Of a stretch of 64,000 nucleotides of DNA, positions 1 through 64,000 are shown one piece after another. The stretch is from Tragulus kanchil (taxonomy: Eukaryota; Chordata; Mammalia; Artiodactyla; Tragulidae): the NCBI GenBank assembly GCA_022376925.1, contig JAIOJX010000005.1:92477001-92541000 (forward strand), given 5' to 3'. The notes below the pieces were generated by a model that ran no database searches, had not been told where the DNA came from, and saw nothing but the letters and a program-made list of their open reading frames with translations. A program made the position numbers and the translations under genes. Position 1 is the first letter of the stretch; each line of letters opens with the position of its first letter.

Positions 1-705
1 GCATTTTTTAAAAGCCCATGAGCTCTTGAACTGTGTTAATGAAAAGGATTATACAGGCACTTACTCCAGACTCCTGCAAGATGAGGACATTCTCCCAAGA
101 AAAATCAGATTTCCAGGCCAGTGCTTGCTCTGTAATCTTCAGAAAAGAAGCCCCGTCGACTCCTTCAGTTAGTACTTTCTCTCTAGGGCAGACTTGAGGC
201 ATCTGTAGCCTGAACCATTTGTTTATCATCTCTCAACAACCCTTATCTACAGGACCACGACGCCCTTCTCTGCTCTTTTATAACATTTAAGCACACAAAC
301 ACATCTATGTTTTTCTAACTGATTTTATTGTACTAAACAGAGACAGATGGAACTAATTAATGCACAAGGGAAATCACAATAAACTATCTCTAAAACTGTA
401 TATTGATGGGGTTCTCTGCCAGTTCCTTCAAAAGGAAACTGATTTAGGCCCAGGGAGCTTAAAGTCCTTCACTGACTCCTCTCATGTAGATTTTCAACAT
501 TGTCACTGCCTCCTCCTCGAGGATTTGTGTGCCTCCTCTTGCAATTAGAAATGAATCCACCTTTTTCCCAGTCTGATCCCTAGACAGCTGGTACAGAGGC
601 AGCGACCTCCATCTGCGTCTCGGCATCATCTAGTTTCATTCCCTTCAGAAATTCTTGGCATCTAACCTTACAAATTCTTAAATCATGAAATTTAAGAATG
701 AACTT
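1..705. other. Unannotated AT-rich sequence before the first duplication
   Basis: No recognisable repeat or gene is seen. A short minus-strand open frame (8-229) has a donor-like GTAAGT ending the possible exon at 65, but there is no good polypyrimidine acceptor upstream, so it is not called as an exon. Confidence 0.4.
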
Positions 706-741
706 CACATCTTTTATAACAGAGAAAGAACAAGTCTTGGT

Positions 742-1041
742 CGGGACTTCTCCAGTGGTCCAGTGGCTAAGAATCTGCATGCCAATGCAGAGGACCAGAG
801 TTCCACTCCTGTCTGAATAGATTCCACATGCTGCAGATCAGCTGAGTCTGGGTGCCACAACTACAGAGCCCAAGTTCTAGAGCCTGTGCTCTGCAACAGA
901 AGAAGCCACCACAATGAGAAGCCCATGTACCACAATTAGAGTGTAGCCCCAACTCACCACAACTAGAGAAAATCCATGAGTAGCAATGAAGGCCCAACGT
1001 GGCCAAAAATAAAAATGGATAAATAAATAAATAAATAAATC
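742..1041 (+). mobile_element. CHR-like tRNA-derived SINE
   Basis: The tRNA-like head contains TGGTCCAGTGG (A-box-like). The body follows the CHR pattern (CACAACTACAGAGCCC, then GAAGCCACCACAATGAGAAG) and ends in an (AAAT)n tail near 1017-1040. The B-box region is decayed. Small open frames inside are not genes. Confidence 0.85.
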
Positions 1042-1116
1042 TAAAGACTTTGTAAAAGGAATTTGTAAAAGACTTGTAAAAGACTCTTCTTTGTAAAAGA
1101 AGACTTTGTAAAGGAA
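1042..1116. repeat. Short imperfect tandem repeat of a TTTGTAAAAGA-like word
   Basis: Several variants of GACTTTGTAAAAG follow one another directly after the SINE tail. A second copy lies at about 2187-2261 because of duplication D1. Confidence 0.6.
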
Positions 1117-1885
1117 TTAAAATAACCCTGGACCTTTCAGAAAATACCCAAAGGACAGCTGTATGTTACTTCTCCACTAATTCCTCTGGCCCTATTCAAA
1201 TGTTCATTTATGTCAACCATAACTAACATAAGGAAATAATAAAAGAGATTGCTGGAGTCTCCAATGGAAACCATGCAGTTTAGAGCTCGACTTTCCTGGT
1301 TCTCTGATGCTAGCCTAGTACTGTCTTTGAATTGTTTAAGATAACTCCTTAAATTGTATATAACTGAGAAGCAAAGCAAAATAAGTGTTGTCTACAGACA
1401 TGAAGATAAATTCTGTCTCCTAGTGATTCAGTTAACTTCTTTTCCCCTTCCCATTAGAGAAAAACAGCTTCAGATACATTTGCAAACTCACGTGACACTC
1501 CTTTATTCCATATAAATTTGTGGCTCTCCTTTGAGGAGTTATAACATCTGTCTGGCTCTCTCACTAATAATGAGATAAATAAAATCTTTAACACGTGTTC
1601 AATTTATATCTGTAGGAGAGTCAGGATATTCCATTTGGGGGGAAATGATCCTTTAAGTCTAAAACAAATAATTCCCAAGGCCATGAATAAAGACAATTTA
1701 AATCCTATTACGATAGATTCTGAAAAGTATTTTTTGGCTAATAGACATTTCTCTGCATTTAATTTTAGTTTAAATAAATGACTTAGGAAGTGTATTCTAT
1801 GGTGTTTGGTGGTGATGTATTTACGGTGGTGAGATTTCACCTGGGATGTACACATCTTTTATAACAGAGAAAGAACAAGTCTTGG
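1117..1885. other. Unannotated sequence, repeated by D1
   Basis: No gene or recognised transposon is seen. The minus-strand open frames of about 80 codons at 1137-1379 and 1604-1855 reappear unchanged at +1145 and show no coding features. Confidence 0.4.
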
Positions 1886-1886
1886 T

Positions 1887-2186
1887 CGGGACTTCTCCAG
1901 TGGTCCAGTGGCTAAGAATCTGCATGCCAATGCAGAGGACCAGAGTTCCACTCCTGTCTGAATAGATTCCACATGCTGCAGATCAGCTGAGTCTGGGTGC
2001 CACAACTACAGAGCCCAAGTTCTAGAGCCTGTGCTCTGCAACAGAAGAAGCCACCACAATGAGAAGCCCATGTACCACAATTAGAGTGTAGCCCCAACTC
2101 ACCACAACTAGAGAAAATCCATGAGTAGCAATGAAGGCCCAACGTGGCCAAAAATAAAAATGGATAAATAAATAAATAAATAAATC
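1887..2186 (+). mobile_element. Second copy of the CHR-like SINE at 742-1041
   Basis: Identical to 742-1041 at offset 1145. It is not an independent insertion; it is part of duplication D1. Confidence 0.85.
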
Positions 2187-3676
2187 TAAAGACTTTGTAA
2201 AAGGAATTTGTAAAAGACTTGTAAAAGACTCTTCTTTGTAAAAGAAGACTTTGTAAAGGAATTAAAATAACCCTGGACCTTTCAGAAAATACCCAAAGGA
2301 CAGCTGTATGTTACTTCTCCACTAATTCCTCTGGCCCTATTCAAATGTTCATTTATGTCAACCATAACTAACATAAGGAAATAATAAAAGAGATTGCTGG
2401 AGTCTCCAATGGAAACCATGCAGTTTAGAGCTCGACTTTCCTGGTTCTCTGATGCTAGCCTAGTACTGTCTTTGAATTGTTTAAGATAACTCCTTAAATT
2501 GTATATAACTGAGAAGCAAAGCAAAATAAGTGTTGTCTACAGACATGAAGATAAATTCTGTCTCCTAGTGATTCAGTTAACTTCTTTTCCCCTTCCCATT
2601 AGAGAAAAACAGCTTCAGATACATTTGCAAACTCACGTGACACTCCTTTATTCCATATAAATTTGTGGCTCTCCTTTGAGGAGTTATAACATCTGTCTGG
2701 CTCTCTCACTAATAATGAGATAAATAAAATCTTTAACACGTGTTCAATTTATATCTGTAGGAGAGTCAGGATATTCCATTTGGGGGGAAATGATCCTTTA
2801 AGTCTAAAACAAATAATTCCCAAGGCCATGAATAAAGACAATTTAAATCCTATTACGATAGATTCTGAAAAGTATTTTTTGGCTAATAGACATTTCTCTG
2901 CATTTAATTTTAGTTTAAATAAATGACTTAGGAAGTGTATTCTATGGTGTTTGGTGGTGATGTATTTACGGTGGTGAGATTTCACCTGGGATGTACACAT
3001 GTAAGCTTCTCTGTGGAAGCTAACATAATGTATGAGTTCTACAGTTTAACAAGAAGCAAAACTGTTAGGTACAGACACACCAAGGAGCAAGCAAAGAGTG
3101 GAAACTGTCCCTTAAGGACTCACCAATCTGCTGTGTGAATGTAATCTATAATACTTTAACACCCTTGATGGAATAAGGGTTCCTTGAGAAAATCAACTCC
3201 TTTCTCAGGTCTGACAACAACCAGGCTTCTTTCAGCAGCATCAGCTCTTCTCACAATATATGAATTCATGGTGGACTTCCTATCAAAACCAAAAACAGAG
3301 CTAAGAATGTGTTTGCTTAAAACATGTTGATGAAAAACAGCTAGCATTAGGTCATGTTTCAAATGGCCATGGTTCCCTCAAAAATAATCTTTCTCACTCC
3401 TCTGTCCTTCTTCTTAGTAGTTTTATTTTACTAGTAGTATTTTAATTTTATTTTTAGGTTTCACAAAAAGAAGGTCAACACTGAGTTTCTTTCACACTAT
3501 AGAAAAAGAGGCAATAGAAAGTATTGTCTTAACAATTAAAGAACAATTTAGTAGTTTTCCATTCTTTCCCTACTGTGACTTGTAACTTATGGTATGACAC
3601 CATACCAGTAAATATGGTAAATATTCAAAGCACTTGTATCAATTAAACCCTTTCCCTGTGTCAAAAACAGAGTCAG

Positions 3677-4013
3677 GGGCTTCCCCTGGTGGTCCAGTGG
3701 ATAAGGATACCGCCTTGCAGTGCAAGGGGCGCCGGTTCGATCCCTGGCCTGGGAAGATCCCACGTGCCACGGAGCGGCTGGACTGATGTGTCCAATTACC
3801 AAGCTGGAGCTCTGGAGCACATGCGCCCAGAGCCGGCGCTCTGCAACGACAGACGCCACTGCAATGGGAGGCCCACAGGAGCCAAAGAACAAAGACGGAT
3901 GAAAATGGAGAAATGAAAGACCAATAGAAGTGGCCCGCCCGCTCCCCTCCCTCCCCAACCCGAACCCCGCCCAAAATAAATAAATAAATAAATCTAAAAA
4001 AAAAAAAAAAAAA
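3677..4013 (+). mobile_element. Long-form CHR-derived SINE (about 335 bp), full length
   Basis: The head starts GGGGCTTCCCCTGGTGGTCC and has a B box GGTTCGATCCC. The body has GGAGCGGCTGGAC, CATGCGCCCAGAGCC and AAAGAACAAAGACGGATGAA, then a pyrimidine-rich GC block (CTCCCCTCCCTCCCCAACCC), an (AAAT)n tail and poly-A. The flanks AAAAACAGAG before and after look like a target-site duplication. Open frames of 60-123 codons on both strands are coincidental. Confidence 0.9.
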
Positions 4014-4021
4014 CAGAGCTA

Positions 4022-4256
4022 GGGTTTCCCTAGTGGTCCAGTGGGTAAAGAGTCCACCTTGTAGTGCAAGGGGACCAGTTCGATCCCTGACCCGGTAACA
4101 TCCACTTGCCGTGGAGCAGCTAGACCCATATGTCCAACTGACGAGCCAGCGCTCTGGAGCGCATGCGCCCAGAGCCTGTGCTCAGCTGCGAGGGAGGCTG
4201 CTATGATGGGAGGCCCACACATGTCAAAGAATAAAGATGGATGAAAATTATAAATA
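4022..4256 (+). mobile_element. Older, diverged copy of the same CHR-type SINE
   Basis: It shares the head (TTTCCCTAGTGGTCCAGTGG, TTCGATCCCTGACCC) and body (TGGAGCGCATGCGCCCAGAG) with the long form. It has many substitutions and lacks the GC-rich 3' block. It begins about 9 bp after the tail of the younger SINE. Confidence 0.8.
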
Positions 4257-4782
4257 ACTAAAAACTTAGAAATTAAATAACAATAATAATAAAACAGAGT
4301 TTAACATACATGTTCCAAATTAGGCTGATGTTTTTCCTCTAGAAAAGTCTGCAAAGATTTTAGATTTTTCATACATATTTTTGTTCACTCAAAACCAAAA
4401 ACAGAGCTAAGAATGTGTTTGCTTAAAACATGTTGATGAAAAACAGCTAGCATTAGGTCATGTTTCAAATGGCCATGGTTCCCTCAAAAATAATCTTTCT
4501 CACTCCTCTGTCCTTCTTCTTAGTAGTTTTATTTTACTAGTAGTATTTTAATTTTATTTTTAGGTTTCACAAAAAGAAGGTCAACACTGAGTTTCTTTCA
4601 CACTATAGAAAAAGAGGCAATAGAAAGTATTGTCTTAACAATTAAAGAACAATTTAGTAGTTTTCCATTCTTTCCCTACTGTGACTTGTAACTTATGGTA
4701 TGACACCATACCAGTAAATATGGTAAATATTCAAAGCACTTGTATCAATTAAACCCTTTCCCTGTGTCAAAAACAGAGTCAG

Positions 4783-5119
4783 GGGCTTCCCCTGGTGGTC
4801 CAGTGGATAAGGATACCGCCTTGCAGTGCAAGGGGCGCCGGTTCGATCCCTGGCCTGGGAAGATCCCACGTGCCACGGAGCGGCTGGACTGATGTGTCCA
4901 ATTACCAAGCTGGAGCTCTGGAGCACATGCGCCCAGAGCCGGCGCTCTGCAACGACAGACGCCACTGCAATGGGAGGCCCACAGGAGCCAAAGAACAAAG
5001 ACGGATGAAAATAGAGAAATGAAAGACCAATAGAAGTGGCCCGCCCGCTCCCCTCCCTCCCCAACCCAACCCCCGCCCAAAATAAATAAATAAATAAATC
5101 TAAAAAAAAAAAAAAAAAA
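4783..5119 (+). mobile_element. Second copy of the long-form SINE at 3677-4013
   Basis: Matches at offset 1106 with a few base differences (for example near 5011 and 5069). It belongs to duplication D2 and is not an independent insertion. Confidence 0.88.
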
Positions 5120-5127
5120 CAGAGCTA

Positions 5128-5362
5128 GGGTTTCCCTAGTGGTCCAGTGGGTAAAGAGTCCACCTTGTAGTGCAAGGGGACCAGTTCGATCCCTGACCCG
5201 GTAACATCCACTTGCCGTGGAGCAGCTAGACCCATATGTCCAACTGACGAGCCAGCGCTCTGGAGCGCATGCGCCCAGAGCCTGTGCTCAGCTGCGAGGG
5301 AGGCTGCTATGATGGGAGGCCCACACATGTCAAAGAATAAAGATGGATGAAAATTATAAATA
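5128..5362 (+). mobile_element. Second copy of the older SINE at 4022-4256
   Basis: Matches at offset 1106 as part of duplication D2. Confidence 0.78.
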
Positions 5363-6111
5363 ACTAAGAAAAAGCTTGTGGCATGAAATTAAATAACAAT
5401 AATAATAAAACAGAGTTTAACATACATGTTTCCCAGATATTTAGGCTGATGTTTTTCCTCTAGAAAAGTCTGCAAAGATTTTAGATTTTTTCATACATAT
5501 TTTTGTTCATACTGAAATATATATACAGTTCTACTTTAATGCCTGAATCTATTGTCCTTGGAATCTAAGTTGGGCTTTCAGCAAACGACCAGATTTTTTT
5601 TTAATCCCATTGGGAAAAATGCTCAGTTTTTATTTTAATTTCAGTTTCTTTTCTCTGATCACACTTTACAGAACTTCATAGCTTCACTCCCAAGAGCAAC
5701 AGAAAATTTTAACAAGTAAGAAATAACAAAGCCAGCCCCATTTGTTTCATTATCTTGGGCCTACAGATGGTGAGAAGAAATGGCTGATGAAATATTTCTG
5801 ATGCTTGACAGCATTTGGTAAGGATCTAAAGGGTCGAAATGGAATTATTATCCAGTCCAATAGTCTGTTTGATAGAAGTAACCTTATCTTTGCCAGATGG
5901 GGGACAGGAAGGAATAATGAGCTTTCTGTCACAGTCCCAAAAGGAGAGAGGCAGAACAGATGAATGATGTACCAGGAACCGCTTTGGTACCTGAGCGTCA
6001 TACTCATGAATGAGTTTCATTGCCCTACTAGGATCTGCCACAGTCTTTTTTTTCCCATTTTTTAAGTCTTTACTGACTTTGTTATAATATTGCTTCTGTT
6101 GTATGTCTTGT

Positions 6112-6231
6112 TTTTTTTTTTTTTTTTCTGGCCTTGAGGCATATGAGATGTCATTCCCTAACCAGGGATCAAACCGTTATCCCCTGCATTGGAAGGCAAA
6201 GTCTTAACCATTTGGCCACCAGGGAAGTCCT
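6112..6231 (-). mobile_element. CHR-like SINE head, minus strand, with poly-T
   Basis: On the plus strand a T-run is followed by CTGGCCTTGAGGCATATGAG, AACCAGGGATCAAACC and ends TTGGCCACCAGGGAAGTCC, the reverse complement of a CHR/Bov tRNA-like head. It is old and truncated. Confidence 0.75.
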
Positions 6232-7174
6232 GACTATTTCTATTTTTTATTCAGTAGAATTCACAGCATTTGGTAGGGAAGGAGGGCATGAGAAACCATG
6301 CATTAACCTTCAGGTACCTATTGTGAGGACTCCCATGTAATCTAATATCTATGAGTATATGTGGCCCATGCTCAACACACAATCAGAGAGTATCAACTTT
6401 TGAGCAAGTAACATTCTTTAAATGGTTTTCTGTACTGGCCGTATGAAATATGCAATATATTCCCAGCCAAAAATATATGTATTTTTACATGTTTCCCAGA
6501 TATTTAGGCTGATGTTTTTCCTCTAGAAAAGTCTGCAAAGATTTTAGATTTTTTCATACATATTTTTGTTCATACTGAAATATATATACAGTTCTACTTT
6601 AATGCCTGAATCTATTGTCCTTGGAATCTAAGTTGGGCTTTCAGCAAACGACCAGATTTTTTTTTAATCCCATTGGGAAAAATGCTCAGTTTTTATTTTA
6701 ATTTCAGTTTCTTTTCTCTGATCACACTTTACAGAACTTCATAGCTTCACTCCCAAGAGCAACAGAAAATTTTAACAAGTAAGAAATAACAAAGCCAGCC
6801 CCATTTGTTTCATTATCTTGGGCCTACAGATGGTGAGAAGAAATGGCTGATGAAATATTTCTGATGCTTGACAGCATTTGGTAAGGATCTAAAGGGTCGA
6901 AATGGAATTATTATCCAGTCCAATAGTCTGTTTGATAGAAGTAACCTTATCTTTGCCAGATGGGGGACAGGAAGGAATAATGAGCTTTCTGTCACAGTCC
7001 CAAAAGGAGAGAGGCAGAACAGATGAATGATGTACCAGGAACCGCTTTGGTACCTGAGCGTCATACTCATGAATGAGTTTCATTGCCCTACTAGGATCTG
7101 CCACAGTCTTTTTTTTCCCATTTTTTAAGTCTTTACTGACTTTGTTATAATATTGCTTCTGTTGTATGTCTTGT

Positions 7175-7294
7175 TTTTTTTTTTTTTTTCTGGCCTTGAG
7201 GCATATGAGATGTCATTCCCTAACCAGGGATCAAACCGTTATCCCCTGCATTGGAAGGCAAAGTCTTAACCATTTGGCCACCAGGGAAGTCCTG
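7175..7294 (-). mobile_element. Second copy of the minus-strand CHR-like SINE
   Basis: Same sequence as 6112-6231 at offset 1063, within D3. Confidence 0.75.
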
Positions 7295-8105
7295 ACTATT
7301 TCTATTTTTTATTCAGTAGAATTCACAGCATTTGGTAGGGAAGGAGGGCATGAGAAACCATGCATTAACCTTCAGGTACCTATTGTGAGGACTCCCATGT
7401 AATCTAATATCTATGAGTATATGTGGCCCATGCTCAACACACAATCAGAGAGTATCAACTTTTGAGCAAGTAACATTCTTTAAATGGTTTTCTGTACTGG
7501 CCGTATGAAATATGCAATATATTCTCCCAGCCAAAAATATATGTATTTTTACATGATGGCTCTGGTCCCAGATTTGGCTCCCAAAGGTCTAATAATTCAC
7601 AGGGTAACTTTAAAGAAGTAGATATTTAATTTTTTAAGACAGGAAAGAGAAAACATATTGGAAATGCATGTCAGGGTATTTTGTCTTCTACAGAATGGTT
7701 TTGGAAACTGAGCACCATTTCCAAGGTTCTCTCGTGGGGTTGTTTCTGAGACAGGGAGTGCAGTTTCTCAGTGTTACCAGCTTCCAAGAACTTCAAACCT
7801 TTTGCTGTCACAGCAAAAGGAAAAGCCTTTGATGTGAGGGCCAGAGGCTCACAGCTGATGTGAGTGGTAGGTTTCAAGCTCAAGGACAGACTGCATCAAT
7901 ACTTATGGCACTGCTGCTTCTAACTGATTTTACTCACAAGCAACCTCAATCAAGGAATAATCTTTGGTGGAGGTCTTATGCTGGTCCTTGTCCTGCCACC
8001 TCCTTATTCCTCGGGAGATCTGGGAATGAACGATCTAGGTGGGGGTCCAGCCTCTCTGATAAGAGTGAGAAGTGACTTGGGTATGTGGCATTAAGAAACC
8101 CTTCT

Positions 8106-8358
8106 GAGAGCTTCCTTGGTGGTCCAGTGGGTAAGGACACTGCCTTGCAGTGCAAGGGGCACTGGTTCGATCCCTGGCCTGGGAAGATCCCATGTGCTGC
8201 GGAGCAGCTGGACCGGTGTGTCCAACTATTGTGCTGAAGCTCTGAAGCGCATGCGCCCAGAACTGGTGCTCTGCAACAAAAGAGGCCACTGCGATGGGAG
8301 AACCACGCGGGCCAAAGAACAAAGATGGAAATGAAAGACCAACAGAAGTGGCCAAAAA
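8106..8358 (+). mobile_element. CHR-derived SINE with 13-bp target-site duplication
   Basis: AAGAAACCCTTCT at 8093-8105 and again at 8359-8371 brackets the element, a clean target-site duplication. Head GGTGGTCCAGTGGG, B box GGTTCGATCCC, body GCATGCGCCCAGAACTGGTG. It lacks the GC-rich 3' block and ends in a short A-run. Confidence 0.92.
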
Positions 8359-9182
8359 AAGAAACCCTTCTTTGTACAGGAGGCCCCTTAATACAACTGA
8401 AACCTACATCAGAAATCCTAAATATCTATCCTCTGAAACATTCATTTATTAATCATAAGCTATACTCTGGTAGTAAACTCTCTGATACTTACTTCTGTAT
8501 CTTTCAAGCATGAACACACAATCAGAGAGTATCAACTTTTGAGCAAGTAACATTCTTTAAATGGTTTTCTGTACTGGCCGTATGAAATATGCAATATATT
8601 CTCCCAGCCAAAAATATATGTATTTTTACATGATGGCTCTGGTCCCAGATTTGGCTCCCAAAGGTCTAATAATTCACAGGGTAACTTTAAAGAAGTAGAT
8701 ATTTAATTTTTTAAGACAGGAAAGAGAAAACATATTGGAAATGCATGTCAGGGTATTTTGTCTTCTACAGAATGGTTTTGGAAACTGAGCACCATTTCCA
8801 AGGTTCTCTCGTGGGGTTGTTTCTGAGACAGGGAGTGCAGTTTCTCAGTGTTACCAGCTTCCAAGAACTTCAAACCTTTTGCTGTCACAGCAAAAGGAAA
8901 AGCCTTTGATGTGAGGGCCAGAGGCTCACAGCTGATGTGAGTGGTAGGTTTCAAGCTCAAGGACAGACTGCATCAATACTTATGGCACTGCTGCTTCTAA
9001 CTGATTTTACTCACAAGCAACCTCAATCAAGGAATAATCTTTGGTGGAGGTCTTATGCTGGTCCTTGTCCTGCCACCTCCTTATTCCTCGGGAGATCTGG
9101 GAATGAACGATCTAGGTGGGGGTCCAGCCTCTCTGATAAGAGTGAGAAGTGACTTGGGTATGTGGCATTAAGAAACCCTTCT

Positions 9183-9431
9183 GAGAGCTTCCTTGGTGGT
9201 CCAGTGGGTAAGGACACTGCCTTGCAGTGCAAGGGGCACTGGTTCGATCCCTGGCCTGGGAAGATCCCATGTGCTGGAGCAGCTGGACCGTGTGTCCAAC
9301 TATTGTGCTGAAGCTCTGAAGCGCATGCGCCCAGAACTGGTGCTCTGCAACAAAAGAGGCCACTGCGATGGGAGAACCACGCGGCCAAAGAACAAAGATG
9401 GAAATGAAAGACCAACAGAAGTGGCCAAAAA
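9183..9431 (+). mobile_element. Second copy of the SINE at 8106-8358
   Basis: Flanked by the same 13-bp repeats (9170-9182 and 9432-9444). It has four small deletions relative to the first copy and belongs to D4 and D5. Confidence 0.9.
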
Positions 9432-11451
9432 AAGAAACCCTTCTTTGTACAGGAGGCCCCTTAATACAACTGAAACCTACATCAGAAATCCTAAATATCT
9501 ATCCTCTGAAACATTCATTTATTAATCATAAGCTATACTCTGGTAGTAAACTCTCTGATACTTACTTCTGTATCTTTCAAGCATGAAGCAATGCCCACAC
9601 AGACATTTAATATCTGTTGTACGTCTTCACCTCCCACATCTCAGCATTTTCTAAGACAAACACAGAAATGCAATAGATGGGCAATGAACTGGTAAAGCTA
9701 AGTCTTCATCCTATAGACAATGTGCTATAATTTTAAAGAATTTCCTGAAGTCTGTATTTCACAGGTGAAAAATGTCCACACACTCATGAGCAAATGTATA
9801 TCAACAGAATACATATGCATGCAGTGTTAAATATCCAATAGAGAGGCTGATTTTATGCCAGGTCCAGAGAACTGACATTATTTTCTATGCACCCCTTGGA
9901 TCTTCTGATGTGAGCTATCTAATTATACACATGAATTATGTTCAGCATTGTATATTTGAATTACATATGGCTATTTTGATGCATAATACAAGTTTTCTTA
10001 TCACAGCAATTAAGAAAGTAAAGCACCAAGAAAATAAATTGCAACTTTTCATGTCAGCATCTAAGAAAATTCTTTGCAAACACCGTAAAAGCGTTCCTCA
10101 CTATCAAAGTCTAATAAATTCATGCTATCTGAATATATTAGGTCCCTGGGTTTTTGTCAGGTAAGGCTGCATAGCATGGTTTACATAGGACAAAGGCTAG
10201 AAAGTTATTACTCTCCTTTGTGAGACGAAGCCATTTTCAAAGGCATCTCAATGCTGGCAGTGTTAGATCAGTTATATTTGCACAAATATAATTTTGTTGA
10301 TTAACTTCTTGCATTTAAAAATTTCCTGTCAAAAAAATATGGCAAAGACACTGCCTTGCAGTGCAAGGGCACTGGTTCGATCCCTGGCCTGGGAAGATCC
10401 CATGTGCTGCGAGCAGCTGGACCGTGTGTCCAACTATTGTGCTGAAGCTCTGAAGCGCATGCGCCCAGAACTGGTGCTCTGCAACAAAAGAGGCCACTGC
10501 GATGGGAGAACCACGCGGGCCAAAGAACAAAGATGGAAATGAAAGACCAACAGAAGTGGCCAAAAAAAGAAACCCTTCTTTGTACAGGAGGCCCCTTAAT
10601 ACAACTGAAACCTACATCAGAAATCCTAAATATCTATCCTCTGAAACATTCATTTATTAATCATAAGCTATACTCTGGTAGTAAACTCTCTGATACTTAC
10701 TTCTGTATCTTTCAAGCATGAAGCAATGCCCACACAGACATTTAATATCTGTTGTACGTCTTCACCTCCCACATCTCAGCATTTTCTAAGACAAACACAG
10801 AAATGCAATAGATGGGCAATGAACTGGTAAAGCTAAGTCTTCATCCTATAGACAATGTGCTATAATTTTAAAGAATTTCCTGAAGTCTGTATTTCACAGG
10901 TGAAAAATGTCCACACACTCATGAGCAAATGTATATCAACAGAATACATATGCATGCAGTGTTAAATATCCAATAGAGAGGCTGATTTTATGCCAGGTCC
11001 AGAGAACTGACATTATTTTCTATGCACCCCTTGGATCTTCTGATGTGAGCTATCTAATTATACACATGAATTATGTTCAGCATTGTATATTTGAATTACA
11101 TATGGCTATTTTGATGCATAATACAAGTTTTCTTATCACAGCAATTAAGAAAGTAAAGCACCAAGAAAATAAATTGCAACTTTTCATGTCAGCATCTAAG
11201 AAAATTCTTTGCAAACACCGTAAAAGCGTTCCTCACTATCAAAGTCTAATAAATTCATGCTATCTGAATATATTAGGTCCCTGGGTTTTTGTCAGGTAAG
11301 GCTGCATAGCATGGTTTACATAGGACAAAGGCTAGAAAGTTATTACTCTCCTTTGTGAGACGAAGCCATTTTCAAAGGCATCTCAATGCTGGCAGTGTTA
11401 GATCAGTTATATTTGCACAAATATAATTTTGTTGATTAACTTCTTGCATTT
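9213..11451. repeat. Duplication D5: two near-adjacent copies, offset about 1135 bp
   Basis: Copy 1 is 9213-10316 and copy 2 is 10347-11451. About 30 bp (10317-10346) between them match neither copy. The first 370 bp of copy 1 overlap the second copy of D4, so the SINE here is present three times. Confidence 0.93.
10347..10566 (+). mobile_element. Third, head-truncated copy of the SINE at 8106-8358
   Basis: It starts abruptly inside the head (GACACTGCCTTGCAG) at the tile break and keeps the right-hand 13-bp repeat at 10567-10579. The truncation is at the duplication boundary, not a retrotransposition 5' end. Confidence 0.88.
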
Positions 11452-11964
11452 CTTCACAAAGGAATTGCCTGCTACTTAGTATGTGATTAGAGTTATTACG
11501 GAGGACATACTGGCAAAGACACTCGTAAGTGCTAAAGAGTCCTGATGACCAGGAACTTCTGTGAAGAGGTGTGATCTGGTGGGAAACGTTTAGGGGCAGG
11601 ACCAGGGAAAGAGGAAGTAAACCCACAGGGTCCTTGGGTTTCCAGCTAGAAAGGGAACCAGAGGCTACCTCAGGAGACTAGTCCTAAATATAGGATCAGC
11701 TTCAAATTAACAAAATGTTAATGAAAAACCTGTGGGAGATAGAGGCCAGAGACTCTAAATATTACTTGAGTTCCCCACCCCCACACACAATCTTTAAAAA
11801 GCCAGTTTAATTTCACATAGGAATGCGTGTGGTTTCTAAGGAAGCAGCAGCCCAATGCACTTAGGAAAAGCAAAAAAAAAAAAAAAAAAAAAAGCAAAAT
11901 GAAGCCTTTCCAACCAGTCTTTAAGCAAGACAGCTACTGCTTTCTCCACTATGAAAGGAAGGTC
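11452..11964. other. Unannotated single-copy sequence with a poly-A run
   Basis: No gene or named repeat recognised. A run of A at about 11872-11893 is the only low-complexity feature. Confidence 0.4.
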
Positions 11965-12153
11965 TTGAAAAGAAGACCTTCATGATAATGAATTACGTCC
12001 AGCATTGTGTATTTGAATTATATATGGCTATTTTGACGCATAATACAAGTTTTCTTATCACAGCAATTAAGAAAGTAAGGCACCAAGAAAATAAATTGCA
12101 ACTTTCCATGTCAGCATCTAAAAAAATTGAAAAGAAGGTCTTCATGATGATGA
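11965..12153 (+). repeat. 141-bp templated insertion flanked by 27-bp direct repeats
   Basis: 11988-12128 matches 9931-10071 (and its duplicate at 11066-11206) base for base without indels. I count eight differences, all transitions. Flanks 11965-11991 and 12127-12153 are a direct repeat with three transition differences, like a target-site duplication. There is no poly-A tail. It may be a templated sequence insertion; alternatively both are copies of an unrecognised repeat. Confidence 0.65.
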
Positions 12154-12608
12154 TGCCAGCACAAGTCATGTAAGAAGGAACATTTTTTCAAAGGAAAGGA
12201 TGCAAGACTTCAAGACCCAAGTGAAAATGGAACAAGCAGGGATGTGACCTCTGAAAGCTGAAAGAAGCGAAAGTATCAAGAAACATGAGCGCAACAAATT
12301 TAAAGAAAAACAGAAAAAGTACAGGCAGGCAAAGACTGACAGGGGCCTTGTGAGCACCGACGGGGGAAGTATAATCAACTCACGGAGAAAAGGGCAGAAC
12401 TGGGAGGTGACCTATCCAGCCAGGGGACGCTGTCCCCAGGCTAGGTGTCTCAGGCTGTTCAAGAGAAGGTGTGACTGCTGCTGGAAACCCCTGTCTAATC
12501 CAGATTCAACCACTGTTGCAAAGATTTCCCCAAAACTCCTACTGAAATCGACCTTCCCCTCAAAAAAAAATATCACATCAAAGCAGGAAAAAATTTAAAA
12601 AGATAAAT

Positions 12609-12631
12609 ACACACACACACACACATACACA
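12609..12631. repeat. (CA)n microsatellite
   Basis: Simple ACACAC run ending ACATACACA. Confidence 0.85.
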
Positions 12632-12773
12632 GTAGTGTAACTGAAAAACACCCATTCAAACCTAAGGTATTTCTTCCTTTGTCCATTTAGGATTGCGACT
12701 TTCCACAAACTCAGTGTAATTCTTTCTCAAGAACTCAGATGGAAAATCCCCAACACACAGAAACTGAAGCAGA

Positions 12774-14980
12774 GTTGCCAGAACTGAGAAATAATTTCCC
12801 AAATGTAATGTGAAACCCATTCAAATGTAAACCAAAATCACATGAGGAGTCTCAGCTGTTCACGGAGAAACCAGCTTTTCTCTTTTTTAACTTGACAGCC
12901 CCCCTGACTTTGGGGAGACCTCAAGAGTATGGAGGCTGTAAGGCTGAGAACAACTTGAGGACAAATGCTCTCATCTCCCTCTTTCCCCCAAGATGACCAA
13001 ACTCAAAGCAAAAGGCAAGGGAGACACTAACACGTGTGCCCTGGCAGTTAGAAAGGAATCAAACAAACTAAAGTTCATAAGGCTAACATAAGGCCATCTA
13101 CTCAGCTCCCTGTATTTGTACTTGGTTTAAATAAACAGTCACCAAACCTGGAACAATTCCTCCATGAAAACAAAAACAAAGAGAGATCTTGTGATCTGGA
13201 CACAGTTGCTTTTCAAAATTTTCAGAGTCAGGCTCCTACTCACTAACAGTTTTGGTTTACCAAGGAACTTTAAGAGAAAGCAGATGTAACCTAAATACAA
13301 TGACTGCAATACAGACGGTAATTCATCTGGAATTGCAAGCAATAAACCTCAGGTCTGCAGGGGACCTGCTTGTAATTCTGATCTGCTGTAAGAAAAGCAT
13401 TTTCACCTCCACAGTCCCTTTTCAGGCTTCCCCTTTTTTTCTCTCTCGGTTATTTTGAAGGTAAACAACTTCAACCTGGAAATCAGAGTTCAAACAGAGT
13501 GCTACACGCGCATGCGTGCACACATACACACACGTGCATGCACTCAAGCATTTGTCCCTAAGGCTGATACAGTTCACACAGCCACACATGAGGCGTCATT
13601 GAGCTTCCCAGGGGGATCACCTTCTCCAGACACTGATGAGATGTTCCTTCTCCTCCCTGCAGTGTGGACATCGGCTGAGCAGAGGTTGCCAACCTTTGGC
13701 AAGTTATGAAGGAATCAGAATAGAACTCCAAGAAACTCTGGACTTCTCTCCAAGAGAAACGCCCACTTGAAAACAGCTGCAGGGTTTTAAAAATAACTTG
13801 TGACCAAACAGGTTTTAATCCTCAGTGACTGATTTTTGCAAACCCTCATATTTAACGCCCTTAAAAAAAAAAGTTAGTCTGTGGGAGAAATCCAAAAGCA
13901 AAGGTTGCCAGAACTGAGAAATAATTTCCCAAATGTAATGTGAAACCCATTCAAATGTAAACCAAAATCACATGAGGAGTCTCAGCTGTTCACGGAGAAA
14001 CCAGCTTTTCTCTTTTTAACTTGACAGCCCCTGACTTTGGGGAGACCTCAAGAGTATGGAGGCTGTAAGGCTGAGAACAACTTGAGGACAAATGCTCTCA
14101 TCTCCCTCTTTCCCCCAAGATGACCAAACTCAAAGCAAAAGGCAAGGGAGACACTAACACGTGTGCCCTGGCAGTTAGAAAGGAATCAAACAAACTAAAG
14201 TTCATAAGGCTAACATAAGGCCATCTACTCAGCTCCCTGTATTTGTACTTGGTTTAAATAAACAGTCACCAAACCTGGAACAATTCCTCCATGAAAACAA
14301 AAACAAAGAGAGATCTTGTGATCTGGACACAGTTGCTTTTCAAAATTTTCAGAGTCAGGCTCCTACTCACTAACAGTTTTGGTTTACCAAGGAACTTTAA
14401 GAGAAAGCAGATGTAACCTAAATACAATGACTGCAATACAGACGGTAATTCATCTGGAATTGCAAGCAATAAACCTCAGGTCTGCAGGGGACCTGCTTGT
14501 AATTCTGATCTGCTGTAAGAAAAGCATTTTCACCTCCACAGTCCCTTTTCAGGCTTCCCCTTTTTTTCTCTCTCGGTTATTTTGAAGGTAAACAACTTCA
14601 ACCTGGAAATCAGAGTTCAAACAGAGTGCTACACGCGCATGCGTGCACACATACACACACGTGCATGCACTCAAGCATTTGTCCCTAAGGCTGATACAGT
14701 TCACACAGCCACACATGAGGCGTCATTGAGCTTCCCAGGGGGATCACCTTCTCCAGACACTGATGAGATGTTCCTTCTCCTCCCTGCAGTGTGGACATCG
14801 GCTGAGCAGAGGTTGCCAACCTTTGGCAAGTTATGAAGGAATCAGAATAGAACTCCAAGAAACTCTGGACTTCTCTCCAAGAGAAACGCCCACTTGAAAA
14901 CAGCTGCAGGGTTTTAAAAATAACTTGTGACCAAACAGGTTTTAATCCTCAGTGACTGATTTTTGCAAACCCTCATATTT
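12774..14980. repeat. Duplication D6: offset 1127-1130 bp with 50-bp filler
   Basis: Copy 1 matches over 12774-13853; 13854-13903 is non-matching filler with a poly-A run; copy 2 is 13904-14980. Copy 2 is 3 bp shorter because of losses in T and C homopolymers near 14012-14033. Confidence 0.94.
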
Positions 14981-15378
14981 CCAACGTCAGGACAGTCTCT
15001 TTTAAGTACTATTCAACAGAATCAAAAAACTCACTTTCTTCTTGGAATACAAGAAAAAAATAAGCACTTCCGCTCAAAGTTGTTCACTCTCAATTCCCAA
15101 TACACTGTTTTCAGTCAGAGAAGGTGTAAGAGGAGCTTTTCGGGTGGCGTCCATGACCGGTGATTCAAGTTGTCTAACAAACTGAGTATAAAGCTCTCCC
15201 CTGGCCACCAGAGCCCCACACACTAGAATCCCAAATACACTCCCAGGCCTCTTTCTTGGTAGCTACTATCCTGTGGTCTTGTTATTAGGAATAAACTGTT
15301 CATGACAGACTGGACATCTGCCTCGTCTACCTCCCTTAAGTATTCTCTCCTGTTCTCTCGCTATTTCCTCATGCACTA

Positions 15379-15602
15379 GGTGGCATGTGCTCAGTCGCTT
15401 AGTCCTGTCTGCCTCCTGCAGCCCTATGGATTGGAGCCCGCCGGGCTCCTCTGTCCAAAGGATTTCCCAGCAATAATGCTGGAGTGAGTTACCATTTCTG
15501 CCTCCAGAGGATCTTCTGACTCAGGGATTGAACCCACATCTCTTACATCTCCTGCACTGCAGTTGGATTTTTTACCACTAGTACCACCTGGAAAGCTCCT
15601 TT
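15379..15602 (-). mobile_element. Bov-tA SINE, minus strand, with 11-bp target-site duplication
   Basis: CTCATGCACTA at 15368-15378 and 15603-15613 brackets it. Plus-strand landmarks are TGCTCAGTCGCTTAGTCC, TATGGATTGGAGCCC and CTGCACTGCAG, the reverse complement of a Bov-tA element. Confidence 0.9.
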
Positions 15603-15850
15603 CTCATGCACTACCCTGACTCTGTTCAGATTCTGAACCCTTATTCATCTTTCCAAGTCCATGTCAGATATCATTCTCTCTAGACAGCCTTTCCTAATGT
15701 CTGCATCTAAATTTGTTTTCACCTCCCATTCCAAATACTATGTGTACGCAATCCATATGTGAGAATTACAAATTGAAGACTTCTTATTGGAACTCAGCTG
15801 GTGAACTGGGTTTCAATGACCAACAACATGTTTTGTTTATATTTACTTTT

Positions 15851-16040
15851 TTTTTTAAAGATTTATTTATTTATTTATTTATTTATTTTGGGCAGGGGTC
15901 GGGTTGGGGAAGGAGGGGAGCGGGCGGGCCACTTCCATTGGTCTTTCATTTCTCCATTTTCATCCATCTTTGTTCATTGGCCGTGTGGCCTCCCATCGTG
16001 GCGTCTGTTGTCAGAGCACTGGCTCTGGGCGCATGTGCTA
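15851..16040 (-). mobile_element. Long-form CHR-derived SINE, cut by the D7 join
   Basis: Minus orientation: (TTTA)n, then the GC-rich block and the body. It stops at 16040 where copy 2 of D7 starts. The complete version is at 16957-17291. Confidence 0.88.
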
Positions 16041-16484
16041 GGTTTTAATCACAGTCAGTGACTGATTTTTGCAAACCCTCATATTTCCAACGTCAGGACA
16101 GTCTCTTTTAAGTACTATTCAACAGAATCAAAAAACTCACTTTCTTCTTGGAATACAAGAAAAAAATAAGCACTTCCGCTCAAAGTTGTTCACTCTCAAT
16201 TCCCAATACACTGTTTTCAGTCAGAGAAGGTGTAAGAGGAGCTTTTCGGGTGGCGTCCATGACCGGTGATTCAAGTTGTCTAACAAACTGAGTATAAAGC
16301 TCTCCCCTGGCCACCAGAGCCCCACACACTAGAATCCCAAATACACTCCCAGGCCTCTTTCTTGGTAGCTACTATCCTGTGGTCTTGTTATTAGGAATAA
16401 ACTGTTCATGACAGACTGGACATCTGCCTCGTCTACCTCCCTTAAGTATTCTCTCCTGTTCTCTCGCTATTTCCTCATGCACTA

Positions 16485-16708
16485 GGTGGCATGTGCTCAG
16501 TCGCTTAGTCCTGTCTGCCTCCTGCAGCCCTATGGATTGGAGCCCGCCGGGCTCCTCTGTCCAAAGGATTTCCCAGCAATAATGCTGGAGTGAGTTACCA
16601 TTTCTGCCTCCAGAGGATCTTCTGACTCAGGGATTGAACCCACATCTCTTACATCTCCTGCACTGCAGTTGGATTTTTTACCACTAGTACCACCTGGAAA
16701 GCTCCTTT
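16485..16708 (-). mobile_element. Second copy of the Bov-tA at 15379-15602
   Basis: Same element and flanking repeats at offset 1106, within D7. Confidence 0.88.
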
Positions 16709-16956
16709 CTCATGCACTACCCTGACTCTGTTCAGATTCTGAACCCTTATTCATCTTTCCAAGTCCATGTCAGATATCATTCTCTCTAGACAGCCTTTCC
16801 TAATGTCTGCATCTAAATTTGTTTTCACCTCCCATTCCAAATACTATGTGTACGCAATCCATATGTGAGAATTACAAATTGAAGACTTCTTATTGGAACT
16901 CAGCTGGTGAACTGGGTTTCAATGACCAACAACATGTTTTGTTTATATTTACTTTT

Positions 16957-17291
16957 TTTTTTAAAGATTTATTTATTTATTTATTTATTTATTTTGGGCA
17001 GGGGTCGGGTTGGGGAAGGAGGGGAGCGGGCGGGCCACTTCCATTGGTCTTTCATTTCTCCATTTTCATCCATCTTTGTTCTTTGGCCCGTGTGGGCCTC
17101 CCATCGCGGTGGCGTCTGTTGTCACAGAGCACTGGCTCTGGGCGCATGTGCTCCAGAGCTCCGGCTCGGCAATTGGACACATTGGTCCAGCCGCTCCACG
17201 GCACGTGGGATCTTCCCAGGCCAGGGCTCGAACCGGCGCCCCTTGCACCGCAAGGCGGTGTCATTAACCACTGGACCACCAGGGGAAGCCC
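16957..17291 (-). mobile_element. Long-form CHR-derived SINE, full length, minus strand
   Basis: Flanked by TATATTTACTTTT at 16944-16956 and 17292-17304, a 13-bp target-site duplication. Reading the minus strand: head GGGCTTCCCCTGGTGGTCCA, B box GGTTCGAGCCC, body with CATGCGCCCAGAGCC, GC-rich block, (AAAT)n tail. Open frames up to 167 codons run through it by chance. Confidence 0.93.
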
Positions 17292-17458
17292 TATATTTAC
17301 TTTTAACTTGAGTGAATGTTAAAAGAAACTCACAAAAAATGTAAAATTTCAACTGTTGGGTGCCTAGGTCCTTAGACATTTGAATTTGCAATCTCTCCCT
17401 TATCCAACTAAGGATTGAAAAGTCCCTTAAGGTAGAAATTTTATCTTTTTTAGACCCA

Positions 17459-17660
17459 TGTCTGTGTCACTCAGTCATGTTCAACTCGGTGCGACCTCAT
17501 GGACTGTAGTCCACCAGGCTCCTCTGACCACGGAATTCTCCAGGCAATAAACTGGAGTGAGCAGCCACTCCCTTCTCCAGGGCATCTTCCCAATCTGGGG
17601 ATCAAACCTGGATCTCCTGCACTGCAGGCAGATTCTTTGTCTGAGCCACCAGGGAAGCCC
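17459..17660 (-). mobile_element. Bov-tA SINE, minus strand
   Basis: Ends GAGCCACCAGGGAAGCCC on the plus strand, with CATGGACTGTAGTCCACCAG and CACTGCAGGCAGATTCTTTG inside, diagnostic of Bov-tA. Part of a 123-codon minus frame here is SINE read-through, not a gene. Confidence 0.9.
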
Positions 17661-17699
17661 ATAGTAGGTATCTTATAAACAGAGGTTAAAATAAATACA

Positions 17700-18175
17700 T
17701 TTTTTTTAAAAAACCACACATTATACAAGTGAAGTAAGCCAAAAAGAAAAGGACAAATACAGTATACTAACACACATATATATATGGAATCCATTAAGAT
17801 GGTACTGATAAATGCACACGCAGAGCAGCGAAGGAGAAACAAACTTAGAGGAAAGACCTATGGTCATTGCGGGGAGGGAAGATCGGACGAGAGGTATGGA
17901 AAGAGCAACAAGGAAACCTACACTATCATATGTAATAAAGAAAACCACTGTGATTAAGCTGTAAGACCAAAGGGACCTACATGGGGACTAAGCATCAACC
18001 TGGCGGGGGCGGGTGAGGACAGGGGATATACCTATAACTGTTTGGGGATTATGTATTATGTAAACAAGAAAATTCTGTAAAAATGTATAACAATATCTTC
18101 ACTATACACCTGAAGCTAATGCAACATTGTAAAACAAATATATCCCAATAAATCTTTTTTAAAAATTAAGAAAAA
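17700..18175 (+). mobile_element. L1 3' end fragment, sense
   Basis: GTGAAGTAAGCC, ATATATATGGAATCCATTAAG and CACCTGAAGCTAATGCAACA match the artiodactyl L1 3' untranslated pattern, ending in an A-rich tail near 18135-18180. Its last ~70 bp are repeated at 19297-19366 as the start of D8 copy 2. Confidence 0.75.
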
Positions 18176-18910
18176 AAACCTACTCTAATCACATTATAGC
18201 TTTGGGGGATGCTATGCAAAAGTCATATTTTAAAATCTCTTGAATTGACTGCATTAAGTAAATATTATATGCAATAGAAAATTTGGAATGGAAAAATTCA
18301 TTTGCTTTATTACGCTGGTTTTTATATTTGCCTGTTTTTTGTCTACCCATACTCAGGGGAGGAGACAGACAATTCAGTGAAGGTTTTTAGGGAATTTCCA
18401 TAGAAATAATAACAGTATAGTTTGAAGACACAGAGTACATGTTATGAGTAGTTTTAGAGTTTTGGCATCCAATGGAACTAATGCTCCATAATTCTGAATA
18501 GACTGCTACAGAAAACCAGCAGCAACTCAGGAAGATGACCTTAAGAAACATGCTGTCCTTTCCTGAACTTGGGTCAATTAAACACATTAGTACTGGATAC
18601 CTACCGCATTCTGTGCACTTGGGATACAAAGAGAAAATCATGAACAGTCATGGCCTCCACCCTTAGAAATGAGTGTTCAATGATTTTCCCAAAGAAACAA
18701 TATAAAATGTATTAAGTGCACATCAATCCATAAGAATGAGTTTCAGAATTCTCACTTGTTTGGAAGTTTTTCCTTAGTAAATAGTCATGAATATTAAGCA
18801 GTCACCTTGGTCAAAACATTAGTGTGATCTCCTAGTCTAGTTCAAACATCTGCACAGCTCTTTTAGGGAATTTAAAAATATTAGAGGAACAGGAAGGATC
18901 CCCATGATCA

Positions 18911-19102
18911 CAGGGGGCAGTGGTTCTCAGAGTCATGGTTCCTAGGCCAACAGCAGAGCTGGCCTCACCCGGGACCTTCCCGAGCAACGGAAACTCCCAG
19001 GCCCCACCCCAGAGCCACTGGATCAGAAACTCAGCGGGGAGGACAGCAACATGTGCTTTGACAAACTCCGTGGGTGATTTTGGTACTCAACTCTGAGCAG
19101 TA
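18911..19102. mobile_element. MER5A-like hAT DNA transposon fossil
   Basis: CAGTGGTTCTCAGAGTCATG followed by GGCCCCACCCCAGAGCCACT and GGATCAGAAACTCAGCGG resembles the MER5A non-autonomous hAT-Charlie family. It is an old mammal-wide fossil. Confidence 0.7.
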
Positions 19103-20103
19103 CCGATAGAGTACAATCCACTACCTGTTGCAAAGAACCTTTAATGGCCATTCAGACAAAAAGAGACTCAGCAGGGACAAAAGCACAGGTTTACTGTTGT
19201 CAAGTCAAATTTTCTTCTGCCATATCTAAACACGTATATCTTATTTGCCACGTTAGATCAATGTATAACTTTTTGCTAAAACCATGCCCTTTTGAAATAC
19301 ACCTGAAGCTAATGCAACATTGTAAAACAAATATATCCCAATAAATCTTTTTTAAAAATTAAGAAAAAAAACCTACTCTAATCACATTATAGCTTTGGGG
19401 GATGCTATGCAAAAGTCATATTTTAAAATCTCTTGAATTGACTGCATTAAGTAAATATTATATGCAATAGAAAATTTGGAATGGAAAAATTCATTTGCTT
19501 TATTACGCTGGTTTTTATATTTGCCTGTTTTTTGTCTACCCATACTCAGGGGAGGAGACAGACAATTCAGTGAAGGTTTTTAGGGAATTTCCATAGAAAT
19601 AATAACAGTATAGTTTGAAGACACAGAGTACATGTTATGAGTAGTTTTAGAGTTTTGGCATCCAATGGAACTAATGCTCCATAATTCTGAATAGACTGCT
19701 ACAGAAAACCAGCAGCAACTCAGGAAGATGACCTTAAGAAACATGCTGTCCTTTCCTGAACTTGGGTCAATTAAACACATTAGTACTGGATACCTACCGC
19801 ATTCTGTGCACTTGGGATACAAAGAGAAAATCATGAACAGTCATGGCCTCCACCCTTAGAAATGAGTGTTCAATGATTTTCCCAAAGAAACAATATAAAA
19901 TGTATTAAGTGCACATCAATCCATAAGAATGAGTTTCAGAATTCTCACTTGTTTGGAAGTTTTTCCTTAGTAAATAGTCATGAATATTAAGCAGTCACCT
20001 TGGTCAAAACATTAGTGTGATCTCCTAGTCTAGTTCAAACATCTGCACAGCTCTTTTAGGGAATTTAAAAATATTAGAGGAACAGGAAGGATCCCCATGA
20101 TCA

Positions 20104-20295
20104 CAGGGGGCAGTGGTTCTCAGAGTCATGGTTCCTAGGCCAACAGCAGAGCTGGCCTCACCCGGGACCTTCCCGAGCAACGGAAACTCCCAGGCCCCAC
20201 CCCAGAGCCACTGGATCAGAAACTCAGCGGGGAGGACAGCAACATGTGCTTTGACAAACTCCGTGGGTGATTTTGGTACTCAACTCTGAGCAGTA
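20104..20295. mobile_element. Second copy of the MER5A-like fossil
   Basis: Identical to 18911-19102 at offset 1193 (D8). A truncated third copy starts at 21318 as the first bases of D9 copy 2. Confidence 0.7.
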
Positions 20296-20696
20296 CCGAT
20301 AGAGTACAATCCACTACCTGTTGCAAAGAACCTTTAATGGCCATTCAGACAAAAAGAGACTCAGCAGGGACAAAAGCACAGGTTTACTGTTGTCAAGTCA
20401 AATTTTCTTCTGCCATATCTAAACACGTATATCTTATTTGCCACGTTAGATCAATGTATAACTTTTGACCATGTATAAAAAGCTCAGAGAAAGAACTACT
20501 AGTATGAAATATTTTCATTCTCTACCCTTTCCTTTTTTAAAAAGATATAGACCTCATAGGAGATCCAGATATTTAGGAAAATTAACCAATTTATTGCTAA
20601 TGACAAACAAGACCATTAGTGTGCCTGCAATATATATAGAAATTCAGCACATTTCAGGCATTCGACAATATGTGTATCTGTGAGTCATCTGTCTGC

Positions 20697-20830
20697 TCTA
20701 CTAGGCGGCAAGCTCCGTGAGGGCACCGAGTCTTCTTTGCTTACTTATGCTTCTTTTACTTCACAACAATGCCTGGCTCTAAGCAGACACTTAAAAAGCA
20801 CTCAATTTGAATCAATGAATACATGAACTT
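20697..20830 (+). mobile_element. L2 LINE 3' end fossil
   Basis: GCAAGCTCCGTGAGGGCACC, then ATGCCTGGCTCTAAGCAG and TCAATGAATACATGAA follow the L2 3'-end pattern. A second copy is at about 21819-21950 (D9). Confidence 0.65.
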
Positions 20831-20964
20831 AAATTTGACTTGTACTATCACTTATACTTGGGGATGTTGTTTCTCTGACTATATATTAAGTTATTAGAGA
20901 CTCAGCCTTCAATGTGTTTTGAATCCACATTACCTAGAGGGTTTGATGTACCATATCTAACAGT

Positions 20965-21190
20965 CGACACTTTTTTTTCTGTAAAGGGTCAGATAGTAAA
21001 CACCTTCGGCTTTACAGGGCATAGCGTCTTTATTTCAACTGCTCAGCTCCGCCTCTGAAGCAGGAAAGTAACCATGGATGATTTGTAAAGGATGGGCGTG
21101 GCTGTACCCCAATAAAAGCTTATTTAAAAAAGCAGGGTGGATGTGGCCTGTGCAATGTAGTTATTAGCTGATCCCTGATCAGAGCAACAG
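20965..21190. mobile_element. Old MER-type DNA transposon-like fossil
   Basis: CTGTAAAGGGTCAGATAGTA, GGGCATAGCGTCTTTATTTC and CCCCAATAAAAGCTTATTT match a widespread mammalian interspersed repeat that I recognise by pattern but cannot name with certainty. A second copy is at about 22087-22312. Confidence 0.5.
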
Positions 21191-21240
21191 AGCTAACAAC
21201 TATTATTACTTTTTCATTTTAAAGACTATAGTTCACAGAT

Positions 21241-21316
21241 GGCTTCCCTGATGGCTCGGACGGTAAACAAAATATCCACCTGTAATCAGGAGACCTAGGT
21301 TTGAACCTCTGAGCAG
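21241..21316 (+). mobile_element. Bov-tA head, cut by the D9 join
   Basis: Starts GGCTTCCCTGATGGCTCGGA; breaks at the tile boundary. The full element is at 22362-22562. Confidence 0.8.
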
Positions 21317-22361
21317 TCCCACCCCAGAGCCACTGGATCAGAAACTCAGCGGGGAGGACAGCAACATGTGCTTTGACAAACTCCGTGGGTGATTTTGGTA
21401 CTCAACTCTGAGCAGTACCGATAGAGTACAATCCACTACCTGTTGCAAAGAACCTTTAATGGCCATTCAGACAAAAAGAGACTCAGCAGGGACAAAAGCA
21501 CAGGTTTACTGTTGTCAAGTCAAATTTTCTTCTGCCATATCTAAACACGTATATCTTATTTGCCACGTTAGATCAATGTATAACTTTTGACCATGTATAA
21601 AAAGCTCAGAGAAAGAACTACTAGTATGAAATATTTTCATTCTCTACCCTTTCCTTTTTTAAAAAGATATAGACCTCATAGGAGATCCAGATATTTAGGA
21701 AAATTAACCAATTTATTGCTAATGACAAACAAGACCATTAGTGTGCCTGCAATATATATAGAAATTCAGCACATTTCAGGCATTCGACAATATGTGTATC
21801 TGTGAGTCATCTGTCTGCTCTACTAGGCGGCAAGCTCCGTGAGGGCACCGAGTCTTCTTTGCTTACTTATGCTTCTTTTACTTCACAACAATGCCTGGCT
21901 CTAAGCAGAACTAAAAAAGCACTCAATTTGAATCAATGAATACATGAACTTAAATTTGACTTGTACTATCACTTATACTTGGGGATGTTGTTTCTCTGAC
22001 TATATATTAAGTTATTAGAGACTCAGCCTTCAATGTGTTTTGAATCCACATTACCTAGAGGGTTTGATGTACCATATCTAACAGTCGACACTTTTTTTTC
22101 TGTAAAGGGTCAGATAGTAAACACCTTCGGCTTTACAGGGCATAGCGTCTTTATTTCAACTGCTCAGCTCCGCCTCTGAAGCAGGAAAGTAACCATGGAT
22201 GATTTGTAAAGGATGGGCGTGGCTGTACCCCAATAAAAGCTTATTTAAAAAAGCAGGGTGGATGTGGCCTGTGCAATGTAGTTATTAGCTGATCCCTGAT
22301 CAGAGCAACAGAGCTAACAACTATTATTACTTTTTCATTTTAAAGACTATAGTTCACAGAT

Positions 22362-22562
22362 GGCTTCCCTGATGGCTCGGACGGTAAACAAAATATCCAC
22401 CTGTAATCAGGAGACCCAGGTTTGATCCCAGAGTCAGGAAGATCCCCTGCAGAAGGGAACAGCTACCCACTCCAGTATTCTTGCCTGGAGACATTCATGG
22501 ACAGAGGAGCCTGGTGGGTTATAAACCATAGGGTCGGACACAGCAACTTAACACTTTCACAT
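22362..22562 (+). mobile_element. Bov-tA SINE, full length
   Basis: Head GGCTTCCCTGATGGCTCGGA, B-box-like GGTTTGATCCC, body CACTCCAGTATTCTTGCCTG and GGACAGAGGAGCCTGGTGGG, 3' end GGTCGGACACAGCAACTTA. Confidence 0.92.
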
Positions 22563-23574
22563 TTTAAGTTAACAGATACAAATGAAAGGTTATAAACCCT
22601 TCTCCAATATGTATTTTTTAAAAAGAGCACATTAATGCTTGTTACTCAAAATCTGTATTTCCAAAGAAAATGGAGAAAAGTTGTAGAGAATTAATCAATT
22701 ATTTATTTATTTAGAGGCTGGTCAACATAAAGTTCATTCCTGTATCTTTTAACATTTCCTTCACTTCACTGACCTTGCAAGTTTCAGGGCTAAGGAAGTA
22801 GGAAAATGATCATTACTTCTATTAAGTACAGTTTACTCTGGCACCCCAAGGCTGTAAGGTTAATCTTCGCCATATCCCAAAAGGCTTCAATAGCAAATAC
22901 ATCACTTTGAATTTCTCTTAAAAAAAAAAAAAAGGCACTTCCTTTGTAATTACAGCCACAGGAAGACCTGGCCCACCAGCCACACTGTGTGGTCTCATGA
23001 ACCTCAGCAGCTGACACAAGTGAGGATAAATCACTTGGTTCTTGGTTCTGTTGTCAGGGAGAATGTCCTTTGGACATGGAGGGAAAGGAGAGAGCCAAGA
23101 GCTGAAAGTCACCCTCCGGAGCGTTATTCTGTTGCCAGAATCACGGCTATTGTTATTGGCGTTAACTTTTTGAAGAGAGAATGAATTATTTCGCTGCTGC
23201 TGACATATCAGCTGACTTACATTTTTTTCCTCTGCTGAGTTCTGTGAACTCAGAACACATTTTAATGAAATGTAATCACTGAGTGTGCTCGTCAGTGTAC
23301 ACAGCACTAGAAAACAATGGCTTAATATATTCCTGGCCTGGTTTAGGAAAGGAAAAGAATGCCTCTCTGCCTCTCTCTCCCATACCACCCCTGCAAACTG
23401 AGTTATGTCAAGCACCAAAGAGAACCAGACTGAAGAAACACAGTTCAAACAATGTCCCCTTGGTTTCCTGGGCTGTGGAAAGGGGAACGTACCTATGCAT
23501 CCATTTTTCCCTCTTCCCATTAATCCTACCTCTGCGGAAGAAAGCAGGATTGGGATGACATGTGCACACTACTG
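22563..23574. other. Unannotated single-copy sequence
   Basis: No repeat is recognised. A 200-codon minus-strand open frame (22918-23520) ends in a phenylalanine run encoded by a poly-A tract and has no recognisable domain; I treat it as non-coding. Confidence 0.4.
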
Positions 23575-23764
23575 ATACATGTGTGCTCAGGCACTTCAGT
23601 CCTGCCGACTCTTTGTGACCCTGTGGGCTGTAGCATGTCAGGCTCTAAGAACACTGGAGTGGGTTGCTATTTCCTTCTCCAGGGTATCTTCCTGATCCAG
23701 GGATCAAACCTGGGTCTTCCACATTGCAGCTGGATTCTTTACTGCTGAGTCACCAGAGAAGCCC
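23575..23764 (-). mobile_element. Bov-tA SINE, minus strand, diverged
   Basis: TGTGTGCTCAGGCACTTCAG, ACTCTTTGTGACCCTGTGGG and GAGTCACCAGAGAAGCCC are reverse-complement Bov-tA landmarks. Confidence 0.88.
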
Positions 23765-23765
23765 A

Positions 23766-23965
23766 TACCCTACTGATACTATGTAAAAAATGAGAATCTA
23801 CTGTACAGCACAAGGAACTCTGCTCTGCGGCGATCTAGATGGGAAGGAAATCCAACAAGAAAAAGAAAAAAGAGGGAATATATGTATATGTATAGCTGAT
23901 TCATTTTGTTGTACAGTAGAAACTAACATTGGAAAGCAACATTCCAATAAAAAAAGTTTTTTTAA
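23766..23965 (+). mobile_element. L1 3' untranslated end, sense
   Basis: CTACTGTACAGCACAAGGAA, ATATATGTATATGTATAGCT and TTGTTGTACAGTAGAAACTA followed by an A-rich end match the ruminant L1 tail. Confidence 0.8.
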
Positions 23966-24706
23966 AAGGAAGAAGGAAAGTGCTTTTTTTGACCCAGTCC
24001 TCTTTGGTAGAGGCAAGAGGCAAGCAGATCTCTAGAGATGACTTTGTTGGCGAAAGGATTTAGCTATTTTACTTCTCAAAATGCTGACAGGCTTCATAAA
24101 ATAAATTTTATGAAAACATTTATAAACTGTGAGCCACCTCAAAAATGTTAATCCATTTTATTTCATTGTTTTGAGTCTCTGCCCATTCTAAATCATATCT
24201 GATATAATTAAGTCATATTTTATTGAGATAAGCAAAAAAATAAGTTTCAGTAGAAAAACAATCTCTCACATATAAATGGTTTAAATGTTGCTCTTCTTAA
24301 TTGCTGTCAGCAAACCTTCAGAGGCACTAACCAAAGGGGAAGGTCAACTTGGATAGTTATAAAGATATGACAAGGGAATTAGCTCTACTCCATGTAGATG
24401 CAAAAAATAGCACCAGCACATAATCCTTCCCACTTCTCTCTCTTTCCTTGGCCCCTGGCTTCTGCCTGGGCTAACATACCTGCTCCAAAATAGAAGAGAA
24501 TTGTGGGAAAATACAAACATTTACTATAACACTAGGACAACATGAGGTGAAAAGGGGAAGAGTAATTATCCACACCCAGCCAAAGATTTCCTTCCATCTC
24601 CTAACTCCCTGGATTCTGTGAAGATGTTAGGTCACAAAGCAAAGGATATTTAAGGTTGTAGATGGAATCAAAGTTGCTAATCAGAGGAACTTAAAAACAG
24701 GGAGAA
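23966..24706. other. Unannotated single-copy sequence
   Basis: AT-rich; no gene or recognised repeat. Confidence 0.4.
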
Positions 24707-24880
24707 CAGGACTTCCCGGGTGACACAATGGCTAAGTCTCTGTGCTCCCAATGCAGGGGGCTTGGGTTTGATCCCTGGTCAGGGAACCAGATCCCACATG
24801 CTGCAACTAAGAGTTCACACACCACAACTAAAGATCCTACAGGCCGTAACTAAGATCCAGAGCAGCTAAATAAATAAATA
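24707..24880 (+). mobile_element. CHR-like SINE
   Basis: GGACTTCCCGGGTGACACAA, GGTTTGATCCCTGGTCAGGG and CAGATCCCACATGCTGCAAC, ending with (AAAT)n. An AT dinucleotide run follows at about 24887-24902. Confidence 0.82.
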
Positions 24881-25287
24881 ATGAATATATATATATATAT
24901 TTTAATAGGGTTTGTAAACATACAAGGATTATCTTGGATTGTCTAAGTGGGTTCAATATAACCACCAGGTTCTTAAGAGGAATGCAGAACGGAAGAGCTG
25001 GAGAGAGATGTGACCATAGAAGAAGAAAAAAAAAGGCTTTGCAGGTGGATGAATGGGGCTATGAGTCAAGAAATACAGGTGGCCTCTCGGAACCAGAAAA
25101 GGCAAGAAAGTGAATTCTCCTCTAAGGACTCCACAAGGGAACCCAGTCCTGCCAACACCTTGATTTTATCTCAGTGAGACCCATGGAGGAATTGTGACCT
25201 ATATAACCATTTGTTACCAGTGACTCAGTCTGTGGTGACATGATATGGTAGCAGTAGAACACTAACATATTAGACAATTATAGCATA

Positions 25288-25420
25288 TAAATTCCTTTTT
25301 TTCCTAGCCACACACTGGGGCATGTGGGATCTTAGTTCCCCAACCAGGGATCAAACCCACGTCCCCTGCAGAACAGTGGAGAACTAACCACTGGACCACC
25401 CAGGGATGTCCCTGATGGAT
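25288..25420 (-). mobile_element. CHR-like SINE head, minus strand
   Basis: GGGGCATGTGGGATCTTAGT, CCAACCAGGGATCAAACCC and CCACTGGACCACCCAGGGA are reverse-complement tRNA-like head motifs. Confidence 0.78.
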
Positions 25421-25434
25421 CAACTCTTACATAA

Positions 25435-25615
25435 TCATATGAATCTGATACCATTATTATTCCCACTTCACAGAGGAAGATACTGAAACAAGAGAAGGTA
25501 AGGACCTCTCCATGGTCACAGAGCTATTAACAGTAATTGGCAGGACCAGGATTCCATTCCAGGTAGTCAGGCTCCAGCACCCACACTGGTAGCCAAGAGT
25601 TCATGCTGTGGAAAA
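25435..25615 (+). mobile_element. MIR SINE fossil
   Basis: TATTATTCCCACTTCACAGA, GGTCACAGAGCTATTAACAG and CCAGGATTCCATTCC follow the MIR core order. Confidence 0.65.
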
Positions 25616-26652
25616 CGTGATGCTGTAGAGAACACCTCACAGACAAGCACATCCTGTGACTCAAACTTTAAGTTTTATGATGAAGAGTCACTGGAACACC
25701 AGAGCCATCTGTATAGTCAAAGGAAGCGAAGTGGGCTGTTATGACAAGAAGAATGTGGATATATCAGAATAGGGTCATAACAGGAGACAAGAGAAAATCT
25801 AATTCAAGGCCTGAATGAATCTGTGGAAAGAAGCCAAGTGAGAACATTCTCGTAAGATCTCTCAAGATGAGCCCAGCTTTTTCATTCTTTCAGACCATCA
25901 ATCCCATCCACTGTCTGTAATCAGCTTCCTCTCCAAGGTACCTTCTTATAATGTTGCCCTGTTCACCTTCAAGGGTCCTTCGGCTCCCGCTGCCCTTGCC
26001 ATGACTCCCTATATTCCTCTCCTGGAGCTGTGGTCTGGAAGTGGACCCTGTCCAGGCAGAGACATCTGGATTTGACAAAGGGGGCCTAAACAAACGGTTT
26101 CTTACCCAAGTAAAGGATAAAAATGCAAATGTAAGACTTCACGCTTTCAACTCAATGGTTAATACATAAAAAGTAAACAAATGCAAGAATAATGGTCACT
26201 TTTAAGAAAAAATACGATCCTATTAAAATAGGATAGTAACCAAATATATTGGTTAACAAATAAACAACTTATTCCTAAATGGCACTTCATTCATTATTCC
26301 TGGTAACACTTTAAAATCCTTCACAAAGTTTCAAATAGCACACATTATGATGGCCACTGATTAAAACATTAAAACGATTTTTCAATTATATCTTTTAAGA
26401 AATATATTGCTTTATCAGGTATTACCTTGAAACTGAAATTTACCTTTGCTATAAAAATTAGGGAAAGAAGGCATATGCCAAAACATTAAGAGACATTGTC
26501 TATTACACTACAAAACACCATTATTAAAACATCCATTTTCTGCTATGCTTAAGAAATTAAAATTTTTCAATCACAAAATAGTATATTTTTCAATTTAGCA
26601 ACTGAAATAGTATTCACTTGTTTTTAAGTGAACAAAGTATCAATTTAACATT
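25616..26652. other. Unannotated AT-rich sequence, mostly repeated by D10
   Basis: No gene or recognised repeat is seen. Confidence 0.4.
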
Positions 26653-28053
26653 ACCCAATTTTCTTTTTTAAAAAGGGTTTTTTTGTGGGGGTGGGGGTGG
26701 GTGGGGAGGGAGTGTGGCTGACGGGACACTTCTATTGGTCTTTCATTTGTCTGTGTTCACCCATCTTTGTTCTTTGGCCCGCGTGGGCCTCCCATCGCGG
26801 TGGCCTCTGTTGCCGCAGAGCGCAGGCTCTGGGCGCATGCACTCAGAGCTCCAGCTAGGTAATTGGACACATCGGTCCAGCCGGGCTCCACGGTCAGCCC
26901 TTGCACTGCAAGGCAGTAAAAAAGCCAAGTTGGAAGAACCATTCTCGTAAGATCTCTCAAGATGAGCCCAGCTTTTTCATTCTTTCAGACCATCAATCCC
27001 ATCCACTGTCTGTAATCAGCTTCCTCTCCAAGGTACCTTCTTATAATGTTGCCCTGTTCACCTTCAAGGGTCCTTCGGCTCCCGCTGCCCTTGCCATGAC
27101 TCCCTATATTCCTCTCCTGGAGCTGTGGTCTGGAAGTGGACCCTGTCCAGGCAGAGACATCTGGATTTGACAAAGGGGGCCTAAACAAACGGTTTCTTAC
27201 CCAAGTAAAGGATAAAAATGCAAATGTAAGACTTCACGCTTTCAACTCAATGGTTAATACATAAAAAGTAAACAAATGCAAGAATAATGGTCACTTTTAA
27301 GAAAAAATACGATCCTATTAAAATAGGATAGTAACCAAATATATTGGTTAACAAATAAACAACTTATTCCTAAATGGCACTTCATTCATTATTCCTGGTA
27401 ACACTTTAAAATCCTTCACAAAGTTTCAAATAGCACACATTATGATGGCCACTGATTAAAACATTAAAACGATTTTTCAATTATATCTTTTAAGAAATAT
27501 ATTGCTTTATCAGGTATTACCTTGAAACTGAAATTTACCTTTGCTATAAAAATTAGGGAAAGAAGGCATATGCCAAAACATTAAGAGACATTGTCTATTA
27601 CACTACAAAACACCATTATTAAAACATCCATTTTCTGCTATGCTTAAGAAATTAAAATTTTTCAATCACAAAATAGTATATTTTTCAATTTAGCAACTGA
27701 AATAGTATTCACTTGTTTTTAAGTGAACAAAGTATCAATTTAACATTACCCAATTTTTCTTTTTTTTAAAAAAGGGTTTTTTTTGTGGGGGGGTGGGGGG
27801 TGGGTGGGGAGGGAGTGTGGCTGACGGGACACTTCTATTGGTCTTTCATTTGTCTGTGTTCACCCATCTTTGTTCTTTGGCCCGCGTGGGCCTCCCATCG
27901 CGGTGGCCTCTGTTGCCGCAGAGCGCAGGCTCTGGGCGCATGCACTCCAGAGCTCCGGCTAGGTAATTGGACACATCGGTCCAGCCGCTCCACGGCACGT
28001 GGGATCTTCCCAGGCCAGGGATCAAACTGGAGCCCCTTGCACTGCAAGGCAGT
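25831..28053. repeat. Duplication D10: offset 1091-1131 bp
   Basis: Copy 1 is 25831-26921 and copy 2 is 26922-28053. The start of copy 2 has a few extra bases (26929-26940). The end of copy 1 lacks about 40 bp of the SINE present at 27980-28040. Confidence 0.93.
26663..26921 (-). mobile_element. Long-form CHR-derived SINE, damaged by the D10 join
   Basis: Minus orientation, poor and truncated version of 27759-28084; the head is collapsed to CCTTGCACTGCAAGGCAGT. Confidence 0.85.
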
Positions 28054-28084
28054 GTCCTTACCCACTGGACCACCAGGGAAGCCC
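27759..28084 (-). mobile_element. Long-form CHR-derived SINE, minus strand, with target-site duplication
   Basis: ACCCAATTTTT at 27748-27758 and 28085-28095 flanks it. Reading minus: GGGCTTCCCTGGTGGTCCAG, GCATGCGCCCAGAGCC, AACAAAGATGGGTG. The 3' tail region is G-rich on the plus strand (27785-27820) and lacks a clean (AAAT)n. Confidence 0.9.
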
Positions 28085-29148
28085 ACCCAATTTTTTAACA
28101 GTTCACTTAATCATTGTAATTTTACTAAGATCTTAACAACAAAAAGATTTAGAAATATTTGTCCATATAACAACTTGAATTAGCTAAATTCTTCTGCTTT
28201 AGTTTATTAGTCTGCTTTAAGAATCGAAGGCATTTTTGCGGTAGGAATATTTTATAGCAAAGACAGTACTGAGTACCTGCATGGAGTTTTGTTGTCATGG
28301 GGACCATCTAGGAGAAACCATGTAAATGCCAGAATTACAAACCCCTTGAAACACTGCCTTCAAGTCTGGCTTCACTTACAATTTGGAAATCAAAACTGCA
28401 GTGACCATTTTTATTTTTTAAAAAATGCATAATCCATCTGCCTTTATTTTAAAAAGAAGCATTGACTTCATCCTTTGAAAAAGTCTTAAATTTCCCTTCC
28501 ATGAAAAATTCTGATGCTAGAACCTACCAGCTGAGGAGGGATATTGCTGCCTAGCAGGTCGTCATGGCAACTAAAGTACACACATCTTGCAAGCTTGCCC
28601 TAAAGCTGGCGTGATAAGACCGCAGCTGAGAAGTTTGGTGTGTATTTTCACTGCTGCTGTGTCCTTGTTTTATTTCTGTTGGTACTTTTAAAGAAATAAA
28701 GCTAACTTCATCTTTTCCGTTAAGCTTACCAGGAAATCAACATCAAAATAAAGGATAATTTGCCCCAAACTAAAAGGCACCAAAGAAATGAACATTCAAG
28801 TGGGGATAAGGAAGGAGCCCCAGATTCCCAATTAGGTGGAAGCCTACTGGCCCATGCCATCAGCTGGCACCAGCCCCCAGAAGTATCCTAGCCAGGCTCC
28901 CAACAAAAGACTGGGAGACTGTATTTTCTTAAGAAATCAAATAAACTTCTCCTCAGTGTAGTTCCAAGCCACCTTATTTGAAGCCTGTCTCTAACCACAC
29001 TATCCCATGAATTCCACATTTCGGCCAAATCTGCCTGCTTGTCATTCTATACACATGCTGTGTGTCCTTCTGACCATCCCTTGCTATGCCCGCCATCTAA
29101 ACACTCTCTGAGCCATCATCCTACAGGGAGGAAATGATCTAGAAGACC
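28085..29148. other. Unannotated sequence
   Basis: No gene or recognised repeat; the last 300 bp are the start of D11. Confidence 0.4.
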
Positions 29149-31113
29149 ATGACCAACACACAGAAATTCCTTGCATTCCTATACACCAATGATGAAAAAT
29201 CAGAAAGAGAAGTTAAAGGAAATCCCATCCACCACTGCAACAACAACAACAAAAATAACCTAGAGATAAACCTACCTAAAGAGAGAAAAAACCTGTTTGC
29301 AAAAAACTATAAAGACACTCATGAAAGAAATAAAAAATGACACAAATAGATGGAGAGATATACCATGTTCTTGGATTGGAAGAATCAATATGGTGAAAAT
29401 GACTGTAACACTGCCCAAAGTAACCTACAGACTCATGCAGTCCCTCATGCAGATACCATCCAAGGTATCTTTCACAGAACCAGAACAAAAAAATTCACAA
29501 CTTATATGGAAATACAAAGGACCCCAAATATCCAAAGCAGTCTTGAAAAAGAAGAATGAAGCTGGAGGAATCAACCTTCCTGACTTCATACCATACTGCA
29601 AAGCTACAGTCATTAAGATAGTATGGTACTGGCACAAGAACAGAAATACAGACCAGGCAAACAAGATAGAAAGTCCAGAGATAAACCCATGCAGCTATGG
29701 ACGCATTATCTTTGACAAAGGAGCCAAAAGCATACAACGGAGAAAACACTCTTCAGTAATAAGTGGTGCTGGGAAAACTGGGTAGCTTCCGGTAAGAGCA
29801 TGAAACTAGAATACTTTCCAACAACATACACAAAAATAAGTTCAAAATGGATTAAAGATCTAAATGTAAGACCAGAAACTAGAAGGCTCTTAGAGGAAAA
29901 CATACACAGTACTCTCTTTGACATACCTAAATATATCACAGCAATATTCTCTTTGACCCACCTCAATGCATTCGTGGTACCAGACCAATAAGCCTACTGG
30001 CCCATGCCATCAGCTGGCACCAGCCCCAGAAGTATCCTAGCCAGGCTCCCAACAAAAGACTGGGAGACTGTATTTTCTTAAGAAATCAAATAAACTTCTC
30101 CTCAGTGTAGTTCCAAGCCACCTTATTTGAAGCCTGTCTCTAACCACACTATCCCATGAATTCCACATTTCGGCCAAATCTGCCTGCTTGTCATTCTATA
30201 CACATGCTGTGTGTCCTTCTGACCATCCCTTGCTATGCCCGCCATCTAAACACTCTCTGAGCCATCATCCTACAGGGAGGAAATGATCTAGAAGACCATG
30301 ACCAACACACAGAAATTCCTTGCATTCCTATACACCAATGATGAAAAATCAGAAAGAGAAGTTAAAGGAAATCCCATCCACCACTGCAACAACAACAACA
30401 AAAATAACCTAGAGATAAACCTACCTAAAGAGAGAAAAAACCTGTTTGCAAAAAACTATAAAGACACTCATGAAAGAAATAAAAAATGACACAAATAGAT
30501 GGAGAGATATACCATGTTCTTGGATTGGAAGAATCAATATGGTGAAAATGACTGTAACACTGCCCAAAGTAACCTACAGACTCATGCAGTCCCTCATGCA
30601 GATACCATCCAAGGTATCTTTCACAGAACCAGAACAAAAAAATTCACAACTTATATGGAAATACAAAGGACCCCAAATATCCAAAGCAGTCTTGAAAAAG
30701 AAGAATGAAGCTGGAGGAATCAACCTTCCTGACTTCATACCATACTGCAAAGCTACAGTCATTAAGATAGTATGGTACTGGCACAAGAACAGAAATACAG
30801 ACCAGGCAAACAAGATAGAAAGTCCAGAGATAAACCCATGCAGCTATGGACGCATTATCTTTGACAAAGGAGCCAAAAGCATACAACGGAGAAAACACTC
30901 TTCAGTAATAAGTGGTGCTGGGAAAACTGGGTAGCTTCCGGTAAGAGCATGAAACTAGAATACTTTCCAACAACATACACAAAAATAAGTTCAAAATGGA
31001 TTAAAGATCTAAATGTAAGACCAGAAACTAGAAGGCTCTTAGAGGAAAACATACACAGTACTCTCTTTGACATACCTAAATATATCACAGCAATATTCTC
31101 TTTGACCCACCTC
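28840..31113. repeat. Duplication D11: offset 1149 bp, inside an L1
   Basis: Copy 1 matches over 28840-29964, with 25 bp of filler to 29989. Copy 2 is 29990-31113. A single C is lost in copy 2 near 30026. Confidence 0.95.
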
Positions 31114-32194
31114 TTAGAGTAATGGAAATAAAACCAAAAGGAAACAAATGGGACTTAATTAAACTTAAAAGCTTTTGCACAGAGAAGGAAACAATAAACA
31201 AGATTAAAAGACAACCCTCAGAATGGAAGAAAATAACTGCAAATGACAAAGGATTGATCTCCAAAATATACAAGCAGCTCATGCAGCTCAATACCAGAAA
31301 AACAACCCGATCAAAAAGTGAGAGGAAGACCAAAACAGATATTTCTCCAAAGACGACATATAGACAGCCAACAAACACAGGAAAAGATGCTCAACATCAC
31401 GCATTATTAGAGAAATGCAAATCACAACTACAATGAGGAATCACCTCACATCAGTTAGAATGGCCATCATTAAAAAATCTACAAACAGTAAATGCTGGAG
31501 AGGGTGTGGAGAAAAGGGAACCCTCTCGCACAGCTGGTGGAAATGTAAATTGATACAACCACTATGGAAGAGAGTATGGAAATTCCTTAACAAACTAGGA
31601 ACAGAACTACCATCTGATCCAACAACCCTGCTACTGGGCATATACTCAGAAAACCATAATTGAAAGAGGTGCATGTGCCCCATGGTTCACTGCAGCACTA
31701 TTTACCATAGCTAGGACACAGAAACAACTTAGATATTTATCGACAAATGAATGGATACGGAGAACATTATAGCTACCAAAAAAAGAATGCATTTGAACCA
31801 GTCCTAATGAGGTACATGAACCTACAGTCTATTGTAAAGAGTGAAGTAAGTCAGAAAGAGAAAGACAAATATTGCGTATTAACGCTTATGATTGGGATCT
31901 AGAAGGATAGTACTGATGAACCTCTTTGCAAGGCAGCAGTGGAGACACAGACAGAACTGACTCTGTGGACACAGCATGGGAAGGACAGGGTAGGGTGAGT
32001 TGAGAGAACAGCACGGAAACACACACACTACCATCAGCCCAGGGCTCTGTGACAACCAGAGGGGTGGAGTGGGGCGAGAGGGATGCTCCAGAGGGAGGGG
32101 ACATATGTATACCTACAGTGATTCATGTTGATGTATGGCAGAAACCAGCACAATATTGTAAAGAAATTACCTTCCGGTAAAAAAATTTTTTAAA
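29157..32194 (+). mobile_element. 5'-truncated L1 LINE with ORF2 C-terminal remnant
   Basis: The plus strand encodes pieces of L1 ORF2: an RT thumb-like region (for example PCSWIGRINMVKM and AGGINLPDF at 29297-29785), a [18 protein letters not shown] block (29836-29889), an [21 protein letters not shown] block near 31125-31187, and the C-terminal cysteine motif [19 protein letters not shown] at 31493-31549. The frame shifts between pieces, and the N-terminal part and endonuclease are missing, so it is dead. The 3' untranslated region runs to about 32194. ATGACCAA at 29149-29156 and 32195-32202 may be the target-site duplication. The apparent length is inflated by D11; the element without that extra copy is about 1.9 kb. 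Confidence 0.88.
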
Positions 32195-32237
32195 AATGAC
32201 CAATCCCTACCTAGCAAAAGTGCCTTGTATTTTTCAA

Positions 32238-32410
32238 TATTTATTTATTTATTTGGTGGTGTGGGGCATTAGTTGTGGCATGCGGTATCCTCAGTCTTTG
32301 TTGGGGATCTTTAGTTGCGGCATGTGGGATCTAGTTCCCTGACCAAGGATTGAGCCTGGCAGTTCAAGCATTGGGAGCACAGAGTCTTAACCACTGGACA
32401 ACCAGGGAAA
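32238..32410 (-). mobile_element. CHR-like SINE, minus strand
   Basis: (TTTA)n, then AGTTGCGGCATGTGGGATCT, TTCCCTGACCAAGGATTGAG and ACCACTGGACAACCAGGGAA. Inserted just after the L1 tail. Confidence 0.82.
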
Positions 32411-32735
32411 TTTCCCAAAGTGCCTTCTGAACTGATACAGCTCTTTTATTTACACTGCTTATTTATATTAACTTTATGTCCCTCAGGGTATTCAGGCGTC
32501 TACTACACCTCTCTATGACACTGACCATTTAGGAAGAGGGTTATATTTCTTGATCTAATACCTAGCTCTCCAGTTACCTGGACAATAACAATAGAAGGGA
32601 CAGCAGAAAGGTGAGGAATATGGATATCAACCAGCATCTACTAATACTGGAGTATCAGCCTTCAAGCAGGTCATGCCAGAGCTATATGAGACACATTATT
32701 AGGACAAAGAAATTCAACCTGTATGGATTATAAAA

Positions 32736-33274
32736 ATAATTGAAAGAGGTGCATGTGCCCCATGGTTCACTGCAGCACTATTTACCATAGCTAGGACACA
32801 GAAACAACTTAGATACTTATCGACAAATGAATGGATACGGAGAACATTATAGCTACCAAGCAAAGAATGCATTTGAACCAGTCCTAATGAGGTACATGAA
32901 CCTACAGTCTATTGTAAAGAGTGAAGTAAGTCAGAAAGAGAAAGACAAATATTGCGTATTAACGCTTATGATTGGGATCTAGAAGGATAGTACTGATGAA
33001 CCTCTTTGCAAGGCAGCAGTGGAGACACAGACAGAACTGACTCTGTGGACACAGCATGGGAAGGACAGGGTAGGGTGAGTTGAGAGAACAGCACGGAAAC
33101 ACACACACTACCATCAGCCCAGGGCTCTGTGACAACCAGAGGGGTGGAGTGGGGCGAGAGGGATGCTCCAGAGGGAGGGGACATATGTATACCTACAGTG
33201 ATTCATGTTGATGTATGGCAGAAACCAGCACAATATTGTAAAGAAATTACCTTCCGGTAAAAAAATTTTTTAAA
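32736..33274 (+). mobile_element. Second copy of the L1 3' end
   Basis: Same as 31656-32194 at offset 1080 (D12). It is not a second insertion. Confidence 0.85.
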
Positions 33275-33317
33275 AATGACCAATCCCTACCTAGCAAAAG
33301 TGCCTTGTATTTTTCAA

Positions 33318-33490
33318 TATTTATTTATTTATTTGGTGGTGTGGGGCATTAGTTGTGGCATGCGGTATCCTCAGTCTTTGTTGGGGATCTTTAGTTGCGG
33401 CATGTGGGATCTAGTTCCCTGACCAAGGATTGAGCCTGGCAGTTCAAGCATTGGGAGCACAGAGTCTTAACCACTGGACAACCAGGGAAA
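33318..33490 (-). mobile_element. Second copy of the CHR-like SINE at 32238-32410
   Basis: Identical at offset 1080 (D12). Confidence 0.82.
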
Positions 33491-33785
33491 TTTCCCAAAG
33501 TGCCTTCTGAACTGATACAGCTCTTTTATTTACACTGCTTATTTATATTAACTTTATGTCCCTCAGGGTATTCAGGCGTCTACTACACCTCTCTATGACA
33601 CTGACCATTTAGGAAGAGGGTTATATTTCTTGATCTAATACCTAGCTCTCCAGTTACCTGGACAATAACAATAGAAGGGACAGCAGAAAGGTGAGGAATA
33701 TGGATATCAACCAGCATCTACTAATACTGGAGTATCAGCCTTCAAGCAGGTCATGCCAGAGCTATATGAGATACATTATTAGGAC

Positions 33786-35022
33786 AGAAACTCTTTGAAA
33801 AAGCATACAGATAACCTCATGGCAGAGGTGAACAATTCTTGAAAATACCACTGAAATATAATTCACTCATGTAGGTACTTCCTGGTGCTAGGAAATCCTT
33901 AAAATACTCCATAGGAGCTAGAAGTATAATGCTCTCTAAAGAAAATGACTAAAGATATTTTTCTCCTAAACTTTTTTCCAGACAGCTTTCTGACAAAATA
34001 CACAGACACAAAATGAAGTATGAAACTTGGGCATGAAGTAATATTGCATCTAGAAAGAAAAAAACACAGAAGTTTTCAAAGTGATTACCTTGGTCACTTG
34101 GGACATTGCCTTCGAAACTTTTATTTAAGGCCATGATAAAACTGAATATCCAAGCTTTAATGGCTCATTTTATAACAGAAAAAGTTACAGTTCTGTCAAA
34201 TCCAAAAATATGCCTTTCATTTTTCTTGTATTACAACTGCTTACCAGAGATCTCTATCAACTACTTCAAATGCAACAAAACCAAAACTTAAATGATGATC
34301 CATTCCATTCCCACGCATAAAAAAAAATTCCAGCTCCTTCACTCATACTTCTTATTCCAGCTAAAAGGGCCAGCGACTGTGGTCACTCAAACCAGAAGCC
34401 GGTGAGTCGGCCTTGACTTGTTTCTCAGCCTCAAATCCTAAATCCAACAATTTCAATAGGAAAACAGTACCATGTAAAACAAACAGCATGGATTTAAATA
34501 TCAGAGTGTCTTACTAACCATAAAACCATTGGACAACACATTTAATCTTATTATAACTCTCACTGAGACTATGAGTCATGTAAGATTTTTTCAAAATAAA
34601 TAGGTTTTGAGATAGATTTCTATTATTCTATTATTCTCATGGAATTCACAAAACATATTATCAGATTAAAGGTGATAGGAAATAACAGAATGAGAGCAAA
34701 AACTATTTCACTTGGTTTAACTACTCTTTCCCAAAGTTATTCGACTTATTTTTAAGGAATGCACTGACATTTCTTCTCAAAAAAAAAAAACAAAAAACTT
34801 GTGAAATACCAAGCTCCTTTATGGGATTGGTTCTGTGACTGGTCTGGGGGGAAATGTAGATGTCTTTTGGGGGTGTCGCTCTGTACTGCATCCCTCCCAG
34901 CTGTCCCACCAGCTCCTAGGGTATCTGGGGCACCCACTCCCCATTAGCTTTTCACTTTGGGTCCAGAACACTGCTCTGGGCAGTTTCTGCCCAGGGTGGG
35001 ACTACACAGGACAGGCTTTCTT
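33786..35022. other. Unannotated sequence, partly repeated by D13
   Basis: AT-rich, no recognised gene or repeat. Confidence 0.4.

Positions 35023-35024
<2 letters not shown>

Positions 35025-35058
<34 letters not shown>
35025..35058. repeat. (GT)n microsatellite
   Basis: Pure GT run between TTTC and TTTTACTGAAG. Its counterpart in D13 copy 2 at about 36185-36211 is several bases shorter. Confidence 0.9.
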
Positions 35059-35061
<3 letters not shown>

Positions 35062-35310
35062 ACTGAAGTATAATTGAACTACAATGTTTGCCAATCTTTG
35101 GTGTGTAACAGTTTAACTCAGTTACACACATATATTCTTTGCCCATATTCTTTTCCATTATGGTTTTTCACAGGAGACTGAATATAGTTCCCTTGGTTAT
35201 ACAGTAGGACTTCGTTGTTCATCCATCCTATAGTTTGCATCTGTTAATCCCAAACTCTCAATCCATCCCTCCCTAGTAGCACTATTCACAATGGCTACAA
35301 TATGAGAATA
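35059..35310 (-). mobile_element. L1 3' untranslated region, antisense, cut by the D13 join
   Basis: TTTTACTGAAGTATAATTGA begins the reverse complement of the ruminant L1 3' end, continuing TATTCTTTTCCATTATGG and TATACAGTAGGACTTCGTTG. The full arrangement is at 36212-36585. Confidence 0.8.
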
Positions 35311-36184
35311 ATCCAAGCTTTAATGGCTCTTTTAACAGAAAAGTTACAGTTCTGTCAAATCCAAAAATATGCCTTTCATTTTCTTGTATTACAACTGCTT
35401 ACCAGAGATCTCTATCAACTACTTCAAATGCAACAAAACCAAAACTTAAATGATGATCCATTCCATTCCCACGCATAAAAAAAAATTCCAGCTCCTTCAC
35501 TCATACTTCTTATTCCAGCTAAAAGGGCCAGCGACTGTGGTCACTCAAACCAGAAGCCGGTGAGTCGGCCTTGACTTGTTTCTCAGCCTCAAATCCTAAA
35601 TCCAACAATTTCAATAGGAAAACAGTACCATGTAAAACAAACAGCATGGATTTAAATATCAGAGTGTCTTACTAACCATAAAACCATTGGACAACACATT
35701 TAATCTTATTATAACTCTCACTGAGACTATGAGTCATGTAAGATTTTTTCAAAATAAATAGGTTTTGAGATAGATTTCTATTATTCTATTATTCTCATGG
35801 AATTCACAAAACATATTATCAGATTAAAGGTGATAGGAAATAACAGAATGAGAGCAAAAACTATTTCACTTGGTTTAACTACTCTTTCCCAAAGTTATTC
35901 GACTTATTTTTAAGGAATGCACTGACATTTCTTCTCAAAAAAAAAAAAAACAAAAAACTTGTGAAATACCAAGCTCCTTTATGGGATTGGTTCTGTGACT
36001 GGTCTGGGGGGAAATGTAGATGTCTTTTGGGGGTGTCGCTCTGTACTGCATCCCTCCCAGCTGTCCCACCAGCTCCTAGGGTATCTGGGGCACCCACTCC
36101 CCATTAGCTTTTCACTTTGGGTCCAGAACACTGCTCTGGGCAGTTTCTGCCCAGGGTGGGACTACACAGGACAGGCTTTCTTTC

Positions 36185-36211
<27 letters not shown>

Positions 36212-36215
<4 letters not shown>

Positions 36216-36585
36216 ACTGAAGTATAATTGAACTACAATGTTTGCCAATCTTTGGTGTGTAACAGTTTAACTCAGTTACACACATATATTCTTTGCCCAT
36301 ATTCTTTTCCATTATGGTTTTTCACAGGAGACTGAATATAGTTCCCTTGGTTATACAGTAGGACTTCGTTGTTCATCCATCCTATAGTTTGCATCTGTTA
36401 ATCCCAAACTCTCAATCCATCCCTCCCTAGTAGCACTATTCACAATGGCTACAATATGAGAATAATCCAAATGCCCATCAACAGACAAATGATGAAGATG
36501 GGGAACATGTGTACAATGGAATGCTACTAAGCCTTGACAAAGAATGAAACAATGCCATTTGCAGCAACATGGATGCAAGCAGGGC
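36212..36585 (-). mobile_element. Twin-primed (5'-inverted) L1 fragment
   Basis: 36212-36425 is antisense L1 3' untranslated sequence. From about 36430 the sequence switches to sense L1 ORF2 3' end (TAGCACTATTCACAATGGCT, AATGCCCATCAACAGAC, GCCATTTGCAGCAACATGGA). A sense fragment lying upstream in the element but inverted beside the 3' end is the standard result of twin priming during L1 insertion. Confidence 0.75.
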
Positions 36586-36755
36586 AGTTTTGCTTTTGAT
36601 GAATCAGAGGCCAGAAAGAGAAATCACTCCCTTGACTGTGTAAGGAACTCTATGCACCTTAGAGAATAATGCTCTTGGGTCAATACTTTAAGGTAAAGGT
36701 TTTAACATGAGGTAGAACCTCATGTAATATCATACACACCCCGTGTGTGTGTGTG
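36586..36755. other. Short spacer ending in a (GT)n run
   Basis: No feature apart from a GT-rich stretch at about 36742-36766, which adjoins the next SINE. Confidence 0.5.
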
Positions 36756-36756
36756 T

Positions 36757-36985
36757 GCATGTGTGTGCACGCCTGCATGCTCAGTCGTGTCTGACTCTTT
36801 ACAACCCTGAGGCCTGTAGCCCGCCAGGCTCCTCTCTACATGGGATTTTCTAGGCAAGAATATTGGAGTGGGTTGTCATTTCCTCCTCCAGGGGATCTTC
36901 CCAACCCAGGGAGAGAAATCGTGACTCCTGTGTCTCCTGCACTGCAGGCAGATTCTTTACTGCCTGGCCATCAGGGAAGTCTACA
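36757..36985 (-). mobile_element. Bov-tA SINE, minus strand
   Basis: CATGCTCAGTCGTGTCTGAC, TGTAGCCCGCCAGGCTCCTC and CACTGCAGGCAGATTCTTTA are reverse-complement Bov-tA landmarks. Confidence 0.9.
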
Positions 36986-37009
36986 TATCCCATACATATT
37001 AATTAAAAT

Positions 37010-37600
37010 CCTTTCTCCTTCTGCAAATCAATTCTGTTGCCTGAGCATTCCACTCTTAAACTCTTTTGCTCTGACGTCAGTCACCACATCTCATCTCTTG
37101 TCTGGACTATGGCCAACATCTTCCAAGATCTCATCTGTTTCTCTCATCTCCTCGTCAACCCAGAAAACTCTCTAAAACACTGATGTGAACACCTGCCTTT
37201 CAGGTAAAGAACACATTCCTTAAGATACACGCCCTTCTCAATTTGGCCCCAAACCTCTCCCAGTAGCCTGACATACCCTTCCCCACTGGCCTCTCTTGCA
37301 CAGGCCTGGAGGCAACTTTCACACTGTCATGTCCTATGGTCCTACCAACTATTTTTTTTTTTTTTTTTTTTTTACTTTTAATGAAATACGTGTGCTTTCA
37401 GGGCTCTGCCTTTTTACGTATCACTCCCTTGGTCTATGAAAGCCACCCACACCCATCCTGATCTCCACTTGGCAAACAATTCATCTTTCAAAGCCAACCC
37501 AAATGTCACTTCTTCTATGAGGTCTTCCAGAATGAGTTAGTCACTCTCTGTGTGGACTCCCACAGCACTTTGTTCTCAATTCTGTCCTGGCGAGCTATAA
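37010..37600 (+). mobile_element. L2 LINE fossil
   Basis: TCAATTTGGCCCCAAACCTC, CCACTGGCCTCTCTTGCACA, GCCAACCCAAATGTCACTTC and TGAGGTCTTCCAGAATGAG follow the L2 3' body order. A poly-T run at 37352-37373 interrupts it. Confidence 0.6.
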
Positions 37601-38030
37601 AAACTCAAGAACAAAAGTGAAAGACATAAACAGCGATTTCAAAATTATTAATTCCTAATGAGTTTTTCCGCCAAAATCCCAGGCAATCCACACTTTCTCT
37701 TGATCACACACACACACACACACAAACACATGATGCATGGGAAATACAGGGAACAAAAGGCCTCAACATAATCCAATAAATTCAGAAACCATCAGAGCCA
37801 TCCAAATGAATCAGACCTGATCTCATTTTGAAATACCTGCTGGTGTCTTGACAACTTTGAAATGTCAAAGGAGTTTCAGGAAACAGCCAAAAATAATTTA
37901 AGATGCTCCTAAGTTTCCCAAATACAATTTCTAAATTGTAACAGTCTTTTCTTCACGCATGTGTAAAACTTTTAGAATTCAATGAGGAAATAAACCTTCA
38001 TTTCAAAAATTAACTTTGAAACTTGAAAAT
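37601..38030. other. Unannotated single-copy sequence with a (CA)n run
   Basis: A short (CA)n run lies at about 37706-37728; nothing else recognised. Confidence 0.45.
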
Positions 38031-38044
38031 AAAAACATATGCCA

Positions 38045-38385
38045 GGGCTTCCCCTGGTGGCCCAGTGGGTAAGGACAATGCCTTGCAGTGCAAGGGGCGC
38101 CGGTTCGAGCCCTGTCCTGGGAAGATCCCACGTGCCGTGGAGCGGCTGGACTGACGTGTCCAATTACCAAGCCGGAGCTCTGGAGCGCGTGCGCCCAGAG
38201 CCGGTGCTCTGCGACAACAGAGGCCACTGTGATGGGAGGCCCACAGGAGCCAAAGAACAAAGACTGATGAAAATAGAGAAATGAAAGACCAATAGAAGTG
38301 GCCTGCCCGCTCCCCTCCCTCCCCAACCCGACCCCCATCCAAAATAAATAAATAAATACATAAATAAATAAATCTTTTAAAAAAA
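38045..38385 (+). mobile_element. Long-form CHR-derived SINE, full length, 14-bp target-site duplication
   Basis: AAAAACATATGCCA at 38031-38044 and 38386-38399 flanks it. It has head GGGCTTCCCCTGGTGGCCCA, B box GGTTCGAGCCC, body AGAGCCGGTGCTCTGCGAC, the GC-rich block and a long (AAAT)n tail. A good reference copy, outside the duplications. Confidence 0.95.
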
Positions 38386-38426
38386 AAAAACATATGCCAC
38401 TTTCAGGCACTGGTCACAATAATGAG

Positions 38427-38625
38427 TTTCCCAAGTGATTCAGATGGTAAAGAATCTACCTGTATGCAGGAGACATGAGTTCTGTCCCTGGATTGGGAAG
38501 ATCCCCTGGAGAAGGGAATGGTGACCCATTTCAGTATTCTTGCCTGAGAAATCCCATGGACAGAGGAGCCTGGTGGGCTACAGTCCATGGGGTCACAGAG
38601 ACTCAGACAAGACTGAGCATGGTCA
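38427..38625 (+). mobile_element. Bov-tA SINE
   Basis: TTTCCCAAGTGATTCAGATG, CATTTCAGTATTCTTGCCTG and GACAGAGGAGCCTGGTGGGC; 3' end near ACTCAGACAAGACTGAGCA. Confidence 0.9.
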
Positions 38626-38689
38626 CATTAATAGCTGCTACCATTTCCTGAGGGCCTCATGCCAGGGCTCCTCAGGGTACTCCCTATAG

Positions 38690-38860
38690 ACTCTTGCATG
38701 TAATTCCTGCAAGTGCTTCATGAAGTAGGAATCATTATTCCAATGTTATAAATAAGGTATTTGATCAAAAAGATTAAGGGAACCCAGCTAGATATTATCC
38801 AGTAAGAACCCAAAGCCAGGAATCTGACTTCCTGGTACATACACACGTTCTATAAGCTAT
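38690..38860 (+). mobile_element. MIR SINE fossil
   Basis: CATTATTCCAATGTTATAAA, GGGAACCCAGCTAGATATTA and AAAGCCAGGAATCTGACTTC follow MIR order; a second copy is at about 39825-39995. Confidence 0.55.
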
Positions 38861-39576
38861 GACATAGACCCAAAAGTTAGGCCAACTGGATAACTTCTCT
38901 GTGAACAAATAACCATGAACTAGCTCACCTCAAAGGGGCAGCCTTCTGTAATCAGGGGGCTTTCACATGAGCCATTTATCGAAGATTTACATAGTGATCA
39001 CCCAGAGTACTAGATGAAATTGTCAAAAGCATTTTCTCATAAAGGGAACAACTCTAAAATTTTCTTAGAAATGATATATGCAAGTGTTTTTCTTAATTTG
39101 ACAGAACAATAAATTCAATTTAAGGAAAATCTAGTCTAAAATCAAAGAAGTTTTTAAGTTAAAGTTTATCCACAAACAAGTAAGAGGGGGAAAATCTTGG
39201 AGTTCATGTAAGAATTACTAAAAATAAAGTATAAACATATTTAAACCAAGGTTTTTAAATCCAGTTCTATTTTTCTATATTTCTCCAATCAAAGAGATAT
39301 TTCTCACCTTGACTGAACATGACAAATGATTTAGACTCACATTTCCCTCAAACTACTTGGCTCACTTGTCTTCTGTCAAGTACGGGATGATAATAAAGAA
39401 TATTGTAAGCCTTCCATGAACACAGGAATTCTATATCATAACAAGAATCCTGATTAGAACTACTTTGCAAATATTTATCTTCATACACAGTCTGTCTTTA
39501 ACCAGAATATAGATAATTACAAAACTTGTGTGCTCATTTATAATTTCTGGAAATGCAACAATAAAAAATCCACTAT

Positions 39577-39760
39577 AGATGGTAAAGAATCTACCTGTAT
39601 GCAGGAGACATGAGTTCTGTCCCTGGATTGGGAAGATCCCCTGGAGAAGGGAATGGTGACCCATTTCAGTATTCTTGCCTGAGAAATCCCATGGACAGAG
39701 GAGCCTGGTGGGCTACAGTCCATGGGGTCACAGAGACTCAGACAAGACTGAGCATGGTCA
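39577..39760 (+). mobile_element. Second, head-truncated copy of the Bov-tA at 38427-38625
   Basis: Starts at the tile break and matches at offset 1135 (D14). Confidence 0.88.
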
Positions 39761-41339
39761 CATTAATAGCTGCTACCATTTCCTGAGGGCCTCATGCCAG
39801 GGCTCCTCAGGGTACTCCCTATAGACTCTTGCATGTAATTCCTGCAAGTGCTTCATGAAGTAGGAATCATTATTCCAATGTTATAAATAAGGTATTTGAT
39901 CAAAAAGATTAAGGGAACCCAGCTAGATATTATCCAGTAAGAACCCAAAGCCAGGAATCTGACTTCCTGGTACATACACACGTTCTATAAGCTATGACAT
40001 AGACCCAAAAGTTAGGCCAACTGGATAACTTCTCTGTGAACAAATAACCATGAACTAGCTCACCTCAAAGGGGCAGCCTTCTGTAATCAGGGGGCTTTCA
40101 CATGAGCCATTTATCGAAGATTTACATAGTGATCACCCAGAGTACTAGATGAAATTGTCAAAAGCATTTTCTCATAAAGGGAACAACTCTAAAATTTTCT
40201 TAGAAATGATATATGCAAGTGTTTTTCTTAATTTGACAGAACAATAAATTCAATTTAAGGAAAATCTAGTCTAAAATCAAAGAAGTTTTTAAGTTAAAGT
40301 TTATCCACAAACAAGTAAGAGGGGGAAAATCTTGGAGTTCATGTAAGAATTACTAAAAATAAAGTATAAACATATTTAAACCAAGGTTTTTAAATCCAGT
40401 TCTATTTTTCTATATTTCTCCAATCAAAGAGATATTTCTCACCTTGACTGAACATGACAAATGATTTAGACTCACATTTCCCTCAAACTACTTGGCTCAC
40501 TTGTCTTCTGTCAAGTACGGGATGATAATAAAGAATATTGTAAGCCTTCCATGAACACAGGAATTCTATATCATAACAAGAATCCTGATTAGAACTACTT
40601 TGCAAATATTTATCTTCATACACAGTCTGTCTTTAACCAGAATATAGATAATTACAAAACTTGTGTGCTCATTTATAATTTCTGGAAATGCAACAATAAA
40701 CCACAGATATATTCACTAGGAAGATAGAACTATAGTCTTTCTCAAATTTTATGGATATTTAGTCATTCATAAATATTCCAAACTGACCAATATTTTCACC
40801 TCTGTGATGACTCACATGAATTATTTGGTACTTGACTTTTCACAAGAATAAGACCACAAGAAAAACGAGGATGCCACATGTGATAAAGTAATGAATAAAT
40901 CAAGTATGACTTGTAATCACAGAGTTCTGCATATTATTTAAATTGTTTATGTAAGAAATGTTTGATAAGCAAAATAATTAAAACATTTCAACAGTCTCTC
41001 TCATTTTAGTGAGTCAATCCCTATTTGCTGAATGCCTGGCATGTACCACAGTTCACCCTCCAGGGATGCAGTGGGTTACACCTTTCGGAGAAGATAAGGA
41101 GTAAACAAATAATGACAAGTTTGATGCAGACTACAAAGGAGGAGCAATAGAGGGTTCTTTGGGTTTTACATAAGATCTGAACAAAAAACAGAAGTGGACA
41201 AAGTAGGGAAAAATAGCAAAGAAGTCTCCAAGTAAAAGAGATAATGAAACTGAGAGCAGCACCCAATGGGGCTCCTGGGAACAAAAGCCCTGAGATCCAA
41301 ACAATTGCTAATTAAGCAAAAGAGGAATACAGAGAGAAG

Positions 41340-41790
41340 GGAGTGGTAATAACCAATAGTGCAGCCTTGGTGCAGGGTCCTGGTTCCCCATCAAGGGATA
41401 TCCATAACAGTGTCTTTGAGCTCTTCTGTAACAATAAAACCCCTACCAAACAGAAGACACTCCAGAGAGGTCACAGTTCAATAACCTTGAGACCCACAGA
41501 TCAGGAGGCCACTGGATGCCAGAAAATCTCTAGACTGAAGCAATGCAGGCCCTGTAGACACCCTGATCCTTATCAGCAATCCTGCCCCTTGACTATAAAA
41601 CTCCTCACAAATGCCGTTGGGTTGGAACATGCAGTTCTGAGGGCATTAGCCCTCTGTGGTCTCCTTTGCCTGGCAAAACTATTCTTTTCTACTTCACCCA
41701 AACCTCTCTCAAAGATTCAATTTGGTACCAGTGTACTGAGACCAAACCAGCACCAACAAGCAAGCAGGCCCAGAGGCTTCGGGGACAAGT
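41340..41790 (+). mobile_element. Possible solo LTR of an endogenous retrovirus
   Basis: TGACTATAAAACTCC could be a TATA region, followed about 80 bp on by a GCCTGGCAAAACTATTCTTT-like segment and AATTTGGTACCAGTGTACTG, an arrangement typical of ERV1-type LTR R/U5 ends. The boundaries and flanking repeats are not resolved. The 208-codon open frame here (41343-41969) has no retroviral domain and runs across the D15 join, so it is not a gene. It could also be another repeat type. Confidence 0.35.
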
Positions 41791-42457
41791 CACACAGGGC
41801 TGGAGAGGAGCCCATGTGGGTAGCCTGGCAGATCTCTCTGTGGGATCAAAGGACTCACTCCCCTCAAGTGCTGGAAGAGACCCAGGTTGCTGGTCTTAAA
41901 CTGACCAATATTTTCACCTCTGTGATGACTCACATGAATTATTTGGTACTTGACTTTTCACAAGAATAAGACCACAAGAAAAACGAGGATGCCACATGTG
42001 ATAAAGTAATGAATAAATCAAGTATGACTTGTAATCACAGAGTTCTGCATATTATTTAAATTGTTTATGTAAGAAATGTTTGATAAGCAAAATAATTAAA
42101 ACATTTCAACAGTCTCTCTCATTTTAGTGAGTCAATCCCTATTTGCTGAATGCCTGGCATGTACCACAGTTCACCCTCCAGGGATGCAGTGGGTTACACC
42201 TTTCGGAGAAGATAAGGAGTAAACAAATAATGACAAGTTTGATGCAGACTACAAAGGAGGAGCAATAGAGGGTTCTTTGGGTTTTACATAAGATCTGAAC
42301 AAAAAACAGAAGTGGACAAAGTAGGGAAAAATAGCAAAGAAGTCTCCAAGTAAAAGAGATAATGAAACTGAGAGCAGCACCCAATGGGGCTCCTGGGAAC
42401 AAAAGCCCTGAGATCCAAACAATTGCTAATTAAGCAAAAGAGGAATACAGAGAGAAG

Positions 42458-42908
42458 GGAGTGGTAATAACCAATAGTGCAGCCTTGGTGCAGGGTCCTG
42501 GTTCCCCATCAAGGGATATCCATAACAGTGTCTTTGAGCTCTTCTGTAACAATAAAACCCCTACCAAACAGAAGACACTCCAGAGAGGTCACAGTTCAAT
42601 AACCTTGAGACCCACAGATCAGGAGGCCACTGGATGCCAGAAAATCTCTAGACTGAAGCAATGCAGGCCCTGTAGACACCCTGATCCTTATCAGCAATCC
42701 TGCCCCTTGACTATAAAACTCCTCACAAATGCCGTTGGGTTGGAACATGCAGTTCTGAGGGCATTAGCCCTCTGTGGTCTCCTTTGCCTGGCAAAACTAT
42801 TCTTTTCTACTTCACCCAAACCTCTCTCAAAGATTCAATTTGGTACCAGTGTACTGAGACCAAACCAGCACCAACAAGCAAGCAGGCCCAGAGGCTTCGG
42901 GGACAAGT
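42458..42908 (+). mobile_element. Second copy of the LTR-like segment
   Basis: Same sequence at offset 1118 (D15). A 3' part appears a third time at 43916-44057 because D16 overlaps D15. Confidence 0.35.
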
Positions 42909-45057
42909 CACACAGGGCTGGAGAGGAGCCCATGTGGGTAGCCTGGCAGATCTCTCTGTGGGATCAAAGGACTCACTCCCCTCAAGTCCTGGAAGAGACC
43001 CAGGTTGCTGGTCTTGCTTCCTGACTCAGGTTTCTCAGGAAACAGGTAAGGTGGTCTGGTATTTCCCTTCCTTTAAGACTTATCCACAGTTTGTTGCAAT
43101 CCACATAGTCAAAGGTTTTAGCATAGTCAACGAAGCAGAAGTAGATGTTTATCTGGAACTCCCTTGCTTTCTCCATAATATAACAAAGCTGGCAATTTAA
43201 GCTCTGGTTCCTCTGCCTCTATGAAAACTAGTTTACACATATGGAAGGTCTCAGTTCATGTACTGTTGAAAGTCTAGCTTGAAGGATTTCGAGCATAACC
43301 TTGCTAGCATGTGAAATGAGCACAATTGTACAGTAGTTTAAACATTCTTCAGCCTTGCCCTTCTTTGGGATTGGAATAAAACTGACCTTTTCTAGTCCCG
43401 TGACTACTGCTGAGTTTTCAAAATTTGCCGACATATTGAGTGCAGCAGTTCAGTAGCATATATCTTTTAATATTTGAAATAGCTCAGCTGGAATTCCATC
43501 TCTACTAGCTTTGTTTGTAGTAATGTTTCCTAAGCCACACTTAACTTCACACTCCAGGACGGCTGAATGATTACACCATTGCAGTTATCTGGGTCATTAA
43601 AATCTTTCTTGCATAGTCCTATGTATTCTTGGCATCTCTTCTTAATCTCTTCTGCTTTTGTTAGGTCCTTGCCATTTCTGTCCTTTGATCGTGTCCATCC
43701 TTGTATGAAAAGTTCCCTTGATATCTCCAATTTTCTTTAAGAGATCTCTAGTCTTTCCCACTCTATTGTTTTCCTCTATTTCTTTGTATTGTTCATTTAA
43801 GAAAGCCTTCTTTTCTCTCCTTGCTGTCACTGGAACTCTGCATTCAGTTGAGTATGTCTTTCCCTTTCTCCCTTCCCGTTCACTTCTCTTCTTTCCTCAG
43901 CTATTTGCCTGGCAAGCCCTCTGTGGTCTCCTTTGCCTGGCAAAACTATTCTTTTCTACTTCACCCAAACCTCTCTCAAAGATTCAATTTGGTACCAGTG
44001 TACTGAGACCAAACCAGCACCAACAAGCAAGCAGGCCCAGAGGCTTCGGGGACAAGTCACACAGGGCTGGAGAGGAGCCCATGTGGGTAGCCTGGCAGAT
44101 CTCTCTGTGGGATCAAAGGACTCACTCCCCTCAAGTCCTGGAAGAGACCCAGGTTGCTGGTCTTGCTTCCTGACTCAGGTTTCTCAGGAAACAGGTAAGG
44201 TGGTCTGGTATTTCCCTTCCTTTAAGACTTATCCACAGTTTGTTGCAATCCACATAGTCAAAGGTTTTAGCATAGTCAACGAAGCAGAAGTAGATGTTTA
44301 TCTGGAACTCCCTTGCTTTCTCCATAATATAACAAAGCTGGCAATTTAAGCTCTGGTTCCTCTGCCTCTATGAAAACTAGTTTACACATATGGAAGGTCT
44401 CAGTTCATGTACTGTTGAAAGTCTAGCTTGAAGGATTTCGAGCATAACCTTGCTAGCATGTGAAATGAGCACAATTGTACAGTAGTTTAAACATTCTTCA
44501 GCCTTGCCCTTCTTTGGGATTGGAATAAAACTGACCTTTTCTAGTCCCGTGACTACTGCTGAGTTTTCAAAATTTGCCGACATATTGAGTGCAGCAGTTC
44601 AGTAGCATATATCTTTTAATATTTGAAATAGCTCAGCTGGAATTCCATCTCTACTAGCTTTGTTTGTAGTAATGTTTCCTAAGCCACACTTAACTTCACA
44701 CTCCAGGACGGCTGAATGATTACACCATTGCAGTTATCTGGGTCATTAAAATCTTTCTTGCATAGTCCTATGTATTCTTGGCATCTCTTCTTAATCTCTT
44801 CTGCTTTTGTTAGGTCCTTGCCATTTCTGTCCTTTGATCGTGTCCATCCTTGTATGAAAAGTTCCCTTTATATCTCCAATTTTCTTTAAGAGATCTCTAG
44901 TCTTTCCCACTCTATTGTTTTCCTCTATTTCTTTGTATTGTTCATTTAAGAAAGCCTTCTTTTCTCTCCTTGCTGTCACTGGAACTCTGCATTCAGTTGA
45001 GTATGTCTTTCCCTTTCTCCCTTCCCGTTCACTTCTCTTCTTTCCTCAGCTATTTGT
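42767..45057. repeat. Duplication D16: offset 1149 bp
   Basis: Copy 1 is 42767-43915 and copy 2 is 43916-45056. The last bases of copy 1 (CCTGGCAA) differ from the continuation TAAAGCC. One internal change is CCCTTGATATC against CCCTTTATATC. Confidence 0.95.
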
Positions 45058-45257
45058 AAAGCCTCCTCAGACAACCACTTTGTCTTCTTGCATTTCTTTT
45101 TCTTGGGGATTGGTTTTGGTCAATGCCTCTTGTACAGTGTTATGAACCTCCATCTATAGTTCTTTAGGCACTCTGTCTACCAGATCTCATCCCTTGAATT
45201 TATTTTTCACCTCCATTGCATAATCGTAAGGGATTTGATTTAGAGCATACTTGAATG

Positions 45258-45480
45258 GGGACTTCCACAGTAGCTCAGTGGTAAAGAATCCACCTGAAAT
45301 TCAGGAGAAACAAGAGATGTGGGTTCAGTCTCTAGGTAGGGAAGATTCCTCTGGAGGAAATGGCAACCCCTTCGAGTATTCTTGCCTGGAAAATCCCATG
45401 GACAGAGGAACCTGGCGGGCTACTGTCCACAGGGTCAAAAAGTATCAGACATGACTGAAGCAACTAAGCACGCACAGATA
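45258..45480 (+). mobile_element. Bov-tA SINE nested in the BovB fragment
   Basis: GGGGACTTCCACAGTAGCTC, CGAGTATTCTTGCCTGG and GACAGAGGAACCTGGCGGGC. BovB sequence resumes at GGCCTAGTGGTTT; AATGG stands on both sides as a short target-site duplication. Confidence 0.9.
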
Positions 45481-46360
45481 CCCAAATGGCCTAGTGGTTT
45501 CCTACTTTCTTTCAATTTAAGCCTGAATTTTGCAATAAGGAACTCATGATCTGAGCCACAGTCAGTCCCGGGTCTTATTTTTGCTGACTGTATACAGCTT
45601 CTCCATCTTTTGCTGCAAAGAGCATAATCAATCTGATCTTGGTATTGACCATCTGATGATGTCCATGTGTAGAGTCTTAACTTGGGTTGATGGAAAAGGG
45701 TATTTGCTATCATCAGCATGTTCTCTTAACAAAACTCTGTTAGTCCTTGCCCTTTTTCATTTTGCACTCCAAGGCCAAACTTGCCTTTTATTCTGGGTAT
45801 CTCTTGACTTCTTACTGAATGATTACACCATTGCAGTTATCTGGGTCATTAAAATCTTTCTTGCATAGTCCTATGTATTCTTGGCATCTCTTCTTAATCT
45901 CTTCTGCTTTTGTTAGGTCCTTGCCATTTCTGTCCTTTGATCGTGTCCATCCTTGTATGAAAAGTTCCCTTGATATCTCCAATTTTCTTTAAGAGATCTC
46001 TAGTCTTTCCCACTCTATTGTTTTCCTCTATTTCTTTGTATTGTTCATTTAAGAAAGCCTTCTTTTCTCTCCTTGCTGTCACTGGAACTCTGCATTCAGT
46101 TGAGTATGTCTTTCCCTTTCTCCCTTCCCGTTCACTTCTCTTCTTTCCTCAGCTATTTGTAAAGCCTCCTCAGACAACCACTTTGTCTTCTTGCATTTCT
46201 TTTTCTTGGGGATTGGTTTTGGTCAATGCCTCTTGTACAGTGTTATGAACCTCCATCTATAGTTCTTTAGGCACTCTGTCTACCAGATCTCATCCCTTGA
46301 ATTTATTTTTCACCTCCATTGCATAATCGTAAGGGATTTGATTTAGAGCATACTTGAATG

Positions 46361-46583
46361 GGGACTTCCACAGTAGCTCAGTGGTAAAGAATCCACCTGA
46401 AATTCAGGAGAAACAAGAGATGTGGGTTCAGTCTCTAGGTAGGGAAGATTCCTCTGGAGGAAATGGCAACCCCTTCGAGTATTCTTGCCTGGAAAATCCC
46501 ATGGACAGAGGAACCTGGCGGGCTACTGTCCACAGGGTCAAAAAGTATCAGACATGACTGAAGCAACTAAGCACGCACAGATA
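46361..46583 (+). mobile_element. Second copy of the nested Bov-tA
   Basis: Same element at offset 1103 (D17). Confidence 0.88.
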
Positions 46584-47104
46584 CCCAAATGGCCTAGTGG
46601 TTTCCCCTACTTTCTTTCAATTTAAGCCTGAATTTTGCAATAAGGAACTCATGATCTGAGCCACAGTCAGTCCCGGGGTCTTATTTTTGCTGACTGTATA
46701 CAGCTTCTCCATCTTTGGTTGCAAAGAGCATAATCAATCTGATCTTGGTATTGACCATCTGATGATGTCCATGTGTAGAGTCTTAACTTGGGTTGATGGA
46801 AAAGGGTATTTGCTATCATCAGCATGTTCTCTTAACAAAACTCTGTTAGTCCTTGCCCTTTTTCATTTTGCACTCCAAGGCCAAACTTGCCTTTTATTCT
46901 GGGTATCTCTTGACTTCTTACTTTTGCATTCCAATCCCCTAGGTTTGAATACCTGCACCTATTAGCTAGAGTTTCCCAAAGTGCCACAAGTGTCCGTTTC
47001 TCAGTCATAAATGGGGGCTGGAGGTAGTCCTTGCCTGGAAGGCTGGCTATGATCTATAACAATGACTGAGACATAGCAGACACTTTTTAAAAAGCTGTAT
47101 TAGG

Positions 47105-47222
47105 GGGACTTCCTTGGTGGTCCAATTGTTAAGGCACCATGCTTCCAGTGCAGGAGGCCTGGGTTCAATCCCTGGCTGGGGAACTAAGATCTCATACACC
47201 ACAATGCACAGGCCCCAAAAAG
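47105..47222 (+). mobile_element. CHR-like SINE head
   Basis: GGGACTTCCTTGGTGGTCCA, GGTTCAATCCCTGGCTGGGG and ACTAAGATCTCATACACC. Short and truncated at the 3' end. Confidence 0.8.
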
Positions 47223-47736
47223 TGTATTCTGTATTTTTTCCCTATCTCATCCGGATTAAACAGACATAAGTATGGAAGGGCTCAACGAAAAACATCCCAG
47301 AAGGATCTATGCTCTGTGAAACCTGGATGGCTCCAAAGGTTTGAACAGTGTGTGGCATGTCCCTATTGAAGGTGCCGCCCCTTGCAAGGCAGCTAATGCA
47401 GAGAGAGTGTTTCCAGTAACACTGGGAGCAGGAAGAAGAAAATACCCCTGACAATGGCATCCAAAAGGAGACCACATGTTCCAGGTAGACACTGTTGCAG
47501 GTAGAGATTGGAAGGCAATCATGAAGAGGACACTGTCTATCATATCACAGATAATGCATATTTAGAAAAAAATGGTTTTATTTTTTTAGAGCATAAAAGA
47601 AATTTTAAAAGCAATTTACTTCTGCTTAAGAGTGAAGGTACTACATCTTCACACAGTCTTTCACCATCTACGTCCATTGGAAACGCCACTAGGATTTACT
47701 TCCTGGAGTACTAGAATTTGTACGGCAACTGGGAGT

Positions 47737-48060
47737 GCCTGAATTTTGCAATAAGGAACTCATGATCTGAGCCACAGTCAGTCCCGGGGTCTTATTTTTG
47801 CTGACTGTATACAGCTTCTCCATCTTTGGTTGCAAAGAGCATAATCAATCTGATCTTGGTATTGACCATCTGATGATGTCCATGTGTAGAGTCTTAACTT
47901 GGGTTGATGGAAAAGGGTATTTGCTATCATCAGCATGTTCTCTTAACAAAACTCTGTTAGTCCTTGCCCTTTTTCATTTTGCACTCCAAGGCCAAACTTG
48001 CCTTTTATTCTGGGTATCTCTTGACTTCTTACTTTTGCATTCCAATCCCCTAGGTTTGAA
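47737..48060 (-). mobile_element. Third copy of the BovB endonuclease end
   Basis: Matches 46626-46952 at offset 1111 (D18). Confidence 0.85.
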
Positions 48061-48214
48061 TACCTGCACCTATTAGCTAGAGTTTCCCAAAGTGCCACAA
48101 GTGTCCGTTTCTCAGTCATAAATGGGGGCTGGAGGTAGTCCTTGCCTGGAAGGCTGGCTATGATCTATAACAATGACTGAGACATAGCAGACACTTTTTA
48201 AAAAGCTGTATTAG

Positions 48215-48331
48215 GGGGACTTCCTTGGTGGTCCAATTGTTAAGGCACCATGCTTCCAGTGCAGGAGGCCTGGGTTCAATCCCTGGCTGGGGAACTAAGA
48301 TCTCATACACCACAATGCACAGGCCCCAAAA
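48215..48331 (+). mobile_element. Second copy of the CHR-like SINE head at 47105
   Basis: Same sequence at offset 1111-1110; one A is lost in CCCCAAAAAGTG. Confidence 0.8.
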
Positions 48332-48456
48332 GTGTATTCTGTATTTTTTCCCTATCTCATCCGGATTAAACAGACATAAGTATGGAAGGGCTCAACGAAA
48401 AACATCCCAGAAGGATCTATGCTCTGTGAAACCTGGATGGCTCCAAAGGTTTGAAC

Positions 48457-50641
48457 AGTGTGTGGCATGTCCCTATTGAAGGTGCCGCCCCTTGCAAGGC
48501 AGCTAATGCAGAGAGAGTGTTTCCAGTAACACTGGGAGCAGGAAGAAGAAAATACCCCTGACAATGGCATCCAAAAGGAGACCACATGTTCCAGGTAGAC
48601 ACTGTTGCAGGTAGAGATTGGAAGGCAATCATGAAGAGGACACTGTCTATCATATCACAGATAATGCATATTTAGAAAAAAATGGTTTTATTTTTTTAGA
48701 GCATAAAAGAAATTTTAAAAGCAATTTACTTCTGCTTAAGAGTGAAGGTACTACATCTTCACACAGTCTTTCACCATCTACGTCCATTGGAAACGCCACT
48801 ATGATTTACTTCCTGGAGTACTAGAATTTGTACGGCAACTAGTGAGGGAGTGAAAATGCATTCCATAAGATCTGCTTGAGTGACAGTTACAGAAACCAAA
48901 TCTGCTTGCACATGTGGAAATACACATGCCCTACTTTCTCTTCTCCCCTGCATGGCATAGCATATAGTACTCAGACCTTCTCCAACACTGATTTAATATT
49001 TAGACAAAGAAAGCAATTTCTTGAGGTACCTAAAGGTCAGGTAATGCTTAAAGCCACTGCAGACAACTTGGCAGCAAATTTCCTTGAAAAAGAAATTTTT
49101 CCTATGAAAGACGGATCATTTGCCTCTTAACTGAGAATTTTAAAATTCACTTTTCTCAGCTAATATAAAGTTACCACAAATTTCCTGAAAATCTAAACAC
49201 AATTCTGAAACCCCAAAATTATGATGACAAAGAAATATTCCAGTTCGCTTAAGCATCCAGTGAAATGAAGAAAAATGTTCAGGATTCCCCAAATCATAAC
49301 CGTTCCTTTTCATCCAGTTCCTACAGCCGTGGGCAGAAGCAAAGTATTTATTGAGTCCATATGGACACCTGGAAATCTTAGAAATTGTATTTACAATTAA
49401 AATAAATTCAACTATGTCAGCATTTCAGGAATTTATAGCCAAAACCACAGTCAACACATGCCAAAAATCTCCTGCTACCCAGAAAGCATTTTCAAACTTT
49501 TCCAGAATTTTACATTTTATCAAAATGATTCTGAAGAGTTTGTTAAAAGTGTGTGGCATGTCCCTATTGAAGGTGCCGCCTTGCAAGGCAGCTAATGCAG
49601 AGAGTGTTTCCAGTAACACTGGGAGCAGGAAGAAGAAAATACCCCTGACAATGGCATCCAAAAGGAGACCACATGTTCCAGGTAGACACTGTTGCAGGTA
49701 GAGATTGGAAGGCAATCATGAAGAGGACACTGTCTATCATATCACAGATAATGCATATTTAGAAAAAAATGGTTTTATTTTTTTAGAGCATAAAAGAAAT
49801 TTTAAAAGCAATTTACTTCTGCTTAAGAGTGAAGGTACTACATCTTCACACAGTCTTTCACCATCTACGTCCATTGGAAACGCCACTATGATTTACTTCC
49901 TGGAGTACTAGAATTTGTACGGCAACTAGTGAGGGAGTGAAAATGCATTCCATAAGATCTGCTTGAGTGACAGTTACAGAAACCAAATCTGCTTGCACAT
50001 GTGGAAATACACATGCCCTACTTTTCTCTTCTCCCCTGCATGGCATAGCATATAGTACTCAGACCTTCTCCAACACTGATTTAATATTTAGACAAAGAAA
50101 GCAATTTCTTGAGGTACCTAAAGGTCAGGTAATGCTTAAAGCCACTGCAGACAACTTGGCAGCAAATTTCCTTGAAAAAGAAATTTTTCCTATGAAAGAC
50201 GGATCATTTGCCTCTTAACTGAGAATTTTAAAATTCACTTTTCTCAGCTAATATAAAGTTACCACAAATTTCCTGAAAATCTAAACACAATTCTGAAACC
50301 CCAAAATTATGATGACAAAGAAATATTCCAGTTCGCTTAAGCATCCAGTGAAATGAAGAAAAATGTTCAGGATTCCCCAAATCATAACCGTTCCTTTTCA
50401 TCCAGTTCCTACAGCCGTGGGCAGAAGCAAAGTATTTATTGAGTCCATATGGACACCTGGAAATCTTAGAAATTGTATTTACAATTAAAATAAATTCAAC
50501 TATGTCAGCATTTCAGGAATTTATAGCCAAAACCACAGTCAACACATGCCAAAAATCTCCTGCTACCCAGAAAGCATTTTCAAACTTTTCCAGAATTTTA
50601 CATTTTTATCAAAATGATCACGGACTCTGAAGAGTTTGTTT
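48457..50641. repeat. Duplication D19: offset 1087-1091 bp
   Basis: Copy 1 is 48457-49547 and copy 2 is 49548-50640. The start of copy 2 has two 2-bp losses (CGCCCCTTGC to CGCCTTGC; GAGAGAGTG to GAGAGTG). The end of copy 1 lacks several bases (TGATTCTGAAG against TGATCACGGACTCTGAAG). Confidence 0.95.
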
Positions 50642-50899
50642 AAACAAGGGCACCTGGGTGGAAACAGGGACCTGAAGTACTTGTCAAGCTTACAAGCACA
50701 AAGTGGGGGTGTCTGCTCCCCAACAGGTGCAGATGACCAGAGGCAGCAAGGCAGATAAATAATTAAATATTGCCCAGGCTACATGTTAGAGTCGTCCTTT
50801 ACGTCCAGAGCCCTGTTAAGTCAGAGACCACACTCAAAAACTTTTCCCATGGATGGAAATGCAGTTTTGACCATTTAAAGTAGACATCAATACAAATCC
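48842..50899. other. Unannotated sequence, mostly in D19
   Basis: No gene or recognised transposon. Small open frames (for example 49351-49701) change at the duplication join and show no domain. Confidence 0.4.
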
Positions 50900-51300
50900 C
50901 CTAAGAGGTAGCTACCATGTGTGTTCCTATTTTACAGATAAGGAATCTAGATGTTTAATGAGGCTTCCCAGGTGGCTCAGGGGTAAAGAATCCACCTGCC
51001 ACTGCAGGAGACGCAGGTTTGATCCCTGGCTCAGAAAGATCCAACCAGGGAAGAAATAGCAACCTACTCCAATATTCTTGCATGGAAAATTCCATGGACA
51101 GAGGCGCCTGGAGGGCTACAGTCCATGGGGTTACAAAGAGTCGGACACGATTAAATATCTAAACATGCATGCACATGCAATCTAGAGGTTTATGGGGGCC
51201 CAGTGCCCATGTTTCACAGCTAGTAAGCAACTGAGCTAGTATTCCAACATAGGGAGTTCTGGATCAAGACATCACACTCCTAACCACTGCCCTGCACTAG
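50900..51300 (+). mobile_element. MIR SINE fossil split by a Bov-tA
   Basis: The left part (CCTATTTTACAGATAAGGAA) and the right part (TTTCACAGCTAGTAAGCAAC, TCCTAACCACTGCCCTGCAC) are consecutive pieces of a MIR interrupted at 50958-51178. Confidence 0.7.
50958..51178 (+). mobile_element. Bov-tA SINE inserted in a MIR, 14-bp target-site duplication
   Basis: AATCTAGATGTTTA at 50944-50957 and AATCTAGAGGTTTA at 51179-51192 flank it with one mismatch. It has head GGCTTCCCAGGTGGCTCAGG and 3' end GAGTCGGACACGATTAAA. Confidence 0.92.
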
Positions 51301-52078
51301 AGTAGAGATCTTTAAAGCACAGAAGAAAGTTCTTACAAGATAGCCAAGTGCAACCCCATAGGCAAACATCCAGCCAGGCTATCTGATCAGGTAATGGCTG
51401 CAGCAGTCAATGAGCCATCTGACTTCCTTTGCTTTAGCTGAATCTGGGAAGGTGGGGAAGCAGGTCTGATGGTACTGGGGACTGAGTATGTCTAGAGTAC
51501 TGAGGCTATTCTAGGTGAGACATGACTGCTACCAGCACCACCACTATAAACCTCAATCTCCATCAAAATTTATTTGGACTTTGTGCCTGGGATTATTATT
51601 CTAGTTTTAAGCGAACATGTTCTCTGAGCATGTATCTAAGTATATTAGAGTAAGGAAATAAAGAAGAAAAGAGGAACCATTGGTTGTTCATTAGAACTGC
51701 ACTGGCAGCAAAAGGAGGATGTAAACTCGTATCTTCACACATCAAGCCACTTATCAAGACATCAACCATTCATTCACTCTTATTCATTCACTCCCAGACA
51801 CACACACACAATGTTCTGAATACCTACTATGCACGACACATTCCCTCAAGGGCTGTTAACTGTTTCACAAAGTCCTATTCTCAGTGATTCATAAAAATTA
51901 GAAGAATTACAGGTGTCTACAGCATTATGCTCATTTTAGCTACATCATGGTTGTCTATCTAATCTCCCTATACACTAACAGTTCATTACTTGATTAAAAG
52001 GCTGTTAACAGATATCACGCAGGTATACTGCTAAGTGAATAATTAAATTGGGTTTCTAAGAGATTATACTGTCAATGG
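51301..52078. other. Unannotated single-copy sequence
   Basis: No gene is seen. TTCATTCACTC repeats and CTGAATACCTACTATGCACG near 51770-51840 may be an old L2 or similar fossil. Confidence 0.4.
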
Positions 52079-52285
52079 TGCTTCCCTGGTGGCTCAGACG
52101 TAAAGAATTCACCTGCCAATGCAGGAGACATATGAGATGGGGCGTTCAATCCTAGGGTCGGGCAGCTCCTCTGGAGAAGGAAATAACAACCCAGTCCAGT
52201 ATTCTTGCCTGGAGAATCCCATGGACAGAGGAGCCTGGTGGGCTACAGTCACAAAAAGTTGGACACAGCTTAGTGACTAAACCAC
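52079..52285 (+). mobile_element. Bov-tA SINE
   Basis: GCTTCCCTGGTGGCTCAGAC, CCAGTATTCTTGCCTGGAGA and GAGGAGCCTGGTGGGCTACA, ending AGTTGGACACAGCTTAGTGA. Confidence 0.92.
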
Positions 52286-54625
52286 CCACCACCATACTTT
52301 CAATACCAAAAGAGATCTATTTATTAATAGAACTTTGCTCTGAATCCTTTTGCAATTGTAAAGTATAAAAACCATTTTTTTTAACTATCTGGTTAGAGAT
52401 ATTGGACACTTCTGCATTAAGCTTTCTCAGGGAGAAATAAATACGTAAAATATAGCCAGAACCAGCATTCTAATCATGTACATATTATCTTGTTATTGTT
52501 CCATGGAAATTTCCATTTTCTCTCAGTAATATTCAGTTGGACTTTGTATCGAAAAGAGCAACAATAAATTCTACCACCTTTTAAAGGCAAACATTAACAT
52601 CAGGGAGATAAAGTTATAAAGTTCCGCAAGGTTAACGTTTCTGCTTACTTTTTAATCAATTGCTTACATTTCTCAGTCAACTTCTTCACAATTTCTCAGT
52701 CTTCCACCCACACATACTCTTTCCCTCCTGGACTCTGAACCCTGCCAAGTTCCAGGAGAAAAGTGTTTTGTTTTACATAACGACAGTCTGCAAATCTGAC
52801 TGTCCCTGGGGTAAACTTGTTCTTTTGAACACTGATTAAAAGATACTTACCATCAATTGAGCTATCCAACCTAAGACACAACTGCAGAACTTTAAGTTGT
52901 AATAAGTATTTTTAAAATGAAGACCAAAAGAAGCAGGAGACCAATTCTAGTAGTTCTAGAAGAAAAGGCAATCATTTCACTTCTTTTATGTAAGAAAGAC
53001 ATACAGGACAGATGGGGGCTGAACAGCCATCTCCAATCTACACTTCTAATATGTTATAAAAACATTACCTTCTAAAATCAGAAACATTTAACTATTGAAG
53101 TGCTCAAAAATATACATGTGTTATCCAAATGGAAAAGGTCAGGTCCCGTGTTCTACACCAGAAGTTCTAAGCACTGTCAAGAAGATGCTTTACCAGTTGA
53201 ATGAACTGTAGGTACAACTTTCCAGTCAGGGAACTCACAAACTGCATAACCATATGAAGTTCTCTGAGACTCTGTTTCTCCATTTGAGATGACAGGTTTA
53301 GTTTAGATCACTGAATTCATTAGAATAAGATAATTCAGACAACATATTTACTTTAATCCAATGACTAACTTAGTAAGTGCCCAATGAATGATAGTTGTTA
53401 TTACTGAAACAGGTTAAAATATTAAATTTATATGGTGGATAGTAATACAGTCTTATCTGACTGAAAACTGACATGCTTATTATCTGATCTCAAAAAACCT
53501 TTTTTTTAACTATCTGGTTAGAGTTTTCACTTCTGCATTAAGCTTTCTCAGGGAGAAATAAATACGTAAAATATAGCCAGAACCAGCATTCTAATCATGT
53601 ACATATTATCTTGTTATTGTTCCATGGAAATTTCCATTTTCTCTCAGTAATATTCAGTTGGACTTTGTATCGAAAAGAGCAACAATAAATTCTACCACCT
53701 TTTAAAGGCAAACATTAACATCAGGGAGATAAAGTTATAAAGTTCCGCAAGGTTAACGTTTCTGCTTACTTTTTAATCAATTGCTTACATTTCTCAGTCA
53801 ACTTCTTCACAATTTCTCAGTCTTCCACCCACACACATACTCTTTCCCTCCTGGACTCTGAACCCTGCCAAGTTCCAGGAGAAAAGTGTTTTGTTTTACA
53901 TAACGACAGTCTGCAAATCTGACTGTCCCTGGGGTAAACTTGTTCTTTTGAACACTGATTAAAAGATACTTACCATCAATTGAGCTATCCAACCTAAGAC
54001 ACAACTGCAGAACTTTAAGTTGTAATAAGTATTTTTAAAATGAAGACCAAAAGAAGCAGGAGACCAATTCTAGTAGTTCTAGAAGAAAAGGCAATCATTT
54101 CACTTCTTTTATGTAAGAAAGACATACAGGACAGATGGGGGCTGAACAGCCATCTCCAATCTACACTTCTAATATGTTATAAAAACATTACCTTCTAAAA
54201 TCAGAAACATTTAACTATTGAAGTGCTCAAAAATATACATGTGTTATCCAAATGGAAAAGGTCAGGTCCCGTGTTCTACACCAGAAGTTCTAAGCACTGT
54301 CAAGAAGATGCTTTACCAGTTGAATGAACTGTAGGTACAACTTTCCAGTCAGGGAACTCACAAACTGCATAACCATATGAAGTTCTCTGAGACTCTGTTT
54401 CTCCATTTGAGATGACAGGTTTAGTTTAGATCACTGAATTCATTAGAATAAGATAATTCAGACAACATATTTACTTTAATCCAATGACTAACTTAGTAAG
54501 TGCCCAATGAATGATAGTTGTTATTACTGAAACAGGTTAAAATATTAAATTTATATGGTGGATAGTAATACAGTCTTATCTGACTGAAAACTGACATGCT
54601 TATTATCTGATCTCAGTTTTATTTT
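52286..54625. other. Unannotated sequence, mostly in D20
   Basis: AT-rich, no gene confirmed. A donor-like GATG|GTAAGTAT occurs on the minus strand near 52846-52851 (and in copy 2), but upstream reading frames are interrupted by stops, so no exon is called. Confidence 0.4.
52375..54615. repeat. Duplication D20: offset 1121-1125 bp
   Basis: Copy 1 is 52375-53499 and copy 2 is 53500-54615. The start of copy 2 lacks four bases (AGATATTGGACACTTC against AGTTTTCACTTC). A CA unit is added in CCCACACACATAC. Confidence 0.94.
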
Positions 54626-54961
54626 ATTTTACTATTTTTTTAAACATTTATTTTATTTACTTATCTTTTTGGGGAGTGGGGTGGGGAGGGAGGGGGACAG
54701 GCGAGCCACTTCTATTGGTCTTCCATTTCTCTATTTTCATCCATCTTTGTTCTTTGGCTCCTGTGGGCCTCCCATCGCAGTGGCCTCTGTTGTCACAGAG
54801 CACCGGCTCTGGGCGCATGTGCTCCAGAGCTCCGGCTCGGTAATTGGACACATTGGTCCAGCTGCTCCGCAGCACGTGGGATCTTCCCAGGCCAGGGATT
54901 GAACTGGCACCCCGTGCACTGCAAGGCGGTGTCCTTACCCACTGGACCACCAGGGGAAGCC
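54626..54961 (-). mobile_element. Long-form CHR-derived SINE, full length, minus strand
   Basis: CTCAGTTTTATTTT at 54612-54625 and 54962-54975 flanks it, a 14-bp target-site duplication. The sequence runs tail to head: T-rich tail, G-rich block, GGGCGCATGTGCTCCAGAGC and CCACTGGACCACCAGGGGAA. Confidence 0.94.
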
Positions 54962-55069
54962 CTCAGTTTTATTTTTAATTCTTCCTACTCAAGGGTACAA
55001 AGACTTAATTTTAATGGGCAGGGAAGAGTTGGACAGATTACTGAATTTTCATACCAGTTAAAATTATAT

Positions 55070-55374
55070 GGTGTCCCTAGTGGCTCAGTGGTAAAGAATC
55101 CACCTGCCAATGCAGGAGACATAGGTTCCATCCCTGGTCCAGGAAGATCCTTCATGCCAGGGAGCAACTAAGTCCGTGTGCCACAACTATTGACCCTGTG
55201 CTCTAGAGCCCAGAAACCACAATTACTGAGCCTGCGAGCCCTAGGGCCTATGCTCCGCAACGAGAGAAGCCACCAAAAGGAGAGGCCTGAGCACCGCAAC
55301 TGCTTGCTGCAAGTAGAGAAAAGCTCATGCAGCAATGAAGACCCAAAACAGCTGAAAATCAGTAAAATTATTTT
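55070..55374 (+). mobile_element. SINE with Bov-tA-like head and CHR-like body
   Basis: TAAAATTATAT at 55059-55069 and 55375-55385 is an 11-bp target-site duplication. The head (CCCTAGTGGCTCAGTGGTAA, CCACCTGCCAATGCAGGAGA) reads like Bov-tA. The body (GGGAGCAACTAAGTCCGTGT, AGAGAAGCCACCAAAAGGAG) reads like CHR. Confidence 0.88.
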
Positions 55375-55525
55375 TAAAATTATATTACACAAGGAACAGA
55401 TTCTCATCCCTTGTGGATCTGAGAAAGAGGTAGACATTTTTATATAAATTTTATAAGTGAAAATGATACTAACGATCTACATTAAAACTGATTTTGGCAT
55501 CACCAATTATAAAGGGCCTGTTTTT

Positions 55526-55802
55526 GTTTTTGTTTTTAATCTTGGCCTCTTTTTATTGGTCTTTCATTTATTTTTTTTCATCCATCTTTGTTCTTTGTCC
55601 TGTGTGGACCTCCCATGGCAGTGGCCTCTCTCCTCGCAGAGCACCGGGTCTGGGTGCATGCACTCCAGAGCTCTGGCTCAGTAGTTGGACACATCCCTCC
55701 AACCGCCCCACGACACGTGGGGTCTTCCCAGGCCAGGGATTGAACCGGCACCCCTTGCACTGCAAGGCGGTGTCCCTACCCACTGGACCACCAGGGAAGT
55801 CC
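55526..55802 (-). mobile_element. CHR-derived SINE, minus strand, older long-form relative
   Basis: Landmarks TTATTGGTCTTTCATTTATT, GGGTGCATGCACTCCAGAGC and CCACTGGACCACCAGGGAAG. It lacks the GC-rich block. Flanks AAGGGCCTGT and AAGGGCATGT may be a target-site duplication. Confidence 0.87.
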
Positions 55803-56082
55803 AAGGGCATGTTTAATACACTAAGTGTACAACCATTCCCAAAAAATTGTTGAGACACATCAATCAAAACAATAATAAGGCAAGCCTTCAAGAACTTACT
55901 TCAGCATGAAAAACCATTTTTCTAAACTAACTTTCCCCTAAAAACATGTTTCCAGGAAACCAGGAGCTTATAGGATATCTTCTTAGATGGTGCCAAACTT
56001 ACAGTATCAAGACTAGTAATCCAAGCTGTCTCTCAAGCCTGAGGTGGCCAGGAAGGCCCCAGGAATTAGAGGAGGGCCCACA

Positions 56083-56230
56083 GGGACTTTTCTGTTGGTC
56101 CAGTGGCTAAGACTCCACTGTCTCAATGCAGGCAATCCAGGTTTGATCCCTGGTTGGGGAACTGGATCCCACATGCTGCTACAAAAGATCCTGTATGCCG
56201 TAACTAAGACCCAGTGCAGCCAAAAATAAG
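56083..56230 (+). mobile_element. CHR-like SINE
   Basis: GGGACTTTTCTGTTGGTCCA, CAGGTTTGATCCCTGGTTGG and CCGTAACTAAGACCCAGTGC. Its tail is lost at the D21 join here; complete copies are at 57167 and 58263. Confidence 0.85.
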
Positions 56231-56459
56231 ATCCTTCATGCCAGGGAGCAACTAAGTCCGTGTGCCACAACTATTGACCCTGTGCTCTAGAGCCCAGAAA
56301 CCACAATTACTGAGCCTGCGAGCCCTAGGGCCTATGCTCCGCAACGAGAGAAGCCACCAAAAGGAGAGGCCTGAGCACCGCAACTGCTTGCTGCAAGTAG
56401 AGAAAAGCTCATGCAGCAATGAAGACCCAAAACAGCTGAAAATCAGTAAAATTATTTTT
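56228..56459 (+). mobile_element. Second, headless copy of the SINE at 55070-55374
   Basis: Begins at the tile break inside the element and matches at offset 1084 (D21). Confidence 0.85.
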
Positions 56460-56609
56460 AAAATTATATTACACAAGGAACAGATTCTCATCCCTTGTGG
56501 ATCTGAGAAAGAGGTAGACATTTTTATATAAATTTTATAAGTGAAAATGATACTAACGATCTACATTAAAACTGATTTTGGCATCACCAATTATAAAGGG
56601 CCTGTTTTT

Positions 56610-56886
56610 GTTTTTGTTTTTAATCTTGGCCTCTTTTTATTGGTCTTTCATTTATTTTTTTTCATCCATCTTTGTTCTTTGTCCTGTGTGGACCTCCCAT
56701 GGCAGTGGCCTCTCTCCTCGCAGAGCACCGGGTCTGGGTGCATGCACTCCAGAGCTCTGGCTCAGTAGTTGGACACATCCCTCCAACCGCCCCACGACAC
56801 GTGGGGTCTTCCCAGGCCAGGGATTGAACCGGCACCCCTTGCACTGCAAGGCGGTGTCCCTACCCACTGGACCACCAGGGAAGTCC
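56610..56886 (-). mobile_element. Second copy of the SINE at 55526-55802
   Basis: Identical at offset 1084 (D21). Confidence 0.87.
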
Positions 56887-57166
56887 AAGGGCATGTTTAA
56901 TACACTAAGTGTACAACCATTCCCAAAAAATTGTTGAGACACATCAATCAAAACAATAATAAGGCAAGCCTTCAAGAACTTACTTCAGCATGAAAAACCA
57001 TTTTTCTAAACTAACTTTCCCCTAAAAACATGTTTCCAGGAAACCAGGAGCTTATAGGATATCTTCTTAGATGGTGCCAAACTTACAGTATCAAGACTAG
57101 TAATCCAAGCTGTCTCTCAAGCCTGAGGTGGCCAGGAAGGCCCCAGGAATTAGAGGAGGGCCCACA

Positions 57167-57320
57167 GGGACTTTTCTGTTGGTCCAGTGGCTAAGACTCC
57201 ACTGTCTCAATGCAGGCAATCCAGGTTTGATCCCTGGTTGGGGAACTGGATCCCACATGCTGCTACAAAAGATCCTGTATGCCGTAACTAAGACCCAGTG
57301 CAGCCAAATAAATAAATGCA
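57167..57320 (+). mobile_element. Second copy of the CHR-like SINE at 56083, with tail
   Basis: Matches at offset 1084 and keeps its AAATAAATAAATG tail. Confidence 0.85.
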
Positions 57321-58262
57321 TTTTTAAATGATGAGGGCCAACAGGTTTACAGTCTGAAAGATTCAAGAGTCATGTGGATTGGAGAAAGTAAAACAAGCAA
57401 ACATACAAGCAAAAACACAAGCTGCTGAACTGTTTCTGCCTTCTGATACGGTGGGTTCACACTATGATGAAATTCATCTCAACCTTGCTCCTCTCCTCTC
57501 TTAAAAGACTGGCAGGTGAGGAAGAAGATGCTTTCACAAGCCAGAACCTAGAATGGATGACCCATACTTCGAGGAAACCCAAGTAGGGACCAGGGTCACG
57601 ATGAAGACAAAGAGATTATTTGATTTTTTAAAATGTGTGCTGAATTACATTTGGGCAGAGCCTGGAGTTGGGGGCTGCCAGGAAGCAGAGATTCTTCATG
57701 GAAAACAGGAGGCTAAACAAAATCTCTCATTGCCCCACACGTTTAAGTCTTCTGCAAATGCACATGTCTTGAATGGCTAATATTTGTAAGATGAAAATCC
57801 AAAAGGAAAGGCCGTGCTCCTTGCCATCAATGCATAATAAATGGCACAGGACAGGAAATTCTTTAATTAAGGTAAAAATGACTTTAAATAAGGTAGAAAT
57901 GACTAGAAGAAATTCTCAGAAAATACACCCCCATCAAATTGCTCTAGAGAACTCCCAGGGATGTGAGCAAAATGTGTTTGTATTTCAAAGGGAGTCATGG
58001 ACTTCAGTTTATACCTGTACCAGACAGGGATTCTTTTGAGACATAAAAACAATAATAAGGCAAGCCTTCAAGAACTTACTTCAGCATGAAAAACCATTTT
58101 TCTAAACTAACTTTCCCCTAAAAACATGTTTCCAGGAAACCAGGAGCTTATAGGATATCTTCTTAGATGGTGCCAAACTTACAGTATCAAGACTAGTAAT
58201 CCAAGCTGTCTCTCAAGCCTGAGGTGGCCAGGAAGGCCCCAGGAATTAGAGGAGGGCCCACA
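57321..58262. other. Unannotated sequence, in D22/D23
   Basis: No gene or named repeat is recognised. Confidence 0.4.
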
Positions 58263-58416
58263 GGGACTTTTCTGTTGGTCCAGTGGCTAAGACTCCACTG
58301 TCTCAATGCAGGCAATCCAGGTTTGATCCCTGGTTGGGGAACTGGATCCCACATGCTGCTACAAAAGATCCTGTATGCCGTAACTAAGACCCAGTGCAGC
58401 CAAATAAATAAATGCA
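58263..58416 (+). mobile_element. Third copy of the CHR-like SINE at 56083
   Basis: Matches 57167-57320 at offset 1096 (D22). Confidence 0.85.
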
Positions 58417-61095
58417 TTTTTAAATGATGAGGGCCAACAGGTTTACAGTCTGAAAGATTCAAGAGTCATGTGGATTGGAGAAAGTAAAACAAGCAAACAT
58501 ACAAGCAAAAACACAAGCTGCTGAACTGTTTCTGCCTTCTGATACGGTGGGTTCACACTATGATGAAATTCATCTCAACCTTGCTCCTCTCCTCTCTTAA
58601 AAGACTGGCAGGTGAGGAAGAAGATGCTTTCACAAGCCAGAACCTAGAATGGATGACCCATACTTCGAGGAAACCCAAGTAGGGACCAGGGTCACGATGA
58701 AGACAAAGAGATTATTTGATTTTTTAAAATGTGTGCTGAATTACATTTGGGCAGAGCCTGGAGTTGGGGGCTGCCAGGAAGCAGAGATTCTTCATGGAAA
58801 ACAGGAGGCTAAACAAAATCTCTCATTGCCCCACACGTTTAAGTCTTCTGCAAATGCACATGTCTTGAATGGCTAATATTTGTAAGATGAAAATCCAAAA
58901 GGAAAGGCCGTGCTCCTTGCCATCAATGCATAATAAATGGCACAGGACAGGAAATTCTTTAATTAAGGTAAAAATGACTTTAAATAAGGTAGAAATGACT
59001 AGAAGAAATTCTCAGAAAATACACCCCCATCAAATTGCTCTAGAGAACTCCCAGGGATGTGAGCAAAATGTGTTTGTATTTCAAAGGGAGTCATGGACTT
59101 CAGTTTATACCTGTACCAGACAGGGATTCAAGTTCAAGTAAGACTGATTAGGAAAGGCAGAGAGACAGACATTCAGGGCAGACAAGATCCTTAGACTCTT
59201 ATATGCCTTCATCTCCTTCACTTACTTCTTAGTAAGGGAGGCCAGACCCCATGATGAGGAACTGAAGGTACATGATTCAGACCTAAAGGTGTACTGTCTG
59301 CCTCATCAGGACAGAACAGCCAGGGCTTAGCACAGACATGCTCCAGAGACAGCCCGTCTCTAAGCCAAGGCTGCCACATCCTGGAAGTCACCAGCAGACC
59401 CCCTGCTGCTACAGCAGTTTAGGGGATGCTGAAGGGTAAAGAGGGCTAGGCATAAATGGCCACTCAAGCAGAGTCCACGGCCACAAACAAAAAGAATGGC
59501 TGGGAGGGTAGAGAACACTCCCTGTGATGCCAAAGAATCCTGTGAGAGCTCCGGTCTGGCACAGGTTTTTGATGCCCTGGAACTGAATGGTGACCTACAT
59601 GACCACTGGGGTGGTCCAGAGGGAGCAGCCAGAGAGATGGTCAGATCAATCCTAACTAGTACTTATTATTTGTGCATTTGCAAAATTACACCCATACATC
59701 CTCACACAAATGTTCTTTAGCCAATCATCCTGTTGAATTTCTGTAAAAATATAACATTTCTTCCCCTTGTAAGGAGACATGGAGATTACACAATGACTTC
59801 GAATTATATAACGAGGAAGTTATGAAGTTCCTAGATTATGTAACATCTAAGAACCATGGATGCATTTATTTTCTTTCCACCTATGATATAAGGACCCTCA
59901 CGATGAAGACAAAGAGATTATTTGATTTTTTAAAATGTGTGCTGAATTACATTTGGGCAGAGCCTTGAGTTGGGGGGTGCCAGGAAGCAGAGATTCTTCA
60001 TGGAAAACAGGAGGCTAAACAAAATCTCTCATTGCCCCACGTTTAAGTCTTCTGCAAATGCACATGTCTTGAATGGCTAATATTTGTAAGATGAAAATCC
60101 AAAAGGAAAGGCCGTGCTCCTTGCCATCAATGCATAATAAATGGCACAGGACAGGAAATTCTTTAATTAAGGTAAAAATGACTTTAAATAAGGTAGAAAT
60201 GACTAGAAGAAATTCTCAGAAAATACACCCCCATCAAATTGCTCTAGAGAACTCCCAGGGATGTGAGCAAAATGTGTTTGTATTTCAAAGGGAGTCATGG
60301 ACTTCAGTTTATACCTGTACCAGACAGGGATTCAAGTTCAAGTAAGACTGATTAGGAAAGGCAGAGAGACAGACATTCAGGGCAGACAAGATCCTTAGAC
60401 TCTTATATGCCTTCATCTCCTTCACTTACTTCTTAGTAAGGGAGGCCAGACCCCATGATGAGGAACTGAAGGTACATGATTCAGACCTAAAGGTGTACTG
60501 TCTGCCTCATCAGGACAGAACAGCCAGGGCTTAGCACAGACATGCTCCAGAGACAGCCCGTCTCTAAGCCAAGGCTGCCACATCCTGGAAGTCACCAGCA
60601 GACCCCCTGCTGCTACAGCAGTTTAGGGGATGCTGAAGGGTAAAGAGGGCTAGGCATAAATGGCCACTCAAGCAGAGTCCACGGCCACAAACAAAAAGAA
60701 TGGCTGGGAGGGTAGAGAACACTCCCTGTGATGCCAAAGAATCCTGTGAGAGCTCCGGTCTGGCACAGGTTTTTGATGCCCTGGAACTGAATGGTGACCT
60801 ACATGACCACTGGGGTGGTCCAGAGGGAGCAGCCAGAGAGATGGTCAGATCAATCCTAACTAGTACTTATTATTTGTGCATTTGCAAAATTACACCCATA
60901 CATCCTCACACAAATGTTCTTTAGCCAATCATCCTGTTGAATTTCTGTAAAAATATAACATTTCTTCCCCTTGTAAGGAGACATGGAGATTACACAATGA
61001 CTTCGAATTATATAACGAGGAAGTTATGAAGTTCCTAGATTATGTAACATCTAAGAACCATGGATGCATTTATTTTCTTTCCACCTATGATATAA
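58417..61095. other. Unannotated sequence, largely in D23
   Basis: No gene or recognised transposon. Open frames at 59496-59720 and 60700-60924 are the two copies of one stretch. Confidence 0.4.
58692..61095. repeat. Duplication D23: offset 1204-1206 bp
   Basis: Copy 1 is 58692-59897 and copy 2 is 59898-61095. Copy 2 differs in its first 150 bp (GCCTTGAG for GCCTGGAG, GGGGGGTGCC for GGGGGCTGCC, CCCACG for CCCACACG). It overlaps D22 copy 2 by about 430 bp. Confidence 0.95.
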
Positions 61096-62813
61096 TTCTC
61101 ACTGGAAAACATGCATAAGTTATGAGGTGTTTGCACATGTAACATTTTAAAACTGCTAACAAAAAAGCACTGATCAGCTGTTATGCAAGGTATTCTCCCA
61201 TACCTGAAAGTCAATGACCAAAAGAATATGAACTTGGCCATTCAGCTTTAAAATCACACCAAATCCAGTAAACTAGAGTCATATTGACACTAACTGGTTC
61301 CATCTTACTTGGTTTAACTCTTTAACGTTTCTTTTTTGCTTGGGTAAAGAATCCCATTTAATTTCGTTGAACAATCCTAAAGGCACTAAGAATTATTAAA
61401 CTGTGGAACTAATTGTACTTTAGTAACCCATAAACCCAGCCATAAACAGGCCCTCATCACAATCCAGACTCTGCCTCTTCTAAGACCTCTTCTAACTGGT
61501 CGTTTCTTCCTGTGGCTTCAACCTACCAGTGCAACTCTTGAACGCCCTCAACACTGTACTATGTCTTCCTGTTGCTGGTTTCATTCTCCCTTTGCCATCC
61601 CGCCCCAAGGTCGACCATTTCACCATCTCATCACACCCTAAAATCCCCTCCAATCTGAATTCTCCACTTCTGAGTGACCAAAGAAACTGGAAAGGGGCAT
61701 ATAACAGCCTAAGCAACCTAACTACAAATTCCTACTGCACAGCCTCAGCTGTTTACTAGTTTGGTTTGGCCAGCTTTATATTCACCTCGACTACATTTTC
61801 CATAAGCAGCTATTCTGAACTCTCCCCAGTTTCTTCAAATCTCTGAAGCTCCCTTCTATGCACCCAAAAGATGACTTCATCGCCAAACAGACTGAGAAAA
61901 GTAAAGGACACTTATACTCAATTTTCTCCCCTTTATCTTAAATCCATCATAATCTTTACTCTTCTCTCCTTCTCACCAAACTCAGGAAAGTATGTTCAAA
62001 CCCACTTAACAGACATTTATTGAGGACATACTACAAGCCAAGCATTCTACAAGGTGTGAATCTGGTGAAATCAACAATCACAGCCATTAAACCTGTGACC
62101 ACACCTAGCAGTCTATTGAGAACTTTACAAACAAAAATTGAAACTGGATGTTTCACTAAAATGAGCATAACACCACCAGCAGAAGGACTCACAAAGTGAG
62201 GTGACCAGCCCAAGGCTACCTAATCCCAGTCCAACACCTATTAATTTCAATCTAGCCCTGCTCTCCTATCTCTAGTTTCATTCTCTTCCCTACATGTTCT
62301 TAGCCCTGAAGTTCACTCAAGCTTTACTCTTAAAACAATGAAACAGTAAAACAAAATGAACTCATTTCATCTCAACCCACAGACATGTCAAACAACCACT
62401 CCGTCTATTATCATTTTCTTTCAGAGACAATCTCCAGCATTAGTTGCTGTCTTTTCTGTTCCTGATTGTTGTTTTCTAAGTTCTATTGTTCTCTCAATAA
62501 TATGATCAGTCTTATTTTTACTTTCCTGTCCATAATGTTTTACTCAACAGAAGTGAGGATATTCTGATTTTTTAAGAATACATGTTTCTAAAAAGTATTT
62601 CAGTTTCATTAATTTATTCCTTAATTCATATGACGGATGAGATTATAAAGTGATAATGGAGATGAATACGACAAAATTTATTACATGGTAAACAAATAAT
62701 CCATGTTTTAAACTCATTTCAATAGAATTAAGAATCTCTAGTAGATTTTAGAAGAAAAACATCAATAAGCACTATTCTTTCCCTTCTAGAATAAGGTCCA
62801 ACATAGGATACAG
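61096..62813. other. Unannotated single-copy sequence
   Basis: No gene is seen. Pyrimidine-rich L2-like text (61450-62010) and TTTATTGAGGACATACTACA near 62017-62036 hint at old LINE fossils, but I cannot assign them. Confidence 0.4.
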
Positions 62814-62920
62814 GACTGGGGATTTGGCAGTCCAGTGGTTCAGACTGTGTTTCCAATGCTAGGGACACAGGTTTGATACCTGGTCAGGGAACTAAGGTCC
62901 CACATGCCTCATGGTAGAGA
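62814..62920 (+). mobile_element. CHR-like SINE head, diverged
   Basis: GGGGATTTGGCAGTCCAGTG, GGTTTGATACCTGGTCAGGG and ACTAAGGTCCCACATGCC. Confidence 0.72.
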
Positions 62921-63549
62921 GAAAAGAAAGAAAGAACACATGGCTAAATACAGCCAGGGTTTCATTTTCTCAGAGAGTGTAATGGACAGGACCACTCCCT
63001 CGTGGACATCTTTTCACTCAAACATCGAGTTCCAAATGTTGAAGAATCCAGGTATGATTGTTCATGGAAACCAGATGTATTCACTGCTTCCTTTGGTTAT
63101 AAGCAGTTTTCTTGCCATTGGTCTATAAAATGCTATCAAATCCTGACTTGTAAAATATTTGGATGCTAATATAATCATCAGGAAAAGAATCAAATTCTTA
63201 TGATTACTGTCAAGTAAATATTTCAGAATCCCCACGGAGCACACAACAACTGTATTGTTAGTAACGGAAATATTTTTCCTAACTTGGCTCCAGCCACTCA
63301 GCACAACTTTCAGGAGAGCACAGCACGCGGACAGAAATGATCCCACGGCTGGGTCCTCTCCCTGTGGCTGATCATCCGTGCTCCCTAACCTGGCTAGAAT
63401 CACATCACAGCTGCCAATGGCCTAGGATTCCTACGCCACCTGGACGACAGACACCCAGGCGAGGACACTGAGGGTGCCTGCCCTGCTCACCCGCTGACAT
63501 TCTTTTCCTGATATGCTGAAATGACGGGTTTTCAGACCCCTTCTCTCAC
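62921..63549. other. Unannotated single-copy sequence
   Basis: A 113-codon minus frame (63062-63403) lacks recognisable features. If the exon at 63550-63795 is real, this would be its downstream intron. Confidence 0.35.
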
Positions 63550-63795
63550 CTTGCTTCTCCCCACAGTGTATATTTTTCTCTTTGTTGACAACAGCCTAAT
63601 GTGCCTGGAAACCGCTTCAAGTGCCTGTATGCCATCTGGGATCATTTTAATACTTTTGCAGATGGTTTGGACCATTTTTTTCTCAAATTGAGCCATGAAC
63701 TCTAAATCATTTTGCCATTTTTCTGCACTGATATATAAAATACACTTGAGATGAATGCAGTCTTTTTTTTCACTAAATAACAGAGTCATTAATGA
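63550..63795 (-). CDS. Candidate host coding exon, product unrecognised
   Basis: On the minus strand, 246 bp (82 codons) stay open between an acceptor-like TTGGCATTCTCTTCCAG ending at 63796 and a donor-like AAG|GTGAGA at 63550/63549. Both boundaries fall between codons in the same frame (phase 0-0), so the exon would be symmetric. The peptide is mixed charged and hydrophobic, with EKWQNDLEFMAQFEKK, KSIKMIPDGIQALEAV and HIRLLSTKRK, and looks helical; I see no domain I can name. The sequence is single-copy and outside every repeat noted here. The frame also extends upstream to 63837, so the acceptor is inferred. It could instead be a chance open frame or part of an old repeat. No other exon of the same gene is identified. 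Confidence 0.3.
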
Positions 63796-63837
63796 CTGGA
63801 AGAGAATGCCAACTCCATTTTTCCATGGCAAAATCAC

Positions 63838-64000
63838 CCAAGATAGCCATCATAGTCTCTATTCCCCGCAAAGAGACCCTGAGACAAGAACCTGGGTTAG
63901 TCTGTATTACTTGGGATAGATTATTTGGGAGGTGAACCCAGGGAGCACGAGCCAGGGACTAAGGAAGATATGGGTGAGGAGAGAGGGAAGCCAGTAAAGG
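63838..64000. other. Unannotated end of window
   Basis: TTATTTGGGAGGTGAACCCA and the purine-rich end resemble an old interspersed repeat, but I cannot name it. Confidence 0.35.

What the first reader, a model, noticed from the sequence alone, without database searches (positions are those of the whole stretch)
706..61095. Twenty-three adjacent ~1.1-kb duplications: probable tile-wise assembly artefact
Direct reading finds 23 head-to-tail pairs, never more than two adjacent copies, with offsets only between about 1.06 and 1.21 kb, on unrelated sequence each time (SINE, L1, BovB, unique DNA). No known genomic process repeatedly makes adjacent two-copy duplications of one length at unrelated sites. 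Unmerged overlaps between fragments do. Collapsing them removes about 25.8 kb and leaves about 38.2 kb. Any copy-number, gene-length or TE-density statement from this window is inflated until this is corrected.
Basis: partly seen in the sequence, partly recalled or inferred. Interest (0 to 1): 0.9.

Follow-up and report, generated by a model that had tools for sequence, protein, structure and literature searches.

The report
Genome-wide unmerged-overlap assembly artefact
The sequence repeats itself every few thousand letters because overlapping building blocks of the genome assembly were most likely laid end to end instead of being merged; the repeats are not biology, and the same error turned up in every long stretch sampled elsewhere in this assembly.

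Summary
Confirmed, and it is an assembly artefact. The window holds 23 adjacent direct duplications, offsets 1,063-1,206 bp (mean 1,120, sd 35); the offsets sum to 25.8 of 64 kb. Two results settle the cause. (1) It is not local: 20 of 20 ten-kb stretches on 12 of the 32 contigs of the same 3.17-Gb assembly, and both window flanks, carry it; about 30% of the bases of those 20 are redundant (bootstrap 26-35%). (2) Copies differ by consensus error placed at unit ends: about two thirds indels, 6-fold denser in the outer 100 bp in the window and 12-fold in the sample. Where a third copy can vote, the odd one is a unit end or start in 72 of 81 events, a unit middle in 4, undecided in 5. A duplication in the animal has no reason to follow unit ends. 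Most likely, overlapping consensus units of a long-read layout were concatenated unmerged; wtdbg/wtdbg2 fits but rests on recall. The kind is known (false homotype duplication); the load is high.

The parts
706..3000 (+). pair 1: copies 706-1855 / 1851-3000, join at 1851
   Evidence: offset 1145, 100%; full-length matches only at these two places among the 42 matches that one search reported
3283..5509 (+). pair 2: 3283-4387 / 4389-5509, join at 4389
   Evidence: offset 1106-1122, 98.3%
5423..7555 (+). pair 3: 5423-6491 / 6486-7555, join at 6486
   Evidence: 99.7%; 4307-4387 has a third copy at 6486-6572
7436..9587 (+). pair 4: 7436-8514 / 8513-9587, join at 8513
   Evidence: 99.6%
9207..11451 (+). 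pair 5: 9207-10316 / 10341-11451, join at 10341
   Evidence: 99.6%, 24 nt of filler
12767..14980 (+). pair 6: 12767-13853 / 13896-14980, join at 13896
   Evidence: 99.5%, 42 nt of filler
14937..17152 (+). pair 7: 14937-16039 / 16040-17152, join at 16040
   Evidence: 99.0%
18104..20466 (+). pair 8: 18104-19273 / 19297-20466, join at 19297
   Evidence: 100%, 23 nt of filler
20196..22425 (+). pair 9: 20196-21304 / 21318-22425, join at 21318
   Evidence: 99.7%
25827..27995 (+). pair 10: 25827-26893 / 26918-27995, join at 26918
   Evidence: 98.4%
28840..31113 (+). pair 11: 28840-29964 / 29990-31113, join at 29990, inside an L1 ORF2 relic
   Evidence: 99.9%; L1 order
31656..33786 (+). pair 12: 31656-32706 / 32736-33786, join at 32736
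   Evidence: 99.6%
34144..36470 (+). pair 13: 34144-35316 / 35306-36470, join at 35306
   Evidence: 98.8%
38442..40700 (+). pair 14: 38442-39565 / 39577-40700, join at 39577
   Evidence: 100%
40780..43015 (+). pair 15: 40780-41897 / 41898-43015, join at 41898
   Evidence: 99.9%
42766..45056 (+). pair 16: 42766-43907 / 43915-45056, join at 43915
   Evidence: 99.9%
44712..46922 (+). pair 17: 44712-45816 / 45815-46922, join at 45815
   Evidence: 99.5%
46626..48840 (+). pair 18: 46626-47730 / 47737-48840, join at 47737
   Evidence: 99.8%
48446..50618 (+). pair 19: 48446-49529 / 49534-50618, join at 49534
   Evidence: 99.1%
52367..54615 (+). pair 20: 52367-53492 / 53493-54615, join at 53493
   Evidence: 99.3%
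55144..57308 (+). pair 21: 55144-56224 / 56228-57308, join at 56228
   Evidence: 100%
56947..59129 (+). pair 22: 56947-58033 / 58043-59129, join at 58043
   Evidence: 99.9%
58692..61095 (+). pair 23: 58692-59891 / 59898-61095, join at 59898
   Evidence: 99.7%; 57596-58033 has its third copy at 59898-60333
29270..31660 (+). L1 ORF2 pieces: aa 778-930 at 29270-29782, the same again at 30419-30931, then 1000-1067 (31080-31433) and 1088-1183 (31364-31660)
   Evidence: residues of 8sxt_A (LINE-1 ORF2 protein)

Best explanation
The window is a chain of at least 24 consensus units, each overlapping the next by about 1.1 kb of true sequence, that were written one after the other without merging the overlap. 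Each join therefore repeats the end of one unit as the start of the next. Where a unit is shorter than two overlaps, units i and i+2 also overlap and the stretch appears three times. Shown: the chain, its lengths, the error pattern at unit ends, and its presence in all 20 ten-kb stretches sampled elsewhere and both flanks. Inferred: that the animal has one copy; that the units are pieces of a long-read layout whose stitching step failed. The single most likely program is wtdbg/wtdbg2, in which (recalled) neighbouring layout units share one node of about 1,024 bp; I give that about even odds.
For: Nearly the same offset on unrelated sequence at 23 of 23 window joins, and 47 complete plus 13 partial pairs in 22 further loci, complete offsets 1,025-1,218, mean 1,110, sd 36; 20 of 20 ten-kb stretches at round-number positions positive. 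Of the 40 other matches scored for a query from pair 1, 20 form 10 same-strand pairs 1,082-1,148 bp apart on 9 contigs (my count). Differences: window 84, of which 57 indels (30 in homopolymers) and 27 substitutions; sampled loci 170, of which 108 indels (53 in homopolymers) and 62 substitutions, 26 transitions and 36 transversions. End concentration: 49 of 84 within 100 bp of a copy end against 18% expected, 25 of 47 when clustered; 123 of 170 in the sample. Three-copy votes: unit end 12, start 13, middle 3 (10 triples); end 24, start 23, middle 1, undecided 5 (14 triples). L1 ORF2 runs 778-930, again 778-930, then on to 1000 and beyond.
Against: No reads were available, so depth and spanning reads are untested. 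Filler at the joins mostly does not resemble the sequence that a longer unit end or start should carry: of 28 comparisons at 14 joins, 3 fell at or below 17 of 500 shuffles, about 1 expected. 4 of 70 joins share at least 5 bases that are exact in both copies, against 0.7% expected (p = 0.002); microhomology-driven duplication would leave this too, though a stitcher anchoring on a short false match also would. Two 3.3-kb stretches around single hits (L005, L006) show no pair, which at one join per 3.6 kb is not surprising. For the tool: unit steps show no 256-bp rhythm, only 2 of 72 offsets lie near 1,024 (1,025 twice, next 1,063), and aligned lengths go down to 1,011, so the wtdbg link is weak.
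Confidence: 0.97

Rival explanations
1. Two haplotypes placed one after the other (heterotype false duplication): each copy is one allele of a heterozygous stretch.
For: Adjacent, highly similar copies are typical of it (median 98.1% in PMC2864568; sections read). A background of 1.7 differences per kb inside the window's copies could include true heterozygous sites.
Against: Some pairs have no difference at all (4 of 23; 7 of 47). Differences are mostly indels, show no transition excess in the sample (26 to 36) and crowd at the ends. Length is nearly fixed, which heterozygosity does not dictate. Three-copy stretches need more than two alleles.
Confidence: 0.015
2. Real recent tandem duplications in the animal, made by a repeated process with a nearly fixed length of 1.1 kb.
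For: Copies are adjacent and in one orientation; 4 of 70 joins share 5 or more bases exact in both copies, more than chance.
Against: Present in all 20 sampled 10-kb stretches at 1-4 joins each; error-type differences at unit ends; in three-copy stretches the middle copy is the odd one in only 4 of 81 events. I know of no process that does this (general knowledge).
Confidence: 0.005
3. A variant within the best explanation: same artefact, but from a tool other than wtdbg, such as overlapping polishing or consensus blocks, gap filling, or a contig tiling path concatenated without merging.
For: Any pipeline with about 1-kb overlaps could look the same; the VGP paper describes overlap duplications at contig boundaries and a FALCON bug behind one case (PMC8081667, passages). 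No 256-bp rhythm is seen.
Against: Unit lengths vary from 1.8 to 5.6 kb, unlike fixed-size blocks.
Confidence: 0.48

Closest known systems
False homotype duplication, type 'overlapping sequences at contig boundaries' (Vertebrate Genomes Project, PMC8081667; passages read)
   Same: One locus written twice, head to tail, from overlapping pieces; no haplotype difference needed; a bug in FALCON is given there as the cause of one case.
   Different: There the length is often that of a corrected read and scaffolding leaves a gap between copies; here the overlap is near 1.1 kb throughout, no N lies in the window, and it recurs every few kb.
False duplications quantified by Ko et al. 2022 (PMC9516828; abstract and passages)
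   Same: False duplication of a large share of an assembly: 4 to 16% of sequences in earlier platypus, zebra finch and hummingbird assemblies.
   Different: Mainly heterotype there; here homotype-like and about 30% of the sampled bases.
Duplicated overlapping contigs (DOC) of Kelley and Salzberg 2010 (PMC2864568; sections 4 and 6 read)
   Same: Ends of neighbouring contigs hold the same sequence and should be joined.
   Different: Ascribed to divergent haplotypes; in all 2.27 Mb in cow and 16.7 Mb in chimpanzee.
wtdbg/wtdbg2 layout units (edges) and wtpoa-cns stitching
   Same: [quoted passage not shown] That neighbouring units share one node of about 1,024 bp is recalled.
   Different: Its own paper is not held. 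The listings showed no title on this failure; of the papers listed there only PMC7483855 and PMC12037172 were opened, in passages.

Membership tests
False homotype duplication | Two adjacent copies of one locus without haplotype-type differences | tested here: met
   Indel-rich differences at ends; 4 of 23 and 7 of 47 pairs without difference
False homotype duplication | Occurs at borders of assembly pieces | tested here: met
   Errors polarised to unit ends by third copies; the piece borders themselves are inferred from the joins
False homotype duplication | Read depth or k-mer copy number too low for two copies | not testable with these tools
   No reads of the animal are held
False heterotype duplication | Differences are allelic variants spread through the copies | tested here: not met
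   49 of 84 and 123 of 170 differences within 100 bp of copy ends; 26 transitions to 36 transversions in the sample
True tandem duplication | Site-specific presence, lengths not fixed, differences independent of position | tested here: not met
   20 of 20 stretches positive, offsets 1,025-1,218; position-dependent errors
wtdbg node-overlap stitching failure | Overlap of about 1,024 bp or slightly more | tested here: inconclusive
   72 offsets, lowest 1,025 (twice), next 1,063, median 1,111; aligned lengths from 1,011; the value 1,024 is recalled
wtdbg node-overlap stitching failure | Unit borders on a 256-bp bin grid | tested here: inconclusive
   No periodicity near 256 in 60 steps; a consensus of many reads may blur it
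wtdbg node-overlap stitching failure | Assembly was made with wtdbg | not testable with these tools

The most novel reading that the evidence does not exclude
Probability: 0.88. Interest if true: 0.45.

Novelty: not a real feature. Interest (0 to 1): 0.3.

Why it matters
The duplications carry no biology, but the assembly is a trap. If the sampled rate (55 joins in 200 kb, about 30% redundant, bootstrap 26-35%) holds throughout, roughly 0.8-1.1 Gb of the 3.17 Gb is surplus and about 2.1-2.3 Gb is unique. By inference, many exons then appear twice, reading frames and TE copies are broken at joins, segmental-duplication and gene-gain scans are flooded, and short reads map ambiguously. The signature used here (near-fixed offset plus errors polarised to unit ends by third copies) is a simple test for such assemblies that needs neither reads nor a reference.

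Tried and rejected
Haplotype duplication: rejected on difference type and position. Real tandem duplication: rejected on recurrence and polarity. Chance or dispersed repeats: rejected; the one 94% hit among the 11 three-copy candidates (9931/11988) has no matching pair and was dropped before the vote as a dispersed repeat. In one search pairs needed at least 900 aligned bases and less than 90 nt between copies to be compared; the 13 shorter or cut ones were counted but not compared. Filler between copies as noisy continuation of a unit: tested at the 14 window joins with 3 nt or more, mostly not so. 256-bp rhythm of unit steps: not seen. Gene-level test by counting homeobox exons (PF00046) in the own genome: not completed. 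Pfam scan of eight long frames found only one sub-threshold endonuclease match. Species: not identified; goat and giraffe papers were looked at in passages for assembler and statistics only and say nothing about this assembly.
Full report
WHAT IS THERE. Self-comparison of the 64-kb window finds 23 adjacent direct pairs between 706 and 61095. Offsets are 1,063-1,206 bp, mean 1,120, sd 35; aligned lengths 1,051-1,200; the offsets sum to 25,771. Identity is 98.3-100%. Joins lie at 1851, 4389, 6486, 8513, 10341, 13896, 16040, 19297, 21318, 26918, 29990, 32736, 35306, 39577, 41898, 43915, 45815, 47737, 49534, 53493, 56228, 58043 and 59898, which divide the window into 24 units; the 22 complete ones are 1,797-5,600 bp long. 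Longer units may contain joins that were merged properly; such joins would be invisible. No direct repeat above 95% and 200 bp at an offset over 2.5 kb and no such inverted repeat was found in the window. Ten stretches of 81-438 bp occur three times, at the end of unit i, inside unit i+1 and at the start of unit i+2, as expected when a unit is shorter than two overlaps.

IT IS NOT LOCAL. The window lies at C6:92477001-92541000 of an unnamed assembly of 3,167,203,957 bases in 32 contigs. A query from pair 1 found itself twice at full length and 40 further, partial matches of 72-79% identity, SINE-like by inference (42 matches reported; the tool scored 40 of 5,599 candidates). Of these 40, 20 form 10 same-strand pairs 1,082-1,148 bp apart on nine contigs (my count from its table). 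Of the six loci fetched around such hits, L003/L004 and L007/L008 show the pair and L005 and L006 (3.3 kb each) show none. I then took 20 stretches of 10 kb at round-number positions, chosen without looking, on 12 of the 32 contigs. All 20 hold adjacent pairs of the same kind, 41 complete by the rule, with offsets 1,025-1,218. With the two window flanks, 22 loci give 47 complete and 13 partial pairs, mean offset of the complete ones 1,110, sd 36. In the 20 stretches there are 55 joins in 200 kb, 1 to 4 per 10 kb, so about 30% of the bases are redundant (bootstrap 26-35%), and about 2.1-2.3 Gb of the 3.17 Gb would be unique if the rate holds throughout. The window itself is above that (25.8 of 64 kb, 40%).

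ERRORS SIT AT UNIT ENDS. In the window the 23 pairs differ at 84 places in 25.6 kb: 57 indels, 30 of them in homopolymers, and 27 substitutions. 49 of 84 lie within 100 bp of a copy end, where 18% are expected; counting clusters once it is 25 of 47 (p = 5.5e-8). That is 10.7 per kb at the ends and 1.7 per kb inside. In the sampled loci: 170 differences, 108 indels and 62 substitutions, 26 transitions and 36 transversions, 123 of 170 in the outer 100 bp (p = 2e-53, events not clustered), or 13.1 against 1.1 per kb. BLAST trims alignment ends, so this should be conservative. Events within a locus are not fully independent; the clustered count of the window is the safer one.

THIRD COPIES VOTE. 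In three-copy stretches one copy lies at a unit's end, one in a unit's middle and one at a unit's start. The odd one out is the end copy 12 times, the start copy 13 times and the middle copy 3 times in 10 window triples (28 events; p = 0.006 for 3 or fewer), and 24, 23 and 1, with 5 undecided, in 14 triples from the sample (53 events). Together the middle copy is odd in 4 of 81 events. Three of the four come from two window triples (8130-8514: middle 2, end 2, start 3; 43563-43907: middle 1 alone). Real duplicates, or haplotypes, have no reason to be faulty almost only where an assembly unit ends; a consensus with thin read support at its ends does.

AN OUTSIDE YARDSTICK. Pair 11 lies in an L1 relic. 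Its frames match a solved LINE-1 ORF2 protein (8sxt_A) at residues 778-930 (29270-29782), again 778-930 (30419-30931), then 1000-1067 (31080-31433) and 1088-1183 (31364-31660). By interpolation the first copy breaks off at about residue 1000 and the second continues from there in the normal order, so the single-copy order is the original one. By itself this would also fit a real duplication.

MECHANISM. Overlapping consensus units were concatenated without merging. An overlap of slightly over 1 kb, variable unit lengths and poor unit ends suit the layout of wtdbg/wtdbg2, where, as I recall, neighbouring units share one node of four 256-bp bins (1,024 bp) and the consensus program must align and merge them. 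The wtdbg2 paper is not held. [quoted passage not shown] Against it: unit steps show no 256-bp rhythm, and of 72 offsets only two (1,025) lie near 1,024, the next being 1,063; aligned lengths go down to 1,011. I give the tool about even odds and the general mechanism about 0.97.

LOOSE ENDS. Of 70 complete joins (23 window, 47 sample), 28 have more than 10 nt of filler, 14 have 1-10 nt, 5 abut, and 23 overlap by alignment; in 4 of 70 at least 5 shared bases are exact in both copies, against 0.7% expected (p = 0.002). The p-value printed uses 12 overlaps, 8 of them inexact, and is not comparable with that expectation. Filler mostly does not match what a longer unit should read. Both suggest that the stitching step cut or anchored units at short false matches; this is inferred.

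WHAT IS KNOWN. The VGP paper separates heterotype from homotype false duplications and describes the latter as overlapping sequences at contig boundaries or under-collapsed sequence, one case due to a FALCON bug (PMC8081667, passages). Ko et al. report 4 to 16% of sequences falsely duplicated in three earlier assemblies, mainly heterotype (PMC9516828, abstract and passages). Kelley and Salzberg found 2.27 Mb of erroneous duplication in cow and 16.7 Mb in chimpanzee, ascribed to haplotypes (PMC2864568, sections 4 and 6). So the kind is known; the near-fixed length and the load of about 30% are beyond what I saw in these papers. The listings, which cover open-licence papers only, showed no title on this failure; most papers listed there were not opened.

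VERDICT. Ordinary in kind, an artefact, but widespread in the assembly and severe.

Noticed in passing
window 29270-31660: Decayed L1 ORF2 matching a solved LINE-1 ORF2 protein between residues 778 and 1183; one false join falls inside it.
   Followed up: yes
window 8112-8186, 9189-9263, 47111-47183, 48222-48294: tRNA-Cys calls (first two) and Rfam tRNA matches just above the gathering score (30 and 29.1 bits against 29), perhaps tRNA-derived SINEs; each is called twice because of the false duplication.
   Followed up: no
window 45438-45725 (-): Frame with a weak endonuclease match (PF03372, below cut-off, E 0.0065), perhaps a piece of a BovB/RTE endonuclease.
   Followed up: no
L023:5769-5883 and L025:2793-2892: Runs of 115 and 100 N in the sampled stretches; the one in L023 ends directly before a duplicated copy that starts at 5884.
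   Followed up: no
window joins 1851, 6486; L017:6309; L030:6024: Four of 70 joins share 5-7 bases that are exact in both copies, more than chance, perhaps the anchor of a failed stitch.
   Followed up: partly
G000 as a whole: Six of the 12 contigs whose length was shown are 224-297 Mb; less about 30% they would be about 157-208 Mb. From memory that suggests a low chromosome number for a ruminant. Species not identified.
   Followed up: no
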